NCBI GenBank assembly: GCA_907163225.1
Contig: OU015322.1
Location: 2,333,001 to 2,397,000, forward strand
Reading direction: 5' to 3'
Length of the DNA stretch: 64,000 nt
DNA from: an uncultured Rhodocyclaceae bacterium
GTDB taxonomy: Bacteria > Pseudomonadota > Gammaproteobacteria > Burkholderiales > Rhodocyclaceae
Part shown: one piece after another, positions 1 through 64,000 of the stretch
How the letters are laid out: each line of letters starts with the position of its first letter
How positions within the stretch are numbered: the first letter of the stretch is position 1
Position numbers and translations under genes: made by a program
Notes under the pieces: model-generated
Told to the model about the DNA's origin: nothing
The model's database searches: none
Seen by the model: the letters and a program-made list of their open reading frames with translations, nothing else

Positions 1-500
<500 letters not shown>

Positions 501-544
501 ATTTAAAGGGCGAAGGATAGCAGGTGGGGGTAAGTGCAGAAAGC

Positions 545-591
545 TTGCGATTGCCAGTTGTTTTGCTAGTATATGTACATCAATGTACATA
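545..591 (+). promoter_or_regulatory. vapBC promoter and palindromic operator
   Basis: TTGCGA (545-550) and TAGTAT (567-572) are separated by 16 bases and make a plausible sigma-70 promoter. Overlapping the -10 and running downstream, 572-591 is a perfect inverted repeat: TATGTACAT, a 2-base centre CA, then ATGTACATA. It lies 14 bases before the antitoxin start. That is where a VapB dimer or the VapBC complex would bind for autorepression, so the operator role is inferred from position and symmetry. Confidence 0.75.
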
Positions 592-604
592 CATCGAGGC
601 GCCC

Positions 605-859
605 ATGAACGATCTCACCACCCGCGTTTTCATGAACGGCAACAGTCAGGCGGTACGTATTCCGGCCGAGTTCCGGCTTGATACAGATCGCGTGCGGATT
701 TGTCGCAACGAGCAGGGTGACCTCATCTTGCACCCGCTGCGTGCTGGGCGAGGCGCTGAACTATTGCGGGCACTGCAAGGCTTCGATGACGATTTCGTCG
801 CAGCGCTGGAAGCCGAGGCGCTATCACCTGAACCGATGCAGGACAGGGAAGCCCTGTGA
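605..859 (+). CDS. vapB: VapB-type antitoxin (AbrB/MazE fold)
   Basis: This 84-residue protein has an N-terminal swapped-hairpin DNA-binding motif (TRVFMNGNSQAVRIPAEFRL) typical of AbrB/MazE-fold antitoxins. Its acidic C-terminal tail (FDDDFVAALEAEAL) would mask the toxin. The ATG at 605 was chosen because the family motif starts a few residues later and the operator palindrome ends just upstream. The stop overlaps the vapC start by 4 bases, so the two are translationally coupled. It should neutralise VapC and autoregulate the operon. Confidence 0.92.
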   Translation: MNDLTTRVFMNGNSQAVRIPAEFRLDTDRVRICRNEQGDLILHPLRAGRGAELLRALQGFDDDFVAALEAEALSPEPMQDREAL

Positions 860-1263
860 ACTACCTGCTCGATACCAACATCCTGATCTACCTGATCAAG
901 CATCATCCGCCGGAAATTGCCGAGCGGGTCGATGCCCTGCTCGAAGACGACACACTAAGTATGTCGTTCGTCACCTGGGCGGAACTGCTCAAGGGTGCCG
1001 AACGCAGCAGCCGCAAGGCCGACGTGCTCCGCCGCCTTGATGTGCTGGCCCGGCAAGTACCGGTCATCTATCCCGCTGGCCCGGCCATCTGCCGCCACTA
1101 CGCCGAACAATTCACCCGCCTCAAGGACGCCGGCACTCCCATTGGCGCCAACGACCTATGGATCGCCTGCCACGCCCTTGCCGAGGGGGCTACGCTGGTG
1201 ACGCACAACGTGCGTGAGTTTGAACGAGTGGCGGGGCTCAGGGTGGTGGATTGGGTGAGGTAA
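856..1263 (+). CDS. vapC: VapC-type PIN-domain ribonuclease toxin
   Basis: This is a 135-residue PIN-domain protein starting at a GTG that overlaps the vapB stop (GTGA). The acidic metal-binding residues expected of VapC are visible: D6 in LLDTNI, E43 in TWAELLKG and D100 in GANDLWIA. The fourth position falls in THNVREF, where Asn is also common in the family. VapC toxins cut tRNA or rRNA when released from VapB; the target here cannot be read from sequence. Size and start fit an intact toxin. Confidence 0.94.
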   Translation: MNYLLDTNILIYLIKHHPPEIAERVDALLEDDTLSMSFVTWAELLKGAERSSRKADVLRRLDVLARQVPVIYPAGPAICRHYAEQFTRLKDAGTPIGANDLWIACHALAEGATLVTHNVREFERVAGLRVVDWVR

Positions 1264-1321
1264 GCAAAACAGGAGCGCGATTTTTTGAGGCGAATTTGTT
1301 GGTTCGATCTACCTGTCCAAA

Positions 1322-2188
1322 TTAAATTCGTTTTAATAAGACAGTCCCGGAAATTATTGTCCGAGATTCGACACCGAACCCCTGAAATCTCCCGATCAGT
1401 TCATTGCCGTTAGGTGCGAGTTCTAGCATGACTGAGCCAAACTGCAGTCTGAAGGGGTCGTGGCTTTCGTACTCTAGGCGCAAATATCGGTCATTGAAAA
1501 AACCACCCATAAACAAATAGTTTTCCTCGACGGATCGTCCGCCTGGTAAATTGAATAAATAAACTCCATTTCCCGTGATTCGAGAGTCCTGTGACGAAAA
1601 CTCAACGAATACCTCGGCGTTTATTGGAAAACCCATTGTGGTGAATTCTTGGTTTGCATTTCCAGCCCATTTCCCTAAAACTGCGGGCAATAGGTCAGAT
1701 CTAAAATATTTTTTCCGACTCCTTGTTATTTTTCCGTGCTCGGAAATTTTCTTTCTTATTGGATTGCAGGCAATATGAATTTCGTTTTCGTTGCTATGTC
1801 CTCCATGCATCGAAAGTTGAGCCATGGATATTCCATCCAAGTCGGTGGGGATTTTTATGGGTGTTGACGAATTCTTTAGAAAAAAACATCTTTTCCTTCC
1901 AAGCTTCCCCATAAATAGGCCAAGTTCAAAAATTACGTTGTCCCGAGGGGCTGGCAATGTACGATTTTTGCTGATGTATTCGTCATCACCTGTAAAAATG
2001 AATATCGCAAAATCATATTCGTCAAGGGCTTCGATAAGTGTCGATAGATAATTTTCATTTAGCTCGAATACCCCTTGATCCCATACTACTACTTCAGCTA
2101 TGTCACGGAGTACATATTGAACACTGTAGGCAATTTCCTTGCTTTCGGAAGATGATCCGATGAATAACTTGGGCTTTTTATCGTTCAT
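1322..2188 (-). CDS. Stand-alone TIR-like (Cap12-type) protein with C-terminal beta-rich domain
   Basis: This 288-residue protein has two parts. Residues 6-104 match the bacterial TIR-like family found in Cap12/TIR-STING effectors: KLFIGSSSE, VVVWDQGVF, ALDEYDFAIFIFTGDDE, then APRDNVIFELGLFMGKLGR, where E88 occupies the expected NADase catalytic position. After a basic linker (about 105-163), residues 164-288 alternate hydrophobic and polar residues and carry many glycines, ending GTVLLKRI, like a small beta-barrel. That part could be a ligand sensor of the Cap15/lipocalin-like type, which is inference. The gene is far more AT-rich than its neighbours and has no CD-NTase beside it. Likely function is NAD-depleting antiphage defence. 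Confidence 0.75.
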   Translation of the reverse strand: MNDKKPKLFIGSSSESKEIAYSVQYVLRDIAEVVVWDQGVFELNENYLSTLIEALDEYDFAIFIFTGDDEYISKNRTLPAPRDNVIFELGLFMGKLGRKRCFFLKNSSTPIKIPTDLDGISMAQLSMHGGHSNENEIHIACNPIRKKISEHGKITRSRKKYFRSDLLPAVLGKWAGNANQEFTTMGFPINAEVFVEFSSQDSRITGNGVYLFNLPGGRSVEENYLFMGGFFNDRYLRLEYESHDPFRLQFGSVMLELAPNGNELIGRFQGFGVESRTIISGTVLLKRI

Positions 2189-2419
2189 GCTTCGATTCCC
2201 CGTTAAAAAGATTTTGTCAGCAAAATGTTATCTATGACAGATCATGAAGTATTGCCGAGGTAGGCAGTGGCTATTTATTTCTGGATTAGTCGTTTGGCAT
2301 GGATTGTAGTGGAGAGTTTGCTGTTCCAGCTTGTATTTTTATCCAGCAACAAGGCGCTACACCAGTATTCCATGTTTATCCATGATAATTCTGCTTTTCA
2401 TATGTAGCTGCTCGACGCT
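2189..2419. other. AT-rich divergent intergenic region with an inverted repeat
   Basis: This region separates the TIR-like gene (minus) from cobQ (plus). It shares the low GC of the TIR-like gene, so it probably arrived with it. TGTCA at 2215-2219 and TGACA at 2235-2239 form a 5-bp inverted repeat about 30 bases before the TIR-like start, a possible operator. No riboswitch was seen before cobQ. The TIR-like gene has a GGGGAA ribosome-binding site; cobQ has none that is convincing. Confidence 0.4.
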
Positions 2420-3895
2420 ATGACATCTTCCACCCTAATGATCCAAGGGACCACCTCCGACGCCGGTAAAACGACATTGGTTGCCGCCCTTTGCCGCATC
2501 TTGCATCGTCGTGGTGTACGCGTTGCTCCGTTCAAGCCGCAGAACATGGCGTTGAATTCTGCCGTGACGGTGGATGGTGGCGAGATTGGGCGAGCGCAGG
2601 CTTTGCAGGCGCTGGCTTGCGGTCTTGAGCCGCATACCGATTTCAATCCGGTGCTGCTCAAGCCGACGACGGACAGGAAGGCGCAGGTTGTCATCCACGG
2701 CAAGGTGGCCTTTGACCTCGATGCCAAGGCTTATCACGAGTACAAGCCGCGGGCGATGGGGGCGGTGCTGGAATCCTGGGCGCGGCTGACGGCGCAGTAC
2801 GAGTGCGTGGTGGTCGAGGGGGCGGGGTCGCCGGCGGAGATCAATCTGCGCGACCGCGACATCGCCAACATGGGTTTTGCCGAGGAAGTTGATTGCCCGG
2901 TGATCATCGTCGCCGACATCGACCGGGGCGGGGTTTTTGCCCATTTGGTCGGCACGTTGGAACTGCTGTCGCCGACCGAGCAGGCGCGGGTCAAGGGCTT
3001 CGTCATCAACCGTTTTCGCGGCGACATCGCGCTGCTGGAATCCGGCTTGACCTGGCTGGAAGAACGCACGGGCAAGCCGGTTCTCGGCGTTTTGCCCTAC
3101 CTGCATGGCCTGATGCTCGACGCCGAGGACGCCATCGCGACTGCTGCGGTCGACGGGAAAAAAGCGGCAAAATTGAAAGTGATCGCGCCGGCCTTTCCGC
3201 GTGTTTCCAACCATAACGACCTTGATCCGCTGCGCCTGCATCCGGAAGTCGATTTCCGCTGGATCGGGCCGGGTGAGACGCCGCCGGCGGCGGATTTGAT
3301 CGTGCTGCCCGGCTCCAAGGCGGTGCGTGCCGACATCGACTGGCTGCGCGAAAAGGGTTGGGCGACAGCTATCCACAAGCACTTGCGCTACGGCGGCAAG
3401 GTGGTCGGCCTGTGCGGCGGCTACCAGATGCTGGGCAATTTGATTCACGACCCGCAGGGGCTGGAAGGCCAGCCGGGCAGCACGCCAGGGCTGGCTGTGC
3501 TGGCGGTGGAAACGACGCTGGAAGCGGAAAAGCAGCTGCGCAATGTGAGTGGCCACTTGGCGCTACCGGGCCGCCCGGCGATGACCGGCTATGAAATTCA
3601 CCTCGGTGTGACGCGTGGTGATGGCCTGGCGCAGACAGCCGTCGAACTGGCCGATGGTCGCCGCGATGGCGCCATTTCGGCCGATGGCCAAATTTTCGCC
3701 ACCTACTGCCACGGTGTGTTCGACCACCCGGAAGCCTTGACTGCCTTGCTTGCCTGGGCCGGGATGACGGAGAGCGTTCAGGTCGATTTCGCTGCCCGTC
3801 GCGAAGCCGATCTGGATCGCCTGGCCGATTCCGTCGAGGCCGCGCTCGACTGGCAAAAAATGGACGCTTTGTTACCGCGGCATCCGGCGACGTAA
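2420..3895 (+). CDS. cobQ: Cobyric acid synthase CobQ
   Basis: This 491-residue protein amidates the b, d, e and g carboxylates of adenosylcobyrinate diamide, using glutamine and ATP. The N-terminal dethiobiotin-synthetase-like ATPase begins [15 protein letters not shown] and includes [10 protein letters not shown] and [14 protein letters not shown]. The C-terminal class I glutamine amidotransferase has its nucleophile C332 in [12 protein letters not shown] and the histidine in [11 protein letters not shown]. Length is normal for the family. It faces an acquired TIR-like gene on the left, so it is not in an operon with bluB. An interspersed repeat copy encodes part of the inter-domain linker. 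Confidence 0.96.
3145..3180 (+). repeat. Interspersed 32-bp repeat, copy inside cobQ
   Basis: This diverged copy (GCGGTCGACGGGAAAA, then GCGGCAAAATTGAAA) is read in frame as [11 protein letters not shown]. It falls in the CobQ linker just before the conserved [14 protein letters not shown] segment. Orientation is the same as the gene. Confidence 0.55.
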
Positions 3896-4025
3896 AGTCC
3901 TTGGCCGGGCCGACTCAGGCCCGGCTATTCGCCGCCCGCTCTTTCGGCCCGCGCCAGGAGCGCTTTGGCCACCACGCTCACCGCTGCGATCACACCTCCC
4001 GCTGAAAGCCTTGTTGCCCCGCTGT

Positions 4026-5426
4026 CTACGCCGCAGCTGACGGCGTGGCGGGCGGGCTGGCGGTAATCGCCGGCGCCGTTTCGGCCGGTGTTTCCTCGTG
4101 CTTGATGCGCTTGAATGCCACCTGGCGCTGGATTTCGCGCAGATCCTTTTCCCGGCCGTAGAGCGCATATTGGGCGCGCAGCGTGCTGAACACTTTTTTG
4201 GCGTCAGGGCCGGCCATCAATTCCTCGGCTTGCAGGTCGGCCAGTTCATTGTCGTTGATGCTCAGGGCGGCGCGCATGATGTCGACGCGGTGGGTGGCGT
4301 TGAATTCGGTGCTGAGCATGGCGGGGCGCAGGCCGGCGAATCGCGGCTTGCCCTTTTCCACGGAGCTGATGGCGAGCAGCGCGGCGAAACTGGCCTGCTC
4401 GGCCAAATCCATTTTTTGCACTTCAGCGTCGCGGATGCCGAGCAGCACTTTTTCCGCCGTGATCTTGTCGCCGGCATTGACATGATTGCGCGCATTGGCG
4501 AGGCGGTCTTCGACGGAGATCGCGCCGGGCATGGTGTCGTTGGCTATGACGTCGGACATTGCGGCCAGCGCCGCTTCGGTGTCGCCGTTCAGCGTCGCAG
4601 CCTCGGCCAGCAGGCGCTTGCGCAGATAGTTGCGCGGCGTCTTTTTGGCCATGTCGTCGAGAATTTGCTGGGCTTCGGCGTGCTCGCCCTGGGCCATGCA
4701 GATGCTCGCCTTGAGGTCGCCGGCGTCGAAAAAGTGCGGGGTGCTGGCGACGACCCGGTCAATTTCGACGCGGGCCTCCTGCAGCCGATTCTGCTTTTGC
4801 AGCGAACGAGCGACGCCGGCCCGTGCCCAAGGGAATTCGTAGTTTTCCAGAATGCCACGGTAGGCGTCTTCGGCTGATTTCACGTCGCCGCTGGCAAGAA
4901 AAACCTCGGCCCGCTGACGCAGGATTTCAAAACGGTATGGGCGTCCGGCCTCGCTCTCGCGCGACGCTTCGAGAATGGCCAGCGCGTTGGCGTATTCCTG
5001 CTTGCGTTTTTCTTTGTAATAGCTGGCAAAGAAGCGCTTTTTGGCGACGATGCGGTCGAGGCGGAGCAGCAGCTTGTCCGGCGAAAACGGCTTGATGATG
5101 TAGTCGTCGGGGATCAGTTCAACGGCGGAAACAACCTGTTCGTAAGACTGTTCGCCGGTCACCATCATGAAAATGGTTTCGTCGGGCAGCAGGTTGAAAC
5201 GGCGCAGCTCTTCGAGCATTTGCTGCCCGGAACGGCCTTCGCCCAGCATGTAGTCGCAGAGGATGATGTCCGGCGTGTTGTTGCGGATGCGGAAGATCGC
5301 GTCCTGGTAATTGGTGGCGAATTCGACCGCAAAGGCGCCCAGTTGCTGGGCGATGGTGCGCAGGGCATCGCGCGCCTGCGGCTGGTCGTCGATGACGAGG
5401 AAACGCTTTTTGCTGTAGTCGGTCAT
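4026..5426 (-). CDS. Response regulator with C-terminal TPR-like region
   Basis: This 466-residue protein opens with a CheY-like receiver: the acidic pair in LVIDDQ, phosphoacceptor D58 in ILCDYMLGEG, T90 in MMVTGE and K112 in YIIKPF. From about residue 140 to 440 it is helical with repeated Ala/Leu pairs of TPR character, ending in a Pro/Ala-rich tail. There is no DNA-binding or enzymatic output domain, so phosphorylation probably changes a protein-protein interaction. Its start overlaps the stop of the upstream kinase-like gene by 1 base. The architecture resembles PilR/TPR-type receivers; the pathway is unknown. Confidence 0.85.
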   Translation of the reverse strand: MTDYSKKRFLVIDDQPQARDALRTIAQQLGAFAVEFATNYQDAIFRIRNNTPDIILCDYMLGEGRSGQQMLEELRRFNLLPDETIFMMVTGEQSYEQVVSAVELIPDDYIIKPFSPDKLLLRLDRIVAKKRFFASYYKEKRKQEYANALAILEASRESEAGRPYRFEILRQRAEVFLASGDVKSAEDAYRGILENYEFPWARAGVARSLQKQNRLQEARVEIDRVVASTPHFFDAGDLKASICMAQGEHAEAQQILDDMAKKTPRNYLRKRLLAEAATLNGDTEAALAAMSDVIANDTMPGAISVEDRLANARNHVNAGDKITAEKVLLGIRDAEVQKMDLAEQASFAALLAISSVEKGKPRFAGLRPAMLSTEFNATHRVDIMRAALSINDNELADLQAEELMAGPDAKKVFSTLRAQYALYGREKDLREIQRQVAFKRIKHEETPAETAPAITASPPATPSAAA

Positions 5427-6034
5427 CAGGGCAAACGGAGTTCGAAGCGGGCGCCGCCCAGGGCGCTGTCGTTGCTCAGGCGCAAGCTGCCCTGCCGGTC
5501 GCGGCGGGTGTGCAGCCGCGCCAGCCGTTCGGCCACCATCAGGCCGGTGCCCTGTTCAGGCGGCAGCGTGGCAAAGCCGGGCCCGTCGTCTTCGACGCAC
5601 AGGCAGAGCCAGCCGTCGTCGGTTGCGGCGCTCAGGCGAACCGACTGGCGGGCGTAGCGGCCGGCATTCTGGACGGCGTTGTTGAGCATGTCGGTGATCA
5701 GGTCGCGGTCGAGCGGCCATTCGTCGAGCACGCTGCAATCGACGGTGAGGCTGATGCTGCGGAAGGCAAGGTGCTTCTTTTGCGCCAGCATGACTTCGTC
5801 GCAGAGGTCGGCAACAATCGCCGGCGAGACGGCGGCGGCTGCATCGTGGCGCAGCAGGTGGTAGGCGGTCAGCGTTCGCGACAGGCGGCTGGCGGCGGCT
5901 TCGATGGCGTAGCGCGCCTCGCTCATGACGATGCCGTGTTCGGCTTCGCTGGTGGCAATCATCGATTCAGCAATGAACAGCTGGTTTTTTGCGTCGTGGA
6001 CGCCGGATGCCAGGATATCCAGCAATCTGTGCAT
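5426..6034 (-). CDS. Soluble sensor histidine kinase-like protein
   Basis: This 202-residue protein has an H-box-like start (SGVHDAKNQLF, H13) and a helical dimerisation segment. A GHKL ATPase follows: an N-box in NNAVQNAGRYA, a G1 box in DDGPGFA and a G2 box in GTGLMVAERLA. It has no membrane segment and no recognisable sensor domain, so the signal must come from elsewhere. The ATG at 6034 is preferred over an in-frame TTG at 6067 because family similarity starts right after it. It is coupled to the receiver-TPR gene by a 1-base stop/start overlap, which suggests a cognate pair. Confidence 0.8.
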   Translation of the reverse strand: MHRLLDILASGVHDAKNQLFIAESMIATSEAEHGIVMSEARYAIEAAASRLSRTLTAYHLLRHDAAAAVSPAIVADLCDEVMLAQKKHLAFRSISLTVDCSVLDEWPLDRDLITDMLNNAVQNAGRYARQSVRLSAATDDGWLCLCVEDDGPGFATLPPEQGTGLMVAERLARLHTRRDRQGSLRLSNDSALGGARFELRLP

Positions 6035-6128
6035 GATTGTCTCGTCGGTTGTGCTTCGATATGGCAAGCATAGCCCTTCGGGCGTCGGAGTGCAGCTTGT
6101 TGGTGACGCGGCCGGCTCGAGCGGGAGG

Positions 6129-6686
6129 CTAGCCTGCCGCAGATTTCAGGCTGAGCGGCAAACCGGCAGCGACCAGCGTGACCTGATCGCAGACTGCCGC
6201 AACGCGCTGGTTGAGGCGACCCTGTTCGTCGGCGAATAGCCGCGAGACGGGATGCATCGGGACGATGCCCCAGCCGACTTCGTTGGAGACCAGAATGATG
6301 TGGCCGGGGAGTTGCGGCAGTAGCTCGATCAGCGCGGTGGTTTCGTCGCGGAACAGCGGGCAGGCTATGGCTTCGCCGGCTTCGGCCTGGGCGGCGGCTT
6401 GGCCGGCAAAGAGCAGGTTGGACAGCCACAGGGTCAGGCAGTCGACCAGCACGCAGGTGTCCGCCGCCGCCAGTTCGCGCAGGCGGGCGGCGAGGTGCAG
6501 GGTTTCTTCTGTGCAGCCCCAGTCAGCTGGGCGGCGGGCGCGATGGTGGGCGACGCGGCGGGTCATTTCACCGTCAAGCGCCTGGGCGGTGGCGAGGTAG
6601 ACGACCTTGAGGCCAGAGTCGCGGGCACGTTGTTCGGCCAGCAGGCTCTTGCCTGAACGGGCGCCGCCGAGGATCAGTTCTTTCAT
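6129..6686 (-). CDS. cobU: Adenosylcobinamide kinase/guanylyltransferase CobU
   Basis: This 185-residue bifunctional enzyme phosphorylates adenosylcobinamide and then transfers GMP to give AdoCbi-GDP, the substrate of CobS. The P-loop GGARSGKS follows immediately after MKELIL. The guanylylation histidine region is HHRARRP, followed by VDCLTLWLSNLL and SNEVGWGIVP. The ATG at 6686 places the P-loop at the family position; upstream in-frame codons lack similarity. The gene is divergent from cobT, and the riboswitch between them points toward cobT, so cobU seems to have its own promoter. Confidence 0.95.
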   Translation of the reverse strand: MKELILGGARSGKSLLAEQRARDSGLKVVYLATAQALDGEMTRRVAHHRARRPADWGCTEETLHLAARLRELAAADTCVLVDCLTLWLSNLLFAGQAAAQAEAGEAIACPLFRDETTALIELLPQLPGHIILVSNEVGWGIVPMHPVSRLFADEQGRLNQRVAAVCDQVTLVAAGLPLSLKSAAG

Positions 6687-6739
6687 GGCTGGCACTTTAG
6701 GTGATTGCGCACCCCTCCGGCAAGCCGGATAATCCACCC

Positions 6740-6900
6740 CGATTCGACGAAACGGAACCCGGTGCGAGTTAATCCTCAATTCCGGGGCGGGCCCGCCGCT
6801 GTAATCGGGGACGGCTGCTGCAACAGGCCACTGGCAAAGGGGAAAACCCGGCCGGGAAGGCGCAGCAAGCCGGCTGATCCGAAAGCCAGAAGACGTGTTG
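6740..6900 (+). promoter_or_regulatory. Cobalamin riboswitch upstream of cobT
   Basis: Conserved aptamer blocks appear in order: ACGGAACCCGGTGCGAG, TCCGGGGCGGGCCCGCCGCTG, ACGGCTGCTGCAACAGGCC, GCCACTGGCAAAGGGGAAAA, GGGAAGGCGC and GAAAGCCAGAAGAC. It ends about 100 bases before the cobT start. A GGCGAATTCGCC palindrome (6945-6956) and a short T-rich stretch follow and may belong to the expression platform. It most likely governs the cobT-cobS pair. Confidence 0.93.
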
Positions 6901-6996
6901 AATCCTCTTGGGAAACCTGTGGACAGGGTTTCGCGGCTGCGTTTTGGCGAATTCGCCAGATGTCGTCGCGAGGCCCTTTTTCTTTTGGAGAATCGG

Positions 6997-8043
6997 ATGC
7001 ATTCGTTTCAGATCACCGCCCCGGATCGGGGAATTGAAAATTCGCTCAAAAACAAGGTCGACCGCAAGACCAAGCCGCTCGGCGCGCTCGGTTTGCTCGA
7101 ACGCACGGCCATCAAGATCGGCCTGATCCAGCAGCGGCTGGACCCGGAGTTCGGCCAGCCGCATTTGCTGGTTTTTGCCGGCGACCACGGCGCGGCCAAG
7201 GCCGGCGTCTCTGCCTACCCGCAGGATGTGACCTGGCAGATGGTCGAGAACTTTCTGGCTGGCGGCGCCGCGATCAACGTGTTTGCCCGGCAGAACGGCC
7301 TGCATCTGGCCATCATCGACGCCGGCGTGGCCCACGATTTCGGCAAGCGCGCCGGGCTGATCGATGCCAAGATCGCGTCCGGCACGGCCAATTACATCGA
7401 AGAGCCGGCGATGACCGCCGAGCAATGCACCCAGGCCATCGCCCGCGGCGCCGAAATCAGCCGCAACCTGTCGGCCAATGGCTGCAACGTCGTCGGCTTC
7501 GGTGAAATGGGCATCGGCAACACGGCCGCCGCCTCGCTGATCACCCATTGCCTGACCGGCCTGCCGCTGGCCGAGTGCATCGGCCGCGGCACCGGTCTCG
7601 ACGATGCCGGCCTGGCGCGCAAGCAGGCGCTGCTGGAAACAGCGCTCAAGCGTTATCGCGCTGCCGGTGGCAGCAATGACCCGCTGGCCGTGCTGGCCGA
7701 ATTCGGCGGCTTCGAAATCGCCATGATGGTCGGCGCCATGCTCGGTGCGGCGGAGGCGAAGATGACCCTGCTCATCGACGGCTTTATTGTGGGCTCGGCA
7801 GCGCTGACGGCTACGCGCTTGGCCCCGGCACTCGCCGAATACTGCGTGTTTTGCCACCGTTCAGCCGAAGCCGGTCACGCGGCCCAGTTACGCGCGCTAG
7901 GTGCCGAGCCGCTGCTCGACCTCGGCCTGCGTCTGGGCGAAGGCACCGGCGCCGCGCTGGCTTTTCCGCTGGTTCAGGCATCGCTCAATTTCCTCAACGA
8001 AATGGCCAGTTTCGAGTCGGCCGGCGTTTCAGACAAAGCATGA
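6997..8043 (+). CDS. cobT: Nicotinate-nucleotide-dimethylbenzimidazole phosphoribosyltransferase CobT
   Basis: This 348-residue enzyme makes alpha-ribazole phosphate from nicotinate mononucleotide and dimethylbenzimidazole. Family signatures are TKPLGALG near the start, [29 protein letters not shown] and the C-terminal [11 protein letters not shown] region, which holds the catalytic Glu. The ATG at 6997 has a TTTTGGAG ribosome-binding site; longer frames run into the riboswitch. Its stop overlaps the cobS start by 4 bases, so the two are coupled. Confidence 0.96.
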
Positions 8044-8795
8044 TCCGCCGCGAACTGGGCGCCTTCTTCGCTGCCCTCGGCTATTTCACCCGGCTGCCGG
8101 TGCCGGCCTGGGTCGGCTATTCGCCGGACGGGCTGGTCCGGGCAGCGCGCTATCTGCCGGCCATCGGCCTGCTGGTCGGCGGTTTGGGGGCGCTGGTTTT
8201 CTGGCTCGCCCTACACCTTTGGCCGCAGCCGGTGGCTGTCGTGCTGGCCATGGTCGCCACTATCGCCCTGACGGGCGCCTTCCACGAGGACGGCCTTGGC
8301 GACACCGCCGATGGTCTCGGTGGCGGTTGGGACAAGGCAAAAATCCTGGCGATCATGAAGGATTCCCGGGTTGGCAGTTATGGCGTGATCGCTGTCGTCC
8401 TCGCCTTGCTCGGCAAGTTCGCGCTGCTCGCCAGCCTGCCGGCCGGCGAGGTGGTCTTGGCCCTGATCGCCGGCCACGCCGTGTCGCGCTTCTGCGCTGT
8501 CAGCCTGATGGCGACGATGGATTACGCCCGCGACGACGAGGCCAGCAAGGCTCGCCCTGTCGCCACCCGGCTCGCCGGCGGGCCGCTGCTGATCGCACTG
8601 CTTTTCGCTGGTCTGCCATTGCTGTTGCTGGCCCCACAACAAGTCGTGCCCGCCGTCACCCTGGCCGCGCTGGTCACCTTCTGGCTTGCCGCTAAATGCC
8701 GCCGCTGGCTGGGCGGCTATACCGGCGACTGCCTGGGGGCGGTGCAGCAGCTCGCCGAAATAGCCTTCTATCTCGGCCTGGCCGCGCGGTTCTAG
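8040..8795 (+). CDS. cobS: Adenosylcobinamide-GDP ribazoletransferase CobS
   Basis: This 251-residue integral membrane enzyme joins AdoCbi-GDP to alpha-ribazole (phosphate), the last assembly step of cobalamin. It has multiple membrane segments and the conserved [15 protein letters not shown] motif, where acidic residues bind Mg2+. DSRVGSYG and the C-terminal [13 protein letters not shown] are also present. The start overlaps the cobT stop (ATGA). The riboswitch before cobT should control both genes. Confidence 0.95.
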
Positions 8796-8822
8796 GCCAC
8801 CAAGAGCAAAATCGGCATTTCC

Positions 8823-8855
8823 ACGGTCAACCGGAAAAAATGCCCAAAATCGAAA
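8823..8855 (+). repeat. Interspersed 32-bp repeat, intergenic copy after cobS
   Basis: CACGGTCAACCGGAAAA followed by ATGCCCAAAATCGAAA lies 28 bases after the cobS stop and about 78 bases before the next gene. It is a close match to the family consensus and is not translated by any recognised gene. Confidence 0.85.
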
Positions 8856-8932
8856 TCCTGTTCGAGTGCTTGGGCGGCCTTCGCGGATGGATTTGCCGTT
8901 AAGCTTCAGGCATCGCCGATACCGTTCCCTCC

Positions 8933-9535
8933 ATGGAAAAGCCCAACGCCCCTTCCACCGAAAAGAACCGCGAGCCGATTCTTACCGTGCTCCGTGAGGT
9001 TTTCGCCGACCGCCGGCAGGTTCTGGAGATCGGCAGCGGCACCGGCCAGCATGCCGTCCATTTCTGCCCCGAATTGCCGAACCTGAGTTGGCAAACCTCC
9101 GACCGCCCGGATTTCCTGCCCGGCATCCGCATTTGGCTAGCCGAGGCCGCCTTGCCCAATGTCCTGCCACCGTTCGAGTTCGACGTCCTCGGCCCGTGGC
9201 CGACCGGCACCTACGACGCCGTTTACACCGCAAACACCCTGCACATCATGCCGTGGGCAGCGGTCGAAGCGCTGTTCGCCGGCTTGCGGCCGGTGCTGGT
9301 GCCGGGCGGCCTGCTTTTCATCTACGGCCCCTTCATGGTCGACGGCCGTCACACCAGCGACAGCAACGCCGCTTTCGACCTGTCGCTGAAGGAAAAGGCG
9401 CCGCACCAAGGTTTGCGCGATGTCGGTGCCGTCGACGCCCTGGCCCGGCAGGCTGGGCTCGTTTTGCTGGAGCAGCGTGAAATGCCGTCGAACAACTGCT
9501 GCCTGATCTTGCGGATGGCATGCGCCTTCACCTGA
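8933..9535 (+). CDS. DUF938-type SAM-dependent methyltransferase
   Basis: This 200-residue class I methyltransferase fold has motif I VLEIGSGTGQHAVHF, the acidic end of strand 2 in WQTSDRP, and FDVLGPWP. The ANTLHIMPW and LLFIYGPFMVDG segments are typical of the DUF938 family. The substrate is unknown. The gene overlaps the cobC-like phosphatase by 16 bases, suggesting co-translation within the cobalamin region. That association may be only positional, because DUF938 proteins occur in many settings. Confidence 0.88.
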   Translation: MEKPNAPSTEKNREPILTVLREVFADRRQVLEIGSGTGQHAVHFCPELPNLSWQTSDRPDFLPGIRIWLAEAALPNVLPPFEFDVLGPWPTGTYDAVYTANTLHIMPWAAVEALFAGLRPVLVPGGLLFIYGPFMVDGRHTSDSNAAFDLSLKEKAPHQGLRDVGAVDALARQAGLVLLEQREMPSNNCCLILRMACAFT

Positions 9536-10062
9536 TCCGCCACCCCAAACCGCAGGTAGAACCGGGCATTTGCTACGGTCAACGGGAAATTTTGGCCAAA
9601 ATTGAAATGGCCGATCTGGCGCGTCTGCGCACCGAACTGCCGCCCGGCCTGCCGGTGTGGAGCAGTCCGCTGCTGCGTTGCCGACATCTGGCCGAGCAGC
9701 TGCATGCGCAGCCGATCATCGACCCGCGCCTGGCTGAACTGAATTTTGGCGACTGGGAGGGCCGGCCTTGGGACGAGATTCCTCGGCATGAGCTCGATGC
9801 CTGGGCGGCCGATGTCGTCGGCTATGCGCCGCCCGGCGGCGAGTCGCCGCGCCAGTTGCAGGCGCGGGCGCTGCAGGCAGTTGCGCGCATCGACACGCCG
9901 GAGGCCGTGGCCGTGACGCACGCCGGGGTCATCCGCGCCTTGCTGGCGCACTGGCTGGCGCTGGCTGACGACGCCTGGCTGAGCATTTCAACCGACTTTC
10001 TCTCGATCACGACGGTCGAACTGGATGCAAACGGACGGGTGCTGCGTGTCACGAACCGGTAA
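9520..10062 (+). CDS. cobC: Histidine phosphatase, probable alpha-ribazole phosphatase CobC
   Basis: This 180-residue histidine-phosphatase superfamily member begins LHLIRHPKP, with the catalytic His in an RHP version of the usual RHG. It then has VWSSPLLRCRHLAE, ELNFGDWEGRPW and VTHAGVIRALL with the second catalytic His. CobC removes the phosphate from alpha-ribazole phosphate or adenosylcobalamin phosphate. The B12 role comes from context, with cobT and cobS just upstream. An interspersed repeat encodes the loop YGQREILAKIE, where homologues usually carry a short variable segment. Confidence 0.85.
   Translation: MRLHLIRHPKPQVEPGICYGQREILAKIEMADLARLRTELPPGLPVWSSPLLRCRHLAEQLHAQPIIDPRLAELNFGDWEGRPWDEIPRHELDAWAADVVGYAPPGGESPRQLQARALQAVARIDTPEAVAVTHAGVIRALLAHWLALADDAWLSISTDFLSITTVELDANGRVLRVTNR
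9575..9607 (+). repeat. Interspersed 32-bp repeat, copy inside cobC
   Basis: ACGGTCAACGGGAAA followed by TTTTGGCCAAAATTGAA holds the full 16-bp palindrome AATTTTGGCCAAAATT. It is translated in the frame GGT-CAA-CGG as GQREILAKIE, replacing a variable loop after the conserved GICYG. Confidence 0.85.
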
Positions 10063-10092
10063 AATTCGGTTTTCCATTTACGTCCGCCGCCC

Positions 10093-11886
10093 GTGACCCA
10101 AGTCCCCGAACCAACGATGTCCAGCCGCCAGATCTATCTCCGGCTGCTCACCTGGGTCAAGCCGTACTGGCGCGTCTTCGGCATTGCCATTCTGGGCATG
10201 GTGGCGACGGCGGCGACCGAGCCGGTGGCGCCGTGGCTGCTGAAAACGCTGATCGATAATGGCTTCAAGGCGGCGAGTGAGCGCGAAATCATCCTGTTGC
10301 CGCTGGCCATTGTTGGTATCTTCGTCCTGCGCGGCATTGCGACCTTTACCTCCGGTTTTTCGATGGCCTGGATCGCGGCGCGCGTGGTGTTCGACCTGCG
10401 CCAGGCCATGTTCGGCCGCCTGATGACCCTGCCGACCCGCTTTTACGACGACCAGTCAACCGGCGTGCTCATTTCCAAGGTGGCTTACGATGTCACCAAC
10501 GTGACGCAGGCCGCCACCGGTGTATTGACCACCGTGGTGCGCGACTCACTGACCATCCTCGGCCTGCTTGCCTACCTGCTGTATCTCGACTGGAAGCTGA
10601 CGCTGATCGCACTGACCGTCGGCCCCGTCGTCACCGGCCTCATCCGCATCTTCAGCAAGCGTCTGCGGGCCGCCGCGCGCAGCGGCTATTCGGCCATGGG
10701 CGTCATCACGCACATTCTTGAAGAAGCGGTCGGCGCCCACAAGGTGGTCAAGATCTTCGGTGGCCAGCAGTACGAAAAGGGCCGCTTCGACCAGGTGCTC
10801 AACACCTTCCGCCGCGCTACGATGCGCGAGGCTGCTGCGGCTGCCGCCACGGTGCCGCTGACTCAGGTGGCTGTCTCCATCTCGGTCGCCATCATCACCT
10901 ACATGGCGCTGCGCCAGTCCAACAGCGATTCCGGCACCACGGTCGGCGAATTCCTCTCCTTCATCACGGCGCTGGTCATGCTGTTGGCGCCGGTCAAGCG
11001 CTTGACGGACGTTTCCGCCCCCCTGCAGCGCGGCCTGGCTGCCGCCGAGAGCGTCTTCCAGGTGCTCGACGAAGTTGCCGAGGACGATCGCGGCACGAAG
11101 CGCATCGAGCGCGCTCGCGGCCACCTGCAATTCGAGCAGGCCAATTTCACCTACCCGAACGCCCCGCGTCCGGCCCTGATCGACATCGATCTCGACATCC
11201 AGCCCGGCCAGACCGTCGCCCTGGTCGGCCACTCAGGCAGCGGCAAGAGCTCGCTGGCAGCGCTGGTGCCGCGTTTTTACCACCTCACGCAGGGCACGCT
11301 GCGCCTCGACGGTCATCCGCTCGAAGAACTGACGCTGGAAAGCCTGCGCGACAATATCGCCATGGTCAGCCAGGATGTCGTGCTGTTCAACGACACCGTG
11401 CGCGCCAACATCGCCTACGGCCACGCGCAAAAGGCCACCGACGCGCAGATTGAGGCCGCCGCCAAGGCCGCTAATGCCTGGGAATTCATTTCGCAGATGG
11501 AAAACGGCTTGCTAACCGAGGTTGGCGAAAACGGCGTCAAACTCTCCGGCGGCCAGCGGCAACGTCTGGCCATTGCCCGCGCCTTCCTGAAAAATGCCCC
11601 GATCCTCATCCTTGACGAAGCGACCTCGGCGCTCGACACCGAATCCGAACGCCTGATCCAGGCCGCCCTCGACACCCTGATCGTCGGCCGCACCACCCTC
11701 GTCATCGCCCACCGACTATCAACCATCGAACGCGCCGACCTGATCGTGGTGCTCGATCAGGGCCGCATCGTCGAACGCGGTCACCATGCTGAACTGCTGG
11801 CGCTAGATGGTGTTTATGCGCGATTGCAGCGTTTGCAACGCGATTCAGTTACGAGCGACCAGCCAGTCGGTAGCGCAGGCGTTTGA
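10093..11886 (+). CDS. msbA: Lipid A/polysaccharide ABC exporter, MsbA type
   Basis: This is a 597-residue half-transporter. Six membrane helices span about residues 20-320. The nucleotide-binding domain has Walker A GHSGSGKSS, Q-loop MVSQDVVLFND, signature LSGGQRQRLAIARA, Walker B ILILDEATSALD and H-loop IAHRLST. MsbA flips lipid A-core to the outer leaflet of the inner membrane, which fits the LPS glycosyltransferases that follow. The GTG at 10093 is used; an in-frame ATG at 10117 is an alternative. Its 3' end overlaps the convergent glycosyltransferase gene by 38 bases. Confidence 0.9.
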   Translation: MTQVPEPTMSSRQIYLRLLTWVKPYWRVFGIAILGMVATAATEPVAPWLLKTLIDNGFKAASEREIILLPLAIVGIFVLRGIATFTSGFSMAWIAARVVFDLRQAMFGRLMTLPTRFYDDQSTGVLISKVAYDVTNVTQAATGVLTTVVRDSLTILGLLAYLLYLDWKLTLIALTVGPVVTGLIRIFSKRLRAAARSGYSAMGVITHILEEAVGAHKVVKIFGGQQYEKGRFDQVLNTFRRATMREAAAAAATVPLTQVAVSISVAIITYMALRQSNSDSGTTVGEFLSFITALVMLLAPVKRLTDVSAPLQRGLAAAESVFQVLDEVAEDDRGTKRIERARGHLQFEQANFTYPNAPRPALIDIDLDIQPGQTVALVGHSGSGKSSLAALVPRFYHLTQGTLRLDGHPLEELTLESLRDNIAMVSQDVVLFNDTVRANIAYGHAQKATDAQIEAAAKAANAWEFISQMENGLLTEVGENGVKLSGGQRQRLAIARAFLKNAPILILDEATSALDTESERLIQAALDTLIVGRTTLVIAHRLSTIERADLIVVLDQGRIVERGHHAELLALDGVYARLQRLQRDSVTSDQPVGSAGV

Positions 11887-12844
11887 GGAAGAAGAACGGC
11901 GCCAGCATCCACGGTGCCGCTGCGTAGCTCAGGACGCGGACGCGAAAATCACCGGGAAGCGTAGCGAATTGCCGGCAAAGACGAATTTTTTGGCCAACAG
12001 TCTTTGCTGCGAACATGCCTTCGATGAATTTTTCCTTGTCCAGTCTTTGCGTCAGCGCGGCCAATGTCATCGGGCTGGCGCCCAGTTTCCGGGCATCATC
12101 CAGCATGCACTGCAGTTCGGTTTGCGAACTTTTTAGTTTCTTTGTTAGCCCATGGATGACGGCCGCGGCAGTGAGCGATTTTCGCGGACTCGAAAGACCG
12201 CCGCGCCGGTAATTGACCAGTGGAATCGGCAGTGTGATGGCCGAAGCGGTGCCGATAGCACGAAAAGCCATCACCATGTCTTCGCCGACGATACCTTTGG
12301 GCGTGCCGCCAAAACGGTCGAACAGGCGACGTGTCCAGGCTTGGGCGGCACCAATCACATGAGGCGGCGAGCGGCTCCAGTCGTCAAGAGACCGGTAGTT
12401 CTCCAGTTTGCTGATCTCGATGGTTCCCAGCATTTTTCCGGATTGGTCCATGTCGAACAGGTAGGCTCCGATAAGATCCGGCTTGCATTCGTGTTCGACC
12501 CAGAACCTCACGACGGTGCTGACGCGCGTAGGTAGAGAAACGTCGTCTCCGCCGGCAATGAAAATCAGTTCTCCGGTCGATCGCCTGACGGCCTGATCAA
12601 TATTGCCGCCGATCCCCTGATTCTCCGCGTTGCGCAATATCTTGATCCGGTGCGGCCCGGTGTAATCGCGGAAACAGGCTTCAATTCGTTCAAACGTGGC
12701 ATCTTTTGAGGCGTCATCCGAGACCACGATCTCAAGATTGGGATAGTCCTGTTCCAGTGCGCCGACGATTGCCTCGCCGATAGTGTCTTCCTGGTTATAG
12801 CTGAGGAGAAGAAGGGTGACGGGGGGGAGGGAGGAATTGCTCAT
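11849..12844 (-). CDS. Family 2 glycosyltransferase
   Basis: This 331-residue GT-A enzyme opens VTLLLLSYNQEDTIGEAI and has VVSDDASKDATFERI, with the nucleotide-sugar DD, and a DXD-like FIAGGDDVSLP. A GEDMVMAFRA segment plausibly contributes the catalytic base. A basic, hydrophobic C-terminus (APFFFLKRLRYR) suggests membrane association. The ATG at 12844 overlaps the stop of the upstream glycosyltransferase by 4 bases, so the pair is co-translated. It probably adds a sugar to LPS core or O-antigen; specificity cannot be read. Confidence 0.85.
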   Translation of the reverse strand: MSNSSLPPVTLLLLSYNQEDTIGEAIVGALEQDYPNLEIVVSDDASKDATFERIEACFRDYTGPHRIKILRNAENQGIGGNIDQAVRRSTGELIFIAGGDDVSLPTRVSTVVRFWVEHECKPDLIGAYLFDMDQSGKMLGTIEISKLENYRSLDDWSRSPPHVIGAAQAWTRRLFDRFGGTPKGIVGEDMVMAFRAIGTASAITLPIPLVNYRRGGLSSPRKSLTAAAVIHGLTKKLKSSQTELQCMLDDARKLGASPMTLAALTQRLDKEKFIEGMFAAKTVGQKIRLCRQFATLPGDFRVRVLSYAAAPWMLAPFFFLKRLRYRLAGRS

Positions 12845-13911
12845 TTTGAATGATCGGTCGCCAACAGTTCGAACAGAACCTCGAAGTGCTGGGCGAGGGA
12901 GAATGGATATTTGATATGTTGCCCCGGGTTGTCGAGAAGCTGGAGGGTGCCGTTGGCAAAACGCTCCAGAGCTTGGTGCAGTGCGGCGCGAAGGGCAGGG
13001 ACGTTGCGCTCGAAGCGCAGGCAGGCGTGCTCCGATAGCACTTCGGCAGCCCCGACGGTATTGGCGAAAATGGCCGGTGTTCCGCAAAGAATGGCTTCGG
13101 GGCCGACCAGGCCAAAGGCTTCATAATGTGAAGCCAGAATGACTGCATCGGCTGCCGCGTAGAGTGCAGGCATATCTCCCCGGAAGCCTAGATTGATGGC
13201 ATTGGGGGCGTTCAGCGGTGTTTTTCCGGCAACGACCAGACGAACCCGCGGGTCGAAATCTTCAAGCGCCTCCAGAATCAGATCCGCTCCCTTGAGGGCG
13301 TGGTTGTTGGAGGGGAAGAGCAGCATCAGATCGTCGGGAGCAACGCCAATCGCCAGCCGCGTCTGCTCACGGTTTGTACGAGCCGAGAGTGAAAACTTTT
13401 CGGTATCGACCGGCGGGTAGAGGGTGGTGATTTTGCTGGGCTCGATCCCGTAGAGCCGGACGATTTCTCCGGACACTTTGGCGGAGTGAGAGACTATTCG
13501 CCGCGCTTGGTCGTACAGCGCTCTTTCGCGAGCAATGGTGGCACGATCGAAAAAACCGATGTGTTTCTTGCCGCGATCCAGCAGGTGGCCGAGATGCGTT
13601 CCGCCAACGATGGTCAACTGGGCGCCCGGAACCCGTGAAATGGCGATGCATGGCCAGTCCGCTCGGCATTTGGCCAAAGCACGGTTTTCGAAGAAATAGG
13701 TGTTTACGCGAGAAAACGGTGTGCGGTCGCGGACGATGACGAATTCAACACCCGGCGGAAGCGTTCCGGGCCATTCCAGCTTCCGGGTGATAACGCGAAT
13801 CGGGATGTTATGAGCTGCTGCGTAAGAAATTAGATCAAGAACATGACGCTCCATGCCGCCGCCCGGACGAATGGAGTGAAAAATCAGATTGAAGCCTGGC
13901 AAGGAGGTCAT
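12841..13911 (-). CDS. Family 4 glycosyltransferase
   Basis: This 356-residue GT-B enzyme has the N-terminal glycine loop RPGGGMERHV. Its C-terminal half has LLFPSNNHALKGADLIL, RLVVAGK, and the donor-binding ASHYEAFGLVGPEAILCGTPAI, with the EX7E-type glutamates of GT4 enzymes. It is the first gene of a two-gene minus-strand unit with the family 2 enzyme. It faces the heptosyltransferase-like gene at 14031 with about 120 bases between starts. Likely role is LPS outer-core or O-chain assembly. Confidence 0.87.
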   Translation of the reverse strand: MTSLPGFNLIFHSIRPGGGMERHVLDLISYAAAHNIPIRVITRKLEWPGTLPPGVEFVIVRDRTPFSRVNTYFFENRALAKCRADWPCIAISRVPGAQLTIVGGTHLGHLLDRGKKHIGFFDRATIARERALYDQARRIVSHSAKVSGEIVRLYGIEPSKITTLYPPVDTEKFSLSARTNREQTRLAIGVAPDDLMLLFPSNNHALKGADLILEALEDFDPRVRLVVAGKTPLNAPNAINLGFRGDMPALYAAADAVILASHYEAFGLVGPEAILCGTPAIFANTVGAAEVLSEHACLRFERNVPALRAALHQALERFANGTLQLLDNPGQHIKYPFSLAQHFEVLFELLATDHSK

Positions 13912-14030
13912 GTCGGTTATGTGGTTTGTACGGCCTGCGGCTACCAGTCTTGGGGGCTCGCATCGGCGAAATGGCGCGGAAAGTGTATCATCCGCCCAAC
14001 CCTGAAAGCCGCCCGGTAGCCCACGAGTTT

Positions 14031-15137
14031 ATGATTGCGTCCGCATTTCCCCCGCCCAAGCGAGTATTGGTTATCCGCCTGCAAAATCACGGCGATGTCC
14101 TGCTGACAACGCCGATTTTTACGGTTTTGAAACAGAATTTTCCCGGTGTGGAGGTCGATGCCCTGGTGTTTGCTGAAACGCTGCCCATGCTTGTTGCCAA
14201 CCCCGAGTTGACCTGCGTATGGCCGCTGCCGCGCGGTCGGCAAGCCGGCCGGGGTCTGCGTCGGGTTGTCGCTTTCATCAAGCTGATGCTGGGCATTCGT
14301 CGGCGCAGATACGATTGGGTTCTGCATCTCAATGATCAATGGTCTGGCGCTGTCGCCGCAGCCATTAGTGGCGCTTCGGTACGCTTTGGCTATGAGGTTG
14401 CGAAGCGCGAATACTGGTTGTGGAGAAAGATATTTCCGCAACGAATTGCCCCGACCTTCGCTGGGCATATGGTCGAGAAAAATCTGGATGTGCTGAAGGC
14501 CCTGGGTCTGTCAGTTGATCCAAGGAACGCGCCATGTACGATGGCTTTTTCGCGGCAGGATGCGGCGCTGGTTCGACAAAAACTGGATGCGGCGGGGGTG
14601 GTCGGCAAATATGTGCTGATTCATCCAACCTCACGTTGGTTTTTCAAGTGCTGGGAGGATGAGCGCTTTGCCGAGGTGATTTCAGCACTGGCCAACGCAG
14701 GTTGGCAGGTTGTCTTGACGGCGGCACCTGACCAGCGTGAGATGGATCTTGTCGATGGCCTGCTTCGCCGGGTAAATCATCCCAAGGTGATCTCGCTGGC
14801 CGGTCAACTTTCCCTGCCAGCACTTGCGGCGACAATTGCCGGATCGACGCTGTTCATCGGTGTGGACTCCGTGCCCATGCACATGGCGGCGGCGCTTGGC
14901 GTACCGATCGTCGCACTTTTTGGGCCGACGCACGTTCACATCTGGCGTCCCTGGAGTGATCGGGCCGAGGTCATTCATGCCGCCGATTACGGCCCCTTGA
15001 TTGCGCCGAATGATGTTGATACCTCGACGCCTGAACGCTATTTGGCGAATATTCCGGTTCAACCTGTGCTGGAGGCTGTATGGCGTCAGTTGGATCGCTT
15101 TGGCGATCAGATGGGTGGGATCAATGTTGCTGCCTGA
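14031..15137 (+). CDS. Family 9 glycosyltransferase (heptosyltransferase-like)
   Basis: The family signature begins VLVIRLQNHGDVLLTTPIF, and the C-terminal donor site is VIHPTSRWFFKCW, ISLAGQLSLPALAA, FIGVDSVPMHMAAALGVPIVALFGPT. This is the WaaC/F/Q layout of ADP-heptose transferases for LPS inner core. The ATG at 14031 gives 368 residues and the usual short N-terminus. An ATG at 13971 and a TTG at 13926 are also in frame but add unlike residues and leave little room for a divergent promoter. Its stop overlaps the ligase gene by 14 bases. Confidence 0.85.
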   Translation: MIASAFPPPKRVLVIRLQNHGDVLLTTPIFTVLKQNFPGVEVDALVFAETLPMLVANPELTCVWPLPRGRQAGRGLRRVVAFIKLMLGIRRRRYDWVLHLNDQWSGAVAAAISGASVRFGYEVAKREYWLWRKIFPQRIAPTFAGHMVEKNLDVLKALGLSVDPRNAPCTMAFSRQDAALVRQKLDAAGVVGKYVLIHPTSRWFFKCWEDERFAEVISALANAGWQVVLTAAPDQREMDLVDGLLRRVNHPKVISLAGQLSLPALAATIAGSTLFIGVDSVPMHMAAALGVPIVALFGPTHVHIWRPWSDRAEVIHAADYGPLIAPNDVDTSTPERYLANIPVQPVLEAVWRQLDRFGDQMGGINVAA

Positions 15138-16338
15138 TCGTTCCGCACGCGGATTGTGGCGCCTCTTCGCGCTTTGTATCTTGTTGTGCTATCCGATCAT
15201 GGCCATCAAGTGGCTTCCTTTCGGGGGCGGCGCCCGTTATCTGAGCATTCTTGCCGCACCTATTGGCCTGGTCCTGCTGCTGCAGGCGCCACGCAATGAG
15301 TTGAGGGGCCTACTTCTCTCGGCGTGGCATTTTTCGCTGCCGTTCATGCCGCTAGTTTTGGTCTGGATATTCGCCCAAATCTGGCATGCTTACCCTGAGC
15401 CGGATTTTAATCCCCTGACCCGCCTGCTCTGGTGCGTCCTGTTGTTTGTCGGAGCGCGCCAAGTGGGGGTCAGCTACCGCCATTTGTCCATTGCTGCAGG
15501 CATTGCCGCCATGACTTATTGCGCCGTCGCAATGATCGAAGTCTATGGACTGGGCAGGGAGCGAGCCTGGGGGGGGACCTACGAAAATCGTTTTGGTCAA
15601 TATTCAATATGGGTGGCGGCCTTGTGCTGCCTTCATGTTTTCCTGGGTGGCCCCAGAGATCAATCCCGTTTCCAGAATGCCTTTCTTTTGACCGCAGCTG
15701 TCATTGGGGTTGTGGCAACATTGCTGAGCGGGTCGCGGGGGGCTTTGGGGGCATTGCTGGTGATAATTGCCCTGTTCGCCTTCAAGTCCAGAGACTGGAG
15801 GCAGGGCGGGCTTGCCGCGATAGCCATGATGTCAGCTCTGGTTGCCTTCTGCCTGCTATATAACCCGATGTATGAGCGAGTAGCTCTGGTTTATCAGGAG
15901 GCGCGAAATTACTTCACTGAACCCGAGTTTTCGCCTACTTCTATTGGTGTCCGGATCGAACTGTTCCGCATCGCTTTCCTGACTTTGCTTGATCATCCTG
16001 TACTAGGGCCGGGTTATACCTCGTTGAAGCAGTTGTATGAGACCCACCCGGTGTTCGGCGTACCGCTTCCGGAAATGCTGGGTATTCCGGGGTTCCACAA
16101 CGACTGGGCGCAGGCCGTTGGGATTGGTGGCGGCATGTTGCTGCTGGCGTTACTGACAACTTGTATCTGGATGGGCGTTTCTGCGCGCCGAAATATCTTT
16201 TGCTTGGCATTTCTCGGGTTTGCCTTGGTCTTTAGCGTTAGCGAGATCTTTTTCACCAACAAAATGGGTTTGAGTCTGCTGATGGCAAGCTGGGCGCTTT
16301 ATTCGGCTGCCGAGCAGAATCAGCAAAGTACGCTATGA
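15124..16338 (+). CDS. O-antigen ligase-like (WaaL/Wzy family) membrane protein
   Basis: This 404-residue protein has about ten to twelve hydrophobic segments and one large periplasmic loop between roughly residues 260 and 330. The loop contains RIELFRIAF, DHPVLGPGYTSL and FHNDWAQAVGIGG, where the H near the loop end matches the essential His of WaaL ligases. A GSRGALGALL segment is typical of the family. The ATG at 15124 has a GGGTGGGA ribosome-binding site inside the upstream gene. It probably transfers polymer to lipid A-core; a Wzy polymerase remains possible. Confidence 0.82.
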   Translation: MLLPDRSARGLWRLFALCILLCYPIMAIKWLPFGGGARYLSILAAPIGLVLLLQAPRNELRGLLLSAWHFSLPFMPLVLVWIFAQIWHAYPEPDFNPLTRLLWCVLLFVGARQVGVSYRHLSIAAGIAAMTYCAVAMIEVYGLGRERAWGGTYENRFGQYSIWVAALCCLHVFLGGPRDQSRFQNAFLLTAAVIGVVATLLSGSRGALGALLVIIALFAFKSRDWRQGGLAAIAMMSALVAFCLLYNPMYERVALVYQEARNYFTEPEFSPTSIGVRIELFRIAFLTLLDHPVLGPGYTSLKQLYETHPVFGVPLPEMLGIPGFHNDWAQAVGIGGGMLLLALLTTCIWMGVSARRNIFCLAFLGFALVFSVSEIFFTNKMGLSLLMASWALYSAAEQNQQSTL

Positions 16339-16946
16339 GAGTGCTAAAGAAGTTTCTTTTTCGCCAAGCGGAAAGGCGACTCAAAAAAATCCCGGCCCTC
16401 TATCGAGGGCAGGCCAGATTCAATTTGCACTATCCGGGAAAGTACTCATTCGGGATCGGTAGCTACGGATTACCCAAAGTTCATGATTGGGATGAAGGTG
16501 CGACGCTCAGTGTTGGCGCATATTGCTCAATCGCATTAAACGTCCAAATATTGCTTGGGGGTCATCATCACTCCGAATGGCTAACGACCTATCCATTTTC
16601 TGCAATGTTGCCAGGGGATATTCCGCATTCCAGTTTCAGTCGAGGCGATGTGGTGATCGGCAATGACGTTTGGCTTTGTTCAAACAGCATCGTGCTTTCA
16701 GGGGTGAAAATAGGGGATGGGGCGATTGTTTCGGCCGGGGCCGTCGTGACCAGGAATGTCGAGCCGTATTCGATCGTCGCAGGCAATCCGGCCCGGCATA
16801 TACGCTGGCGCTTTGACGAATCAACGCGTACCAAGCTGCTTGAAATAGCATGGTGGAACTGGCCGGCTGAGGAAATGGCGCGAATCGCGCCGGTATTGTG
16901 CAGCGGCAACATTGATGCATTGATCGACTACGCCAGACAACGCTAG
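16335..16946 (+). CDS. Hexapeptide-repeat (CatB-like) acetyltransferase
   Basis: This 203-residue left-handed beta-helix acetyltransferase has VGAYCSIALNVQILLGGHHHSEWLT, with the catalytic-type His. VIGNDVWLCSNSIVLSGVKIGDGAIVSAGAVVT and PYSIVAGNPARHIRWRF are the hallmark of xenobiotic/CatB-type O-acetyltransferases. In this cluster it probably acetylates a sugar of the O-antigen or core. The start overlaps the ligase stop (ATGA). A basic N-terminal segment (KKFLFRQAERRLKKI) may bind the membrane. Confidence 0.85.
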   Translation: MRVLKKFLFRQAERRLKKIPALYRGQARFNLHYPGKYSFGIGSYGLPKVHDWDEGATLSVGAYCSIALNVQILLGGHHHSEWLTTYPFSAMLPGDIPHSSFSRGDVVIGNDVWLCSNSIVLSGVKIGDGAIVSAGAVVTRNVEPYSIVAGNPARHIRWRFDESTRTKLLEIAWWNWPAEEMARIAPVLCSGNIDALIDYARQR

Positions 16947-17009
16947 TACTTTGCGCTGCTTGCTTTGTAAAAAATGACCGTCAATTCATAGACAAGAAAG
17001 TGCAAAAGA

Positions 17010-17810
17010 ATGACCGTTACGCCTAAAGTCACCGCCTATATCATCGCCTTCAACGAAGCGGACAAGATTGCTGCCGCGGTGAATAGTGTGCTGTGGGCTG
17101 ATGAAATCATCGTCGCTGACTCGGGTAGCACCGATGGCATGGTGGAGATTGCCGAAGGTCTTGGCGCTCGCGTTATCCAGATTTCGTTCAAAGGGTTTGG
17201 TGATTTGAGGAATCAGGCTATCGCGGCGTGCACCAATGACTGGGTTTTCAGCCTGGATGCCGATGAGCGTTGCACACCGGAAGCTCGTGACGAGATACTT
17301 AGGGTGGTCGCCGACCCTGCCGGCGTCGACATTTACTTCATGCCGCGCCGCAATTTTTTCATGGGACGCTGGATCAAGCATTCCGGCTGGTACCCAAACT
17401 ACCGGCAGCCGCAGCTTTTCCGGCGGGGTACGATGAGCTATACGCTGGAGCCGGTCCATGAGGGCTATGTCTCGCATAGCGACCGGCCTGAGGGCCACCT
17501 GACGCAGCCGATCTGGCAGTTGCCGTTCAAGAACTTGGATGAGGTGGTGCACAAGGTCAACCGCTACTCCAGACTGGGCGCAGAAAAGCTGGCCTCGCGT
17601 GGGCGAAAGGGCAGCATGGGGCGTGCCTTTACTCATGGGGTGTGGGCCTTCATCAAACACTATGTCTTCAAGCTCGGGGCGCTGGATGGCTGGCCGGGTT
17701 TTGTCATTGCATTCGCCTACTTCGAGCAGACGTTTTATCGCTATGCTAAAGGTTTCGAGATGGATCAGAACTGGAAAATGCCAGAGAGTCTGCCGCTGAA
17801 ACGAGATTGA
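17010..17810 (+). CDS. LPS core family 2 glycosyltransferase (WaaE/KdtX-like)
   Basis: This 266-residue enzyme resembles WaaE/KdtX core glucosyltransferases: VTAYIIAFNEADKIAAAV, IIVADSGSTDGMVEIA, GFGDLRNQA, VFSLDADERCTPE with its DXD, and the acceptor-side FFMGRWIKHSGWYPNY. The C-terminal part (KPLGALDG-like FKLGALDGWPGF, EQTFYRYAKG) is typical too. A 63-base gap separates it from the acetyltransferase. The gap contains a 5-codon open frame that repeats the first codons of this gene. Confidence 0.88.
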   Translation: MTVTPKVTAYIIAFNEADKIAAAVNSVLWADEIIVADSGSTDGMVEIAEGLGARVIQISFKGFGDLRNQAIAACTNDWVFSLDADERCTPEARDEILRVVADPAGVDIYFMPRRNFFMGRWIKHSGWYPNYRQPQLFRRGTMSYTLEPVHEGYVSHSDRPEGHLTQPIWQLPFKNLDEVVHKVNRYSRLGAEKLASRGRKGSMGRAFTHGVWAFIKHYVFKLGALDGWPGFVIAFAYFEQTFYRYAKGFEMDQNWKMPESLPLKRD

Positions 17811-17859
17811 TAGTTTTGGCTGCGGTTCGGTCGGTACGGCGACTGTGCAGAGGCAAATT

Positions 17860-20607
17860 CTAGTGCGCCGCTTCCCAGTTCGGTCCGACGCCGACTTCAA
17901 CGACCAGCGGCACCTTTAGCTCGGCCACTTGGCTCATCAGGCGCGGCAGGTGGGTGCGGATTTTCATCAGTTCGTCGTCCGGCACTTCGAGCAGCAGTTC
18001 GTCATGTACTTGCAGCACCAGCTTTGATTTCAGTCCCGATTTTTCCAACCAGTTCTGCACGGCGATCATCGCCAGCTTGATCAAGTCGGCGGCCGTGCCT
18101 TGCATCGGTGCGTTGATCGCGGCGCGCTCGGCGCCCTGGCGGCGGTTGCCGTTGCTCGAACGGATTTCCGGGAACCACAGGCGGCGGCCGAAGGCGGTTT
18201 CGACGTAGCCTTTTTGCCGGGCCATTTCCCGGGCCTCTTCCATGTAGCGGGCGACGCCGGGATAACGCGCAAAGTAGCGGTCGATGTAGGTTTGCGCCGC
18301 ACTGCGCTCCAGCCCGAGCTGGCGGGCCAGCCCGAAGGCGCTCATGCCGTAGATCAGGCCGAAGTTGATGCTCTTGGCGACGCGGCGCTGGTCGGGGCCG
18401 ACTTCGAGCGGTGTGACGCCGAAGATTTCGCCGGCCGTCGCGCGGTGCACGTCCTCGCCATGCGAGAAAGCGTGGAGCAGGCCGTCGTCGCCCGAGAGGT
18501 GGGCCATGATGCGCAGCTCGATCTGCGAATAGTCGGCCGAGACGATGCTGGAACCTTCGGGCGCGATGAAGGCGGTGCGGATCTTTCGGCCTTCCTCGCT
18601 GCGCACCGGGATGTTCTGCAGGTTGGGATCGGTCGAGGCAAGACGCCCCGTTACAACGGAGGCCTGCGAGAAGTGAGTATGCACTCTCCCAGTCTGCGGA
18701 TTGATCATGCGCGGAAGCTTGTCGGTGTAGGTGCCCTTGAGTTTGGACAGGCTGCGGTGTTCGAGCAGCAGCTTGGGCAGCGGGTAGTCGAGAGCCAGTT
18801 CAGAGAGCACCTCTTCGTCGGTGGATGGGCCACCGGATGGCGTTTTTTTCTTGACCGGCAAGCCGAGTTTTTCGAACAGGATGTCGGCGAGCTGCTTGGG
18901 CGAGGCGAGGTTGAAGGGCTGGCCGGCCAGTTCGTAGGCCTGCGCTTCGAGGGCCATGATCTTCTGGCCCATTTCGTGGCTCTGGCGCGTCAGCACATCG
19001 GCGTCAATCAGGATGCCGTTGCGCTCGATCTGCCAAATGACCTGGCGGGCCGGCATTTCTATGTCGTGGTAGATGCGCGACAGGCCGGGTTCGTCGGTGA
19101 ATTGCGGGTGCAGCACGTTATGGATGCGCAGGGTGACGTCGGAATCTTCCGCTGCGTAGGTGGCGGCGCGTTCTATATCGACCTGATCGAAGGTGATCTG
19201 CTTGGCGCCCTTGCCGCAGAGGTCTTCGTAGGCGATGGTGTCGAGGCCGAGGTGGCGGGTGCAGAGCTGGCCGAGGTCGTGGCCCTTGTCGGACTCGATG
19301 ACGTAGCTTTGCAGCATGGTGTCGTGTTCGATGCCGGCCAGCGTGATGCCGTGGTTGGCGAAAACGTGCTGGTCGTACTTGGCGTTTTGCAGCACTTTTT
19401 TCCGGTTGACCCTAGGGCCAGCCGTTGATTCTGTGGTCGCGGAAAGCCAGGGCTTGAGCTTGGCCAGCACCTCGTCACGCGGCAGCTGATCGGCGACGCC
19501 GGGGGCGGTGTGGGCGAGTGGAATGTAGCAGGCTTCACCCGGTTTGACCGAGAGCGAAATGCCGACGATGCGGGCTTCGAAGGAGTCGAGGCTGGTCGTT
19601 TCGGTGTCGAGCGCGGTCAGTTCTGCCGCTTCGATTTTGGCCAGCCAGGTATCGAATTGCGGCCAGCTCAGGACGGTTTCGTAGGTAACGTCGATTTTGC
19701 CTTGGAGCGTGGGCGCCGCGGCATCGGAAACCGTGCGGGCCGGGATGTCGGCGGCCGCTTCGGGCCCATCGATATCGGCCAGCCATGAGCGGAACTGGTA
19801 GCGGGTGTAGAGCTCTCGCAGCGTGGCGATATCGGGTGGTGTTGCGTTCAGCGTGGCTGGTGTCGGCAGGTTGGAGAGATCACAGGCGACGGTGACCAGT
19901 TTCTTGCCAAGCGGCAAAAAGCCAAGGTGATCACGCAGATTCTGGCCAACGACGCCGCCGATTTCGTCGGCATGGGCGACGATTTCGTCGAGCGAGCCGT
20001 ATTGCGCCAGCCATTTGAGCGCGGTTTTCGGCCCGCATTTGGCGACGCCCGGTACGCCGTCGACGGTGTCCCCAACCAGCGCCAGATAATCGACGATCTT
20101 GTCCGGTGGCACGCCGAACTTGGCCTCGACGCCGGCCTCGTCGAGCAGTTCGTTGCTCATCGTGTTGTACCAGCGGACGAGCGGATTGACCAGTTGGGTC
20201 AGATCCTTGTCGCCGGTCGAAATCAGTGTATTTATGCCGTCGACCGCAGCATTCGTCGCCAGCGTGCCGATTACGTCGTCGGCTTCGACGCCATCGACCA
20301 TCAGCAGCGGCCAGCCGGCGGCCCTGATCGCGGCATGCAGCGGCTCGATCTGGCCGACCATTTCGGGCGGCATCGGCGGCCGGTGCGCCTTGTATTCGGG
20401 ATACCAGTCGTCGCGGAAAGTCTTGCCCTTGGCATCGAAGACGACCGCCTTGTAGTCTGCCTTGTAGTCGCTCTCCAGACGACGTAGCATGTTCAGAACG
20501 CCGTAGATGGCGCCCGTCGGCTCGCCGGCCTTGTTGCGCAGGTCGGGCAGGGCGTGGAAAGCGCGATAGAGATAGGACGAACCGTCCACCAACAACAAGA
20601 GAGGCAT
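17860..20607 (-). CDS. polA: DNA polymerase I
   Basis: This 915-residue protein has all three domains. The 5' nuclease (1-290) opens LLLVDGSSYLYRAFHAL and has VVFDAKGKTFR. The 3'-5' exonuclease (about 310-520) keeps ALDTETTSLDS and YAAEDSDVTL, so proofreading should be active. The polymerase has motif A DYSQIELRIMAHLS, motif B RRVAKSINFGLIYGMS and motif C VHDELLLEVP. It acts in Okazaki fragment processing and repair. Its start lies only 5 bases from the start of the divergent LOG gene. A repeat copy encodes a linker in the exonuclease domain. Confidence 0.97.
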   Translation of the reverse strand: MPLLLLVDGSSYLYRAFHALPDLRNKAGEPTGAIYGVLNMLRRLESDYKADYKAVVFDAKGKTFRDDWYPEYKAHRPPMPPEMVGQIEPLHAAIRAAGWPLLMVDGVEADDVIGTLATNAAVDGINTLISTGDKDLTQLVNPLVRWYNTMSNELLDEAGVEAKFGVPPDKIVDYLALVGDTVDGVPGVAKCGPKTALKWLAQYGSLDEIVAHADEIGGVVGQNLRDHLGFLPLGKKLVTVACDLSNLPTPATLNATPPDIATLRELYTRYQFRSWLADIDGPEAAADIPARTVSDAAAPTLQGKIDVTYETVLSWPQFDTWLAKIEAAELTALDTETTSLDSFEARIVGISLSVKPGEACYIPLAHTAPGVADQLPRDEVLAKLKPWLSATTESTAGPRVNRKKVLQNAKYDQHVFANHGITLAGIEHDTMLQSYVIESDKGHDLGQLCTRHLGLDTIAYEDLCGKGAKQITFDQVDIERAATYAAEDSDVTLRIHNVLHPQFTDEPGLSRIYHDIEMPARQVIWQIERNGILIDADVLTRQSHEMGQKIMALEAQAYELAGQPFNLASPKQLADILFEKLGLPVKKKTPSGGPSTDEEVLSELALDYPLPKLLLEHRSLSKLKGTYTDKLPRMINPQTGRVHTHFSQASVVTGRLASTDPNLQNIPVRSEEGRKIRTAFIAPEGSSIVSADYSQIELRIMAHLSGDDGLLHAFSHGEDVHRATAGEIFGVTPLEVGPDQRRVAKSINFGLIYGMSAFGLARQLGLERSAAQTYIDRYFARYPGVARYMEEAREMARQKGYVETAFGRRLWFPEIRSSNGNRRQGAERAAINAPMQGTAADLIKLAMIAVQNWLEKSGLKSKLVLQVHDELLLEVPDDELMKIRTHLPRLMSQVAELKVPLVVEVGVGPNWEAAH
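19380..19415 (-). repeat. Interspersed 32-bp repeat, copy inside polA
   Basis: On the minus strand the copy reads AGGGTCAACCGGAAAA and continues GTGCTGCAAAAC. It is translated as RVNRKKVLQNAKYD, immediately before the conserved AKYD of the exonuclease domain. Orientation is the same as the gene; the second half of the repeat is weakly kept. Confidence 0.6.
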
Positions 20608-20612
20608 GAGAA

Positions 20613-21341
20613 GTGACGGAAAGCGATAAATTGGTGACTGGGGTCGAAACCGAGGCCATCCTGAAAAGCACGACGGCCCGCGAGTCGTGGCGGATTTTCG
20701 GCATTATGTCAGAGTTCGTCGAGGCCACGGAACGTCTGGCCGCGATCAAGCCGGCGGTGACGATGTTCGGCAGCGCCCGCGTCCGCCCGGATTCGCCGTA
20801 TTACATGCTGACCGAGCAGATTGCGCGCTTGTTGTCCGACTCCGGCTTCTCCGTCATTTCCGGCGGCGGGCCGGGCATCATGGAAGCAGCCAACAAGGGT
20901 GCATTCTTCGGTAAGTCGCCGTCGGTCGGCCTGAATATCCAGCTGCCGCACGAGCAAAAGAACAACCCGTATCAGGATATTTCGCAAACTTTCCGCCACT
21001 TTTTCGCTCGAAAATACATGTTCGTCCGCTTTGCCAGCGCCTACGTCGTGATGCCGGGCGGCTTTGGTACGCTGGACGAACTGATGGAAGCATTGACGCT
21101 GATCCAGACTGGCAAGGGCCGGAAGATTCCACTGATTCTGGTCGGTTCGGCGTTCTGGGGCGGCATGCTCGACTGGTTCCGGGAGCGCCTGATGGCCGAA
21201 GGCATGATCGATCCGGAGGACATGAATTTGATCCAGTTGATCGACGAGCCGGAAAAGGTGGTCGAAGCCATTTTCAAACACTACGAAGCACGTCCTTTCG
21301 GCCCCTTGCCGAACGAACACGAGATGCTGCTCAACCTGTAA
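20613..21341 (+). CDS. LOG family protein (TIGR00730 Rossmann fold)
   Basis: This 242-residue protein has the nucleotide-binding signatures of the LOG/lysine-decarboxylase-like family: VTMFGSARV, VISGGGPGIMEAANKGA and VVMPGGFGTLDELMEALTLIQ, the PGGxGTxxE motif. Relatives cleave the ribosyl-phosphate bond of nucleotide 5'-monophosphates, as in cytokinin activation. The bacterial substrate here is not certain. The GTG at 20613 leaves 5 bases to the divergent polA start; a GTG at 20633 is another option. Conserved ESWRIFGIM argues against starting at the ATG at 20706. Confidence 0.85.
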   Translation: MTESDKLVTGVETEAILKSTTARESWRIFGIMSEFVEATERLAAIKPAVTMFGSARVRPDSPYYMLTEQIARLLSDSGFSVISGGGPGIMEAANKGAFFGKSPSVGLNIQLPHEQKNNPYQDISQTFRHFFARKYMFVRFASAYVVMPGGFGTLDELMEALTLIQTGKGRKIPLILVGSAFWGGMLDWFRERLMAEGMIDPEDMNLIQLIDEPEKVVEAIFKHYEARPFGPLPNEHEMLLNL

Positions 21342-21371
21342 AATCAGGGCATCAACACCGAGGATCCGATC

Positions 21372-21701
21372 ATGCGCCGCCTTCTTCCCCTAATGCTCCT
21401 TGCCGCTCTGCCTGTCTGGGCGCAAAAAGGCGATCTCCAGCCGCTGCCGGCCGTGCCGCCACCGCCGCCGGGCATGGAAGCTTTCGACGAAGCGCTTGAG
21501 CCGCAGGTCACCATCGTCAAACGCGAAAGCGAAACTCGCGAGGAATTTCGCGTCAAGGGCAAGCTCTACATGGTCAAGGTGACGCCGGTGGTCGGCCCTG
21601 CCTACTATCTGGTCGATCGTCAGGGCGATGGCAATTTCATTGAGGCCGACATCAACCAGAAGCCCATCAAGCCGCCGATGTGGGTTATCCACAGCTGGTA
21701 A
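21372..21701 (+). CDS. DUF2782 small exported protein
   Basis: This 109-residue protein has a short signal peptide (RRLLPLMLLAALPVWA) and a proline-rich stretch. A compact C-terminal domain follows (EEFRVKGKLYMVKVTPVVGPAYYLVD, PPMWVIHSW) that fits DUF2782. The family is periplasmic with no known function. In several betaproteobacteria it is encoded between polA and thrB, as here. The next gene starts 3 bases after its stop. Confidence 0.85.
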   Translation: MRRLLPLMLLAALPVWAQKGDLQPLPAVPPPPPGMEAFDEALEPQVTIVKRESETREEFRVKGKLYMVKVTPVVGPAYYLVDRQGDGNFIEADINQKPIKPPMWVIHSW

Positions 21702-21704
21702 GCC

Positions 21705-22631
21705 TTGTCCGTCTATACCACGGTCGGGCGGGATGAACTCGCCGCCTGGCTCCAGCCGCTCGGGCTGGGCGAGTTGATCGATCATGCCGGGATTGCAGCC
21801 GGCATGCAGAACTCCAATTATTTCGTTACGACAACGCGCGGCCGTTTTGTCCTGACCATTTTTGAGCGCGTCGAGACCTTGGCGCTCGATTTCTATTTGG
21901 CGTTGCAGGACAGGGTTGCGTCGCGTGGCATTCCCAGTCCCCAGCCTCTGGCCGATGGCGATGGACGTCGCTGGCGACTGCTGGCGGGTAAGCCGGCTGC
22001 ATTGCTAACTTGTTTGCCGGGCGCCACTGTCGATTTTCCCGCCGCCCGGCACTGTCAGTTGGTGGGCGAAACCTTGGCCCGCCTGCATCTGGCAGCAGTC
22101 GACATGCCCCAGTCTTTGCCCAATCCCTGCGGCGCCTCGTGGCGGCAGGCGGTGGGAAAGGCCTTGCTGCCACTGGTTTTGAGCGACGAGCGCGAATTGC
22201 TGGCCGACGAACTGGCTTTCCAGGCGAAGCAAGACTATTCCCGCCTGCCGCGCGGCATCATTCACGCCGATCTGTTCCGCGACAACGTGCTGTGGGATAC
22301 CCACGGTCAACTGTCCGGGGTGCTCGATTTCTACTTTGCCGGCGAAGACGCCTTGCTGTTCGATCTTGCGGTGGTCGCCAACGACTGGTGCGCCGATGCA
22401 GCCGCTTTGGCCGCGTTGCTTGCCGGCTACGCAGGGCAGCGCGCGCTGACCGAGGCCGAAATTGATGCGTGGCCAGCCATGCGCCGCGCGGCAGCCTTGC
22501 GTTTCTGGTTGCTTCGGCTGGAGGTTCGGCATCAGCCGCGCGCTGGCGAAGTGGTAACAATCAAGAATCCGGATCATTTCCGAGCCATGTTGACGCGTTT
22601 TCGCCTTGCTCCGCAAGCGCTGCCCCGTTAG
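21705..22631 (+). CDS. thrB: Homoserine kinase, ThrB2/aminoglycoside-phosphotransferase fold
   Basis: This 308-residue enzyme phosphorylates homoserine in threonine synthesis. It belongs to the protein-kinase-like (APH) type found in Pseudomonas and betaproteobacteria, not the GHMP type. Visible are the N-terminal QNSNYFVTTTRGRFVLTIFE, catalytic IIHADLFRDNVLW and metal-binding GVLDFYFAGED. The start is a TTG at 21705, three bases after the previous stop; the protein aligns with family members from that residue (SVYTTVGRDEL). Confidence 0.9.
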   Translation: MSVYTTVGRDELAAWLQPLGLGELIDHAGIAAGMQNSNYFVTTTRGRFVLTIFERVETLALDFYLALQDRVASRGIPSPQPLADGDGRRWRLLAGKPAALLTCLPGATVDFPAARHCQLVGETLARLHLAAVDMPQSLPNPCGASWRQAVGKALLPLVLSDERELLADELAFQAKQDYSRLPRGIIHADLFRDNVLWDTHGQLSGVLDFYFAGEDALLFDLAVVANDWCADAAALAALLAGYAGQRALTEAEIDAWPAMRRAAALRFWLLRLEVRHQPRAGEVVTIKNPDHFRAMLTRFRLAPQALPR

Positions 22632-22640
22632 CATCCGCGC

Positions 22641-23387
22641 ATGAGTGAAACTCCCCTATTTCCGATGGCGCCGACCCGGTTTACCGGCGAAAGCCGAGAA
22701 GTCGATCCCGGCGCCTGTTTCGATTGGTTGCGCCAGGGCTGGGCGATGTTTCTGGTCAATCCGGGGGTCTGGATTGGTAGTACCGTCTTGCTGCTGGTCA
22801 TCCTGATGGCGATTTCCATTGTGCCCCTGTTCGGGCAGATTGCCGCCCACCTGCTGGTGCCGCTTTTTGGCGCGGGCATGATCAAGCTTTGCCGGCGTTT
22901 TGGGGAGGGCAATGAGCCGGAGATCGCCGATTTGTTCTCCGGATTCCGCCACAACGCCGGGCCGCTGGTCATGGTCGGCGTTTTCTTTGCGCTCGGCATT
23001 TTCGGCATTGCCTTCATTGCATTTTTGCTGGTGAGCGGCGGCGTGCTGGGGGGCGTCGTCACTGGCAAGGTAGCAGGCTTTGGTGTTGCGCTCGGCGGCG
23101 TCATGCTGGCTGGTTTGCTCGTCCTGGTGCTGTCGATACCGATCATCATGGCCACCTGGTTTGCGCCGGCGCTCGTGTTCATCCACGACATGTCGCCGCT
23201 GGATGCCATGAAGGCCAGTTTTGCCGCCGGCGCCAAGAATTTCTTGCCGATGGCGATTTTTGGCATATTTTTGGTTGTTGCGCTGTTTTTTGCCATGCTG
23301 CCAGTCGGAATGGGCCTGCTGCTGCTGCTGCCGGTCTTTTCTGGCGCGGTTTACGCGTCGTACCGCGATATTTTCGTGGGGAGCTGA
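22641..23387 (+). CDS. BPSS1780-type multipass membrane protein (first copy)
   Basis: This 248-residue protein has an N-terminal motif GACFDWLRQGWAMFLVNPGVW and about five to six hydrophobic helices, ending in YASYRDIF. The same features recur in the next gene, so the two look like tandem paralogues of a betaproteobacterial membrane family without a known function. It starts 9 bases after thrB and ends 2 bases before the second copy, so the three genes are probably co-transcribed. Confidence 0.75.
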   Translation: MSETPLFPMAPTRFTGESREVDPGACFDWLRQGWAMFLVNPGVWIGSTVLLLVILMAISIVPLFGQIAAHLLVPLFGAGMIKLCRRFGEGNEPEIADLFSGFRHNAGPLVMVGVFFALGIFGIAFIAFLLVSGGVLGGVVTGKVAGFGVALGGVMLAGLLVLVLSIPIIMATWFAPALVFIHDMSPLDAMKASFAAGAKNFLPMAIFGIFLVVALFFAMLPVGMGLLLLLPVFSGAVYASYRDIFVGS

Positions 23388-23389
23388 GC

Positions 23390-24163
23390 ATGCGGGCGCA
23401 AACTCTGCAACCGGCTGCTGGCTGGGGCTGGATTCTGACCGGTTTTGCCATTTTTCGACGCAACCCGCTGCTGCTCGGCATGCTGGTCATGACCTACTGG
23501 ATCACCATCGTATTCCTCAACGTGCTGCCGATCATTGGCGCGCTGGCGGCGTCGCTGGTTATCCCCGGGTTATCCGTCGGCCTGATGCAGGCTGCCCGGC
23601 AGGTCGAACGTGGCCAGCCTGTCGGCATCCAAACCCTGTTTGGCAGCATGAAGGAAAACAGTCGAACCCTGCTCGCGCTGGGGGCGCTCTATCTGTGTTG
23701 CACGCTGGGCATCCTGGGCCTGTCTACGTTGCTCGATGGCGGTGACATGTTCCGTTTCATGATGGCAGGCAACCGCGCCGAGCGGGCGGCTGTCGAGGAT
23801 GCTGATTTTGTTTTGCCGGCACTATTCGTCATGCTGGCGATGCTGCCGGTCATGATGGCCTACTGGTTCGCGCCGGTACTTGCTGCCTGGCATCGTTTGC
23901 CACTCGGCAAGGCGCTGTTCTTCAGCTTCATTGCCTGCTGGATCAACTGGCGTGCATTTCTGATCTATGGTTTCGGCCTTTTATTGATTGCCGGTATTGT
24001 TCCGGGCGTGCTGCTCGGGATACTTCTGCTGATCATGCCTGGCGCCGCAAGCTTCATTACAGCCGTCGTGACTATTCCGATGGTGCTGATAATTGCGCCG
24101 AGCATTTTTGCCAGCTTCTACGCTTGCTACCGCGACATCTTCGGCATTTCCGAAATTGTCTGA
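23390..24163 (+). CDS. BPSS1780-type multipass membrane protein (second copy)
   Basis: This 257-residue paralogue of the preceding protein has GWGWILTGFAIFRRNPLLLGM at the N-terminus, WFAPVLAAWHRLPLGKALFFSF in the middle and SFYACYRDIFGISEIV at the end. It has about six hydrophobic segments. The shared ends (tryptophan-rich opening, YRDIF closing) define the family. Function is unknown. nadD begins 4 bases after its stop. Confidence 0.75.
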   Translation: MRAQTLQPAAGWGWILTGFAIFRRNPLLLGMLVMTYWITIVFLNVLPIIGALAASLVIPGLSVGLMQAARQVERGQPVGIQTLFGSMKENSRTLLALGALYLCCTLGILGLSTLLDGGDMFRFMMAGNRAERAAVEDADFVLPALFVMLAMLPVMMAYWFAPVLAAWHRLPLGKALFFSFIACWINWRAFLIYGFGLLLIAGIVPGVLLGILLLIMPGAASFITAVVTIPMVLIIAPSIFASFYACYRDIFGISEIV

Positions 24164-24167
24164 GATT

Positions 24168-24821
24168 TTGAGTGAACCGCTCGGCCTCTTCGGCGGCACC
24201 TTCGACCCTGTTCATTTCGGCCACCTGCGGCTGGCGGAAGAGTCGATTGCCCACTTGGGCCTCGGCGGCGTGCGCTGGATTCCGGCTGGCCAGCCGCCGC
24301 ATCGCGGGACGCCGCAAGTGACCGCCCAGCAGCGTCTGGAGATGGTGCTGCGGTCAACGGCAAAAAACGCCAAATTTTCAATTGATGCCAGCGAGGTTGA
24401 GGCCGCCGCGCCTAGCTACACGGTGCATACGCTGGAGCGCCTGCGGCGCGAACTCGGCGAGCAACAGTCGCTGGTTCTGCTGGTCGGCGCCGACGCCTTT
24501 GCCGGACTATCGACCTGGCACCGCTGGCGCGACATTTTTTCGCTGGCCCACGTGGCGGTATCGCACCGCCCCGGTTTTCCGGTCGAAACCAGCAGTCTGC
24601 CGCACGAACTGGCGACCGAGTTTAACGACCGTTTCCTCGCCGATGTCGCCGGCCTGAAATCCTCACCAGCCGGCGGAATCGTCACTTTTGCCATGACCCA
24701 GCTGGCTATTTCGGCCACCCAGATCCGCAAACTATTGGCCAACGGCCTGTCGGCGCGCTATTTGCTGCCCGATGCTGTTCTCGACTATATTCACCTTCAC
24801 CAACTCTATAAAAGCACCTGA
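24168..24821 (+). CDS. nadD: Nicotinate-nucleotide adenylyltransferase NadD
   Basis: This 217-residue enzyme makes deamido-NAD from nicotinate mononucleotide and ATP. The nucleotidyltransferase signature GLFGGTFDPVHFGHLRLAE and the C-terminal ISATQIRKLLANG are present. The TTG at 24168 is the only start that places the signature at residue 5. The region RSTAKNAKFSID, where homologues carry a different sequence before the conserved APSYT, is encoded by a repeat copy. nadD heads the conserved nadD-rsfS-rlmH-maf order; its stop and the rsfS start share one base. Confidence 0.94.
   Translation: MSEPLGLFGGTFDPVHFGHLRLAEESIAHLGLGGVRWIPAGQPPHRGTPQVTAQQRLEMVLRSTAKNAKFSIDASEVEAAAPSYTVHTLERLRRELGEQQSLVLLVGADAFAGLSTWHRWRDIFSLAHVAVSHRPGFPVETSSLPHELATEFNDRFLADVAGLKSSPAGGIVTFAMTQLAISATQIRKLLANGLSARYLLPDAVLDYIHLHQLYKST
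24350..24383 (+). repeat. Interspersed 32-bp repeat, copy inside nadD
   Basis: GCGGTCAACGGCAAAA followed by AACGCCAAATTTTCAATT. It is read in frame CGG-TCA-ACG as RSTAKNAKFSI, a third sense frame compared with the other coding copies. Confidence 0.65.
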
Positions 24822-25186
24822 TGGACACCCGCAAGCTACAAAAAATCATCGTTGCCGCCCTTGAAGAAATCAAGGGCAAGGACATCGAAGTCATCAACAC
24901 CAGCAAGCTGACCTCGATGTTCGATCGAATCGTCATCGCTACCGGTGATTCCAACCGACAGGTCAAGTCGCTGGCTCAGAATGTCGTCGAGAAGGTCAAG
25001 GAAGCCGGTGGCGAGGTTATCTCGACCGAAGGCGAAGACGGTGGCGAATGGGTGCTGGTCGACCTTGGCGACATCGTTGTTCACGTCATGCAAGCCAGCG
25101 TTCGCCAGTACTACAATCTTGAAGAACTCTGGTCGGCGACGCCGGCCCAGCGTCGCAAGGCCGTGGAGCAGGCTCGGGACGCATGA
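24821..25186 (+). CDS. rsfS: Ribosomal silencing factor RsfS
   Basis: This 121-residue protein binds uL14 on the large subunit and blocks subunit joining during starvation. Family features are LEEIKGKDIEVINTSKLTSMFD, IATGDSNRQVKSLAQNV, GEWVLVDLGDIVVHVM and YYNLEELW. It shares one base with the nadD stop and overlaps rlmH by 4 bases, so translation is coupled through the operon. Confidence 0.95.
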   Translation: MDTRKLQKIIVAALEEIKGKDIEVINTSKLTSMFDRIVIATGDSNRQVKSLAQNVVEKVKEAGGEVISTEGEDGGEWVLVDLGDIVVHVMQASVRQYYNLEELWSATPAQRRKAVEQARDA

Positions 25187-25653
25187 AGTTGGCCGTACTC
25201 GCCGTCGGCCATCGGCAGCCCGGTTGGGTGAACGATGGCTGTGCCGAGTACCTGAAGCGCATGCCGCGCGAACTGCCGGCCAGCGTTACCGAAATCAAGC
25301 CCGAGCCGCGCGGTTCCAAGACCCGCGAGCAATTGCTGTCCGCAGAAAAAGGCCGTATCCGTGATGCCTTGCCGGGCAGTTGCCGTATCGTCGTGCTCGA
25401 CGAAAAGGGCGACGACCTGACCACCCTCAAACTGGCCAAACGGCTTGAGGTCTGGATGCAGGACGGTCGTGACGTGGCACTGCTGATCGGCGGCGCCGAC
25501 GGACTGGATGAGGAATTCAAGCAACAGGCGGACGACAAGTTGCGCCTGTCCAGCCTGACGCTTCCGCATGGCATGGCTCGCCTGATATTGTGCGAGCAGT
25601 TGTATCGCGCTGTCAGCGTCCTGAAAAACCATCCATACCACCGGGAGGGATGA
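25183..25653 (+). CDS. rlmH: 23S rRNA pseudouridine-1915 N3-methyltransferase RlmH
   Basis: This 156-residue SPOUT methyltransferase modifies helix 69 of 23S rRNA. It has the family opening MKLAVLAVGHRQPGWV, VVLDEKGDDLTTLKLAKRL, LIGGADGLDEEFKQQAD with the SAM-binding knot, and LPHGMARLILCEQLYRAVSVLKNHPYHREG at the end. It overlaps rsfS (ATGA) and the maf start at its own stop. Confidence 0.96.
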   Translation: MKLAVLAVGHRQPGWVNDGCAEYLKRMPRELPASVTEIKPEPRGSKTREQLLSAEKGRIRDALPGSCRIVVLDEKGDDLTTLKLAKRLEVWMQDGRDVALLIGGADGLDEEFKQQADDKLRLSSLTLPHGMARLILCEQLYRAVSVLKNHPYHREG

Positions 25654-26258
25654 TGCGCCTCTACCTTGCTTCGCGTAGCCCGCGCCGTCGTGAATTGCTG
25701 CACCAGATCGGCATCGATTTCGATACCGTCGTTTTTCGTGATGGCCTGCGGGCCGATAGCGAGACCGACGAAACGCCGATGCCGGGTGAAAATCCTGTCA
25801 GTTATGTCGAGCGTGTCGCCCGCGCCAAGGCAATCCATGGTCTGAAGATCGTCGAGGAGCGTCGCTTGCCGATGCGCCCGGTGCTCTCGGCCGATACGAC
25901 GCTGGAGTTTGAAGGCGAAATCATCGGCAAGCCGGTCGATATGGCCGACGCCGCGGCCATTCTGCGGCGCTTGTCCGGGCGGACGCATCGGGTGCTGACC
26001 GGGGTCGCGATCGATCATCAGGGGCGCAGCGAATATCTGTTATCGACCAGCGAAGTGCGTTTCCGCCACATTGATGACGAGGAAATCCGTCACTATGTGA
26101 TGAGTGGCGAGCCGATGGACAAGGCCGGTGCTTATGGCATCCAGGGTCGGGCCGGGATGTTTGTCGAGCACCTGTCCGGTAGCTACACGGGCGTCATGGG
26201 CCTGCCCGTGTGCGAAACGGGCGAGTTGCTCAAGCGGCTGGGTTTTCGGCCGCTATAA
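25653..26258 (+). CDS. maf: Maf family nucleotide pyrophosphatase
   Basis: This is a 201-residue house-cleaning pyrophosphatase of non-canonical or modified nucleotides. Signatures are LYLASRSPRRRELL, SADTTLEFEGEIIGKP, LSGRTHRVLTGVA and DKAGAYGIQGRAGMFV. A GGGAGG site precedes two adjacent ATG codons at 25650 and 25653; the second gives better spacing. The 3' end overlaps the convergent phosphopantetheinyl transferase gene by 29 bases. In related genomes rng usually follows; here it lies 12 kb away. Confidence 0.93.
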   Translation: MRLYLASRSPRRRELLHQIGIDFDTVVFRDGLRADSETDETPMPGENPVSYVERVARAKAIHGLKIVEERRLPMRPVLSADTTLEFEGEIIGKPVDMADAAAILRRLSGRTHRVLTGVAIDHQGRSEYLLSTSEVRFRHIDDEEIRHYVMSGEPMDKAGAYGIQGRAGMFVEHLSGSYTGVMGLPVCETGELLKRLGFRPL

Positions 26259-26814
26259 GCGTCGCCACCGCGCCGAGATAGCCGTCCGGCAAGGCTAGCG
26301 GCTGAACGCGACAGGGCGCTAAATGCGCTTCCAGTGCCGCACTCCATTCTTCCAGACCTAAACCACGGCATTTGAGGCGGGCTTCGTGCTCCGTCCAGGC
26401 TTGGGCGAAGTGCGTGAGTTGTTCATTCGGCGGCAGGGCGGCGATTTGTCCGGCGCGTTTCGGGCCGAGATAATCGTTGGCCAGGGCTGGAATTTCAGTC
26501 GGCCAATCAGGATCGTCAGGCAGGCGCAGCAGGTCGATGCCGACCGGGCCGGCGCGGTGAATCGCCAGCAGCGAAAGCCCGTTTTCATGGCTGATTGAAA
26601 GGCCGGACGGATTGTCCTGCCCGGCCAGCCGGAGCGGCTGGCCGGGGACGGAGATCAGTTCGACGTCGCCCAGTATGTCGCGCAAGATGCGACGAACCTC
26701 CAGGCGGGCCGATTCGCGAATTGGCGTATTTTTCGTGTTGACCGCAACAATCAGCAAATTTTGCGCCGTATCGAACGCTGCCGGCCAGTGCAGGACAGTC
26801 GGCGGTCTGAGCAT
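26230..26814 (-). CDS. 4'-phosphopantetheinyl transferase superfamily protein
   Basis: This 194-residue Sfp/HetI-like enzyme would convert apo carrier domains to holo form with CoA. Conserved parts are GLSISHENGLSLLAI, GIDLLRLPDD with Mg2+-binding Asp, and FAQAWTEHEARLKCRG, the WxxxEAxxK motif. Its start lies 4 bases after the stop of the large NRPS-like gene on the same strand. That neighbour's carrier domain (LGGHS serine) is therefore its likely target. A repeat copy encodes VAVNTKNTPIRE near the N-terminus. Confidence 0.88.
   Translation of the reverse strand: MLRPPTVLHWPAAFDTAQNLLIVAVNTKNTPIRESARLEVRRILRDILGDVELISVPGQPLRLAGQDNPSGLSISHENGLSLLAIHRAGPVGIDLLRLPDDPDWPTEIPALANDYLGPKRAGQIAALPPNEQLTHFAQAWTEHEARLKCRGLGLEEWSAALEAHLAPCRVQPLALPDGYLGAVATLIAAENPAA
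26714..26747 (-). repeat. Interspersed 32-bp repeat, copy inside the phosphopantetheinyl transferase gene
   Basis: The minus strand reads TGCGGTCAACACGAAAAA followed by TACGCCAATTCGC. It is translated as AVNTKNTPIR, in the same sense frame as the cobQ, polA and acetoacetyl-CoA synthetase copies. Confidence 0.65.
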
Positions 26815-26818
26815 CGTT

Positions 26819-29800
26819 TCAGCGACTGGCTGGCGCCGCCGGGCAGCCCTGCCAGCGTGATCCGGCGGGCAGGCTTTCGCCCTTCATGACCAGCGACAGC
26901 GGGCCGAGGCGGACGTTGTCGCCGACCACGGCGCCATAAAGGACGGTGGTGCGCGGCCCGACGTAGACCCGCCGGCCGATGTTGACGACGTCGATTTTCA
27001 TGACGCGGTCTTCAAAAAGATGGGTTTGCGGACAGGCCAGGCCGTTCAGTTCGCTGTAGTCGCCGATCCGGACACAATCGAATTCGGTGACGTCGGTGGT
27101 GTCGAGATAGACGCCGCGCCCGATCCGACAGCCCAGCATGTTGAGGGCAAGGGGCAGCCATGGCGTGCCGCGCAAATAGTTCATCAAATTGGGCACGGCC
27201 ATGCCGACATAGAGGCTGGTGATGGCTTCGGATGTCCAGACGAAGGGTGTCCACATCGGCACGGAGTGCTTTTTGTAGCGCCAGATGCTCAGCCATTTAA
27301 GGATGGCGACGAAAAGAATGGTGCTGATGCCGAAAAATACCCCGGCGATAGTCAGTGCGACAAAGGCATCGCGCCAGCGGCCGGCTTCGGCGAGTGGCAT
27401 GACGTTGAGGACGACGGTGTAGCCGACGGCGATCACCAGCGCGTGCGGTGAAATGATGCGGAAGGCTTCGACCAGCGCACGGCCCACGCGGCGCAGGCTC
27501 GACGGGCGGAAAGTGAGTGCTTCCGGGTAGCCGGCCGTCTGCTCGCGGGCCGGCAGGTTGATCGGTGGCGAGCCGAGCCAGGTGTCGCCGGGCTGCATCC
27601 GTTCATTGGCCGGGGCGCGCGACTGGACGCCGATCAGCACGTTTTCCGGCAGGGTCGTGCCATCGGGAATGTAGGCGCCATTACCGACGAAACTGCGCCG
27701 CGAGATGACCGTCGGCTTCAGGGTCATCCAGCCGCCGTCGACCTCTTCGTCACCGAGCATGACGGCGTCGGCAATGAAGGTTTCGTCGCCCAGCGTCAGC
27801 AGGTCGGGAACCAGGCCCTGGGCGGTCGAGATTTCAGCGTCGCGGCCGACCTTGGCACCGAGCAGGCGGTACCAGAACGGGGCGTAAACCGTGGCATAGA
27901 TGCCGTGCAGGATGTTCAGGCTGGATTCCTGGATCTGGTTGACCAGCCAGCGGCTGCAATAGACGCGGCTGTGGATTTGCCAGCGCCCGGCTTGCAGGCG
28001 CGGCATCAGCGTCCAGCGCAGGATGGCCGAGCTGAGGATGGTGCCGACAATCAGGACAGCCGTGCCGGGGAAGGCCAGCGCAAAGTACTTGAGTAGCTGC
28101 AAGGCAATCGGAATGTCGCGCTGAGCCGGGGTCGGGTCGGCATCCAGCCAGTCCACCAGCATGAAACTGGGGAACACCGGCATGAAGAACAGCGCCGCGG
28201 TGGCCAGCATGCCCAGCACGTAGAACAAGCCTTCGCGGGCGAGCCGGGTTTCCGAAACGACCGGCCGGGGCGGCAGGGAGGCCGGGTCGAACTCGCCAAT
28301 GTCACGCGCCGGGGAGCCGAGCCAGATCCGCCTGGGCGGGATGGTCTGCCCTTCGCTGAGGGCCGACTGCGCTTCCAGATGGCCGAAGCGGCCAATGTTC
28401 GTGTTGCCTTCGAGCACCGCATAGGAGCCGATGCAGACGTTGTCTTCCAGCGTGATCGGGCCGAGGTGCAGCTGGCCGCGTTCAACCCGTGCATTTTCGA
28501 GGTTGACCGCATTGCCGACGCTGACGCCGTCGCCGACCGTGAGCAGATCGTGGGCGCGCAAGCTGACGTTACCGATGATCGTCTCGCTGCCAATCCGCGC
28601 GCCAAGCGCCCGCAGCCACCAGATATTGAGCGGCGAGCTGCTCAGCATATAGACGGGGGCACCTTCGATCAGCCGGTTGGCGCACCACCAGCGAAAATAG
28701 GTCAGGCCCCACAACGGGTAGCTGCCGGCTTTGAGGCGACCGGCGATCAGCCATTTGCCGATGATGGCGAAGACGAAGCTGAGGACGGTGGCGAAGAGAA
28801 AGACGGCGACGGAAATGGCCACGGCAACGGTGATTGAGTCGTCAGCTTCGCCGGTGAAATAGTGGTAGGTAAAAAATGGCGCCAGCCATTGCCCCATGCG
28901 CATGCCGACCAGCGGCGGCAGGACGCAGGCTTGCGCAATGCCGCACAGCCAGCGCCGACTGGCTGGGGGCGGTGTCCATTCGGTGGCGCTGGCATCGATG
29001 GCGACTTCGACGGTGGCGGTCAGGGCGTCGGCGATCAGGCCAACACGGCGGTGGACGTAAATGTCGCGCACTGAAAAGCCGGCAAAGCGGGTTTCCTGGC
29101 GCAGGGTGGAGGCGAGGCGGGCGGCGAACAGCGAGTGGCCGCCCAGATCGGCGAAAAAATCGGCGTCGCGCCGAATGGCCTGACCGGGGAAGAGCTTGGC
29201 CAGGGCGGCGAAGAGAATTTCCTCGGCGGGGGTTTCCGGCGTATCCGAATCGCCGGGGTTGCCGGCCGGCAGTTCCAGCGGGCGGGCGCGCAGGGCTTTG
29301 CGGTCGATCTTGCCTGAAGTCAGGCGCGGCATTTCGGCCAGCATCTCGACCTGCGACGGCACCATGTAGGGTGGCAGGTTGGTCGCCAGAGCGGCACGCA
29401 GGGCAGCGCCGGTGGTCGTTTCGGCATCGTCGACGATGAGGTAGGCGACCAGGCGTTCGATGCCTTCGTCCTGGCGCAGGATGACGGCCGCAGTGCCGAC
29501 GCCGGGCTGGCGGGTCAGGGCGGCTTCAATTTCGCCCAGTTCGACGCGGAAGCCGCGGATTTTCACCTGATCGTCGGTGCGGCCGAGGCAGTGAATCTGG
29601 CCGCTTTCGTCAATGCGGGCGAGGTCGCCGGTGCGGTACAGGCGGCTTTCGTGGGTGTTGGCGGCCCACGGGTTGTCGAGGAATTTTTCGGCCGTTAAAT
29701 CCGGTCGACCGAGGTAGCCGGCAGCGACGCCCGGGCCGGTGATGCACAGTTCGCCAGTTTCGCCTTGGGGCAGCAGGCGCAGGCCATTTTCGACGGCGGC

Positions 29801-30817
29801 GTCGATGACGAGCAGGCCGTAGTTGGGCAGCGGGCGGCCGATGGTGACCGGCTGGCCGGGGTGCAGTTCGGCCAGGCTGGCGGAAACGGTGGCTTCGGTC
29901 GGGCCGTAGGTGTTGAACACCTGCCGGCCGGGGCGGGCCCAACGTTCGACGATGGCCTGCGGGCAGGCTTCGCCGCCGAGGTTGATCAGGCGCAGGCCGG
30001 GGACGTCGCAGGTGAACAGGGCAAGCAGCGTCGGTACGGCGTGGAGGACGGTAACCCGGTTGTCGATCAGGGCGATCGGCAATGCTTCGGGGTCGGTGGC
30101 AACATCCTTGGGGGCGATCCACAGCGTGGCGCCGACCAGGTAGCTGATCCAGATTTCCTCGAAGGACATGTCGAAGGCGACCGAGAAGCCTTGGTAAACG
30201 CGGTCGTGTTCGACGATGCCGAGGATGGCGTTTTCGCTGCGCAGGAAGTGGCAGATGGCGCCCTGGTTGATCAGGATGCCTTTGGGCTTGCCGGTCGAGC
30301 CGGAGGTGTAGATGACGTAGGCCGGTTCGCCCGGGTGGGCGTCGCGACGGTGATTGAGCGGGCCGGGGTGAGCGCCTTGCAGGTCGTCGGCCAGCCAGCA
30401 GCGGCGGCCGAGATCGGCGATGTCGGCGGTGGTGACGAGGCCGGCGCTGTCTGCGTCGTCGAGGCAGACCTTGATGCGGTCGACCGGCGTGTCGGCGTCA
30501 AAAGGCAGCCAGGCGGCGCCGGTCTTGGCGATGCCCAGTTGCATGACGAGCAGGTCGATACCGCGGGGCAGCCAGAGGCCGACGATCTGCCCGGGGCGCA
30601 CGCCATCGGCGATCAGGCGCGAGGCGACGCGGTCGGCCGCGGTGTTCAGTTGGCTGTAGCTGAGTTCGCGCTCGGCAAAAATCAGCGCGATGCTGTCAGG
30701 GACTCGAGCTGCGGTGGCTTCGAAGAGGTCGGCCAGGATTTCAGTGCGGATCAGTGCCGGGATTTCCGGGCCGAACAGGCGGCTGGTCAGGCGCGGCAGG
30801 GAGCTCATTTCAGACAT
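26819..30817 (-). CDS. NRPS-like amino-acid homopolymer synthetase (poly-lysine synthetase/Pls type)
   Basis: This is a 1332-residue membrane NRPS. An adenylation domain (about 25-515) has YTSGSTGKPKG, FDMSFEEIW with the Asp that contacts an alpha-amino group, NTYGPTEATV, DDQVKIRGFRVELGEIE and TSGKIDRKAL. A carrier domain follows (DFFADLGGHS, serine near 562). There is no condensation or thioesterase domain. The rest alternates pairs of membrane helices with three hexapeptide-like soluble domains, the Pls/PosA arrangement that elongates peptides such as epsilon-poly-lysine. The ATG at 30817 is used; a GTG at 30841 and an ATG at 30808 are alternatives. The product amino acid is unknown. Confidence 0.82.
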   Translation of the reverse strand: MSEMSSLPRLTSRLFGPEIPALIRTEILADLFEATAARVPDSIALIFAERELSYSQLNTAADRVASRLIADGVRPGQIVGLWLPRGIDLLVMQLGIAKTGAAWLPFDADTPVDRIKVCLDDADSAGLVTTADIADLGRRCWLADDLQGAHPGPLNHRRDAHPGEPAYVIYTSGSTGKPKGILINQGAICHFLRSENAILGIVEHDRVYQGFSVAFDMSFEEIWISYLVGATLWIAPKDVATDPEALPIALIDNRVTVLHAVPTLLALFTCDVPGLRLINLGGEACPQAIVERWARPGRQVFNTYGPTEATVSASLAELHPGQPVTIGRPLPNYGLLVIDAAVENGLRLLPQGETGELCITGPGVAAGYLGRPDLTAEKFLDNPWAANTHESRLYRTGDLARIDESGQIHCLGRTDDQVKIRGFRVELGEIEAALTRQPGVGTAAVILRQDEGIERLVAYLIVDDAETTTGAALRAALATNLPPYMVPSQVEMLAEMPRLTSGKIDRKALRARPLELPAGNPGDSDTPETPAEEILFAALAKLFPGQAIRRDADFFADLGGHSLFAARLASTLRQETRFAGFSVRDIYVHRRVGLIADALTATVEVAIDASATEWTPPPASRRWLCGIAQACVLPPLVGMRMGQWLAPFFTYHYFTGEADDSITVAVAISVAVFLFATVLSFVFAIIGKWLIAGRLKAGSYPLWGLTYFRWWCANRLIEGAPVYMLSSSPLNIWWLRALGARIGSETIIGNVSLRAHDLLTVGDGVSVGNAVNLENARVERGQLHLGPITLEDNVCIGSYAVLEGNTNIGRFGHLEAQSALSEGQTIPPRRIWLGSPARDIGEFDPASLPPRPVVSETRLAREGLFYVLGMLATAALFFMPVFPSFMLVDWLDADPTPAQRDIPIALQLLKYFALAFPGTAVLIVGTILSSAILRWTLMPRLQAGRWQIHSRVYCSRWLVNQIQESSLNILHGIYATVYAPFWYRLLGAKVGRDAEISTAQGLVPDLLTLGDETFIADAVMLGDEEVDGGWMTLKPTVISRRSFVGNGAYIPDGTTLPENVLIGVQSRAPANERMQPGDTWLGSPPINLPAREQTAGYPEALTFRPSSLRRVGRALVEAFRIISPHALVIAVGYTVVLNVMPLAEAGRWRDAFVALTIAGVFFGISTILFVAILKWLSIWRYKKHSVPMWTPFVWTSEAITSLYVGMAVPNLMNYLRGTPWLPLALNMLGCRIGRGVYLDTTDVTEFDCVRIGDYSELNGLACPQTHLFEDRVMKIDVVNIGRRVYVGPRTTVLYGAVVGDNVRLGPLSLVMKGESLPAGSRWQGCPAAPASR

Positions 30818-30866
30818 GCCGAATTGTGCCAAATCCCCCACAAAACGGGGTGTTTAAGGTGCTTGG

Positions 30867-31931
30867 TCAGGTAAAAATTTGTGCGCTGGCATGATGAAAA
30901 ATAGCCTCGGCTGCCTGCGATATGCCATCGACCGGGGGTCTGGGCCCGGGCGCTTCCAGGCCGAGTTTGTCGAGGGCGGCTGAAATCCGGCCGCAGCCTA
31001 GTTCGTCTGCATCAATTTCAACGCAGCGGCCGTTGTCGTTCAGCCACTCGATCAGGCAGTCCTGCTCCGGCCAGTCGTCGCGCCGCTGGTAGATGACCGG
31101 CGTGCCGTTGCAAGCGGCTTCGGTGAAGGTGCCGTAACCGGGTTTGGTGATGACGGCGTCGACCGAGCACAGCAGGTCGGTGAAGCCGAGGCCGAAGGAT
31201 TCGCTGGCCATGGCGTCAGGGTGCCGACAGTTCCAGGCGGCGGGCAGCAGCCAGCGCACGCCGGGCAGGCGTGGCCAGTGCTCGACCGGCAGGCGATGAG
31301 CGATGCCGCCCATGGCGATGAGGATGGCTTTGTCGCCGTTCAGGCCGAGGTCGTGGCGCCGGCCGAGGGTAGCGATCGGGCCAACGGGCAGGAGGTTGGC
31401 CAGCGCATCCATCGTCATGCCCGGCGTGACCCGAAGAAAGGCCTGTGCCGAGCGGTAGGCGGCGAGCATCTCGGCCTGGATGGGGGCAGCCCAGGGCTGG
31501 TCGCCGAAGAAATGAGCGAACAGGTCAGCCCAGTTCAGCGAACACAGGCTGAGCGCCGGTATGCCGGCCCTGGCCGCGCCGGCAAGCGGCAGGTAGCTGA
31601 CGTTGGTGAGGACGAGATCGGGTTTCAGGTCGGCGAGAAAACGTGCTTCATCGGCGACGCGGGCAGACCAGGCGCTGTGGGCTTGCCGGTAGGCGACTGC
31701 ACTGGCGGCCAGATCGACGCGGGTGGCGTCGATCATCACGTAGCCGAAATCGCTGGCGGCTGGAATCAACGCGAAGGGCGGTTTGATTCGCTGTTGCAGC
31801 TTGGCGACGGGGAGGGCACTTCTGACGGTCAACCGGAAATTCGGCGCAATTTCCGAAAGCGCGTTGAGCACCGGCGCGGTGATGGCGAGGTGCCCGAAGC
31901 CGTGGCTGGAGATGTCGACAAACAGGTGCAT
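30867..31931 (-). CDS. MurG-like (GT-B) glycosyltransferase
   Basis: This 354-residue protein has HGFGHLAITAPVLNAL near the start, replacing the glycine-rich acceptor loop of GT28 enzymes. PDLVLTNVSYLPL follows in the middle, and the donor-side VITKPGYGTFTEAACNGTPVIYQRRDDWPEQDCLIEW near the end. The ATG at 31931 fits the family N-terminus (LFVDISSHGFGH). It lies 49 bases upstream of the NRPS-like gene on the same strand, so they may form a unit. One repeat copy is translated (NFRLTVRS) and a second lies 34 bases before the start. Confidence 0.78.
   Translation of the reverse strand: MHLFVDISSHGFGHLAITAPVLNALSEIAPNFRLTVRSALPVAKLQQRIKPPFALIPAASDFGYVMIDATRVDLAASAVAYRQAHSAWSARVADEARFLADLKPDLVLTNVSYLPLAGAARAGIPALSLCSLNWADLFAHFFGDQPWAAPIQAEMLAAYRSAQAFLRVTPGMTMDALANLLPVGPIATLGRRHDLGLNGDKAILIAMGGIAHRLPVEHWPRLPGVRWLLPAAWNCRHPDAMASESFGLGFTDLLCSVDAVITKPGYGTFTEAACNGTPVIYQRRDDWPEQDCLIEWLNDNGRCVEIDADELGCGRISAALDKLGLEAPGPRPPVDGISQAAEAIFHHASAQIFT
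31824..31856 (+). repeat. Interspersed 32-bp repeat, antisense copy inside the MurG-like glycosyltransferase
   Basis: GACGGTCAACCGGAAATT followed by CGGCGCAATTTCCGAAA. The gene runs on the other strand and reads it as IAPNFRLTVRS, the antisense frame F-x-L-T-V used by three other copies. Confidence 0.75.
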
Positions 31932-31964
31932 GGGGGCTGCTTGAATTGGTTGCCGGGCAACGCT

Positions 31965-31995
31965 GCGGTCAACCGGAAAATTTGGCCGAAACTGA
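31965..31995 (+). repeat. Interspersed 32-bp repeat, copy upstream of the MurG-like glycosyltransferase
   Basis: GCGGTCAACCGGAAAAT followed by TTGGCCGAAACTGA is a near-consensus copy. It is 34 bases upstream of the 31931 start and 109 bases from the copy inside the gene. Confidence 0.85.
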
Positions 31996-32045
31996 TTTGT
32001 CCGGACGCTTTTGCGCAACGCCCGGATTCGGCGAAATGCCTTGGC

Positions 32046-32819
32046 TCAGCGATTCTTGAAAGCCGGTTTGCGTTTCTCGACAAAGGCCGCCATGCCTTCC
32101 TTCTGGTCTTCCAGTGCGAAACTGGCGTGGAAGACGCGGCGCTCGAACAACAAGCCTTCGTTCAACGACGACTCGAAAGCTCGATTGACCGATTCCTTGA
32201 TCATCATGACCACCGGCAGCGAGTAGCCGGCAATGGTTTGCGCCGCTTTCAGGGTTTCTTCAAGCAGTTGATCGGCCGGGATGATGCGGGCGACGAGGCC
32301 GGATTTCTCGGCTTCGACGGCATCCATCATCCGTCCGGTCAGGCACAGGTCCATGGCCTTGGCCTTGCCGACGGCGCGCGGCAGTCTTTGCGTGCCACCG
32401 GCCCCGGGCAGGGTGCCGAGCTTGATTTCCGGCTGGCCGAATTTGGCGGTGTCGGCAGCGTAGATCATGTCGCACATCATCGCCATTTCACAGCCGCCAC
32501 CGAGTGCGAAGCCGGCGACTGCCGCAATGACCGGCTTGCGGGTGGTCTTGATGCGTTCCCAGTTGCGGGTGATGAAATCCGTCTTGTAGGCGTGCATGTA
32601 GTCGAAATCCTTCATGAAGCCGATGTCGGCTCCGGCGGCGAAGGCTTTTTCATTGCCGGTGATGACGATGCAGCCGATGTTTTCGTCTGCTTCGTAGGCG
32701 TCAATGGCGGCGCCGATGCCGTCGACGACGTCGTTGTTCAGCGCATTCATCGCTTCCGGGCGGTTGATGCGGATCAGGCCGACTTTGCCGATGATTTCGG
32801 TGAGGACTACTGGGGTCAT
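32046..32819 (-). CDS. Enoyl-CoA hydratase/isomerase family protein
   Basis: This 257-residue crotonase-fold enzyme has the CoA-binding [11 protein letters not shown] and the oxyanion-hole segment [20 protein letters not shown]. Catalytic glutamates sit in [24 protein letters not shown]. This matches short-chain enoyl-CoA hydratases of beta-oxidation (FadB1x/PaaF-like). Length is typical. The adjacent acetoacetyl-CoA synthetase also acts on acyl-CoA, but it lies on the other strand, so joint regulation is not shown. Confidence 0.93.
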
Positions 32820-32840
32820 GTTTTGTCTCCGGAAAATTGA

Positions 32841-33596
32841 TCAGTGTTTCAGTGAAATCCAGGCTATTCCCAGCCACTCGTGCAGCGCGTAGTAGCTGGT
32901 GCGCAGGGCATAGGCTTGCGGCAGAAACTCGATGGTTTGCCAGTCAAATTTCTGATGGCTGATGAAGCCGGTCGGCGCTTCAGTCACCTGCAGCCCGGCC
33001 TGTTCAAAAAGCCTTCTGGCGCGCGGCATGTGAAAAGCCTGGGTGACGAGAACAATGCGCTGGACGCCGGCGGCCTTGAGCATGGCGGCCGAGAACGCGG
33101 CATTTTCGGCAGTATCCATCGAGACCGCTTCCTGCCAGCGCACGGCAACGCCGAATTCGTCCTGCAGGATGCCGGCCATAACCTCTGCCTCAGAGCGGCT
33201 GGCCTTGAGCGGGCGGCCGCCGGTGACCAGCACGGGCAGCCCGGTTTGCCGGGCCAGCACGGCGCCGTAACGGGTGCGGAGCAGGGTGCGTTCGCTGGCC
33301 GTATCGCCGCCGTATTCCGCCGCATCGGTGACCAGGCCGCTACCGAGAATGACAATGGCGCCGGCCTCTGGCTTGGTGCTGCTGAGTGCCGTGGTCTGGC
33401 TTTCCAGCGAAGCGATCAGCAGCTCGGCGACGGGTGAAATGCATTGCGCGATGAGTAGCACGGTGGCGAACGCGGCCAGCCCGAAAGCCCAGCGTCGACG
33501 CCGGAATACGCCGGCCAGGCAAAGCAGCAGCAGGCCGTTGCCGGGCGGCAATAGGAAGGTGCTGAACAGGATTTTCAGGGCCCAGGCGAGTGACAT
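32841..33596 (-). CDS. YdcF/ElyC-like DUF218 membrane protein
   Basis: This 251-residue protein has two N-terminal hydrophobic segments (ILFSTFLLPPGNGLLLLCLAG and AFGLAAFATVLLIAQCI). A DUF218 domain follows: AIVILGSGL, RTRYGAVLARQTGLPVLVTGG, MDTAENAAFSAAMLKAAGV, VTQAFHMPRARRLFEQAG. E. coli ElyC of this family affects peptidoglycan precursor metabolism; the role here is inferred only by family. It starts about 155 bases from the divergent acetoacetyl-CoA synthetase. Confidence 0.88.
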   Translation of the reverse strand: MSLAWALKILFSTFLLPPGNGLLLLCLAGVFRRRRWAFGLAAFATVLLIAQCISPVAELLIASLESQTTALSSTKPEAGAIVILGSGLVTDAAEYGGDTASERTLLRTRYGAVLARQTGLPVLVTGGRPLKASRSEAEVMAGILQDEFGVAVRWQEAVSMDTAENAAFSAAMLKAAGVQRIVLVTQAFHMPRARRLFEQAGLQVTEAPTGFISHQKFDWQTIEFLPQAYALRTSYYALHEWLGIAWISLKH

Positions 33597-33750
33597 GCTT
33601 CAGATGGGTGCGGTTGGCATAAGGCATCGAGTTTGTCTGCGTCATGGCGCGGCGTCAATCGCCAGGCGGGAAGTGTCTGATCGATGACAGTTGCGCCGGC
33701 AAATCCTGCTATCTTTGCCGATCAACAAAAAACAAGACTCAGGAGACAAA

Positions 33751-35705
<1,955 letters not shown>

Positions 35706-35709
<4 letters not shown>

Positions 35710-36818
35710 GCGCGACCGAGCACGGCGCGGCGGGCCAGGCGTCCGACGCGCTGAGCCAGCGACCACAGGCTGACCGATAGCCAGCCCAAAGCGGCGGTAA
35801 TGCGTTGGCTGGCGGCCGGACTTTCGATCCAGCGGTAGAACAGCGTTGCCGCAGCGATGCTGGCAGCCCAGGCCAGGAGCAGGCCGACCATCGCCGACGC
35901 GGTCGAGTCCAGGCCAAGTTTGGCGTAGAGCCCGTTGGCCAGCAGCAAAACGGGGAAATGCACGAGGAAGATCGAATACGAAATCTGGCCGAGGAAGGCC
36001 AGCGGTCGGGCGTTCGGCCACTGTTCGAGCAGGCCGGTGCGGCGCCCGAAGCCGAGCAACAGCGCGACAGCCAGAGCCAGCGCGATACGCAGACGGAAAT
36101 CGATGATCAGCGCGGCGATGGTGATGGTGGCGATAACGCCGAGCCAGGCGGCCAGTTGCCGGCGGTCAGAGGCCCACCAGGCGGCGGCGCCGAGACCGTA
36201 GGAGCCGAAGAAGTAGATGGCCCAGTTGTCCCAGCTGGCATCGAGGTTGAACCAGAACAGCGAGGCAGCGGTGACGCCAAGCACCAGCGCCGGCGCGACG
36301 ATGGCGCGGCGACCGGCCCAGAGCAGTATGGCCATCAGCGCGAAAAGCTGGAAATCGATGGCGATGTACCAGACCCCCGCCGACAGTGCGTCAAAGCCGA
36401 GCAGGCCGTGCAGCAGGAAGGCGTGGGCCAGCCATTGCGCCAGCGTGGCGCGGGCGGGAATGGCCTCGTCGTCCATCCAGTGGTCGGCGATGGCGGCTGC
36501 GATGATGGCCAGGCCGATGGCGGCCAGGTAGGGTACGGCGAGTCGCAGGTAGCGTTTCCAGATCAGCGGCAGCGGCGACACGGTCAGCGCCTGTCCTTTA
36601 CCCGACAGCCCTCGGGCAGCGAGGAAGCCGGCGATGACGAGAAAGACTTGAACTGCCATGCGCCCGTATTCGAAGAACCAGCCGAAAAGTCCCGGAAAGG
36701 CTTCGCGCGCGGCGGCGGCGAGCGGGCCGTAGGACGAAAAATGGTTGAGCAGAACGAGCAATGCCGCGATCGCCTTGAGGGCGTCGATCAGTGGCATACG
36801 ATTTACAGTTGAGCTCAT
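35706..36818 (-). CDS. Acyltransferase-3 family membrane protein
   Basis: This 370-residue protein has about ten membrane segments. The acyltransferase-3 opening [22 protein letters not shown] carries the family histidine, followed by [12 protein letters not shown] and [11 protein letters not shown]. The C-terminal [15 protein letters not shown] is also typical. These proteins O-acetylate surface polysaccharides or lipids. The ATG at 36818 was chosen over a GTG at 36851, which adds unlike residues. Its 3' end overlaps the acetoacetyl-CoA synthetase stop by 4 bases (convergent). Confidence 0.9.
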
Positions 36819-36885
36819 GGTTGGGATACTACCCGTTTTGTTGCAGTGCACAAAACGGGATTCGGGCTTGTTTTGTTAGGAATTG

Positions 36886-38157
36886 TTAAACAAAACGCGC
36901 GACGAAGGATTTGGTGTACATGGCCGGCAAATCAATCCACACCCGATGGCCGCTGCCCGGCGCCACTTCGACCGGTTCGCCCTTCCGGTTTTCCATGCGA
37001 TTCAGCGTGATGGTGTGGTTGCCGGAGGGATGCACGCATTCCAGCTGGTCGCCGACGGAAAAGCGGTTCTTGACCTCGATTTCCATCAGGCCGCGCGCCT
37101 CGTCGAACTGAACGGCGTCGCCAACATACAGGCTGCGATCCGATTCCGAATTGCCGCGCAGATAGTTCTGGTGATCCGCATCGTGGTGCCGCTGCAGGAA
37201 GCCGTCGGTGTAGCCGCGATTGGCCAGGCCCTCAAGCTCACGCAAGAGCGCCGGGTCGAGCGGCTTGCCGGCGACGGCGTCATCGATGGTCTGGCGATAA
37301 ACCTGGCTGGTGCGGGCGACGTAGTACGGGCTCTTGGTTCGGCCTTCGATTTTCAGCGAATCGACGCCGATTTCGACCAGGCGATGGACGTGCTCGATGG
37401 CACGCAAGTCCTTGGAATTCAGGATGTAGGTGCCGTGCTCGTCTTCCTCGATTGGCATCAGTTCGCCCGGACGCATCTTTTCTTCGAGCAGGATTTCCTG
37501 TTCGTTTTTGAGCAATTTTGCCGGTTGACCGTCGGAAGTCGTCACCTTGTAGTCCCAGCGGCAGGAATTGGTGCAGGTGCCCTGGTTCGGGTCGCGGTGA
37601 TTGAAGTAGCCGGAGAGCAGGCAACGGCCGGAGTAGGCGATGCACAGCGCGCCGTGTACGAAGACTTCGAGCTCGATGTCCGGGCATTTCTGGCGGATTT
37701 CAGCCACTTCGTCGAGCGACAACTCGCGCGACAGAATGATGCGGTCGACGCCCATTTTTTGCCAAAAACGAACCGAGGCCCAGTTGACCGTGTTGGCCTG
37801 TACCGACAGGTGGATGACCTGTTCCGGCCAGGTTTCGCGCACCATGTCGATGAGGCCGGGGTCGGACATGATCAGCGCGTCCGGCTTGAGCGCGATGACC
37901 GGGGCCATGTCGGACAGATAGGTTGGCAGCTTGGCGTTGTGCGGAATGATGTTGCTGACGACAAAAAACTGCTTGCCGCGGGCGTGGGCCTCGTTGATGC
38001 CTTCGCCCAGTTTTTCGATGCTGCCAAACTCGTTGTTGCGCACGCGCAGGCTGTAGCGCGGCTGGCCGGCGTAGATGGCGTCGGCGCCGAAATCGAAGGC
38101 GGTGCGCATCATGTCGAGCGAGCCGGCGGGGGCGAGGAGTTCGGGGGCTTTGGTCAT
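36886..38157 (-). CDS. trhP: tRNA 5-hydroxyuridine synthesis protein TrhP (peptidase U32 family, YegQ)
   Basis: This 423-residue U32-family protein has the family opening ELLAPAGSLDMMRTAFDFGADAIYAG, LSVQANTVNWASVRFW and the cysteine cluster FVHGALCIAYSGRCLLSGYFNHRDPNQGTCTNSCRW expected to bind an iron-sulfur cluster. YegQ/TrhP makes the prephenate-dependent ho5U34 modification of tRNA. The length fits YegQ rather than the shorter UbiU/UbiV. A repeat copy encodes SDGQPAKLLKNE after the last cysteine. It is divergent from rng with 35 bases between starts. Confidence 0.9.
   Translation of the reverse strand: MTKAPELLAPAGSLDMMRTAFDFGADAIYAGQPRYSLRVRNNEFGSIEKLGEGINEAHARGKQFFVVSNIIPHNAKLPTYLSDMAPVIALKPDALIMSDPGLIDMVRETWPEQVIHLSVQANTVNWASVRFWQKMGVDRIILSRELSLDEVAEIRQKCPDIELEVFVHGALCIAYSGRCLLSGYFNHRDPNQGTCTNSCRWDYKVTTSDGQPAKLLKNEQEILLEEKMRPGELMPIEEDEHGTYILNSKDLRAIEHVHRLVEIGVDSLKIEGRTKSPYYVARTSQVYRQTIDDAVAGKPLDPALLRELEGLANRGYTDGFLQRHHDADHQNYLRGNSESDRSLYVGDAVQFDEARGLMEIEVKNRFSVGDQLECVHPSGNHTITLNRMENRKGEPVEVAPGSGHRVWIDLPAMYTKSFVARFV
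37505..37534 (-). repeat. Interspersed 32-bp repeat, copy inside trhP
   Basis: The minus strand reads GACGGTCAACCGGCAAAA followed by TTGCTCAAAAACGAA. It is translated as DGQPAKLLKNE, in the same GQ-type frame as the cobC copy, in a loop after the cysteine cluster. Confidence 0.75.
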
Positions 38158-38192
38158 AGTAGAATGGCGCGAAACCGCGCATTGTAGAGACT

Positions 38193-39644
38193 ATGTCCGA
38201 AGAAATCCTGATCAATTTCACACCGCAGGAAACCCGCGTTGCGGTCATGCAACAGGGGGTCGTCCAGGAGCTCCATATCGAGCGCACGGCGAGTCGCGGC
38301 CTGGTCGGCAACGTCTATGTCGGGCGTGTTTGCCGCATCCTGCCCGGCATGCAGTCGGCCTTCATCGAGGTCGGGCTGGAACGCACCGCATTCCTGCACG
38401 TTGCCGATATCTGGCAACCTCGCGAGACGGCCACCGAAAGGCCGATCGAGAAGATTCTGCACGACGGCCAAAGCATCCTCGTCCAGGTCGTCAAGGATCC
38501 GATCGGCACCAAGGGGGCGCGTCTGTCGACACAGGTTTCCATCGCCGGCCGCATGCTGGTCTACCTGCCGCAGGAAAAACATATCGGTATTTCGCAGCGC
38601 ATTGAGTCCGAGGCCGAACGCGAAATCCTCAGGGACAAGATTACCCGCTTGGTACCGGCCGACGAGCCGGGGGGCTTTATCGTCCGCACCATGGCCGAAA
38701 ATGCCAGTGACGAAGAGTTCGCCACCGACATCGCCTACCTCCGCAAAACCTGGGCCGATATCCGCGACAAAGCCAGAACGTCGGCGCCACCGAGTCTGCT
38801 GTACCAGGAGCTGTCGCTTGGCCAGCGTGTTCTGCGCGACTTCGTCAATCCTGAAACGACACGGATATTCGTGGACTCGCGCGAGAACTTTCAGAAACTG
38901 ACCACCTTCGCGCAGGAATACACGCCGGCAGTGATTCCCTTGCTCGATCATTACCTTGGCCAGCGCCCGCTCTTCGATCTGCACGGCGTCGAGGACGAAA
39001 TCCAGAAAGCCCTGGCCCGCCGCGTCGATCTCAAATCCGGCGGCTACCTGATCATGGATCAGACCGAGGCAATGACGACTATCGACGTCAACACCGGCGG
39101 TTTCGTCGGCGTGCGCAACTTCGACGACACCATTTTCAAGACCAACCTCGAGGCGGCCGTCACCATCGCCCGCCAGCTGCGCCTGCGCAACCTCGGCGGC
39201 ATCATCATCGTCGACTTCATCGACATGGAGAACGAAGAGCACAAGAAGGCCGTACTCGATGAGTTCAACAAGGCGCTTTCCAGCGACCACACCCGGCTGA
39301 CCGTCAATGGGTTCACTCAGCTCGGCCTGGTTGAAATGACCCGCAAGCGGACTCGCGAATCGCTGGCGCACGTCCTTTGCGAATCATGCCCGACCTGCGG
39401 TGGGCGTGGCGAGGTCAAGACGGCGCGCACGGTTGCCTACGAAATTCTGCGCGAACTGCTGCGCGAAGCCCGTCAGTTCAACGCCCGCGAATACCGAATC
39501 CTGGCCGGGCCGGCGGTGGTGAACCTTTTCCTCGACGAAGAATCGCAAGCACTGGCCATGCTCTCCGACTTTATCGGGAAATCCGTTTCATTACAGTCCG
39601 AACCGAGTTATTCGCCCGAGCAGTACGACATTGTTTTGATGTGA
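38193..39644 (+). CDS. rng: Ribonuclease G
   Basis: This 483-residue RNase E/G family protein opens ILINFTPQETRVAVMQQG and has an S1 domain (GNVYVGRVCRILPGMQSAFIEVG). The catalytic Asp residues lie in MTTIDVNTGGFVG and GGIIIVDFIDME. The Zn-link cysteines lie in CESCPTCGGRG. It matures 16S rRNA 5' ends and degrades mRNA. The long C-terminal scaffold of RNase E is absent, so rng rather than rne. In many betaproteobacteria rng directly follows maf; here about 12 kb separates them. Confidence 0.95.
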   Translation: MSEEILINFTPQETRVAVMQQGVVQELHIERTASRGLVGNVYVGRVCRILPGMQSAFIEVGLERTAFLHVADIWQPRETATERPIEKILHDGQSILVQVVKDPIGTKGARLSTQVSIAGRMLVYLPQEKHIGISQRIESEAEREILRDKITRLVPADEPGGFIVRTMAENASDEEFATDIAYLRKTWADIRDKARTSAPPSLLYQELSLGQRVLRDFVNPETTRIFVDSRENFQKLTTFAQEYTPAVIPLLDHYLGQRPLFDLHGVEDEIQKALARRVDLKSGGYLIMDQTEAMTTIDVNTGGFVGVRNFDDTIFKTNLEAAVTIARQLRLRNLGGIIIVDFIDMENEEHKKAVLDEFNKALSSDHTRLTVNGFTQLGLVEMTRKRTRESLAHVLCESCPTCGGRGEVKTARTVAYEILRELLREARQFNAREYRILAGPAVVNLFLDEESQALAMLSDFIGKSVSLQSEPSYSPEQYDIVLM

Positions 39645-39665
39645 CGCCAACCGAGGAGACAAACC

Positions 39666-40541
39666 ATGAAAACAGAACCGGAGTTCGACAGCCTTGTACC
39701 CGCCCAATCTTTTGATCGCAGGAGTTTCATCGTGACCACGCTCGGCGCCGGTTTTGCCCTGGCTACCCAACCCGTGATGGCGCAGACCGCCATCAAGACC
39801 GACGAAACCGGCATTGTGGCCGGTGAGATCAAGGTGCCGGTCACGGATGGCGACATGGTCGCTTACCGCGCCGTGCCCGGCGGGCTGGCCAAGCCGCCGG
39901 TCGTGCTCGTGGTGTCCGAAATTTTCGGTGCCCATGAATACATCCGCGACGTCTGTCGTCGGCTGGCCAAGCTGGGCTACTGCTCCATTGCTCCCGAACT
40001 GTTCGCCCGTCAGGGCGATCCGCGCCAGATCAGCGCCATTCCTGAAATTCTCGAAAAAATTACTTACAAGACGCCCGATGCGCAAGTGCTCAGCGATCTT
40101 GACGCCTGCGTGGCGTGGGCGGCCGCCAAAGGCGCCGATACGACCCGCCTGGCCATCACCGGCTTCTGCTGGGGCGGCCGTATTACCTGGCTGTACAGCG
40201 CCCACAATCCGGCGCTCAAGGCCAGCGTCGCCTGGTATGGTCGTCTGGTCGGCATGACCAGCCCGATTACGCCGAAACATCCGACTGAACTCGTCGGCGA
40301 ACTCAAGGCGCCGGTCCTCGGTCTCTACGGCGGCCTCGATACGGGCATCCCGCTGGATACCGTCGAGGCGATGGAAAAGGCCATGCAACAAGGCAGCCCG
40401 GCGGCCAAGGCGTCCGAAATCCACGTGTACGACAACGCACCGCACGCCTTCCATGCCGATTATCGGCCGAGCTATCGCAAGGATGAGGCCGAGGACGGCT
40501 GGCAGAAAATGCTCGCCTGGTTCCGCAAAAACGGCGTCTGA
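39666..40541 (+). CDS. Dienelactone hydrolase family protein with Tat-like signal
   Basis: This is a 291-residue alpha/beta hydrolase. Residues 17-40 ([17 protein letters not shown], cleavage after VMAQ) look like a Tat signal, suggesting periplasmic location. The catalytic triad of dienelactone hydrolases is visible: Cys in TGFCWGGR, Asp in GGLDTGIP and His in [16 protein letters not shown] ribosome-binding site precedes the ATG, 21 bases after the rng stop. The physiological substrate is unknown; chlorocatechol breakdown genes are not nearby. Confidence 0.9.
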
Positions 40542-40612
40542 AACCCCGATTCGAGGCTGCAAGGGCGTGTCTTCGTGCTAACCTTCCCGCCTCGACAAAA
40601 TCCTGCCCCATT

Positions 40613-41050
40613 ATGACGACTACCGAAGCCCCTTCCGACAAGCCGACCGACACCCGCGCCCTGCTCAAGGACTTGCAGGAGCGATTTGAGGCATTCCGTA
40701 ATTTCAGTCCGCTGGCGATCGGCATCGACAAGCAGGTGTTCGCCGTTCTGCCTGAACTCAGCAAGAAATCCTTGCGCCTTGCCATGCGCAGCCACACCAT
40801 TTCGACGCGCTACCTGAAGGAAATGGAAAAAGGTACGGTGCGTCTGAATCTTGACGGAACGCCGGCTGATCCCGTAACCGACGAGAATCGTCAGCATGCC
40901 ACCGAGCAGCTACGCGAACGCTTCAAGAAGCAGGCCGATGCACGCAAAGCCGCGGCAGAGGTGGCCAAGGCAGCTGAAGCGGCCGCGCGCGCCGAGCAAA
41001 TTCGGGCTGAAAAGCTGAGCCAGCTCACTGAAAAATTCGGCCGCAAGTAA
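40613..41050 (+). CDS. proQ: ProQ/FinO-domain RNA chaperone
   Basis: This 145-residue protein has a ProQ/FinO RNA-binding domain (about 14-110): RFEAFRNFSPLAIGIDKQVF, LRLAMRSHTISTRYLKEM and GTVRLNLDGTPADPV. An Ala/Lys-rich basic helix forms the C-terminus. Such proteins bind structured RNA ends and sRNAs. It is shorter than E. coli ProQ and lacks the SH3-like C-terminal domain, as is common in betaproteobacteria. A strong hairpin terminator follows 23 bases after the stop. Confidence 0.88.
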   Translation: MTTTEAPSDKPTDTRALLKDLQERFEAFRNFSPLAIGIDKQVFAVLPELSKKSLRLAMRSHTISTRYLKEMEKGTVRLNLDGTPADPVTDENRQHATEQLRERFKKQADARKAAAEVAKAAEAAARAEQIRAEKLSQLTEKFGRK

Positions 41051-41073
41051 GCGACAAAATAAGCGGATACCAA

Positions 41074-41115
41074 CCAAAGAAAATGGCCAGTCGTTTGACT
41101 GGCCATTTTCTTTGG
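41074..41115. terminator. Bidirectional Rho-independent terminator between proQ and the tRNA genes
   Basis: A perfect 19-bp inverted repeat (CCAAAGAAAATGGCCAGTC with its complement) surrounds a 4-base loop GTTT. The A- and T-rich outer arms give U-tracts in both directions. It can therefore end proQ on the plus strand and the tRNA transcript on the minus strand. Confidence 0.9.
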
Positions 41116-41120
41116 ATATT

Positions 41121-41196
41121 TGGTTGCGGGAGCAGGACTTGAACCTGCGACCTTCGGGTTATGAGCCCGACGAGCTGCCAACTGCTCCATCCCGCG
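41121..41196 (-). tRNA. Initiator tRNA-Met (CAT)
   Basis: The 76-base cloverleaf starts CGCGGGATGGAGCAG with a mismatched first acceptor pair (C-A), as in bacterial initiators. Its anticodon stem-loop GGGCTCATAACCC carries the three G-C pairs diagnostic of tRNA-fMet. GGTTCAAGT forms the T-loop, and the 3' CCA is encoded. Confidence 0.97.
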
Positions 41197-41330
41197 TCCG
41201 TAGCCTTTTCGGGCTTTTAAACTTTGCTAAATCAGCTAAGCCGGATTGATACCAGCGAAATTACGTAGGGCCTGCATCAAACATCGCCAGCAAAAAACCT
41301 GAGGCAATTTAGGTCAATGCTTGAGTAGTT

Positions 41331-41406
41331 TGGTGGGGCGCGACAGATTCGAACTGTCGACCTACGGATTAAGAGTCCGCTGCTCTACCAACTGAGCTAG
41401 CGCCCC
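41331..41406 (-). tRNA. tRNA-Lys (CTT)
   Basis: The 76-base gene on the minus strand has acceptor stem GGGGCGC/GCGCCCC, D-arm AGCTCAGTTGGTAGAGC, anticodon loop CTCTTAA with anticodon CTT, T-loop GTTCGAATC and an encoded CCA. It reads AAG codons. It lies 17 bases downstream, on the minus strand, of a second Lys tRNA. Confidence 0.96.
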
Positions 41407-41423
41407 ACATTCCGGAAATTTAC

Positions 41424-41499
41424 TGGTGGGTCGGCCGAGATTCGAACTCGGGACCAACGGATTAAAAGTCCGCTGCTCTACCGACTGAGCTACCGACCC
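41424..41499 (-). tRNA. tRNA-Lys (TTT)
   Basis: The 76-base gene on the minus strand has acceptor GGGTCGG/CCGACCC, anticodon loop CTTTTAA with anticodon TTT, T-loop GTTCGAATC and an encoded CCA. It is the first of the three minus-strand tRNA genes, so the promoter should lie in 41500-41600. Confidence 0.96.
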
Positions 41500-41681
41500 A
41501 ACTTTCGGGAAGCAAGGATTATATAGATGGAGTCGCTGACCGTCAACGAAAAGCGTTGCTGTTAAGAGTTGTAGCCGGTAACGTCATTTAAATGTTATCA
41601 GCCGAGAATGGGATTAGAATCATTCGTCATTGCTCGCATCTGGCATGCCTGAGGCTGCTTGGTTATTTTTAGGAGAAAATC

Positions 41682-42506
41682 ATGAACGAACAGGATTTTT
41701 CGCGTTATCAGGACATTCTTGTCAGCACAGCGACTGAGGTCGGCTTGAAGCTGCTGGCGGCGATCGCTTTTTGGGTCATCGGTCGCTGGCTGATCGGCAT
41801 GGCTTTGCGTATGGTGCGCGCTGCGCTTGAGAAGCAAAAGGTTGACCCTACTTTGCTGCGGTATGTGGGATCGATTGTTACGGTCACCCTGAATGTTTTG
41901 TTGGTGATCGGGATTCTTGGTTATTTCGGCATCCAGACGACGACCTTTGCGGCGTTGATTGCAGCGGGTGGCGTGGCCATAGGCATGGCCTGGTCGGGGT
42001 TGCTGGCTCACTTCGCAGCCGGTGCCTTCATGGTTGTGCTGCGGCCGATGAAGGTTGGTGATTTCGTGTCGGTGGCTGGCGTGACCGGTACAGTGGTCGA
42101 GCTGGGTTTGTTCACGACAACAATCAATACGCCGGACAATGTGCAGACCATTCTCGGCAACAACAAGGTGTTCAGCGAGACGATCCAGAACTTCACGGTC
42201 AACCCGTTTCGCCGCGTCGATCTGAAGTGCCAGTTGGCCGGGGCGGCTGACCATCAAGCGGCGATGGCCTTGTTGCGCGAGAAGATCGCAGCGATTCCCA
42301 ACGTGTTGCCTGAACCGAAGGTCGATGTCGAGATTCTCGATTTCAACCTGGTTGGCCCGGTGCTGGCCGTTCGGCCGTATTGCCACAACGACAGCTACTG
42401 GCAGGTCTATTTCGATAGCAACCGGGTGATTCGCGAGGCGCTGGCCGAAGCCGGTTTCCCGGCACCGATGCCGGCACAGAATGTGATCGTCACCCAGGCT
42501 GCCTGA
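41682..42506 (+). CDS. mscS: Small-conductance mechanosensitive channel MscS
   Basis: This 274-residue protein has three membrane helices. The third, pore-lining helix contains TTTFAALIAAGGVAIGMAWSGLLAHFAAGAFMVVLRP, the Gly/Ala packing pattern of MscS. The soluble beta domain follows (VGDFVSVAGVTGTVVELGLFTTTINT). A ribosome-binding site AGGAGAA precedes the ATG. The gene is flanked by tRNA genes and a strong terminator, so it is probably monocistronic. It releases solutes on hypo-osmotic shock. Confidence 0.95.
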   Translation: MNEQDFSRYQDILVSTATEVGLKLLAAIAFWVIGRWLIGMALRMVRAALEKQKVDPTLLRYVGSIVTVTLNVLLVIGILGYFGIQTTTFAALIAAGGVAIGMAWSGLLAHFAAGAFMVVLRPMKVGDFVSVAGVTGTVVELGLFTTTINTPDNVQTILGNNKVFSETIQNFTVNPFRRVDLKCQLAGAADHQAAMALLREKIAAIPNVLPEPKVDVEILDFNLVGPVLAVRPYCHNDSYWQVYFDSNRVIREALAEAGFPAPMPAQNVIVTQAA

Positions 42507-42527
42507 GCCGGGCCTGACTTGAATGGC

Positions 42528-42553
42528 AAAAAGCCCGCTTCGGCGGGCTTTTC
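42528..42553 (+). terminator. Rho-independent terminator after mscS
   Basis: AAAAGCCCGC, loop TTCG, GCGGGCTTTT forms a strong hairpin with a T-run, 21 bases after the mscS stop. The A-rich left arm could also serve the opposite strand, ending the metF-side transcript. Confidence 0.92.
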
Positions 42554-42584
42554 AATTTTGGGCCTTTTTCCCGGTTGACCGTAG
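42551..42584 (-). repeat. Interspersed 32-bp repeat, intergenic copy between mscS and metF
   Basis: On the minus strand TACGGTCAACCGGGAAAA is followed by AGGCCCAAAATTGAA. It begins at the end of the mscS terminator and lies 20 bases beyond the metF stop. Confidence 0.85.
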
Positions 42585-42603
42585 AAAGCCGGGGGGGTGC
42601 CTG

Positions 42604-43428
42604 TCAACCAAGCCGGCGGCAGATTTCGGTGGTCAGTGCAGCCTGGTTCATCGCGTAAAAGTGAAGCCCTGGCGCGCCGCCCTTGAGCAGGCGTTCGCAC
42701 AGTTCAGTGACCACATCGAGGCCGAAGGCGCGGATGGAATCGGCGTCGTCGCCGTAGCTCTCGAACTTCTTGCGCATCCAGCGGGGCAGTTCCGCGCCGC
42801 AGGCGTCCGAGAAGCGGGCCAGTTTGGTGAAGCCGACGATGGGCATGATGCCGGGGACGATGGGAACATCGACGCCAAGCGCCTTTGCTTCGTCGACAAA
42901 ATGGAAATAGGCGTCGGCGTTGTAGAAGTATTGCGTGATGGCCGAGTTGGCCCCGGCCTTGACCTTGCGGGCGAAGGCTTCCAGATCGTCCTTCGGGCTG
43001 CGCGCCTGCGGGTGCCATTCCGGATAGGCTGCAACCTCGATGCTGAAATGATCGCCGGTTTCGGCGCGGATGAATTCGACCAGTTCGTTGGCGTAGCGGA
43101 ATTCGCCGGTTTCGGCCATGCCGGAAGGCAGGTCGCCGCGCAGGGCGACCGTGCGCTTGATCCCGGCGGCTTTGTATTCGTTGAGTATTTCGCGGATGTT
43201 GTCGCGGGTGGAGCCGATGCACGACAGGTGCGGGGCGGCGTCGTAGCCTTCGGCGGCGATTTCCTTGACCACCGCGAAGGTGCGCTCGCGGGTTGAGCCG
43301 CCGGCACCGAAGGTGACTGAGAAAAAGCTGGGCTTGAGTTCCGCCAGTTTGGCGCGCACGGTACGCAGTTTTTCGACGCCCTCGGGCGTTTGCGGCGGGA
43401 AAAATTCGATGGAGATTTCAGTGTTCAT
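42604..43428 (-). CDS. metF: 5,10-methylenetetrahydrofolate reductase MetF
   Basis: This 274-residue flavoprotein makes 5-methyl-THF for methionine synthesis. Signatures are ISIEFFPPQTPEG, FFSVTFGAGGSTRERT, HLSCIG, VALRGDLP with the FAD/folate Asp, and QYFYNADAYFHFVDEA with PIVPGIMPI. It overlaps tlyA by 4 bases. With ahcY and metK further upstream on the same strand it forms a methyl-cycle neighbourhood. Confidence 0.96.
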   Translation of the reverse strand: MNTEISIEFFPPQTPEGVEKLRTVRAKLAELKPSFFSVTFGAGGSTRERTFAVVKEIAAEGYDAAPHLSCIGSTRDNIREILNEYKAAGIKRTVALRGDLPSGMAETGEFRYANELVEFIRAETGDHFSIEVAAYPEWHPQARSPKDDLEAFARKVKAGANSAITQYFYNADAYFHFVDEAKALGVDVPIVPGIMPIVGFTKLARFSDACGAELPRWMRKKFESYGDDADSIRAFGLDVVTELCERLLKGGAPGLHFYAMNQAALTTEICRRLG

Positions 43429-44246
43429 TTGTTCAACCAGATGAAGAATTCGCGGTTGCCATCACCGCCGGAAATGGGGCTGTCGAGCCATGCTCTTACG
43501 GTCAACCCGAAAATTTGGCCAAAATCGCAAAGCTTCTTTTCCACTTCGCGATACAGGGCCGGATCGCGAACGATGCCGCCCTTGCCGATGTTGTCGGGGC
43601 CGACTTCGAATTGCGGTTTAACCAGCAACAGCAGTTCGCCGTGCGCAGCCAGCAGCGGCGGCAGTTGCGGCAGGATCAGCGTCAGCGAGATGAAGGAAAC
43701 GTCGCCGACGATCAAATCGAAGCCACCTTCGGGAAAAGCCGCGCCGAGATCGGCGGCCGTCAGCGCCCGGCAATTGACGCCTTCGATGGCGGTGACGGCA
43801 GGATCATGGCGTAGTTGGGCGTGCAACTGGCCATGGCCGACATCGACGCCGACAACGTGGCGGGCACCGTTCTGCAGCAGGCAGTCGGTAAAGCCGCCGG
43901 TGGACTGGCCGACATCGAGGCAAAGCTTGCCGGCTACCTTCAGCCCGGTCTGGGCCAGCGCGCCAGCCAGCTTCAAGCCGCCACGCGATACGTAATGGCC
44001 ATCCGGGTCGGCGGCCACGGTCAACGGCGTATCGTCGGGCAAATCCATCGCCGGCTTGGTAATCGTGCCGCCGGCCCAGCTGACCCGGCCTTCCTTGATC
44101 AGCCACTGGGCAGCCGTGCGTGAGGGGGCCAGCTTTTGGATGACGAGGAGGGCATCTGCCCGTGTCACCCCGGCTGGTCGTTCGTACGACGATTCTCGAG
44201 GAGGGCGTGGCTTTTTCTGCCGCGCGTGGAAGGAGTTCATGCTCAT
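43425..44246 (-). CDS. tlyA: TlyA family rRNA methyltransferase
   Basis: This 273-residue protein has an N-terminal S4 RNA-binding domain (RADALLVIQKLAPSRTAAQWLIKEGRV). A FtsJ-like methyltransferase follows: YVSRGGLKLAGAL, CLDVGQSTGGFTDCLLQNGA, VVGVDVGHGQL, LIVGDVSFISLTLILP and LLLVKPQFEVG. Relatives 2'-O-methylate 16S and 23S rRNA. The C-terminal CDFGQIFGLTVRAWLDSP is partly encoded by an antisense repeat copy but keeps the family pattern. It is coupled to metF by ATGA. Confidence 0.9.
   Translation of the reverse strand: MSMNSFHARQKKPRPPRESSYERPAGVTRADALLVIQKLAPSRTAAQWLIKEGRVSWAGGTITKPAMDLPDDTPLTVAADPDGHYVSRGGLKLAGALAQTGLKVAGKLCLDVGQSTGGFTDCLLQNGARHVVGVDVGHGQLHAQLRHDPAVTAIEGVNCRALTAADLGAAFPEGGFDLIVGDVSFISLTLILPQLPPLLAAHGELLLLVKPQFEVGPDNIGKGGIVRDPALYREVEKKLCDFGQIFGLTVRAWLDSPISGGDGNREFFIWLNK
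43497..43530 (+). repeat. Interspersed 32-bp repeat, antisense copy inside tlyA
   Basis: TACGGTCAACCCGAAAAT followed by TTGGCCAAAATCGCAA. tlyA lies on the other strand and reads it as CDFGQIFGLTVR. It is among the best matches to the consensus. Confidence 0.85.
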
Positions 44247-44252
44247 CGAGAG

Positions 44253-44597
44253 CTATTTGCGCAGGAAAATCGCGCTGAGCAGCCAGGAAATCAGGCTGTA
44301 GGCCAGCGAGCCGAGCACGGCCGGCCAGAAGCCGCCGACGTTGAAGCCATCCACCAGATATCCCGCCAGCTGGAAGAACAGGGCGTTGATGACGAAGATG
44401 AACAGCCCCAGCGTCAGCAATGTCACCGGCAGCGTCAGCAGGATCAACAGCGGCCGCAGCAGCGTGTTGAACAGGCCGAGGACGACGGCGACAAGTAGCG
44501 CCGTGCCAAACCCGGCCACCTGAATCGACGAAACGACATAGGGCAGCGCCAGCAGGGCCAGCGCGTTGACGATCCAGGCAGCGACGAGTTTCAGCAT
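44253..44597 (-). CDS. YvlD/phage-holin-4-like small membrane protein
   Basis: This 114-residue protein has about four hydrophobic helices: VAAWIVNALALLALPYVV, LLVAVVLGLFNTLLRPLLILL, TLGLFIFVINALFFQLAG and AVLGSLAYSLISWLLSAIFL. It matches the PF04020-type family that annotation pipelines call phage holin, although no phage genes are present. It sits between ahcY and tlyA, an arrangement seen in other betaproteobacteria. Function is unknown. Confidence 0.85.
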   Translation of the reverse strand: MLKLVAAWIVNALALLALPYVVSSIQVAGFGTALLVAVVLGLFNTLLRPLLILLTLPVTLLTLGLFIFVINALFFQLAGYLVDGFNVGGFWPAVLGSLAYSLISWLLSAIFLRK

Positions 44598-44609
44598 GGT
44601 AGTGAGCGC

Positions 44610-46022
<1,413 letters not shown>

Positions 46023-46106
46023 AGTAAGCTCCAAATAAACTGTGACGGGGAGGGGAATAACGGCGTTGTTGCTCACCGGCGGCCCCCTGCGCCCGGCAGG
46101 GTTGAT

Positions 46107-46162
46107 CAGTGAGCGCCGTTTTAAACCGAGCCTGGGGGATGGTCCCCTGCAGCGCCCCTCGG
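46107..46162 (-). promoter_or_regulatory. SAH riboswitch upstream of ahcY
   Basis: On the minus strand CCGAGGGGCGCTGCAGGGG begins the aptamer, CCCCCAGGCTCGG closes the P1 stem, and AACGGCGCTCACTG provides the pseudoknot strand. This is the known SAH-sensing pattern found before ahcY in betaproteobacteria. It should turn expression on when SAH builds up. The downstream leader (46023-46106) contains GTGAGC and AACGCCGTT, complementary to the pseudoknot strand, which could be the alternative pairing. Confidence 0.9.
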
Positions 46163-46187
46163 TAGGTTGCGGATTATAAATGCGTTT

Positions 46188-47393
46188 TCAAACCTTGTCG
46201 CCAGCCCAGTAGCGGTCGACATCCTTGATGCCCCATTTGGCTGCATCCTCGCGGCCGGCGATTTTCTCCGGGCTGCGGGCAATGTCGATGGTTTCCGGTT
46301 TGATGTAAGCCTGCGATTTAGTCGAGAAAAATACCCTGATTTTCGGCTTGAGCAGCGATTGCTCGCCCTGCTCGATCACGACGCCGAGCTTCCCCGACTC
46401 CAGCCGGACGAGCGAACCGATCGGGTAGATCCCGAGGCTCTTGACGAACGCCTGGAATACCGCCGGATCGAAGTGCCCCTTCCATTCGGCCATGCGCTTG
46501 ATCGACTCGGCCGGATCCCAGCCGGCCTTGTACGGGCGGTTGGAGGTCACGGCGTCGTAGACATCGCAAACCGCACCCATCTTGGCAAACAGGCTCATCG
46601 TCTCCCCGTTCAGGCCCTTCGGGTAGCCGCTTCCATCCGACTTTTCGTGGTGGTGCAGGCAGACATCCTTGGTCATGTCGCTGATGCCCTTGCCTGCCAG
46701 CAGCAGTTTGTACCCTTCTTCCGGGTGGGTCTTGACCAGGGCGAATTCCTCCTCGGTCAACTTGCCCGGATTGTTCAGGATTTCAAGCGGAATCATGGCC
46801 TTGCCCAGGTCGTGCAAGAGGCCAGCCATTCCGGCGTCGCGGACCTGCTGCTCATCGAGTGCGAGCTGGCGGGCCAGCGCGATCATCAGGGCGCAGACCG
46901 CGACCGAGTGCATGTAGGTGTAATCGTCGGCGATCTTTAGCCGGGCCAGACTGATTAGCGCGCCGGGATTGCGCATCACCGAATTGGAGATTTCCTCGAC
47001 CAGCGGCGCCGCAGCTTCGGCTTCAATGGCCTTGCCCATGCGCGCTTCCTGGAACATCGAAACGACAGCTTCTTTACCCTTGGCGCAAATTTTGGCGGCG
47101 CGCTTGACTTCGTCGTTGAAGCTCGTTTTTTCCTGGGCGACTGGTGGCGTTACCGGGATATCGATAGTGGTAACGACTTTGGCGTCGCCTGCAGGGTCGG
47201 CGGTTTGACTGTCCAGTCCCTTGGAGATGTCGATCCAGACTTCCTTGATCGGGCTTTCCAGAATCGCCGAGATGTCCTTCTCGTCGGACAGAATAAATTT
47301 CGTTCGCCAGAAGGGGTGATCGAGCCAGGCTCCGCAGAAGCTTTCCAGATGCATCCCGATGCAGAGCTGCGCGACAGGAATTTTTTTGAGCAT
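46188..47393 (-). CDS. HD-GYP domain cyclic-di-GMP phosphodiesterase with DUF3391
   Basis: This 401-residue protein begins with a DUF3391-like segment (KKIPVAQLCIGMHLESFCGAWLDHPFW). The HD-GYP domain follows: YMHSVAVCALMIALARQL, GLLHDLGKAMIPLEILNNPGKLT, HPEEGYKLL, LHHHEKSDGSGYPKGL with the GYP motif, and AVCDVYDAVTSNRPYK. Such proteins hydrolyse cyclic di-GMP. The ATG at 47393 gives the family N-terminus; a TTG at 47411 is in frame but inside the metK terminator. It lies between metK and ahcY on the same strand. Confidence 0.9.
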   Translation of the reverse strand: MLKKIPVAQLCIGMHLESFCGAWLDHPFWRTKFILSDEKDISAILESPIKEVWIDISKGLDSQTADPAGDAKVVTTIDIPVTPPVAQEKTSFNDEVKRAAKICAKGKEAVVSMFQEARMGKAIEAEAAAPLVEEISNSVMRNPGALISLARLKIADDYTYMHSVAVCALMIALARQLALDEQQVRDAGMAGLLHDLGKAMIPLEILNNPGKLTEEEFALVKTHPEEGYKLLLAGKGISDMTKDVCLHHHEKSDGSGYPKGLNGETMSLFAKMGAVCDVYDAVTSNRPYKAGWDPAESIKRMAEWKGHFDPAVFQAFVKSLGIYPIGSLVRLESGKLGVVIEQGEQSLLKPKIRVFFSTKSQAYIKPETIDIARSPEKIAGREDAAKWGIKDVDRYWAGDKV

Positions 47394-47409
47394 ATTTGGC
47401 AATAATAAC

Positions 47410-47440
47410 AAAAAAGGGAACCAGGTGGCTCCCTTTTTAT
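47410..47440 (-). terminator. Terminator after metK
   Basis: AAAAAGGGAACCA and TGGCTCCCTTTTT form a 13-bp hairpin with one mismatch and a 4-base loop region, flanked by A/T runs, 16 bases beyond the metK stop. It separates metK from the HD-GYP gene, which therefore needs its own promoter. Confidence 0.85.
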
Positions 47441-47455
47441 GGCTTCGTCCGAAAT

Positions 47456-48619
<1,164 letters not shown>

Positions 48620-48631
48620 GTGAAGCTCCAA

Positions 48632-48666
48632 TGGTCCTTTGATCCGGCGTAACCGGCTTCGGACCA
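48632..48666 (-). promoter_or_regulatory. Hairpin in the metK leader, possible cis-regulatory RNA
   Basis: TGGTCC and GGACCA form a 6-bp outer stem around a CCGG-(TTACG)-CCGG inner stem. It lies directly upstream of the GGAG ribosome-binding site of metK (about 48626-48630). No known SAM riboswitch consensus was recognised. It could regulate translation initiation or simply stabilise the 5' end. Confidence 0.4.
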
Positions 48667-48777
48667 CGAGCGGTGACGCTTTAGCAGAATTTATTAGTCG
48701 CCCCGCAAGTTGTCTGTTTAACTCGGCGAACGGATAATATTAAACTTTTCTCAGGGGGATTCAACCCCCAAGGCCTC

Positions 48778-49620
48778 ATGGTTTTTATATTTCGCATCCT
48801 TTCGCTATTCCCATTGAGCATTCTGCACCACTTGGGTGCCGGACTTGGTCGCCTGACCTATTGGCTGTCGCCGACTTATCGTCGTCATCTGCAGGAAAAT
48901 CTTGCCCAAGCTGGCTTGGCGCCTGAGTTGCGTGGCCGCGTTGCGGCTGAAACCGGCAAACAGATGCTGGAGCTGGCAAGGATCTGGATGCGCCCGCTGG
49001 AAGAGGCGGTTCCGCTGGTGGCTGAAGTGGTTGGCTGGGCGCATGTCGAGGCCGCACAACGCGCTGGTAAGGGTATCGTTTTTTTGACGCCGCATCTTGG
49101 CTGTTTCGAAATTACGGCACAGTACCTCTCATCTTTCGGCGATATCACTGTGCTGTATCGAGCCCCCAAGTCCGAAGTGGCGCAGGAGTTGATCCTGACT
49201 GGCCGCAAGCGGGCGCAATTGCATCTGGCGCCGGCCGATTTGTCCGGTGTGCGGGCACTGATCAAGGCGTTGAAAAAGGGGCAAATGGTCGGCATGTTGC
49301 CGGATCAGGCACCAAAGACCGGCGAAGGTGCCTGGCTCAAGTTTTTCGGGCGCTATGCCTACACCATGACGTTGGCGGCGCGGCTGACCGAAACCGGCGC
49401 GGCATCCCTGCTGACCTGGGGGGAGCGCCTGCCTGACGGGCGGGGCTATCGTGTGCATTTTCAGCCGCCACAGCGTCCTCTGGAAGGTTCCACGGTCGAC
49501 CGGGCGCAGCAGATAAATTCCGAAATCGAAGCGCTGATTCGCCAATGTCCAACCCAGTACCTGTGGGGCTATAACCGATACAAGCGACCTGCTGGAGCCG
49601 AGCCGCCGCCGGCCGAATGA
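48778..49620 (+). CDS. lpxL: Lipid A biosynthesis acyltransferase (LpxL/HtrB family), first copy
   Basis: This 280-residue membrane-anchored acyltransferase has an N-terminal hydrophobic segment. The HX4E catalytic motif sits in LTPHLGCFE. VLYRAPKSEVAQELI, GMLPDQAPKTGEGAWLKFFGR and the C-terminal QYLWGYNRYKRP are family features. It adds a secondary acyl chain to lipid A. It faces metK and is followed 8 bases later by a paralogue, a common betaproteobacterial pair. Which of the two is LpxL or LpxM cannot be told. Confidence 0.9.
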   Translation: MVFIFRILSLFPLSILHHLGAGLGRLTYWLSPTYRRHLQENLAQAGLAPELRGRVAAETGKQMLELARIWMRPLEEAVPLVAEVVGWAHVEAAQRAGKGIVFLTPHLGCFEITAQYLSSFGDITVLYRAPKSEVAQELILTGRKRAQLHLAPADLSGVRALIKALKKGQMVGMLPDQAPKTGEGAWLKFFGRYAYTMTLAARLTETGAASLLTWGERLPDGRGYRVHFQPPQRPLEGSTVDRAQQINSEIEALIRQCPTQYLWGYNRYKRPAGAEPPPAE

Positions 49621-49627
49621 GTTACGG

Positions 49628-50503
49628 ATGAAGCGACTGTTGACTTACGTTCTCGTGGGTATTTTGTGGCTGTTGCACTGGCTGCCGCTGCCCGCACTAC
49701 GGGCGCTGGGCTGGGGGTTGGGGTGTTTGCTTTTCAGTCTGGGGCGAGAGCGGCGGAATGTGGCGTTGACCAATCTGCGCCTGTGCTTTCCGGAGAAGAG
49801 CGAGGCCGAGCGGGTGGATTTGGCGCGCCGACATTTCGTTGCATTTTCGCGCTCAGTGCTTGATCGCACCCTCGGCTGGTGGGCCTCGAAGGAACGTTTG
49901 CAGCGAATCATTCGCATCACCGGTGAAGAGCACCTGAGCGATCCTCAGGGGCGAGCGACAATCCTGCTTTCGCCGCATTTTGTCGGACTGGATGCGGGGG
50001 CGTCGCGAATCTCGATGTGCGTTGCAGGCTGCACTGTTTTCTCTAACCAGAAAAATCCGGTGCTCAACAAGGTGCTCTACGAAGGGCGGCGACGGTTTAA
50101 TCCGCCACTAATGCTTTCGCGTCAGGATGGCATGCGGAAAATCGTCAAGGCCTTGAAAGACGGATACCCGTTTTACTACCTGCCAGATATGGATTTCGGC
50201 CCCAAGGAGTCGATATTTTCACCATTTTTTGGCGTTCAGGCGGCAACGATACCCGCGCTGTCGCGGCTGGCTCGCCTGACGGGCGCTCGGGTCGTGCCCT
50301 GCATTACTCGGCAGGTAGCGGACGGTTATGATGTCGAAGTGATGCCGCCTTGGGAAAATTTCCCTGGCGCTAGCGTCGAGGCCGATACCGAATTCATGAA
50401 TAAATTTATTGAAAACCAGGTGCTGCAGATGCCGGAGCAGTATTTCTGGTTGCACAAGCGCTTCAAAACCCGGCCACCCGGAGAACAGAGGTTTTACAAA
50501 TGA
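49628..50503 (+). CDS. Lipid A biosynthesis acyltransferase (LpxL/HtrB family), second copy
   Basis: This 291-residue paralogue has an N-terminal helix (LLTYVLVGILWLLHWLPL), GRERRNVALTNLRLCFPE, an HX4D motif in LSPHFVGLD, PFYYLPDMDFGPKESIFSPFFG and a C-terminal EQYFWLHKRFKTRP. The Asp form of the motif differs from the HX4E of the first copy. The two proteins are clearly diverged, so they probably add different acyl chains. It overlaps the GNAT gene by 4 bases. Confidence 0.9.
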   Translation: MKRLLTYVLVGILWLLHWLPLPALRALGWGLGCLLFSLGRERRNVALTNLRLCFPEKSEAERVDLARRHFVAFSRSVLDRTLGWWASKERLQRIIRITGEEHLSDPQGRATILLSPHFVGLDAGASRISMCVAGCTVFSNQKNPVLNKVLYEGRRRFNPPLMLSRQDGMRKIVKALKDGYPFYYLPDMDFGPKESIFSPFFGVQAATIPALSRLARLTGARVVPCITRQVADGYDVEVMPPWENFPGASVEADTEFMNKFIENQVLQMPEQYFWLHKRFKTRPPGEQRFYK

Positions 50504-51003
50504 ACAGCCTGAATGTTGAAATTCGTCCCGTGACGCCGCCCGATGTGCCGGCTATCTCAAGCCTGGCCCGTGAAATCTGGCAGGCGTCATATCCCGGTAT
50601 CATCACCCAGGATCAAATTGATTTCATGCTTGAGCAGCGCTACGGCCACGAGCGTCTGTATGACGATCTTGAAGATTTGCACAAGTGGCTTGATCAGGCA
50701 TTTTTGGGCGACCGGCGGGTTGGCTTTGCCTTCAGTGAAATCTACAAGGGCGAATTCAAGCTGGACAAGCTCTATATTCATCCTGATGTGCAGCGTCAGG
50801 GCGTCGGCGGCCAGTTGATCGCCCACGTTGCCGCGCGGGCAAAGCGCGAGGGTTACGCTTGCGTCATTCTGGCGGTGAATAAGCGCAACGACAAAGCGAT
50901 CGGATCGTACAAAAAATACGGTTTTACGGTTCGTGAAGCCATTGTTGACGATATCGGCCATGGTTACGTGATGGACGATTTCGTCATGGAGAAAAAACTT
51001 TAA
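50500..51003 (+). CDS. GNAT family N-acetyltransferase
   Basis: This 167-residue acetyltransferase has the acetyl-CoA-binding loop DVQRQGVGGQLIAHVA, preceded by FKLDKLYIHP. VILAVNKRNDKAIGSYKKYGF follows, the strand and helix at the C-terminal part of the GNAT fold. It resembles family members that modify small molecules or protein N-termini; the substrate is unknown. The start overlaps the upstream acyltransferase stop (ATGA), suggesting co-expression. Confidence 0.88.
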   Translation: MNSLNVEIRPVTPPDVPAISSLAREIWQASYPGIITQDQIDFMLEQRYGHERLYDDLEDLHKWLDQAFLGDRRVGFAFSEIYKGEFKLDKLYIHPDVQRQGVGGQLIAHVAARAKREGYACVILAVNKRNDKAIGSYKKYGFTVREAIVDDIGHGYVMDDFVMEKKL

Positions 51004-51063
51004 GATTTTGATGCAACCCTATGTCTCTGCTATGCTTTTCATAATTATTCAGTGGGGCGGTGC

Positions 51064-51894
51064 GTGAAACTAAAATTCTCCAAAATGCACGGGCTGGGCA
51101 ACGATTTTGTGGTCCTAGACGGCATTCGCCAACAGGTCGCGCTGACGCCGGAACAGTTGTGTTATCTGGCCGATCGCCACTTTGGCGTAGGTTGCGACCA
51201 GATTTTGCTGGTCGAAAAGGCAAGCGAATCGGGCGTCGATTTTCGCTATCGTATTTTCAATGCGGATGGCGGCGAGGTGGAGCAGTGCGGCAATGGTGCG
51301 CGCTGTTTTGTGCGCTTTGTTCATGATCAAGGCCTGACTGACAAGCGCGAGATTCGTGTCGAGACGATGAAGGGGCTGATTTCGCCGCGTCTGGAAGGCG
51401 ACGGCAATATCACGGTCGACATGGGAATGCCCCGGTTTTTGCCAGCCGAAATCCCGTTTCTCGCTGACGACGATGTGATCGTCCATATGCTCGACGTCGC
51501 CGACGAAACGCTGGAAACGACAGTTGTTTCGATGGGTAATCCGCATGCCGTGCAAGTGGTTGATAGCGTCGATACGGCGCCGGTTGGCGAACGCGGCCCC
51601 TTGATCGAAAAGCATCCGCGCTTTCCGCAGCGGGTCAATGCCGGGTTCATGCAGATCGTTGATCGGCATGCCATCAAGCTGCGTGTCTACGAGCGCGGCG
51701 CCGGCGAGACGATGGCGTGTGGTACCGGCGCCTGCGCCGCAGTGATCGCCGGCATTCGCCGCGGCCTGCTTGATTCACCGGTGCGCGTGACGACGCGCGG
51801 CGGCGACCTCAACATTGCCTGGGGCGGGGCAGGCCGGCCGGTTTTGATGACCGGCCCGGCAGTAACGGTATTTACTGGAGAAATTGAATTATGA
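51064..51894 (+). CDS. dapF: Diaminopimelate epimerase
   Basis: This 276-residue enzyme converts LL- to meso-diaminopimelate for lysine and peptidoglycan. The two catalytic cysteines are in EQCGNGARC and [22 protein letters not shown] and VSMGNPHAV are family signatures. The GTG at 51064 with GGGGCGG upstream gives the usual N-terminus [10 protein letters not shown]; a GTG at 51052 is also in frame. It overlaps the DUF484 gene by 4 bases. lysA, at the right edge of the window, uses the product. Confidence 0.95.
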
Positions 51895-52562
51895 GCGCCA
51901 TGTTCCCCGACGAAATCGCGGACTACCTGAAGAATAATCCAGGTTTTTTTGAGCAATACGCCGACTTGATGGCCCAGATTTTCGTGCCGCATCCGCATGG
52001 TGGCCACACGGTGTCACTGGCCGAGCGCCAGATGCTGACGCTGCGCGACAAGAACCGGGCGACCGAGAGCAAACTCGCCGAGTTGATTGCCTTCGGCGAG
52101 GAAAACGACCAGATCAGTGAGAAGGTGCATCGTTTGTCAGTCGCGCTGATCGCCGCCGAGACCTTCCAGGCGGTCATCCATCTGCTTAATTTTCATCTGC
52201 GCGATGATTTTTCCGTCCCGCACGTCACATTTCGCCTCTGGGACAAACCGGAGGGGGTCGAGGATTTGCCGGAATTCGCTGCGGTCAGCGAAGAGCTACA
52301 GGTTTTCGCCGAAACGCTGGCCCGGCCATATTGCGGGTCGACCGCTGGTTTCGGCACCAATTCGTGGTTCGGCGAGGCGGCCTCGCACATCCGCTCGCAG
52401 GCGCTGATCGCCCTGCGCAACGGCGGCGGCACCGTCGGCATGATCGCGCTGGGCAGCGAAGACGCGCAGCGTTTTTACGCCGACATGGGCACGCTCTACC
52501 TCGAGCGACTCGGCGAAATGGTCTCTGCGGCGCTGGCGAGAGTGACCAAGAGCGTACTGTGA
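51891..52562 (+). CDS. DUF484 family protein (GAF-like)
   Basis: This 223-residue protein has the family N-terminus [41 protein letters not shown] helical segment ([23 protein letters not shown]) follows, then a GAF-like domain to the end. DUF484 is nearly always encoded between dapF and xerC, as here. Its biochemical role is unknown. Both junctions overlap by 4 bases, so dapF, DUF484 and xerC are co-translated. Confidence 0.92.
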
Positions 52563-53479
52563 CCACGGTGGCGGTGGTCAACGCGAGTTTGTCCGCCCAA
52601 CTGCTCGCCTATTTGGCCGAGCTGTCTGATCTGCGTCGGGTTTCCCCGCACACCGTCTCAAATTACCGGCGTGATCTGGAAAAGTTGCTGAAGGCAGCGG
52701 GGGATATCCCGCTCGCCGGCTTGCAGGTGCATCACATTCGTCGCTTTGTCGCCAACATGCACGGCCAGGGACTCTCCGGCCGCTCGCTGGCGCGCCTGTT
52801 GTCTGCCTGGCGCGGCTTCTTTGGCTGGCTGGGCGAACGCGGCCTGCTCAAAGCCAATCCATGCGATGGTATCAAGGCGCCAAAATCGCCACGTTTGCTA
52901 CCCAAGGCTTTGTCGGTCGATGAAACCGCGCGTTTGCTGCTGCCGCTCAGTGAAGATGATGCGATTCAGGCCGCCCGTGATTTGGCCATGTTCGAGCTTT
53001 TCTACTCCTCTGGGCTGCGCTTGGCCGAACTGGTCGCGCTCGATTGCGAAGCGCTCGACAGCATCGCCAACGAGGGGGAGCTGCGCGTACTTGGCAAACG
53101 GAGCAAGGCGCGCCTGGTTCCGGTCGGCAGCAAGGCGCGGGAGGCCATTGCCGCCTGGGCTGCGGTGCGGGACGGGCTGGCGAAGGCGGACGAGACGGCT
53201 TTGTTCGTTGGCCAGCGCGGCGCGCGCATCAGTCCGCGCATGGTCGAGTCGCGCCTGGCCCGGCGCGCCGTGTTGCTCGGCTTGCCGACCCACGTGCACC
53301 CGCACATGCTGCGTCACTCGTTTGCCTCGCACCTCCTGCAGTCTTCGGGCGACCTGCGCGCCGTGCAGGAAATGCTCGGCCACGCCAGCATTGCCTCGAC
53401 GCAGGTCTACACGCACCTGGACTTTCAGCACCTGGCCAAGGTTTACGATTCGGCGCATCCACGAGCCAAGGCGAAATAG
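52559..53479 (+). CDS. xerC: Tyrosine recombinase XerC
   Basis: This 306-residue recombinase resolves chromosome dimers with XerD. The N-terminal SAM-like DNA-binding domain is HTVSNYRRDLEKLLKAAGD. Catalytic residues are visible: Arg in SSGLRLAEL, Lys in LGKRSKARLVP, HxxR in HMLRHSFASHLL, His in MLGHASIAST and the nucleophile Tyr in VYTHLDF. The GTG at 52559 overlaps the DUF484 stop (GTGA). Confidence 0.94.
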   Translation: MTTVAVVNASLSAQLLAYLAELSDLRRVSPHTVSNYRRDLEKLLKAAGDIPLAGLQVHHIRRFVANMHGQGLSGRSLARLLSAWRGFFGWLGERGLLKANPCDGIKAPKSPRLLPKALSVDETARLLLPLSEDDAIQAARDLAMFELFYSSGLRLAELVALDCEALDSIANEGELRVLGKRSKARLVPVGSKAREAIAAWAAVRDGLAKADETALFVGQRGARISPRMVESRLARRAVLLGLPTHVHPHMLRHSFASHLLQSSGDLRAVQEMLGHASIASTQVYTHLDFQHLAKVYDSAHPRAKAK

Positions 53480-53569
53480 CAGCAGCTTCCCGCCACCGGG
53501 CTTGTTGATGAGGCATCTGCTCAGAAATAGCGCCAAATTGCTGGCGTCCAGCGGTGCATTCCATCCTGG

Positions 53570-53602
53570 TGCGGTCAACCGGAAAAATCGGCTAAAAATC
53601 AA
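53570..53602 (+). repeat. Interspersed 32-bp repeat, intergenic copy after xerC
   Basis: TGCGGTCAACCGGAAAAAT followed by CGGCTAAAAATCAAGG lies in the xerC to 52-residue-protein gap, 75 bases before the next start. The rest of 53480-53676 shows no gene; a promoter for the small gene should lie here. Confidence 0.8.
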
Positions 53603-53676
53603 GGCTTCGTTGACGATTCACTGTCGGGGCGCTATCCTCTGCGGTTTCGCAAATTCGCTGGATTCAAGGAGTTTTC

Positions 53677-53835
53677 ATGGCCGCCACCATCAACCGTACC
53701 CGTCGTTCCTCCCTGGAGCGCCGCTGCGTTTCCAAGTCTACCAAGCGCCTGTTCAAGGGCATGGGCAAGACCATGTTCAAGGTCATGTACGGCGCCGAGT
53801 GCCACAAGCGCAACCGCAAGGCGCTGGGCGCATAA
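53677..53835 (+). CDS. Unrecognised 52-residue basic protein
   Basis: The ATG at 53677 has a strong AAGGAG ribosome-binding site 5 bases upstream, and a clear terminator follows the stop. The protein is very basic, with about 16 Lys/Arg against 2 Glu. It has RTRRSSLERR at the start, KSTKRLFKGMGKTMFKVMYG in the middle and CHKRNRKALGA at the end, plus two cysteines. Codons are the GC-rich kind preferred by highly expressed genes. It resembles a small ribosome-associated or nucleic-acid-binding protein, but it is not bS20, bS21 or bL34, and I do not recognise the family. Confidence 0.75.
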   Translation: MAATINRTRRSSLERRCVSKSTKRLFKGMGKTMFKVMYGAECHKRNRKALGA

Positions 53836-53852
53836 GTTTTACGGAATTCGTG

Positions 53853-53892
53853 AGCCCCGGTTGCCGCAAGGTGACCGGGGCTTCTTGCTTTT
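53853..53892 (+). terminator. Terminator after the 52-residue basic protein
   Basis: AGCCCCGG and CCGGGGCT make an 8-bp G/C-rich stem, followed by TTCTTGCTTTTT. It starts 17 bases after the stop of the small gene and lies before rlmI. Confidence 0.88.
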
Positions 53893-53929
53893 TGGGTTCT
53901 GCGTTTGATCTTTACGTGATCGGAAAAAC

Positions 53930-55120
53930 ATGGCTCAGCTGATTCTGCTGCCGGGCAAGGAACGTTCTGCCTTCAAGCATCATCCGTGGTTGTTCGCCGG
54001 TTCGGTTGGCCGTCTTGAGGGTCGAGCGCGGCCGGGCGACACGGTCGAGGTGCTGGCCGACAACCTGCGTCCGCTCGGACGGGCGGCCTACAGCCCGAAG
54101 TCGCAGATTCGTGCGCGTTTCTGGACCTTCGATGCCGAAGAGTCGGTCGATGACGCCTTCTTCAAGCGCCGCATCGCTGCCGCCGTGGCGCTGCGTCAGG
54201 CGCTGCCGGAACTGCGCGGCCAGCAGGGCCTGCGCCTGATTCATGCCGAATCCGACGGTCTGCCCGGCGTCATTGCCGACCAGTATGGCGATACGGTGGT
54301 TGTCCAGCTGACCTCGGCCGGGGCCGACAAGTGGCGTAACGCCATCGTCGCCGGGCTGGTCAAGGCGACTGGCTGCGCCCGGGTTTATGAACGTTCCGAT
54401 TCCGATGTGCGCGGCCTCGAAGGGCTGGGCCCGACGACCGGCTGGCTGCATGGCGAGCCGCCGACGACGCCCCTGAGCATTGACGAAAACGGTGTCCGGC
54501 TGGCCATCGACATCGCTGGCGGCCACAAGACCGGTTTTTATCTCGACCAGCGCGAGAACCGTGCTCTGCTCGGCCAGTTGTCGGCCGGCAAGGACGTACT
54601 GAACTGTTTCTGCTACACCGGCGGCTTTTCGTTGCAGGCGCTAGCGGGCGGTGCAACGAGCGTGTTGTCCATCGACTCTTCCGGCCCGGCGCTGGCGCAG
54701 GCGCAGGCCAATCTGGCACTGAACCCGCAATTGCCGGTCGATCGGGCGCAATGGCAGGAAGCTGACGTCTTCCAGGCGCTGCGCGATTTCCGCAAGGCCG
54801 GGAAGATGTTCGACGTGATCGTGCTTGATCCGCCCAAGTTCGCACCCTCGGCGGCGCATGCCGAGCGGGCGGCAAAGGCGTACCGGGACATCAACATTCT
54901 CGGCTTCCGGCTGCTCAAGCCGGGCGGTTTTTTGATGACGTATTCTTGTTCCGGCGGGGTCGGGCTGGAGTTGTTCCAGAAAATCATTGCCGACTCGGCG
55001 CTGGATGCCGGGCGCCAGGCGCGCATCGTGCGCCGCTTGTCGGGGGCGGCGGATCATCCGGTGGCGCTCAATTTCCCGGAGGGCGAGTACCTCAAGGGCT
55101 TGCTGCTCCAGGCCGATTGA
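53930..55120 (+). CDS. rlmI: 23S rRNA (cytosine-1962-C5) methyltransferase RlmI
   Basis: This 396-residue protein has an N-terminal PUA-like domain (LPGKERSAFKHHPWLFAGSVG) and a class I methyltransferase. GHKTGFYLDQRENRALLGQL, VLNCFCYTGGFSLQALAGGA (motif I), DVIVLDPPKFAPS (motif IV) and LMTYSCSGGVG with the catalytic Cys are visible. This is the RlmI/RlmK-like architecture. It is separated from the small basic gene by a terminator, so it has its own promoter. Confidence 0.93.
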   Translation: MAQLILLPGKERSAFKHHPWLFAGSVGRLEGRARPGDTVEVLADNLRPLGRAAYSPKSQIRARFWTFDAEESVDDAFFKRRIAAAVALRQALPELRGQQGLRLIHAESDGLPGVIADQYGDTVVVQLTSAGADKWRNAIVAGLVKATGCARVYERSDSDVRGLEGLGPTTGWLHGEPPTTPLSIDENGVRLAIDIAGGHKTGFYLDQRENRALLGQLSAGKDVLNCFCYTGGFSLQALAGGATSVLSIDSSGPALAQAQANLALNPQLPVDRAQWQEADVFQALRDFRKAGKMFDVIVLDPPKFAPSAAHAERAAKAYRDINILGFRLLKPGGFLMTYSCSGGVGLELFQKIIADSALDAGRQARIVRRLSGAADHPVALNFPEGEYLKGLLLQAD

Positions 55121-55163
55121 GTCCCGCCATCCCAACGTACTGCTGTACTGATACACTGATCTG

Positions 55164-55439
55164 ATGTTGCGCCATCTCCTTCTCGTCATCGTGCTCTTCT
55201 TCGCCCAGCTGGCGGTGGGGGCGCACGCGGTCGAGCATGCGGCGGGCAACGAGGATGGCCTGCCGACCCACGCCTGCCAGCTCTGTCTGGCGGCGCATGA
55301 TCTCGGTGCGGCGCTGCCATCGCTGGCGGCCTTGCCGCCCGTGCTGGCCGTTCAAGTGGTTCCCGAATCCTTTTCGGCACACGACCGTTGCGCCTTCCCG
55401 GCGCCGGTTGCCACCCAGCGCGGCCCGCCCCGCTTCTGA
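55164..55439 (+). CDS. Small exported Cys/His protein (DUF2946-like), metal locus
   Basis: This 91-residue protein has a signal peptide (LLLVIVLFFAQLAVGAHA) followed by VEHAAGNEDGLPTHACQLCLAAHDLG, a CxxC pair with several histidines. Such proteins often precede metal-transport genes and fit the loose DUF2946 group. Here it precedes a porin and a zinc-type ABC transporter, so metal binding is plausible. The start is an ATG 21 bases after a repeated TACTG-containing stretch. Function is otherwise unknown. Confidence 0.65.
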   Translation: MLRHLLLVIVLFFAQLAVGAHAVEHAAGNEDGLPTHACQLCLAAHDLGAALPSLAALPPVLAVQVVPESFSAHDRCAFPAPVATQRGPPRF

Positions 55440-55440
55440 A

Positions 55441-55470
55441 ATTGCCCGTTTTTTCCGGTTGACCGTGGGA
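55441..55470 (-). repeat. Interspersed 32-bp repeat, intergenic copy before the porin
   Basis: The plus strand reads TTGCCCGTTTTTTCCGG followed by TTGACCGTGGGA. It starts 1 base after a stop codon. Its arrangement closely matches the copy at 63428, which also begins right after a stop. Confidence 0.85.
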
Positions 55471-55514
55471 TTCCCTGCGGGCTGCCGGTTTTCCCGCATT
55501 TTCAGGAGTATTCC

Positions 55515-56966
55515 ATGCAAAAATCATTTGCCATGGCGGCCTTGCTGGCCGCCTCGTGCGGCGCCAACGCCGCTTCCGATGCCGATCTCGCCGCCATTCG
55601 CGCCCAGATTGACGACATGAAAAAGACCTACGAGCAGCGTATCGCCACGCTCGAACAGAAGCTGGTGCAGGCCGAAACGCAAGCCAAGACTGCGCCGGCA
55701 CCGGCGGCACCGGCGGCACCGGCGGCACCGGCGGCACCGGCGGCACCGACCGCCGACAGTCGTCCGGTCGCTGCCGCCGCGACGGGCGCCAGCGGCTTCA
55801 ACCCCGAGGTATCGCTGATCCTTCAGGGCCAGTACAAGAACATGAAGGATGTCGCCGAGCGTGGCATCACCGGCTTCGTGTCGGCGGGCGGGCACGATCA
55901 CGCGGCTGGCGCCATCGAAGGCATCAGCAAGCGCGGCTTCTCGGTCGAACACACCGAGCTGGTGCTGGCCGCCAACGTCGATCCCTACTGGCGCGGCCAA
56001 GCAATCCTGGCGCTGGCCGACGGTGAGGTTGAGGTCGAGGAAGCCTGGTTCCAGTCGCTCGCCATCGGCCACGGCGTCGGCCTCAAGGGCGGTCGAATGC
56101 GCTCGGGCATCGGCTATCTGAACGAGCAGCACCCGCACAAGTGGGATTTTGCCGATGCGCCGCTGATGTACCGGGCCATGTTCGGCGAGCACGCCAGCTA
56201 TGCGCAGGATGGCCTGCAGCTCAAATGGCTGGCGCCGACGCCGGTTTTCCTCGAGTTCGGGGCTGAAGTTGGCCGTGGCGCCAGCTTTCCGGGTACGGAT
56301 CGCAACCGGAACGGCGCGGGTGCGGCGGCCGTGTTTGCCCACATTGGCGGCGATGTGGGCGTATCCAACGAATGGCGAGCCGGGTTGTCGTATTTGAAAA
56401 CGAAGGCCAGCGCGCGGGGAGCGCATTTTGAGGACATCAACGGTGCCGAGGCGCTCGGTTCGTTTACGGGTGATTCGGCGACCTGGCTGGCCGATTTTGT
56501 CTGGAAGTGGTCGCCGAACGGCAACCCGAAATACCGGAACTTCAAGTTCCAGACCGAGTATTTCAGCCGCCGGGAAAAGGGTGACCTGACTTGCTCCGAT
56601 GACGAAGCACTCGGTAATGCCTGCGACCCGCTGGCCGATGGCAGCAGTGTGAGCAGTCACTACAAAACCCGCCAGTCGGGCTGGTACGCCCAGGGTGTTT
56701 TCCAGTTCACGCCGCAATGGCGCGCCGGCCTGCGTTACGAGCAACTCGACAGCGGGACGCGTGATTTCGGCGTCAACGCGGCCAATCTGGTGGTCGACAG
56801 CTACCGGCCGAAGAAGGCCTCGGTCATGGTCGATTACAGCTGGAGCGAATTCTCCCGCGTTCGCTTGCAGGTCGCCCAGGACAAGTCGATGCAGGGCATC
56901 ACCGACAACCAGCTGACGCTGCAGTACGTCATGAGCCTGGGCGCCCACGGCGCGCACAAATTCTAG
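55515..56966 (+). CDS. Outer-membrane porin-like protein of the metal-uptake locus
   Basis: This 483-residue protein has a signal peptide (FAMAALLAASCGANA), a coiled-coil (DADLAAIRAQIDDMKKTYEQ to about residue 55), and an Ala-Pro linker made of 9-bp tandem repeats. A long beta-rich region with alternating aromatic residues runs to the end (LQYVMSLGAHGAHKF). HDH, EQHPHKW and the terminal histidines may bind metal. The coiled-coil plus barrel suggests a trimeric porin. The ABC uptake genes follow within 10 bases, which points to zinc or manganese import. Confidence 0.75.
   Translation: MQKSFAMAALLAASCGANAASDADLAAIRAQIDDMKKTYEQRIATLEQKLVQAETQAKTAPAPAAPAAPAAPAAPAAPTADSRPVAAAATGASGFNPEVSLILQGQYKNMKDVAERGITGFVSAGGHDHAAGAIEGISKRGFSVEHTELVLAANVDPYWRGQAILALADGEVEVEEAWFQSLAIGHGVGLKGGRMRSGIGYLNEQHPHKWDFADAPLMYRAMFGEHASYAQDGLQLKWLAPTPVFLEFGAEVGRGASFPGTDRNRNGAGAAAVFAHIGGDVGVSNEWRAGLSYLKTKASARGAHFEDINGAEALGSFTGDSATWLADFVWKWSPNGNPKYRNFKFQTEYFSRREKGDLTCSDDEALGNACDPLADGSSVSSHYKTRQSGWYAQGVFQFTPQWRAGLRYEQLDSGTRDFGVNAANLVVDSYRPKKASVMVDYSWSEFSRVRLQVAQDKSMQGITDNQLTLQYVMSLGAHGAHKF
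55695..55748 (+). repeat. In-frame 9-bp tandem repeat (Ala-Pro linker)
   Basis: Five full copies of CCGGCGGCA plus partial units encode Ala-Ala-Pro steps between the coiled-coil and the barrel of the porin. The unit is a multiple of 3, so slippage would change linker length without breaking the frame. Confidence 0.9.
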
Positions 56967-56975
56967 GGGCCGGCG

Positions 56976-57872
56976 ATGAAACATCTTATTTTTGGGTTTT
57001 TTTTCGGGTTGACCGCAACATTCGCTCAGGCCGACCTCAAGGTCTTTGCCACAGTGCCGGAATGGGGCGCGCTGGCCCAGGAAATCGGGGGCAGCAAGGT
57101 CAAGGTCTACAACGCGACCAACGCCTTCCAGGATCCGCACCGCATCGAGGCCAAGCCGTCCCTGCTGGCTCAAGCCCGGCAGGCCAACCTGCTCATCGCG
57201 GCCGGGGCCGATCTCGAAATCGGATGGCTGCCGCTGGTTCTGCGCGATTCGGGCAATGCCACCATCCAGCCCGGTCGGCCGGGCTATTTGGAGGCGGCCG
57301 GCTTGGTCAATCGGCTGGAGGTGCCGACCACGCTCGATCGCGCTAACGGTGACGTCCACGCGGCGGGCAATCCGCACATCCATCTCGATCCGCGCAATGT
57401 GCTGAAAGTGGGCGAAGCCCTCGCTGCCCGCATGGCCGAGCTGGATGCGCCCAACGCCGCCGCCTATCAGGCCGGCTACCAGTCCTTCGCCGGCAAATGG
57501 CAGGCGGCGATGGCGCGCTGGCAGAAGGAGGCCGCGCCGCTCAAGGGCGTGCCGGTACTCGTTCATCATGCCTCGTTCGCCTACCTGCTCAAATGGCTGG
57601 GCATGACGGAGGTGGGTGCGCTCGAACCGAGGCCCGGCATTGAGCCGACCAGCGGTCATTTGAGCAACCTGCTCGCCCGCCAGCAAACGCTGCCGGCCAG
57701 AATGGTGCTGCGCGCCGCCTACCAGCAGGAGGGGCCAAGCCAGTGGATCGCCGGCAAGACCGGCCTGCCGGCTGTCCTGCTGCCCTACACTGTCGGCGGG
57801 ACACCGGAGGCGAAAGACCTGTTCGGGCTGTTCGACGATACCGTGCAACGGCTATTGAAAGGAGCGCGGTGA
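56976..57872 (+). CDS. znuA: Zinc/manganese-type ABC transporter substrate-binding protein
   Basis: This 298-residue cluster A-I periplasmic protein has a signal peptide (HLIFGFFFGLTATFAQA) and VFATVPEWGALAQEIGG. Metal-ligand histidines lie in QDPHRIEAKPS, GNPHIHLDP and VLVHHASFAYLLKWLGM, and EPRPGIEPTSGHL carries the C-lobe ligands. A long His-rich loop is missing, so the metal could be zinc or manganese. A repeat copy supplies the hydrophobic core of the signal peptide. It overlaps the ATPase gene (GTGA). Confidence 0.85.
   Translation: MKHLIFGFFFGLTATFAQADLKVFATVPEWGALAQEIGGSKVKVYNATNAFQDPHRIEAKPSLLAQARQANLLIAAGADLEIGWLPLVLRDSGNATIQPGRPGYLEAAGLVNRLEVPTTLDRANGDVHAAGNPHIHLDPRNVLKVGEALAARMAELDAPNAAAYQAGYQSFAGKWQAAMARWQKEAAPLKGVPVLVHHASFAYLLKWLGMTEVGALEPRPGIEPTSGHLSNLLARQQTLPARMVLRAAYQQEGPSQWIAGKTGLPAVLLPYTVGGTPEAKDLFGLFDDTVQRLLKGAR
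56987..57018 (-). repeat. Interspersed 32-bp repeat, copy inside the substrate-binding protein signal peptide
   Basis: The plus strand reads TTTTTGGGTTTTTTTTCGGG followed by TTGACCGCAACA. It is translated as IFGFFFGLTATF, the hydrophobic core of the signal peptide (antisense frame F-G-L-T). Confidence 0.7.
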
Positions 57873-58447
57873 GCGGTCTTCTCCGCACTGAGCAGTTGGT
57901 CGTCGGCTGGCAGCAGCCGGCGACGCAGCCGCTCGATTTGTCTGTCGCGGCAGGTGAAATCGTTGGCCTGACCGGCCCCAACGGCGTTGGCAAAAGCACG
58001 CTGCTCGCCGCGATAGCCGGCCGGGCCAGGGTATTTTCCGGGCGCATCGAGCAGCGGCCGGGCACTCACCTGGCCTTGCAGACGCAGGACGTGCCGCCGG
58101 TCGTCGGCATGCCGCTCTCCGGTCGTGAACTGCTGGCGCTCACTGGCGCCAGCCCGGCCGGCTTGCCCGCCTGGCTGGCCGACCACCTCGACAGTCGGCT
58201 CGACCGTCTTTCCGGCGGCCAGCGCCACTACCTGACGCTGTGGGCGATTCTGCAGGCCCCGGCTGATCTGGTGCTGCTCGACGAACCGACCAACAATCTC
58301 GACGTCGCCGGCGTCGCTCACCTGACCGAACACCTGCGTGATCGGGCCGCCGCTGGCGCCGGCCTGCTCGTCGTCAGTCACGACACGGCCTTCGTCGACA
58401 CCGTTTGCGGCCGCGTGATCGCACTGGAAGGCCGGCATGTCAGTTGA
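57869..58447 (+). CDS. znuC: Metal ABC transporter ATP-binding protein
   Basis: This is a 192-residue ATPase with Walker A GPNGVGKSTLL, signature LSGGQRHYLTLWAIL, Walker B LVLLDEPTNNLD and H-loop VVSHDTAF. It is shorter than typical ZnuC, with compact regions between motifs. The GTG at 57869 overlaps the znuA stop, and the 3' end overlaps the permease by 11 bases, so the three genes form one unit. The zinc label follows from the neighbours. Confidence 0.87.
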   Translation: MSGLLRTEQLVVGWQQPATQPLDLSVAAGEIVGLTGPNGVGKSTLLAAIAGRARVFSGRIEQRPGTHLALQTQDVPPVVGMPLSGRELLALTGASPAGLPAWLADHLDSRLDRLSGGQRHYLTLWAILQAPADLVLLDEPTNNLDVAGVAHLTEHLRDRAAAGAGLLVVSHDTAFVDTVCGRVIALEGRHVS

Positions 58448-59201
58448 ACTGTTTCAGATCCCTTTTCTGACCGGGCTGGCCTTCGCCATTTTGTTGCCGA
58501 TCCTCGGCTGTTACCTGCGTCTGCGTGACGAGTGGCTGGCCGCGCTGGCCTATTCCCACCTCGCCGCAGCCGGTGCCTTGCTGGCCATGCTCGCCGGCCT
58601 CGCTCCGGTCATCGGGGGGCTGGCGATGGCTGGCCTGGCCGGCGCATGCCGACGTCTGTTTGCCCGCCGCCTGTCCGGCGGGGCCGGCGACGCCTTGTTG
58701 CTGCTGGGCGGCTGGTCGGGAGCCGTGCTGATTACGGCGAACGAGCCCATGGCCGAGCGCCTTGGCCACGCTCTGTTCGACGGCCAGCTCTATTTTGCCG
58801 GCAGCGAACAATTGTGGCTGGTTGGGGTTGGCGGACTGGTCGCCCTCTTCTTTTTGCGCCTGCTGTCGCCCAACTTGCTGCTGGCGCGAGTCTATCCGGA
58901 TATTTTCCGTTTGCGCGGCCTGTCGGCCTGGCCGACGCAAATGGGCTTCGACCTGATGGCGGCGCTCTGCCTGGCTTTGGCCACCATGAGCCTTGGCGTC
59001 ATGGGCGCCTTCGCGCTGGTCTTCATCCCGCCGTGGCTCGCCTTCCGGCGGGCCGCCAACTGGCGTGCCGGATTGTGCTGGGCGCTGGGCATCGGCGTCG
59101 CCGCCTATGTTGCTGCATTCGCGCTGGCGCTTGGCCTGGATCAGCCATTCGGGCCGGTGCTGGCGATCCTGCTGGTACTTGGTGGCTTGCTCGTTGCGTG
59201 A
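58437..59201 (+). CDS. znuB: Metal ABC transporter permease
   Basis: This 254-residue ABC-3 family permease has about eight hydrophobic helices. GCYLRLRDEWLAALAYSHLAAAGALLA corresponds to the conserved early helix where the family has G-x-D-x-x-x-H-A. MSLGVMGAFALVFIPPWLAFR is the characteristic late helix. It is encoded directly after its ATPase and completes the substrate-binding protein/ATPase/permease set. Confidence 0.87.
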   Translation: MSVELFQIPFLTGLAFAILLPILGCYLRLRDEWLAALAYSHLAAAGALLAMLAGLAPVIGGLAMAGLAGACRRLFARRLSGGAGDALLLLGGWSGAVLITANEPMAERLGHALFDGQLYFAGSEQLWLVGVGGLVALFFLRLLSPNLLLARVYPDIFRLRGLSAWPTQMGFDLMAALCLALATMSLGVMGAFALVFIPPWLAFRRAANWRAGLCWALGIGVAAYVAAFALALGLDQPFGPVLAILLVLGGLLVA

Positions 59202-59246
59202 AGTTGAAGCGCGTGCTAAAACTACTATCCCGCATGCGGAGTAGTC

Positions 59247-60572
59247 ATGGTTTTTTCCTTTTTCAAGAAGCAGGACAAGAAGATGCCCGAGCGGCCGGCC
59301 GCTCGCCCGCGCTCGCCAGATCTGCTGCCAGAGGCAAAGACACCCAAGCCGGCTGCCGAGGTGCAGCCCAAGCCGCTGCCTGAAGCGCTGCCCGATCTTG
59401 AATTTTCCGCCAGTGTCTGGGCGAAAGCGGTGACTGATCCCGCGTCGGACAATGCATCGCCGACCTCCCAAGCCATGATTCATCCGCCACTCAAGGCCAA
59501 ACCCTTGGCCGCGGCGAACGCAGGTTTCAGTATCGACGATTTTGACCGCGATGATTTCACCGAGTCGAGCGTCATGGGCATTGACGTCGAACAGGACATC
59601 GATCCACTCCAGGCCTGTGTCGAGCAAGTTGTCGTGCTCTATGCCAACGGTCAGGACGGCGCTGCCCGCTCGTTGTTGGAAACTTTTGTTCGTTCCTACC
59701 GCGGTAGCGAAGGCAGGCGTTTCTGGGTGCTTTTGTTCGATCTGTTGCAGGTGACCGGTGACCGGGTCGGCTTCGAGAAATTGAGTGTCGATTTTGCCGA
59801 AGCCTGCGAAATGTCCCCGCCTACTTGGTCTCAGGGCGTCTCCGCGATGCAGCCGGCCTCCGGCACTCCGGGGCCAAGCAAGATTTTCTTTCAGGGCGTA
59901 CTGACCTCGGAAGGAGATTTGCCGGTCAGGGAACTGGCCAAACTGATCAACCAGAAGGTGCAGGTCAGCGTCGATTGCAGCAAGCTGATCGGTTGCGACG
60001 ACGAGGTTGCCAGACAACTGGCCGATTTGCTCAGCGCTGCCCGAAAGTCGCGTCTGCTGGTGGCGCTCGGTGGTGCCGATGGCTTCATCGATCGCCTGAA
60101 TGCACGCCTGGTTTCGGGTGAAGTGGCCCACGAACCCGCCTGGCGCCTCCTGCTCGAACTGTTGCAACGTCATGGTACGCAGGAGCAGTTCGAGGAACGC
60201 GCGGTCGATTTCGCCGTGACTTTCGAGCTTTCGCCGCCCTCATGGGAGCCGCGGCCGGCTGCGGCAATGCAGGCGGTGGCGGCGTCAGGCAGTCGTCCGG
60301 CCGACGATGCGTACTATTTGTCCGGCGAATTGAAGGGTTGTCGTTTCGACGAACTGAACGCAGTCATCGAATCACGTGAGCAGCCCGTCCTCGATTTTTC
60401 CGGTGTTCGTCGCCTCGATTTCGTTTCGGCCGGGCAACTGGTCAATCGTCTTGCGCCGTACAAGGCAGCGGGCCGCGAGATCATCATCCGCAGCCCGAAT
60501 CATCTGGTCGCCGAGTTGATGGCCGTGGTTGGCCTCAACAAGCAGGCGCGCATTCTCGTTCCCAAGTCTTAA
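59247..60572 (+). CDS. STAS-domain protein with internally duplicated helical and STAS units
   Basis: In this 441-residue protein a low-complexity Pro/Ala/Lys N-terminus (1-100) is followed by two repeated units. Unit one: RRFWVLLFDLLQVTGDRVGFEKLSVDFAEACEMSPPTW, then a STAS-like segment ending DRLNARL. Unit two: WRLLLELLQRHGTQEQFEERAVDFAVTFELSPPSW, then YYLSGELKGCRFDELNAVIE to ILVPKS, a fuller STAS fold (VLDFSGVRRLDFVSAGQLVNRL). No serine phospho-site typical of anti-anti-sigma factors is obvious. It ends 9 bases before hslV. Function is unknown. Confidence 0.78.
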   Translation: MVFSFFKKQDKKMPERPAARPRSPDLLPEAKTPKPAAEVQPKPLPEALPDLEFSASVWAKAVTDPASDNASPTSQAMIHPPLKAKPLAAANAGFSIDDFDRDDFTESSVMGIDVEQDIDPLQACVEQVVVLYANGQDGAARSLLETFVRSYRGSEGRRFWVLLFDLLQVTGDRVGFEKLSVDFAEACEMSPPTWSQGVSAMQPASGTPGPSKIFFQGVLTSEGDLPVRELAKLINQKVQVSVDCSKLIGCDDEVARQLADLLSAARKSRLLVALGGADGFIDRLNARLVSGEVAHEPAWRLLLELLQRHGTQEQFEERAVDFAVTFELSPPSWEPRPAAAMQAVAASGSRPADDAYYLSGELKGCRFDELNAVIESREQPVLDFSGVRRLDFVSAGQLVNRLAPYKAAGREIIIRSPNHLVAELMAVVGLNKQARILVPKS

Positions 60573-60581
60573 GGTAAAAAC

Positions 60582-61118
60582 ATGGAGCAATATCACGGCA
60601 CCACGATCCTGTCGGTGCGCCGGGGCAACGTCGTTGCCATGGGTGGCGACGGGCAGGTCACGTTGGGCAATATCGTCATCAAGGCGACTGCCAAGAAGGT
60701 TCGCCGGCTGTATCAGGGCCGCATCCTGGCCGGCTTTGCCGGCGGCACGGCCGATGCTTTCACGCTGTTCGAGCGCTTCGAGGCCAAGCTGGAAAAACAT
60801 CAGGGCAATTTGCTGCGTTCGGCCGTCGAGTTGGCCAAGGATTGGCGTTCCGACCGCGCCTTGCGCCGGCTGGAAGCCATGCTTTCAGTGGCCGACCGCG
60901 ATGTTTCGCTGATCATCACCGGCAACGGTGATGTGCTGGAGCCGGAGCAGGGCATCGTCGCCATCGGTTCCGGCGGTTCCTACGCGCAGAGCGCGGCACG
61001 TGCCTTGCTGGAGAACACCGAGTTGTCGCCACGCGAGATCGTCACCAAATCGCTGGAGATTGCTGGCGACATCTGCATCTACACCAACCGCAATTTCACG
61101 ATCGAGGCCCTTGAATGA
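60582..61118 (+). CDS. hslV: ATP-dependent protease subunit HslV
   Basis: This 178-residue proteasome-like peptidase begins [14 protein letters not shown], and processing would expose the catalytic Thr of [41 protein letters not shown] and [16 protein letters not shown] are family hallmarks. It forms the double-hexamer core for HslU. The stop overlaps the hslU start by 4 bases. The STAS-type gene lies 9 bases upstream. Confidence 0.96.
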
Positions 61119-62455
61119 CCGCGATGACCCCGCAGGAAATCGTTTCCGAACTCGATAAACATATCGTCGGCCAGAAAAACGCCAAGAAGGCGGTGGCCAT
61201 TGCCTTGCGCAACCGTTGGCGCCGTTCGCAGGTGGCCGAGCCCCTGCGCCAGGAAATCACGCCGAAGAACATCCTGATGATTGGCCCGACCGGCGTCGGC
61301 AAGACCGAAATAGCCCGTCGGCTGGCCCGGCTGGCCAATGCGCCTTTCATCAAGATCGAGGCGACGAAGTTTACCGAAGTCGGCTACGTCGGCCGGGATG
61401 TCGAGACGATCATCCGCGATCTGGTCGAAATGGCCATCAAGTCGCACCGCGAGCGGGCCATGAAGTCCAAGCGTGCCCGCGCCGAGGATGCCGCCGAGGA
61501 GCGCGTTCTCGATGTTTTGCTGCCGACAGCGCGCGGCCCCAACTTTTTTGCCGAAAATTCCGAGTCGACCGCAACAGAGAACACGACGCGCCAGAAATTC
61601 CGCAAAAAACTGCGCGAAGGCGAGCTGGACGACAAGGAAATCGACATCGAAGTCGCCGCGCCGGGCATGCAGGCCGAAATTTTCGCGCCGCCCGGCATGG
61701 AAGAGCTGACCCAGCAGATTCAGGGGATGTTCCAGAACATCGGCGGCGGCAAGAAGAAGTCGCGCAAGCTGCCGATCAAGGAAGCGCTGAAGCTGCTGAC
61801 GGACGAAGAGGCCGGCAAGCTGGTCAATGATGAGGATGTGAAGCTGGAGGCCGTGAAGGCCGTCGAGCAGAACGGCATCGTTTTCCTCGACGAACTCGAC
61901 AAGATCGCCAGCCGTTCCGAAATGCAGGGCGCCGACGTGTCGCGTCAGGGTGTCCAGCGTGACCTGTTGCCGCTGGTCGAAGGCACGACGGTGTCGACCA
62001 AGTACGGCATGATCAAGACCGACCACATCCTGTTCATCGCGTCCGGCGCTTTCCATCTGTCCAAGCCGTCCGACCTGATTCCCGAGTTGCAAGGCCGCTT
62101 TCCGATCCGCGTCGAACTCGACTCCCTGTCGGTGGCCGATTTCGAGTGCATCCTGACCCAGACCGACGCCTGCCTGACCAAGCAGTACCAGGCGCTGCTA
62201 GAAACCGAAGGGGTCCACGTTGAGTTTGCCGATGATGGTATCCGGCGCATGGCGGAAATTGCTTTCCAGGTGAATGAGCGGACGGAGAACATTGGCGCTC
62301 GTCGCCTGCATACGGTTATGGAAAAGCTGCTCGAAGAGGTCTCGTTCGTCGCCGGCAAGGCGGGACTGGACAAGGTTCTGGTCAATGCTGCGTATGTCGA
62401 CGAGAAACTCGGCGAAGTCGCCGCCGACGAGGATCTGTCACGCTACGTGCTGTAA
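61115..62455 (+). CDS. hslU: ATP-dependent protease ATPase subunit HslU
   Basis: This 446-residue AAA+ unfoldase opens [21 protein letters not shown]. It has Walker [32 protein letters not shown] with the pore motif GYVG, Walker [12 protein letters not shown] and the C-terminal LSRYVL that docks into HslV. The I-domain (about 110-240) includes [23 protein letters not shown], part of which weakly resembles the interspersed repeat. It is coupled to hslV. Confidence 0.97.
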
Positions 62456-62475
62456 GACTGCGGGAAATCCCGGCT

Positions 62476-62500
62476 GTGCGGGCGCCGCGCGCGTCCGCAC
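62476..62500 (+). terminator. GC-rich hairpin after hslU
   Basis: GTGCGG and CCGCAC pair around a 13-base GC-rich loop, 21 bases beyond the hslU stop. No T-run follows, so it may be a weak terminator or a 3'-end stabilising stem rather than an intrinsic terminator. Confidence 0.4.
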
Positions 62501-62539
62501 AATCCACGCTGTTGCCACCCTACATTTGAGGCCTTCCAT

Positions 62540-63427
62540 TTGGACGAGCAAAGCCTGAGCTTTCGCCTGCTGGCCATCCTTTTTCCGATTTTCGGGATCG
62601 TCGCGGCCGGCTATTTCTACGCCCGCAAGCACAAGCCGGAAATGGCGGTCGCCAACCGGCTGAACATGGATGTCTTCGTGCCGGCGCTGGTTTTTGCCGC
62701 GATGGCCGGCAAGTCCTTCGATCTCGCGGCCTATGCCCCGCTCGCGCTCGGCGGCTTTCTCGTCCTTGCGACCTGCGGCCTGCTCGCCTGGCCAATAGCC
62801 CGGATGATCGGCATCCAGCCCAAGACGCTGGTGCCGCCGATGCTGTTCAACAATTCCGGCAACATCGGCCTGCCGCTTGCCGTGCTGGCCTGGGGCGAGG
62901 CAGCGCTGCCGGCGGCGGTGATCCTGTTCATGGTCGAGAACACCTTGCACTTTTCCTTCGGCGCCCGTCTGCTCGACCCCAAGGCGCGCTTGCTGACCTT
63001 GTGGCGCGTGCCCGTGCTTTTGGCCGCAATTTTCGGGTTGACCGTAGCGATCCTGAAAATCCCGGTCTGGACGCCGCTGGTCATCGCCATCAAGATGCTC
63101 GGCGACGTTTCGGTGCCGCTGCTCCTCTTTTCGCTCGGCGTACGGATGACCGATGTGTCGTTCGGCGAATGGAAGCTGGCGGTGGGGAGTGCCGTGCTGC
63201 GACCACTGGCCGGCATGTTGATCGCCGCCGGTGTCATCCAGCTGCTCGGCCTGCAGGGGCGCGACGCCGCGATGCTGTTCGTCTTCGGCGCCCTGCCGCC
63301 CGCCGTGCTCAACTTCCTGTTTGCCGAGCGCTACAAGCAGGAACCGCAGCGCGTGGCGTCGATCGTGCTGATCGGCAATCTGGCGGCGCTGCTTTTCCTG
63401 CCGCTGGCGCTGGCTTACGTGCTTTGA
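62540..63427 (+). CDS. AEC (auxin efflux carrier) family transporter
   Basis: This 295-residue protein has about ten hydrophobic segments. AEC family marks are IFGIVAAGYFYARK near the start, NRLNMDVFVPALVFAAM, PPMLFNNSGNIGLPLAVLAWGE and FVFGALPPAVLNFLFAERY. Bacterial members export malate or other small acids; the substrate is unknown. The start is a TTG at 62540. A repeat copy encodes the membrane stretch AAIFGLTVAILKI. Confidence 0.87.
   Translation: MDEQSLSFRLLAILFPIFGIVAAGYFYARKHKPEMAVANRLNMDVFVPALVFAAMAGKSFDLAAYAPLALGGFLVLATCGLLAWPIARMIGIQPKTLVPPMLFNNSGNIGLPLAVLAWGEAALPAAVILFMVENTLHFSFGARLLDPKARLLTLWRVPVLLAAIFGLTVAILKIPVWTPLVIAIKMLGDVSVPLLLFSLGVRMTDVSFGEWKLAVGSAVLRPLAGMLIAAGVIQLLGLQGRDAAMLFVFGALPPAVLNFLFAERYKQEPQRVASIVLIGNLAALLFLPLALAYVL
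63021..63047 (-). repeat. Interspersed 32-bp repeat, antisense copy inside the AEC transporter
   Basis: The plus strand reads TGGCCGCAATTTTCGGG followed by TTGACCGTAG. It is translated as AAIFGLTVA within a membrane helix, in the same F-G-L-T-V frame as the tlyA copy. Confidence 0.75.
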
Positions 63428-63457
63428 ATTTGGCCGTTTTTTCCGGTTGACCGTGGC
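63428..63457 (-). repeat. Interspersed 32-bp repeat, intergenic copy after the AEC transporter
   Basis: The plus strand reads AATTTGGCCGTTTTTTCC followed by GGTTGACCGTGG. It begins immediately after the transporter stop codon and ends 10 bases before the convergent hslR stop. It occupies nearly the whole intergenic gap. Confidence 0.88.
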
Positions 63458-63466
63458 AATGCCGGT

Positions 63467-63838
63467 TTACCGGCCGTAACGATCCATCTGGCGCCGGTCG
63501 CGCTTGGTTGGCCGGCCGTGGATGTCGGCGGCAGGGTCCTGGACGAACTGCCGGCTTTCCCGCGCCGCTTCCCGGGCAGAAATGCTTTCCGGCGTTTCTT
63601 CGTAGAGCAGCCGGGCTTCCGGCGCCGGGCCGCGTTTGTCCGAGAGGGCTTTGACCGTCACTTCCCAGCGCGTTTCGCTGTTGGCGATGTCGAGCCGGTC
63701 ACCGATCTTGATCTCACGCGCCGGCTTGATGGTCGCGCCGTTGACCTTCACCTTGCCACCGCTGACGGCGTCGCTGGCCAAGGAGCGCGTCTTGAAAAAA
63801 CGCGCTGCCCATAGCCATTTATCGACGCGCAGGCTCAC
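63467..63838 (-). CDS. hslR: S4-domain RNA-binding protein Hsp15 (HslR)
   Basis: This 123-residue protein has an N-terminal S4 domain ([44 protein letters not shown]) and a basic C-terminal tail ([15 protein letters not shown]). Hsp15 binds stalled 50S subunits carrying peptidyl-tRNA. The GTG at 63838 overlaps the lysA stop (GTGA) on the minus strand, so lysA and hslR are co-translated. The coupling is unusual functionally but clear in the sequence. Confidence 0.92.
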
Positions 63839-64000
63839 TTGGGCAGGATGGACTCGCCGGCGTAAAGTTGTTCGACCGTTTCGCGCTGGCGAATGACGTG
63901 AATCTTGTCGCCATCGACCATCACTTCGACGGCGCGCGGCCGGGTGTTGTAGTTCGAGGCCATCGCCATGCCGTAGGCACCGGCCGACATCACGGCGAGC
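63835..64000 (-). CDS. lysA: Diaminopimelate decarboxylase, C-terminal end (cut by window)
   Basis: The last 55 codons of a minus-strand gene entering from the right edge. The translation has [30 protein letters not shown], the C-terminal substrate-binding strand of LysA, and ends [11 protein letters not shown]. LysA makes lysine from meso-diaminopimelate, the product of DapF encoded at 51064. It overlaps hslR by 4 bases. Confidence 0.95.

Follow-up and report, generated by a model that had tools for sequence, protein, structure and literature searches.

A dispersed two-part motif in Azonexus/Dechloromonas genomes as a candidate DNA uptake signal sequence

A short motif that recurs throughout a 64,000-nucleotide stretch of DNA (hereafter, the window) and throughout the genome of its host, a 60% GC betaproteobacterium with a single contig of 3.46 Mb, is probably a genomic uptake signal sequence. 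It would be the word that the lineage's transformation machinery, with its type IV pilus and ComEC, prefers. With slightly less assurance, we consider it likely that the genus Azonexus/Dechloromonas is a third lineage with specificity for self DNA in uptake. This specificity would have been reached independently of Neisseria, would follow the Pasteurellaceae plan, and would come in two dialects and have been lost or gained several times within the genus. Our literature searches found no report of an uptake tag for Rhodocyclales. Among the matches listed, there was no work on transformation in Azonexus/Dechloromonas and nothing relevant on dispersed repeats in Dechloromonas, and the string CGGTCAACCGG occurs in three papers, which are unrelated by title.

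The existence of a dispersed motif family is confirmed. All 17 positions at which the initial annotation placed a repeat hold a copy, 9 on the plus strand and 8 on the minus strand. When as many as three mismatches to CGGTCAACCGGAAAA are permitted, the window yields 22 matches versus 2.1 expected, and the maximum from 100 dinucleotide shuffles is 5. The second block proves more variable than had been claimed, as TTTGGCCAAAATCGA with the same tolerance yields 10 matches versus 2.3 expected, five of which fall at four of the 17 copies. Likewise, the palindrome AATTTTGGCCAAAATT, ascribed to the best copies, is exact at only a single place in the window (position 9588). A copy comprises approximately 39 bp, reading TnC-YR-CGGTCAACCSG followed by A/T tracts located about one and about two helical turns downstream, and its right half usually runs from a short G/C patch to AAAWW and then to AAA. 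No element extending beyond these ~39 bp is evident in a logo of 96 copies carrying at most one mismatch and having full context, although the core of this logo is partly fixed by selection because 30 of the loci were fetched for matching the motif.

As originally described, copies reside both within and between genes: by home-made gene calls, ten are coding, six are intergenic and one lies across a gene edge. On the plus strand, coding copies are found in genes for a CobB/CobQ-like amidotransferase (3140..3179, with the core CGGTCGAC), a histidine phosphatase (9569..9608, which carries the exact palindrome), a cytidylyltransferase-like protein (24344..24383) and an AMP-binding, acetyl-CoA-synthetase-like protein (34480..34519). 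Two others on this strand lie in a predicted gene at 30867-31931 that has no Pfam match (31819..31858) and in an FtsJ-like methyltransferase gene encoded on the opposite strand (43492..43531). Coding copies on the minus strand are located in genes for DNA polymerase I (19380..19419), a phosphopantetheinyl-transferase-like protein (26712..26751), peptidase U32 (37499..37538) and a membrane-transport protein (PF03547; 63012..63051). The intergenic copies are at 8817..8856, 31959..31998 and 53565..53604 on the plus strand and at 42549..42588, 55433..55472 and 63421..63460 on the minus strand, where the first and last of these three are flanked by convergent genes. The remaining copy (56983..57022, minus strand) overlaps the start of a predicted gene.

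A 40-column weight matrix at a score of at least 10 recovers 18 matches in the window, namely the 17 copies and a weak one with the core CGGTCGAC at 20214..20253 on the minus strand (score 11.4). At the same threshold, the matrix finds 139 matches in a 464-kb sample, on which it had been partly trained, versus 0 in third-order Markov sequence. In line with the initial annotation, copies far exceed composition-matched chance. A further weak bipartite match of the form YRCGGTCRAC...AAWW, also with the core CGGTCGAC, is present at 37740..37769 on the plus strand, and others are at 7037 and 61544 (minus strand) and at 30475, 44016 and 49491 (plus strand). Across the genome, the 15-base core with at most one mismatch occurs 497 times, versus once for the reversed pattern. 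A scan of genome contigs with a strict 32-bp pattern yielded at least 114 matches, of which 80 were listed. The spacing of copies has a variance-to-mean ratio of 0.73 in 46 bins, a value that is within chance of 1 and thus indicates no significant evenness.

The bipartite motif marks a single genus, consistent with the expectation of a family with hundreds of copies limited to one lineage. At least 100 copies are present in 40 of 76 Azonexus/Dechloromonas genomes, and the motif is near absent in 29. In other genera of the family, each of 241 genomes, from a drawn sample of 249, carries 0-9 copies. In each of the ten motif-bearing genomes sampled, an A/T tract lies at a fixed distance of 14-16 bases downstream of the core. 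Two dialects, CGGTCAAC and CGGTCGAC, have this spacing in common, and the first A/T tract is weak in the CGGTCGAC dialect of G030, G024 and G032. The dialect split is bimodal among the 40 motif-rich genomes, of which 16 have an A share of 60-90% and the other 24 one of 17-43%. On a SerS gene tree comprising 29 of 30 genomes (G024, whose match is in two pieces, was omitted), the CGGTCAAC or A dialect is clustered, with 0 of 500 shuffles as low. In the motif-rich genome G002, a 33.7-kb low-GC element inside comEC carries no copies, versus six in its 26-kb flanks (Poisson p 0.012). The comEC element of G330 also lacks copies, and G330 itself is motif-poor. One strict pattern scanned against IMG/VR gave 0 matches.

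Uptake words are best known from host-associated species. They have been described for two families, the Pasteurellaceae (USS) and the Neisseriaceae (DUS) (PMC1626085, PMC12616744). As these sources describe them, the Pasteurellaceae types, Hin (AAGTGCGGT) and Apl (ACAAGCGGT(C)), are split by subclade, and they have in common with the motif reported here an inner GCGGT(C) followed downstream by two A/T-rich segments that are spaced by roughly one turn (PMC1626085, PMC12616744). A total length of ~32 nucleotides, hundreds to thousands of copies, the lack of orientation bias, origin by substitution, an excess in spacers and the existence of two types are further points of likeness (PMC1626085, PMC12616744). 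The two A/T-rich segments of our motif likewise lie 3' of the core at fixed spacing. The initial annotation had judged the repeat to be unlike the uptake sequences known to it, but in anatomy, number of copies, symmetry between strands, origin in place and possession of dialects the repeat matches the Pasteurellaceae USS, and the judgement holds only in that the core does differ from published uptake cores. Here the core is YRCGGTCRAC, without the AAGT/ACAA 5' part of the USS, and the distance from GCGGT to the start of the A/T tracts exceeds that in the Hin consensus by ~6 bases. Both density and consensus are also weaker than those of the USS. The Pasteurellaceae cores themselves are not enriched, with 1 copy of AAGTGCGGT and 0 copies of ACAAGCGGT in 464 kb. 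Haemophilus and Neisseria approach one copy per kb, which is denser than here, and perfect cores outnumber single-mismatch ones in published USS and DUS (PMC1626085), whereas here perfect cores (CGGTCAACC, 87 copies) are not in the majority relative to single-mismatch cores (241 copies, 27 variants). The DUS, GCCGTCTGAA, is presented as a single short block with no flanking motifs (PMC1626085), and the DUS dialects are described as genome-wide self words that follow phylogeny (PMC3630211). Its inner CTG is absent from the core found here, and its main form has 0 copies in 464 kb. The Neisseriaceae, like the present host, are Betaproteobacteria.

Genome G000 encodes transformation machinery, including an 858-amino-acid ComEC open frame, DprA and a minor-pilin operon. 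All 51 good genomes, including motif-poor ones, have ComEC, which is present in 71 of 76 over the whole genus, and DprA is found in 75 of 76, where the sole exception (G019) is motif-rich. These competence genes do not track motif copy number, and their loss was rejected as the cause of motif-poor genomes because both are nearly universal. A short ComEC, or one interrupted within a contig, occurs in motif-poor G018, G035 and G330, but also in G002 (541 copies), and the ComEC match in G008 (509 copies) is damaged. Therefore, we claim no link between ComEC damage and a low motif count. Our search for a receptor among the ComP_DUS pilin family and the FimT-like pilin of G000 yielded no candidate, as the former occurs in 34 of the 36 genus genomes searched, with or without the motif, and the closest relatives of the latter (G004, G006 and G320) are from motif-poor genomes.

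Identity between the 17 copies and their counterparts in G002 is 0.91 for the core and 0.89 for the second A/T tract, versus 0.73 for the spacer and 0.78 and 0.83 for the flanks. Conservation at logo positions -5 to -1 (0.72) and 27-32 (0.78) is no better than that of the flanks. Such sequence-specific conservation of the core and second tract might also be seen if an intracellular protein, either nucleoid-associated or chromosome-organising, bound the motif and selection maintained each copy. We regard this as unlikely, even though a fixed two-part site with helical spacing would suit any protein-DNA complex and competence genes show no correspondence with motif abundance. Several hundred 39-bp sites that lack clear strand or replichore polarity, many of them within genes, would be unusual for an essential chromosomal function, as would two dialects and near absence from so many genomes of the same genus. 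The absence of copies from the comEC element of G002 would also need explaining.

In relatives at ~84% identity, most sites align ungapped and differ by substitutions, from which we infer that copies arose in place and not by insertion. Among the 14 window copies with at most one mismatch, 13 are ungapped versus G002, and the exception, at 19398, is gapped at the 5' end. The corresponding counts are 9 of 11 for G311, where site 37517 has a gap, and 10 of 12 for G326. The motif is kept at 9 of the 13 ungapped G002 sites, versus 37% of random 15-mers with at most one difference (p~0.02). For example, the intergenic copy at 8817 retains at most one mismatch in six of six relatives where aligned, and ungapped counterparts carry 8 mismatches for the copy at 26712 (in G002), 3-4 for that at 31819 (in four relatives) and 3-6 for that at 63012 (in six relatives). 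No decayed remnants were seen in motif-poor G035, whose five ungapped shared sites sit 4-6 mismatches from the motif.

The ungapped orthologous sites contradict the term repeat family if it is taken to mean an element that multiplies by copying. Spread in this manner of a non-autonomous mobile repeat, such as a REP/BIME, a MITE or the like, is therefore very improbable and was set aside, despite the high copy number, the partial palindrome, the patchy distribution in the genus and the gap in relatives at site 19398. REP, BIME and REPIN elements are mobile, mostly extragenic and inserted as a unit. They resemble the motif in having many short, partly palindromic copies, whereas about half of the copies here are genic and most are ungapped against relatives, such that the original statement that the repeat is not REP-like stands. 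Moreover, coding copies favour one reading frame (30 of 56, five of these being identical repeats in a single gene), nothing is evident beyond ~39 bp, and Rfam has no match at the copies.

Intergenic positions account for 52 of 110 copies, versus 17% of the sample lying outside predicted genes, although this share is possibly inflated because gene calls were made by a home-made caller that may miss genes. Within predicted coding sequence, 6, 13 and 37 copies carry 0, 1 and 2 mismatches, the 37 including five identical repeats from a single gene, versus means of 0, 1.1 and 5.5 for 10 synonymous-codon shuffles that keep every protein. A codon-usage artefact, which the initial annotation had named as a means of refutation, is thus rejected. 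The excess in spacers, together with the location of 18 of 49 intergenic copies with both neighbours known between convergent genes, versus 6 between divergent genes, could be expected of a transcription terminator or other RNA element. This reading is similarly improbable and was set aside, since folding energy is no better than that of shuffles for the two copies tested on both strands, about half of the copies are coding, and inverted pairs that overlap are rare, with one example seen.

The lack of strand preference noted in the window extends to the 40 motif-rich genomes, with 8455 forward and 8422 reverse copies in sum. Strands are uneven at p<0.05 in three of these genomes, the most extreme being G011 (158/211). 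With local GC skew as a proxy for replichore polarity, 49 of 110 sampled copies are leading and 61 lagging (48/54 after removing one stretch with a repetitive gene), indicating no clear replichore bias. Chi and KOPS are much shorter than this motif and are strand-biased along replichores, and a recombination or segregation polarity signal of their kind, though it might account for a short, over-represented, genome-wide sequence, is the least probable reading and was set aside for want of such bias.

If the motif is an uptake signal sequence, it would be preferred by the machinery during binding and import of free DNA. YRCGGTCRAC may be read by a receptor at the cell surface, presumably a minor pilin by analogy, and the two A/T tracts, one and two turns further downstream, could help the duplex to bend on its way through the outer-membrane pore. 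Fragments bearing the word would be taken up and recombined more often and so mutations towards the word would spread by biased transformation, a molecular drive. This spread would occur wherever the sequence tolerates such mutations, chiefly in spacers and where the reading frame gives (Ala/Thr)-Val-Asn. Changes in the receptor would then underlie the two dialects.

A third uptake-word lineage, if true, would offer 76 species genomes with both dialects and with motif-rich members beside motif-poor ones. This would permit tests of whether such words serve DNA choice or arise incidentally from the mechanics of pilin and pore. Either the mechanics of uptake or a pilin receptor of common, deep ancestry would dictate the plan, and the GCGGT and A/T anatomy in common with the Pasteurellaceae, across two classes, leads to a specific prediction on receptor and DNA bending. 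Members of Dechloromonas/Azonexus participate in perchlorate, N2O and phosphorus cycling, and in practical terms the motif could help make isolates of these bacteria transformable in the laboratory.

Allowing up to three mismatches, the 15-base core CGGTCAACCGGAAAA is matched at 22 places in the window against 2.1 expected, and every one of the 17 sites listed in the initial annotation is present among these matches. Across G000, the genome holding the window (a single contig of 3,463,890 bases, with the window at 2333001-2397000), a search for CGGTCAACCSGAAAA that tolerates one mismatch finds 497 copies (232 forward, 265 reverse), whereas a control of the same word read backward yields one match. 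A weight matrix applied to a 464-kb sample, consisting of the window and 20 evenly spaced 20-kb stretches of G000, identified 139 sites scoring at least 10, or about one per 3.3 kb, which is near the density of about one per 4 kb first estimated. The excess also withstands a codon-matched control, because synonymous-codon shuffling with the proteins kept intact abolishes most in-gene copies: those with zero, one and two mismatches number 6, 13 and 37, versus means of 0, 1.1 and 5.5 after shuffling.

A logo was built from 96 copies, position 0 being the first base of CGGT. The 5' part comprises T at -5, C at -3, a pyrimidine-purine step at -2 and -1, then CGGTCAACC, G or C, and G. The 3' part opens with an A-tract (11-16); position 17 is loose, 18-21 form a G/C patch, 22-26 read AAA-W-W, and after a loose pair comes AAA at 29-31. 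This puts the A/T tracts roughly one and two helical turns away from the core. No unit larger than the motif is present in the alignment of these 96 copies.

The window is syntenic with three related genomes (G002, G311 and G326) at ~84% identity. Among the 14 window copies with at most one mismatch, 13 align ungapped to G002, and the motif is kept in nine of these, versus 37% of random aligned 15-mers with at most one difference (p about 0.02). The fourteenth copy, at 19398, is gapped at the 5' end in the G002 alignment and is gapped in G311 and G326 as well. At ungapped sites the motif is kept in 9 of 11 cases in G311 and 10 of 12 in G326; site 26730 lacks an alignment in both genomes, and site 37517 is gapped in G311. 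Over 17 copies, identity to G002 reaches 0.91 for the core and 0.89 for the second tract, against 0.85 for the first tract, 0.73 for the spacer, 0.78 and 0.83 for the flanks, and only 0.72 (-5 to -1) and 0.78 (27-32) for the motif edges. Sites 26730, 31826 and 63030 carry the motif in the window and depart from it by 3-8 mismatches, ungapped, in G002, G311, G326 or a fourth relative, G003, where these align. Given these sites and the other alignments, most copies are gained and lost by substitution. The same kind of orthologue test, in the available part of one report (PMC1626085), showed uptake signal sequences (USSs) not to be insertions. In the motif-poor genome G035, five ungapped shared sites hold no recognisable remnants.

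Among 249 sampled genomes of the family, the joint pattern YRCGGTCRAC-N15-AAWWY occurs 38-574 times in the eight that belong to the same genus versus 0-9 times in the 241 others. Across 76 genomes of the genus, 40 hold at least 100 copies, 7 hold 20-99 and 29 hold fewer than 20, with reversed-pattern controls at 0-2. Pooled counts for the 40 rich genomes are 8455 forward and 8422 reverse, and three of the 40 are uneven at p below 0.05. A strict 32-bp scan gave at least 114 matches, of which the 80 listed bear the titles Azonexus, Dechloromonas, Azonexaceae, Rhodocyclaceae or unresolved Proteobacteria, Beta- or Gammaproteobacteria assemblies. From these titles we infer that the motif-bearing genus is Azonexus/Dechloromonas, both placed by NCBI taxonomy within Azonexaceae, Rhodocyclales. 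One strict pattern had 0 matches in IMG/VR.

The core exists in two dialects. De novo word counts show CGGTCGAC, not CGGTCAAC, to be enriched in three further genomes of the genus (G030, G024 and G032) with A/T tract distance unchanged, and neither word to be enriched in G022, G018 and G035. The AAWWY tract peaks 14-16 bases past the core in all 10 motif-bearing genomes sampled. The share of one dialect, the A form, is 60-90% in 16 of the rich genomes and 17-43% in 24, with none between. Mapped onto a 29-gene SerS tree, the A form clusters, with 3 changes and a count that low in 0 of 500 shuffles, and the motif-poor genomes scatter, with 7 changes and a count that low in 44 of 500. Separately, the octamers CGAGCAGG/GAGCAGGG exceed third-order Markov expectation several-fold, both in the sampled part of G000 and in several further genomes of the genus, motif-poor G018 and G035 included; this could reflect codon usage or a Chi-like signal. 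Rfam also places two cobalamin riboswitches and one SAH riboswitch in the window, at 318-513 (-), 6728-6916 (+) and 46104-46166 (-).

Among 110 sampled copies with at most two mismatches, 56 lie within predicted genes, 52 outside and 2 across an edge; the predicted-intergenic share of the sample is 17% (p about 2e-13), an excess that rests on a gene caller that may miss genes. In-gene copies occupy the coding strand in 41 of 56 cases and one frame, read as (Ala/Thr)-Val-Asn, in 30 of 56, both figures including five identical repeats of one gene. This repetitive gene near 3.13 Mb (G000:C1:3122844-3131484; L061 about 8844-17484) has an internal period of 2160 bases and carries five identical motif-like stretches (two mismatches) 2160 bases apart, so copy counts are slightly inflated there. 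Intergenic copies with both neighbours known sit between convergent (18), tandem (25) or divergent (6) genes. At G000:C1:816-845 (L043), two opposite-orientation cores overlap to form a perfect palindrome between convergent genes, resembling the paired uptake sequences that form terminators in other families. Among the sampled copies, strand does not clearly follow local GC skew: 49 are leading and 61 lagging, or 48 and 54 once the stretch holding the repetitive gene is set aside. Spacing is indistinguishable from random (variance/mean 0.73 across 46 10-kb bins).

Regarding an uptake role, G000 encodes ComEC (an uninterrupted frame of 858 aa), DprA and an operon of minor pilins, and competence genes are equally common in motif-poor genomes. 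The operon (G000:C1:1087435-1090254; L224) contains pilin-like, FimT-like and PilW-like frames, named by eye, and the FimT-like one varies greatly in sequence across the genus. Two pilin leads for a receptor, the ComP_DUS family and the FimT-like pilin of G000, both failed. In motif-rich G002, a 33.7-kb, 51.5%-GC element lies inside comEC (G002:C33:109608-143311; L254-L256). It holds 0 motif copies versus 4.4 expected (p 0.012), 26 kb of flanks hold six, and its first frame, judged by sequence, is putatively a large serine recombinase. A related element occurs in G330 (G330:C1:2218693-2251157; L257-L259). Both elements are low in GC and 32-34 kb long, and in these two species they split comEC close to the beginning of its Competence domain. 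By disrupting the DNA-uptake channel, such an element may shield itself from replacement by transformation.

By analogy, the motif is probably an uptake sequence; the site of a chromosomal binding protein is a less likely reading. Published USSs, as described in the available parts of two reports (PMC1626085; PMC12616744), have many copies, no orientation bias, a spacer excess, a substitution origin, two A/T segments 3' of the core and two types by subclade, and much of this list is common to the motif. GCGGTC echoes both the GCGG inside Pasteurellaceae USSs and ACAAGCGGTC, the extended Apl word. However, neither the cores of Pasteurellaceae nor the main neisserial word is enriched here, and single-mismatch cores are common, which makes the consensus weaker than that of Haemophilus. 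Searches of open-access literature yielded no paper on an uptake sequence in Rhodocyclales or an uptake signal sequence in Dechloromonas, and wider searches, among the matches listed, yielded nothing on uptake words in Azonexus/Dechloromonas. The motif is predicted to work like a USS, yet it belongs neither to the Pasteurellaceae USS nor to the DNA uptake sequence (DUS) of Neisseriaceae.
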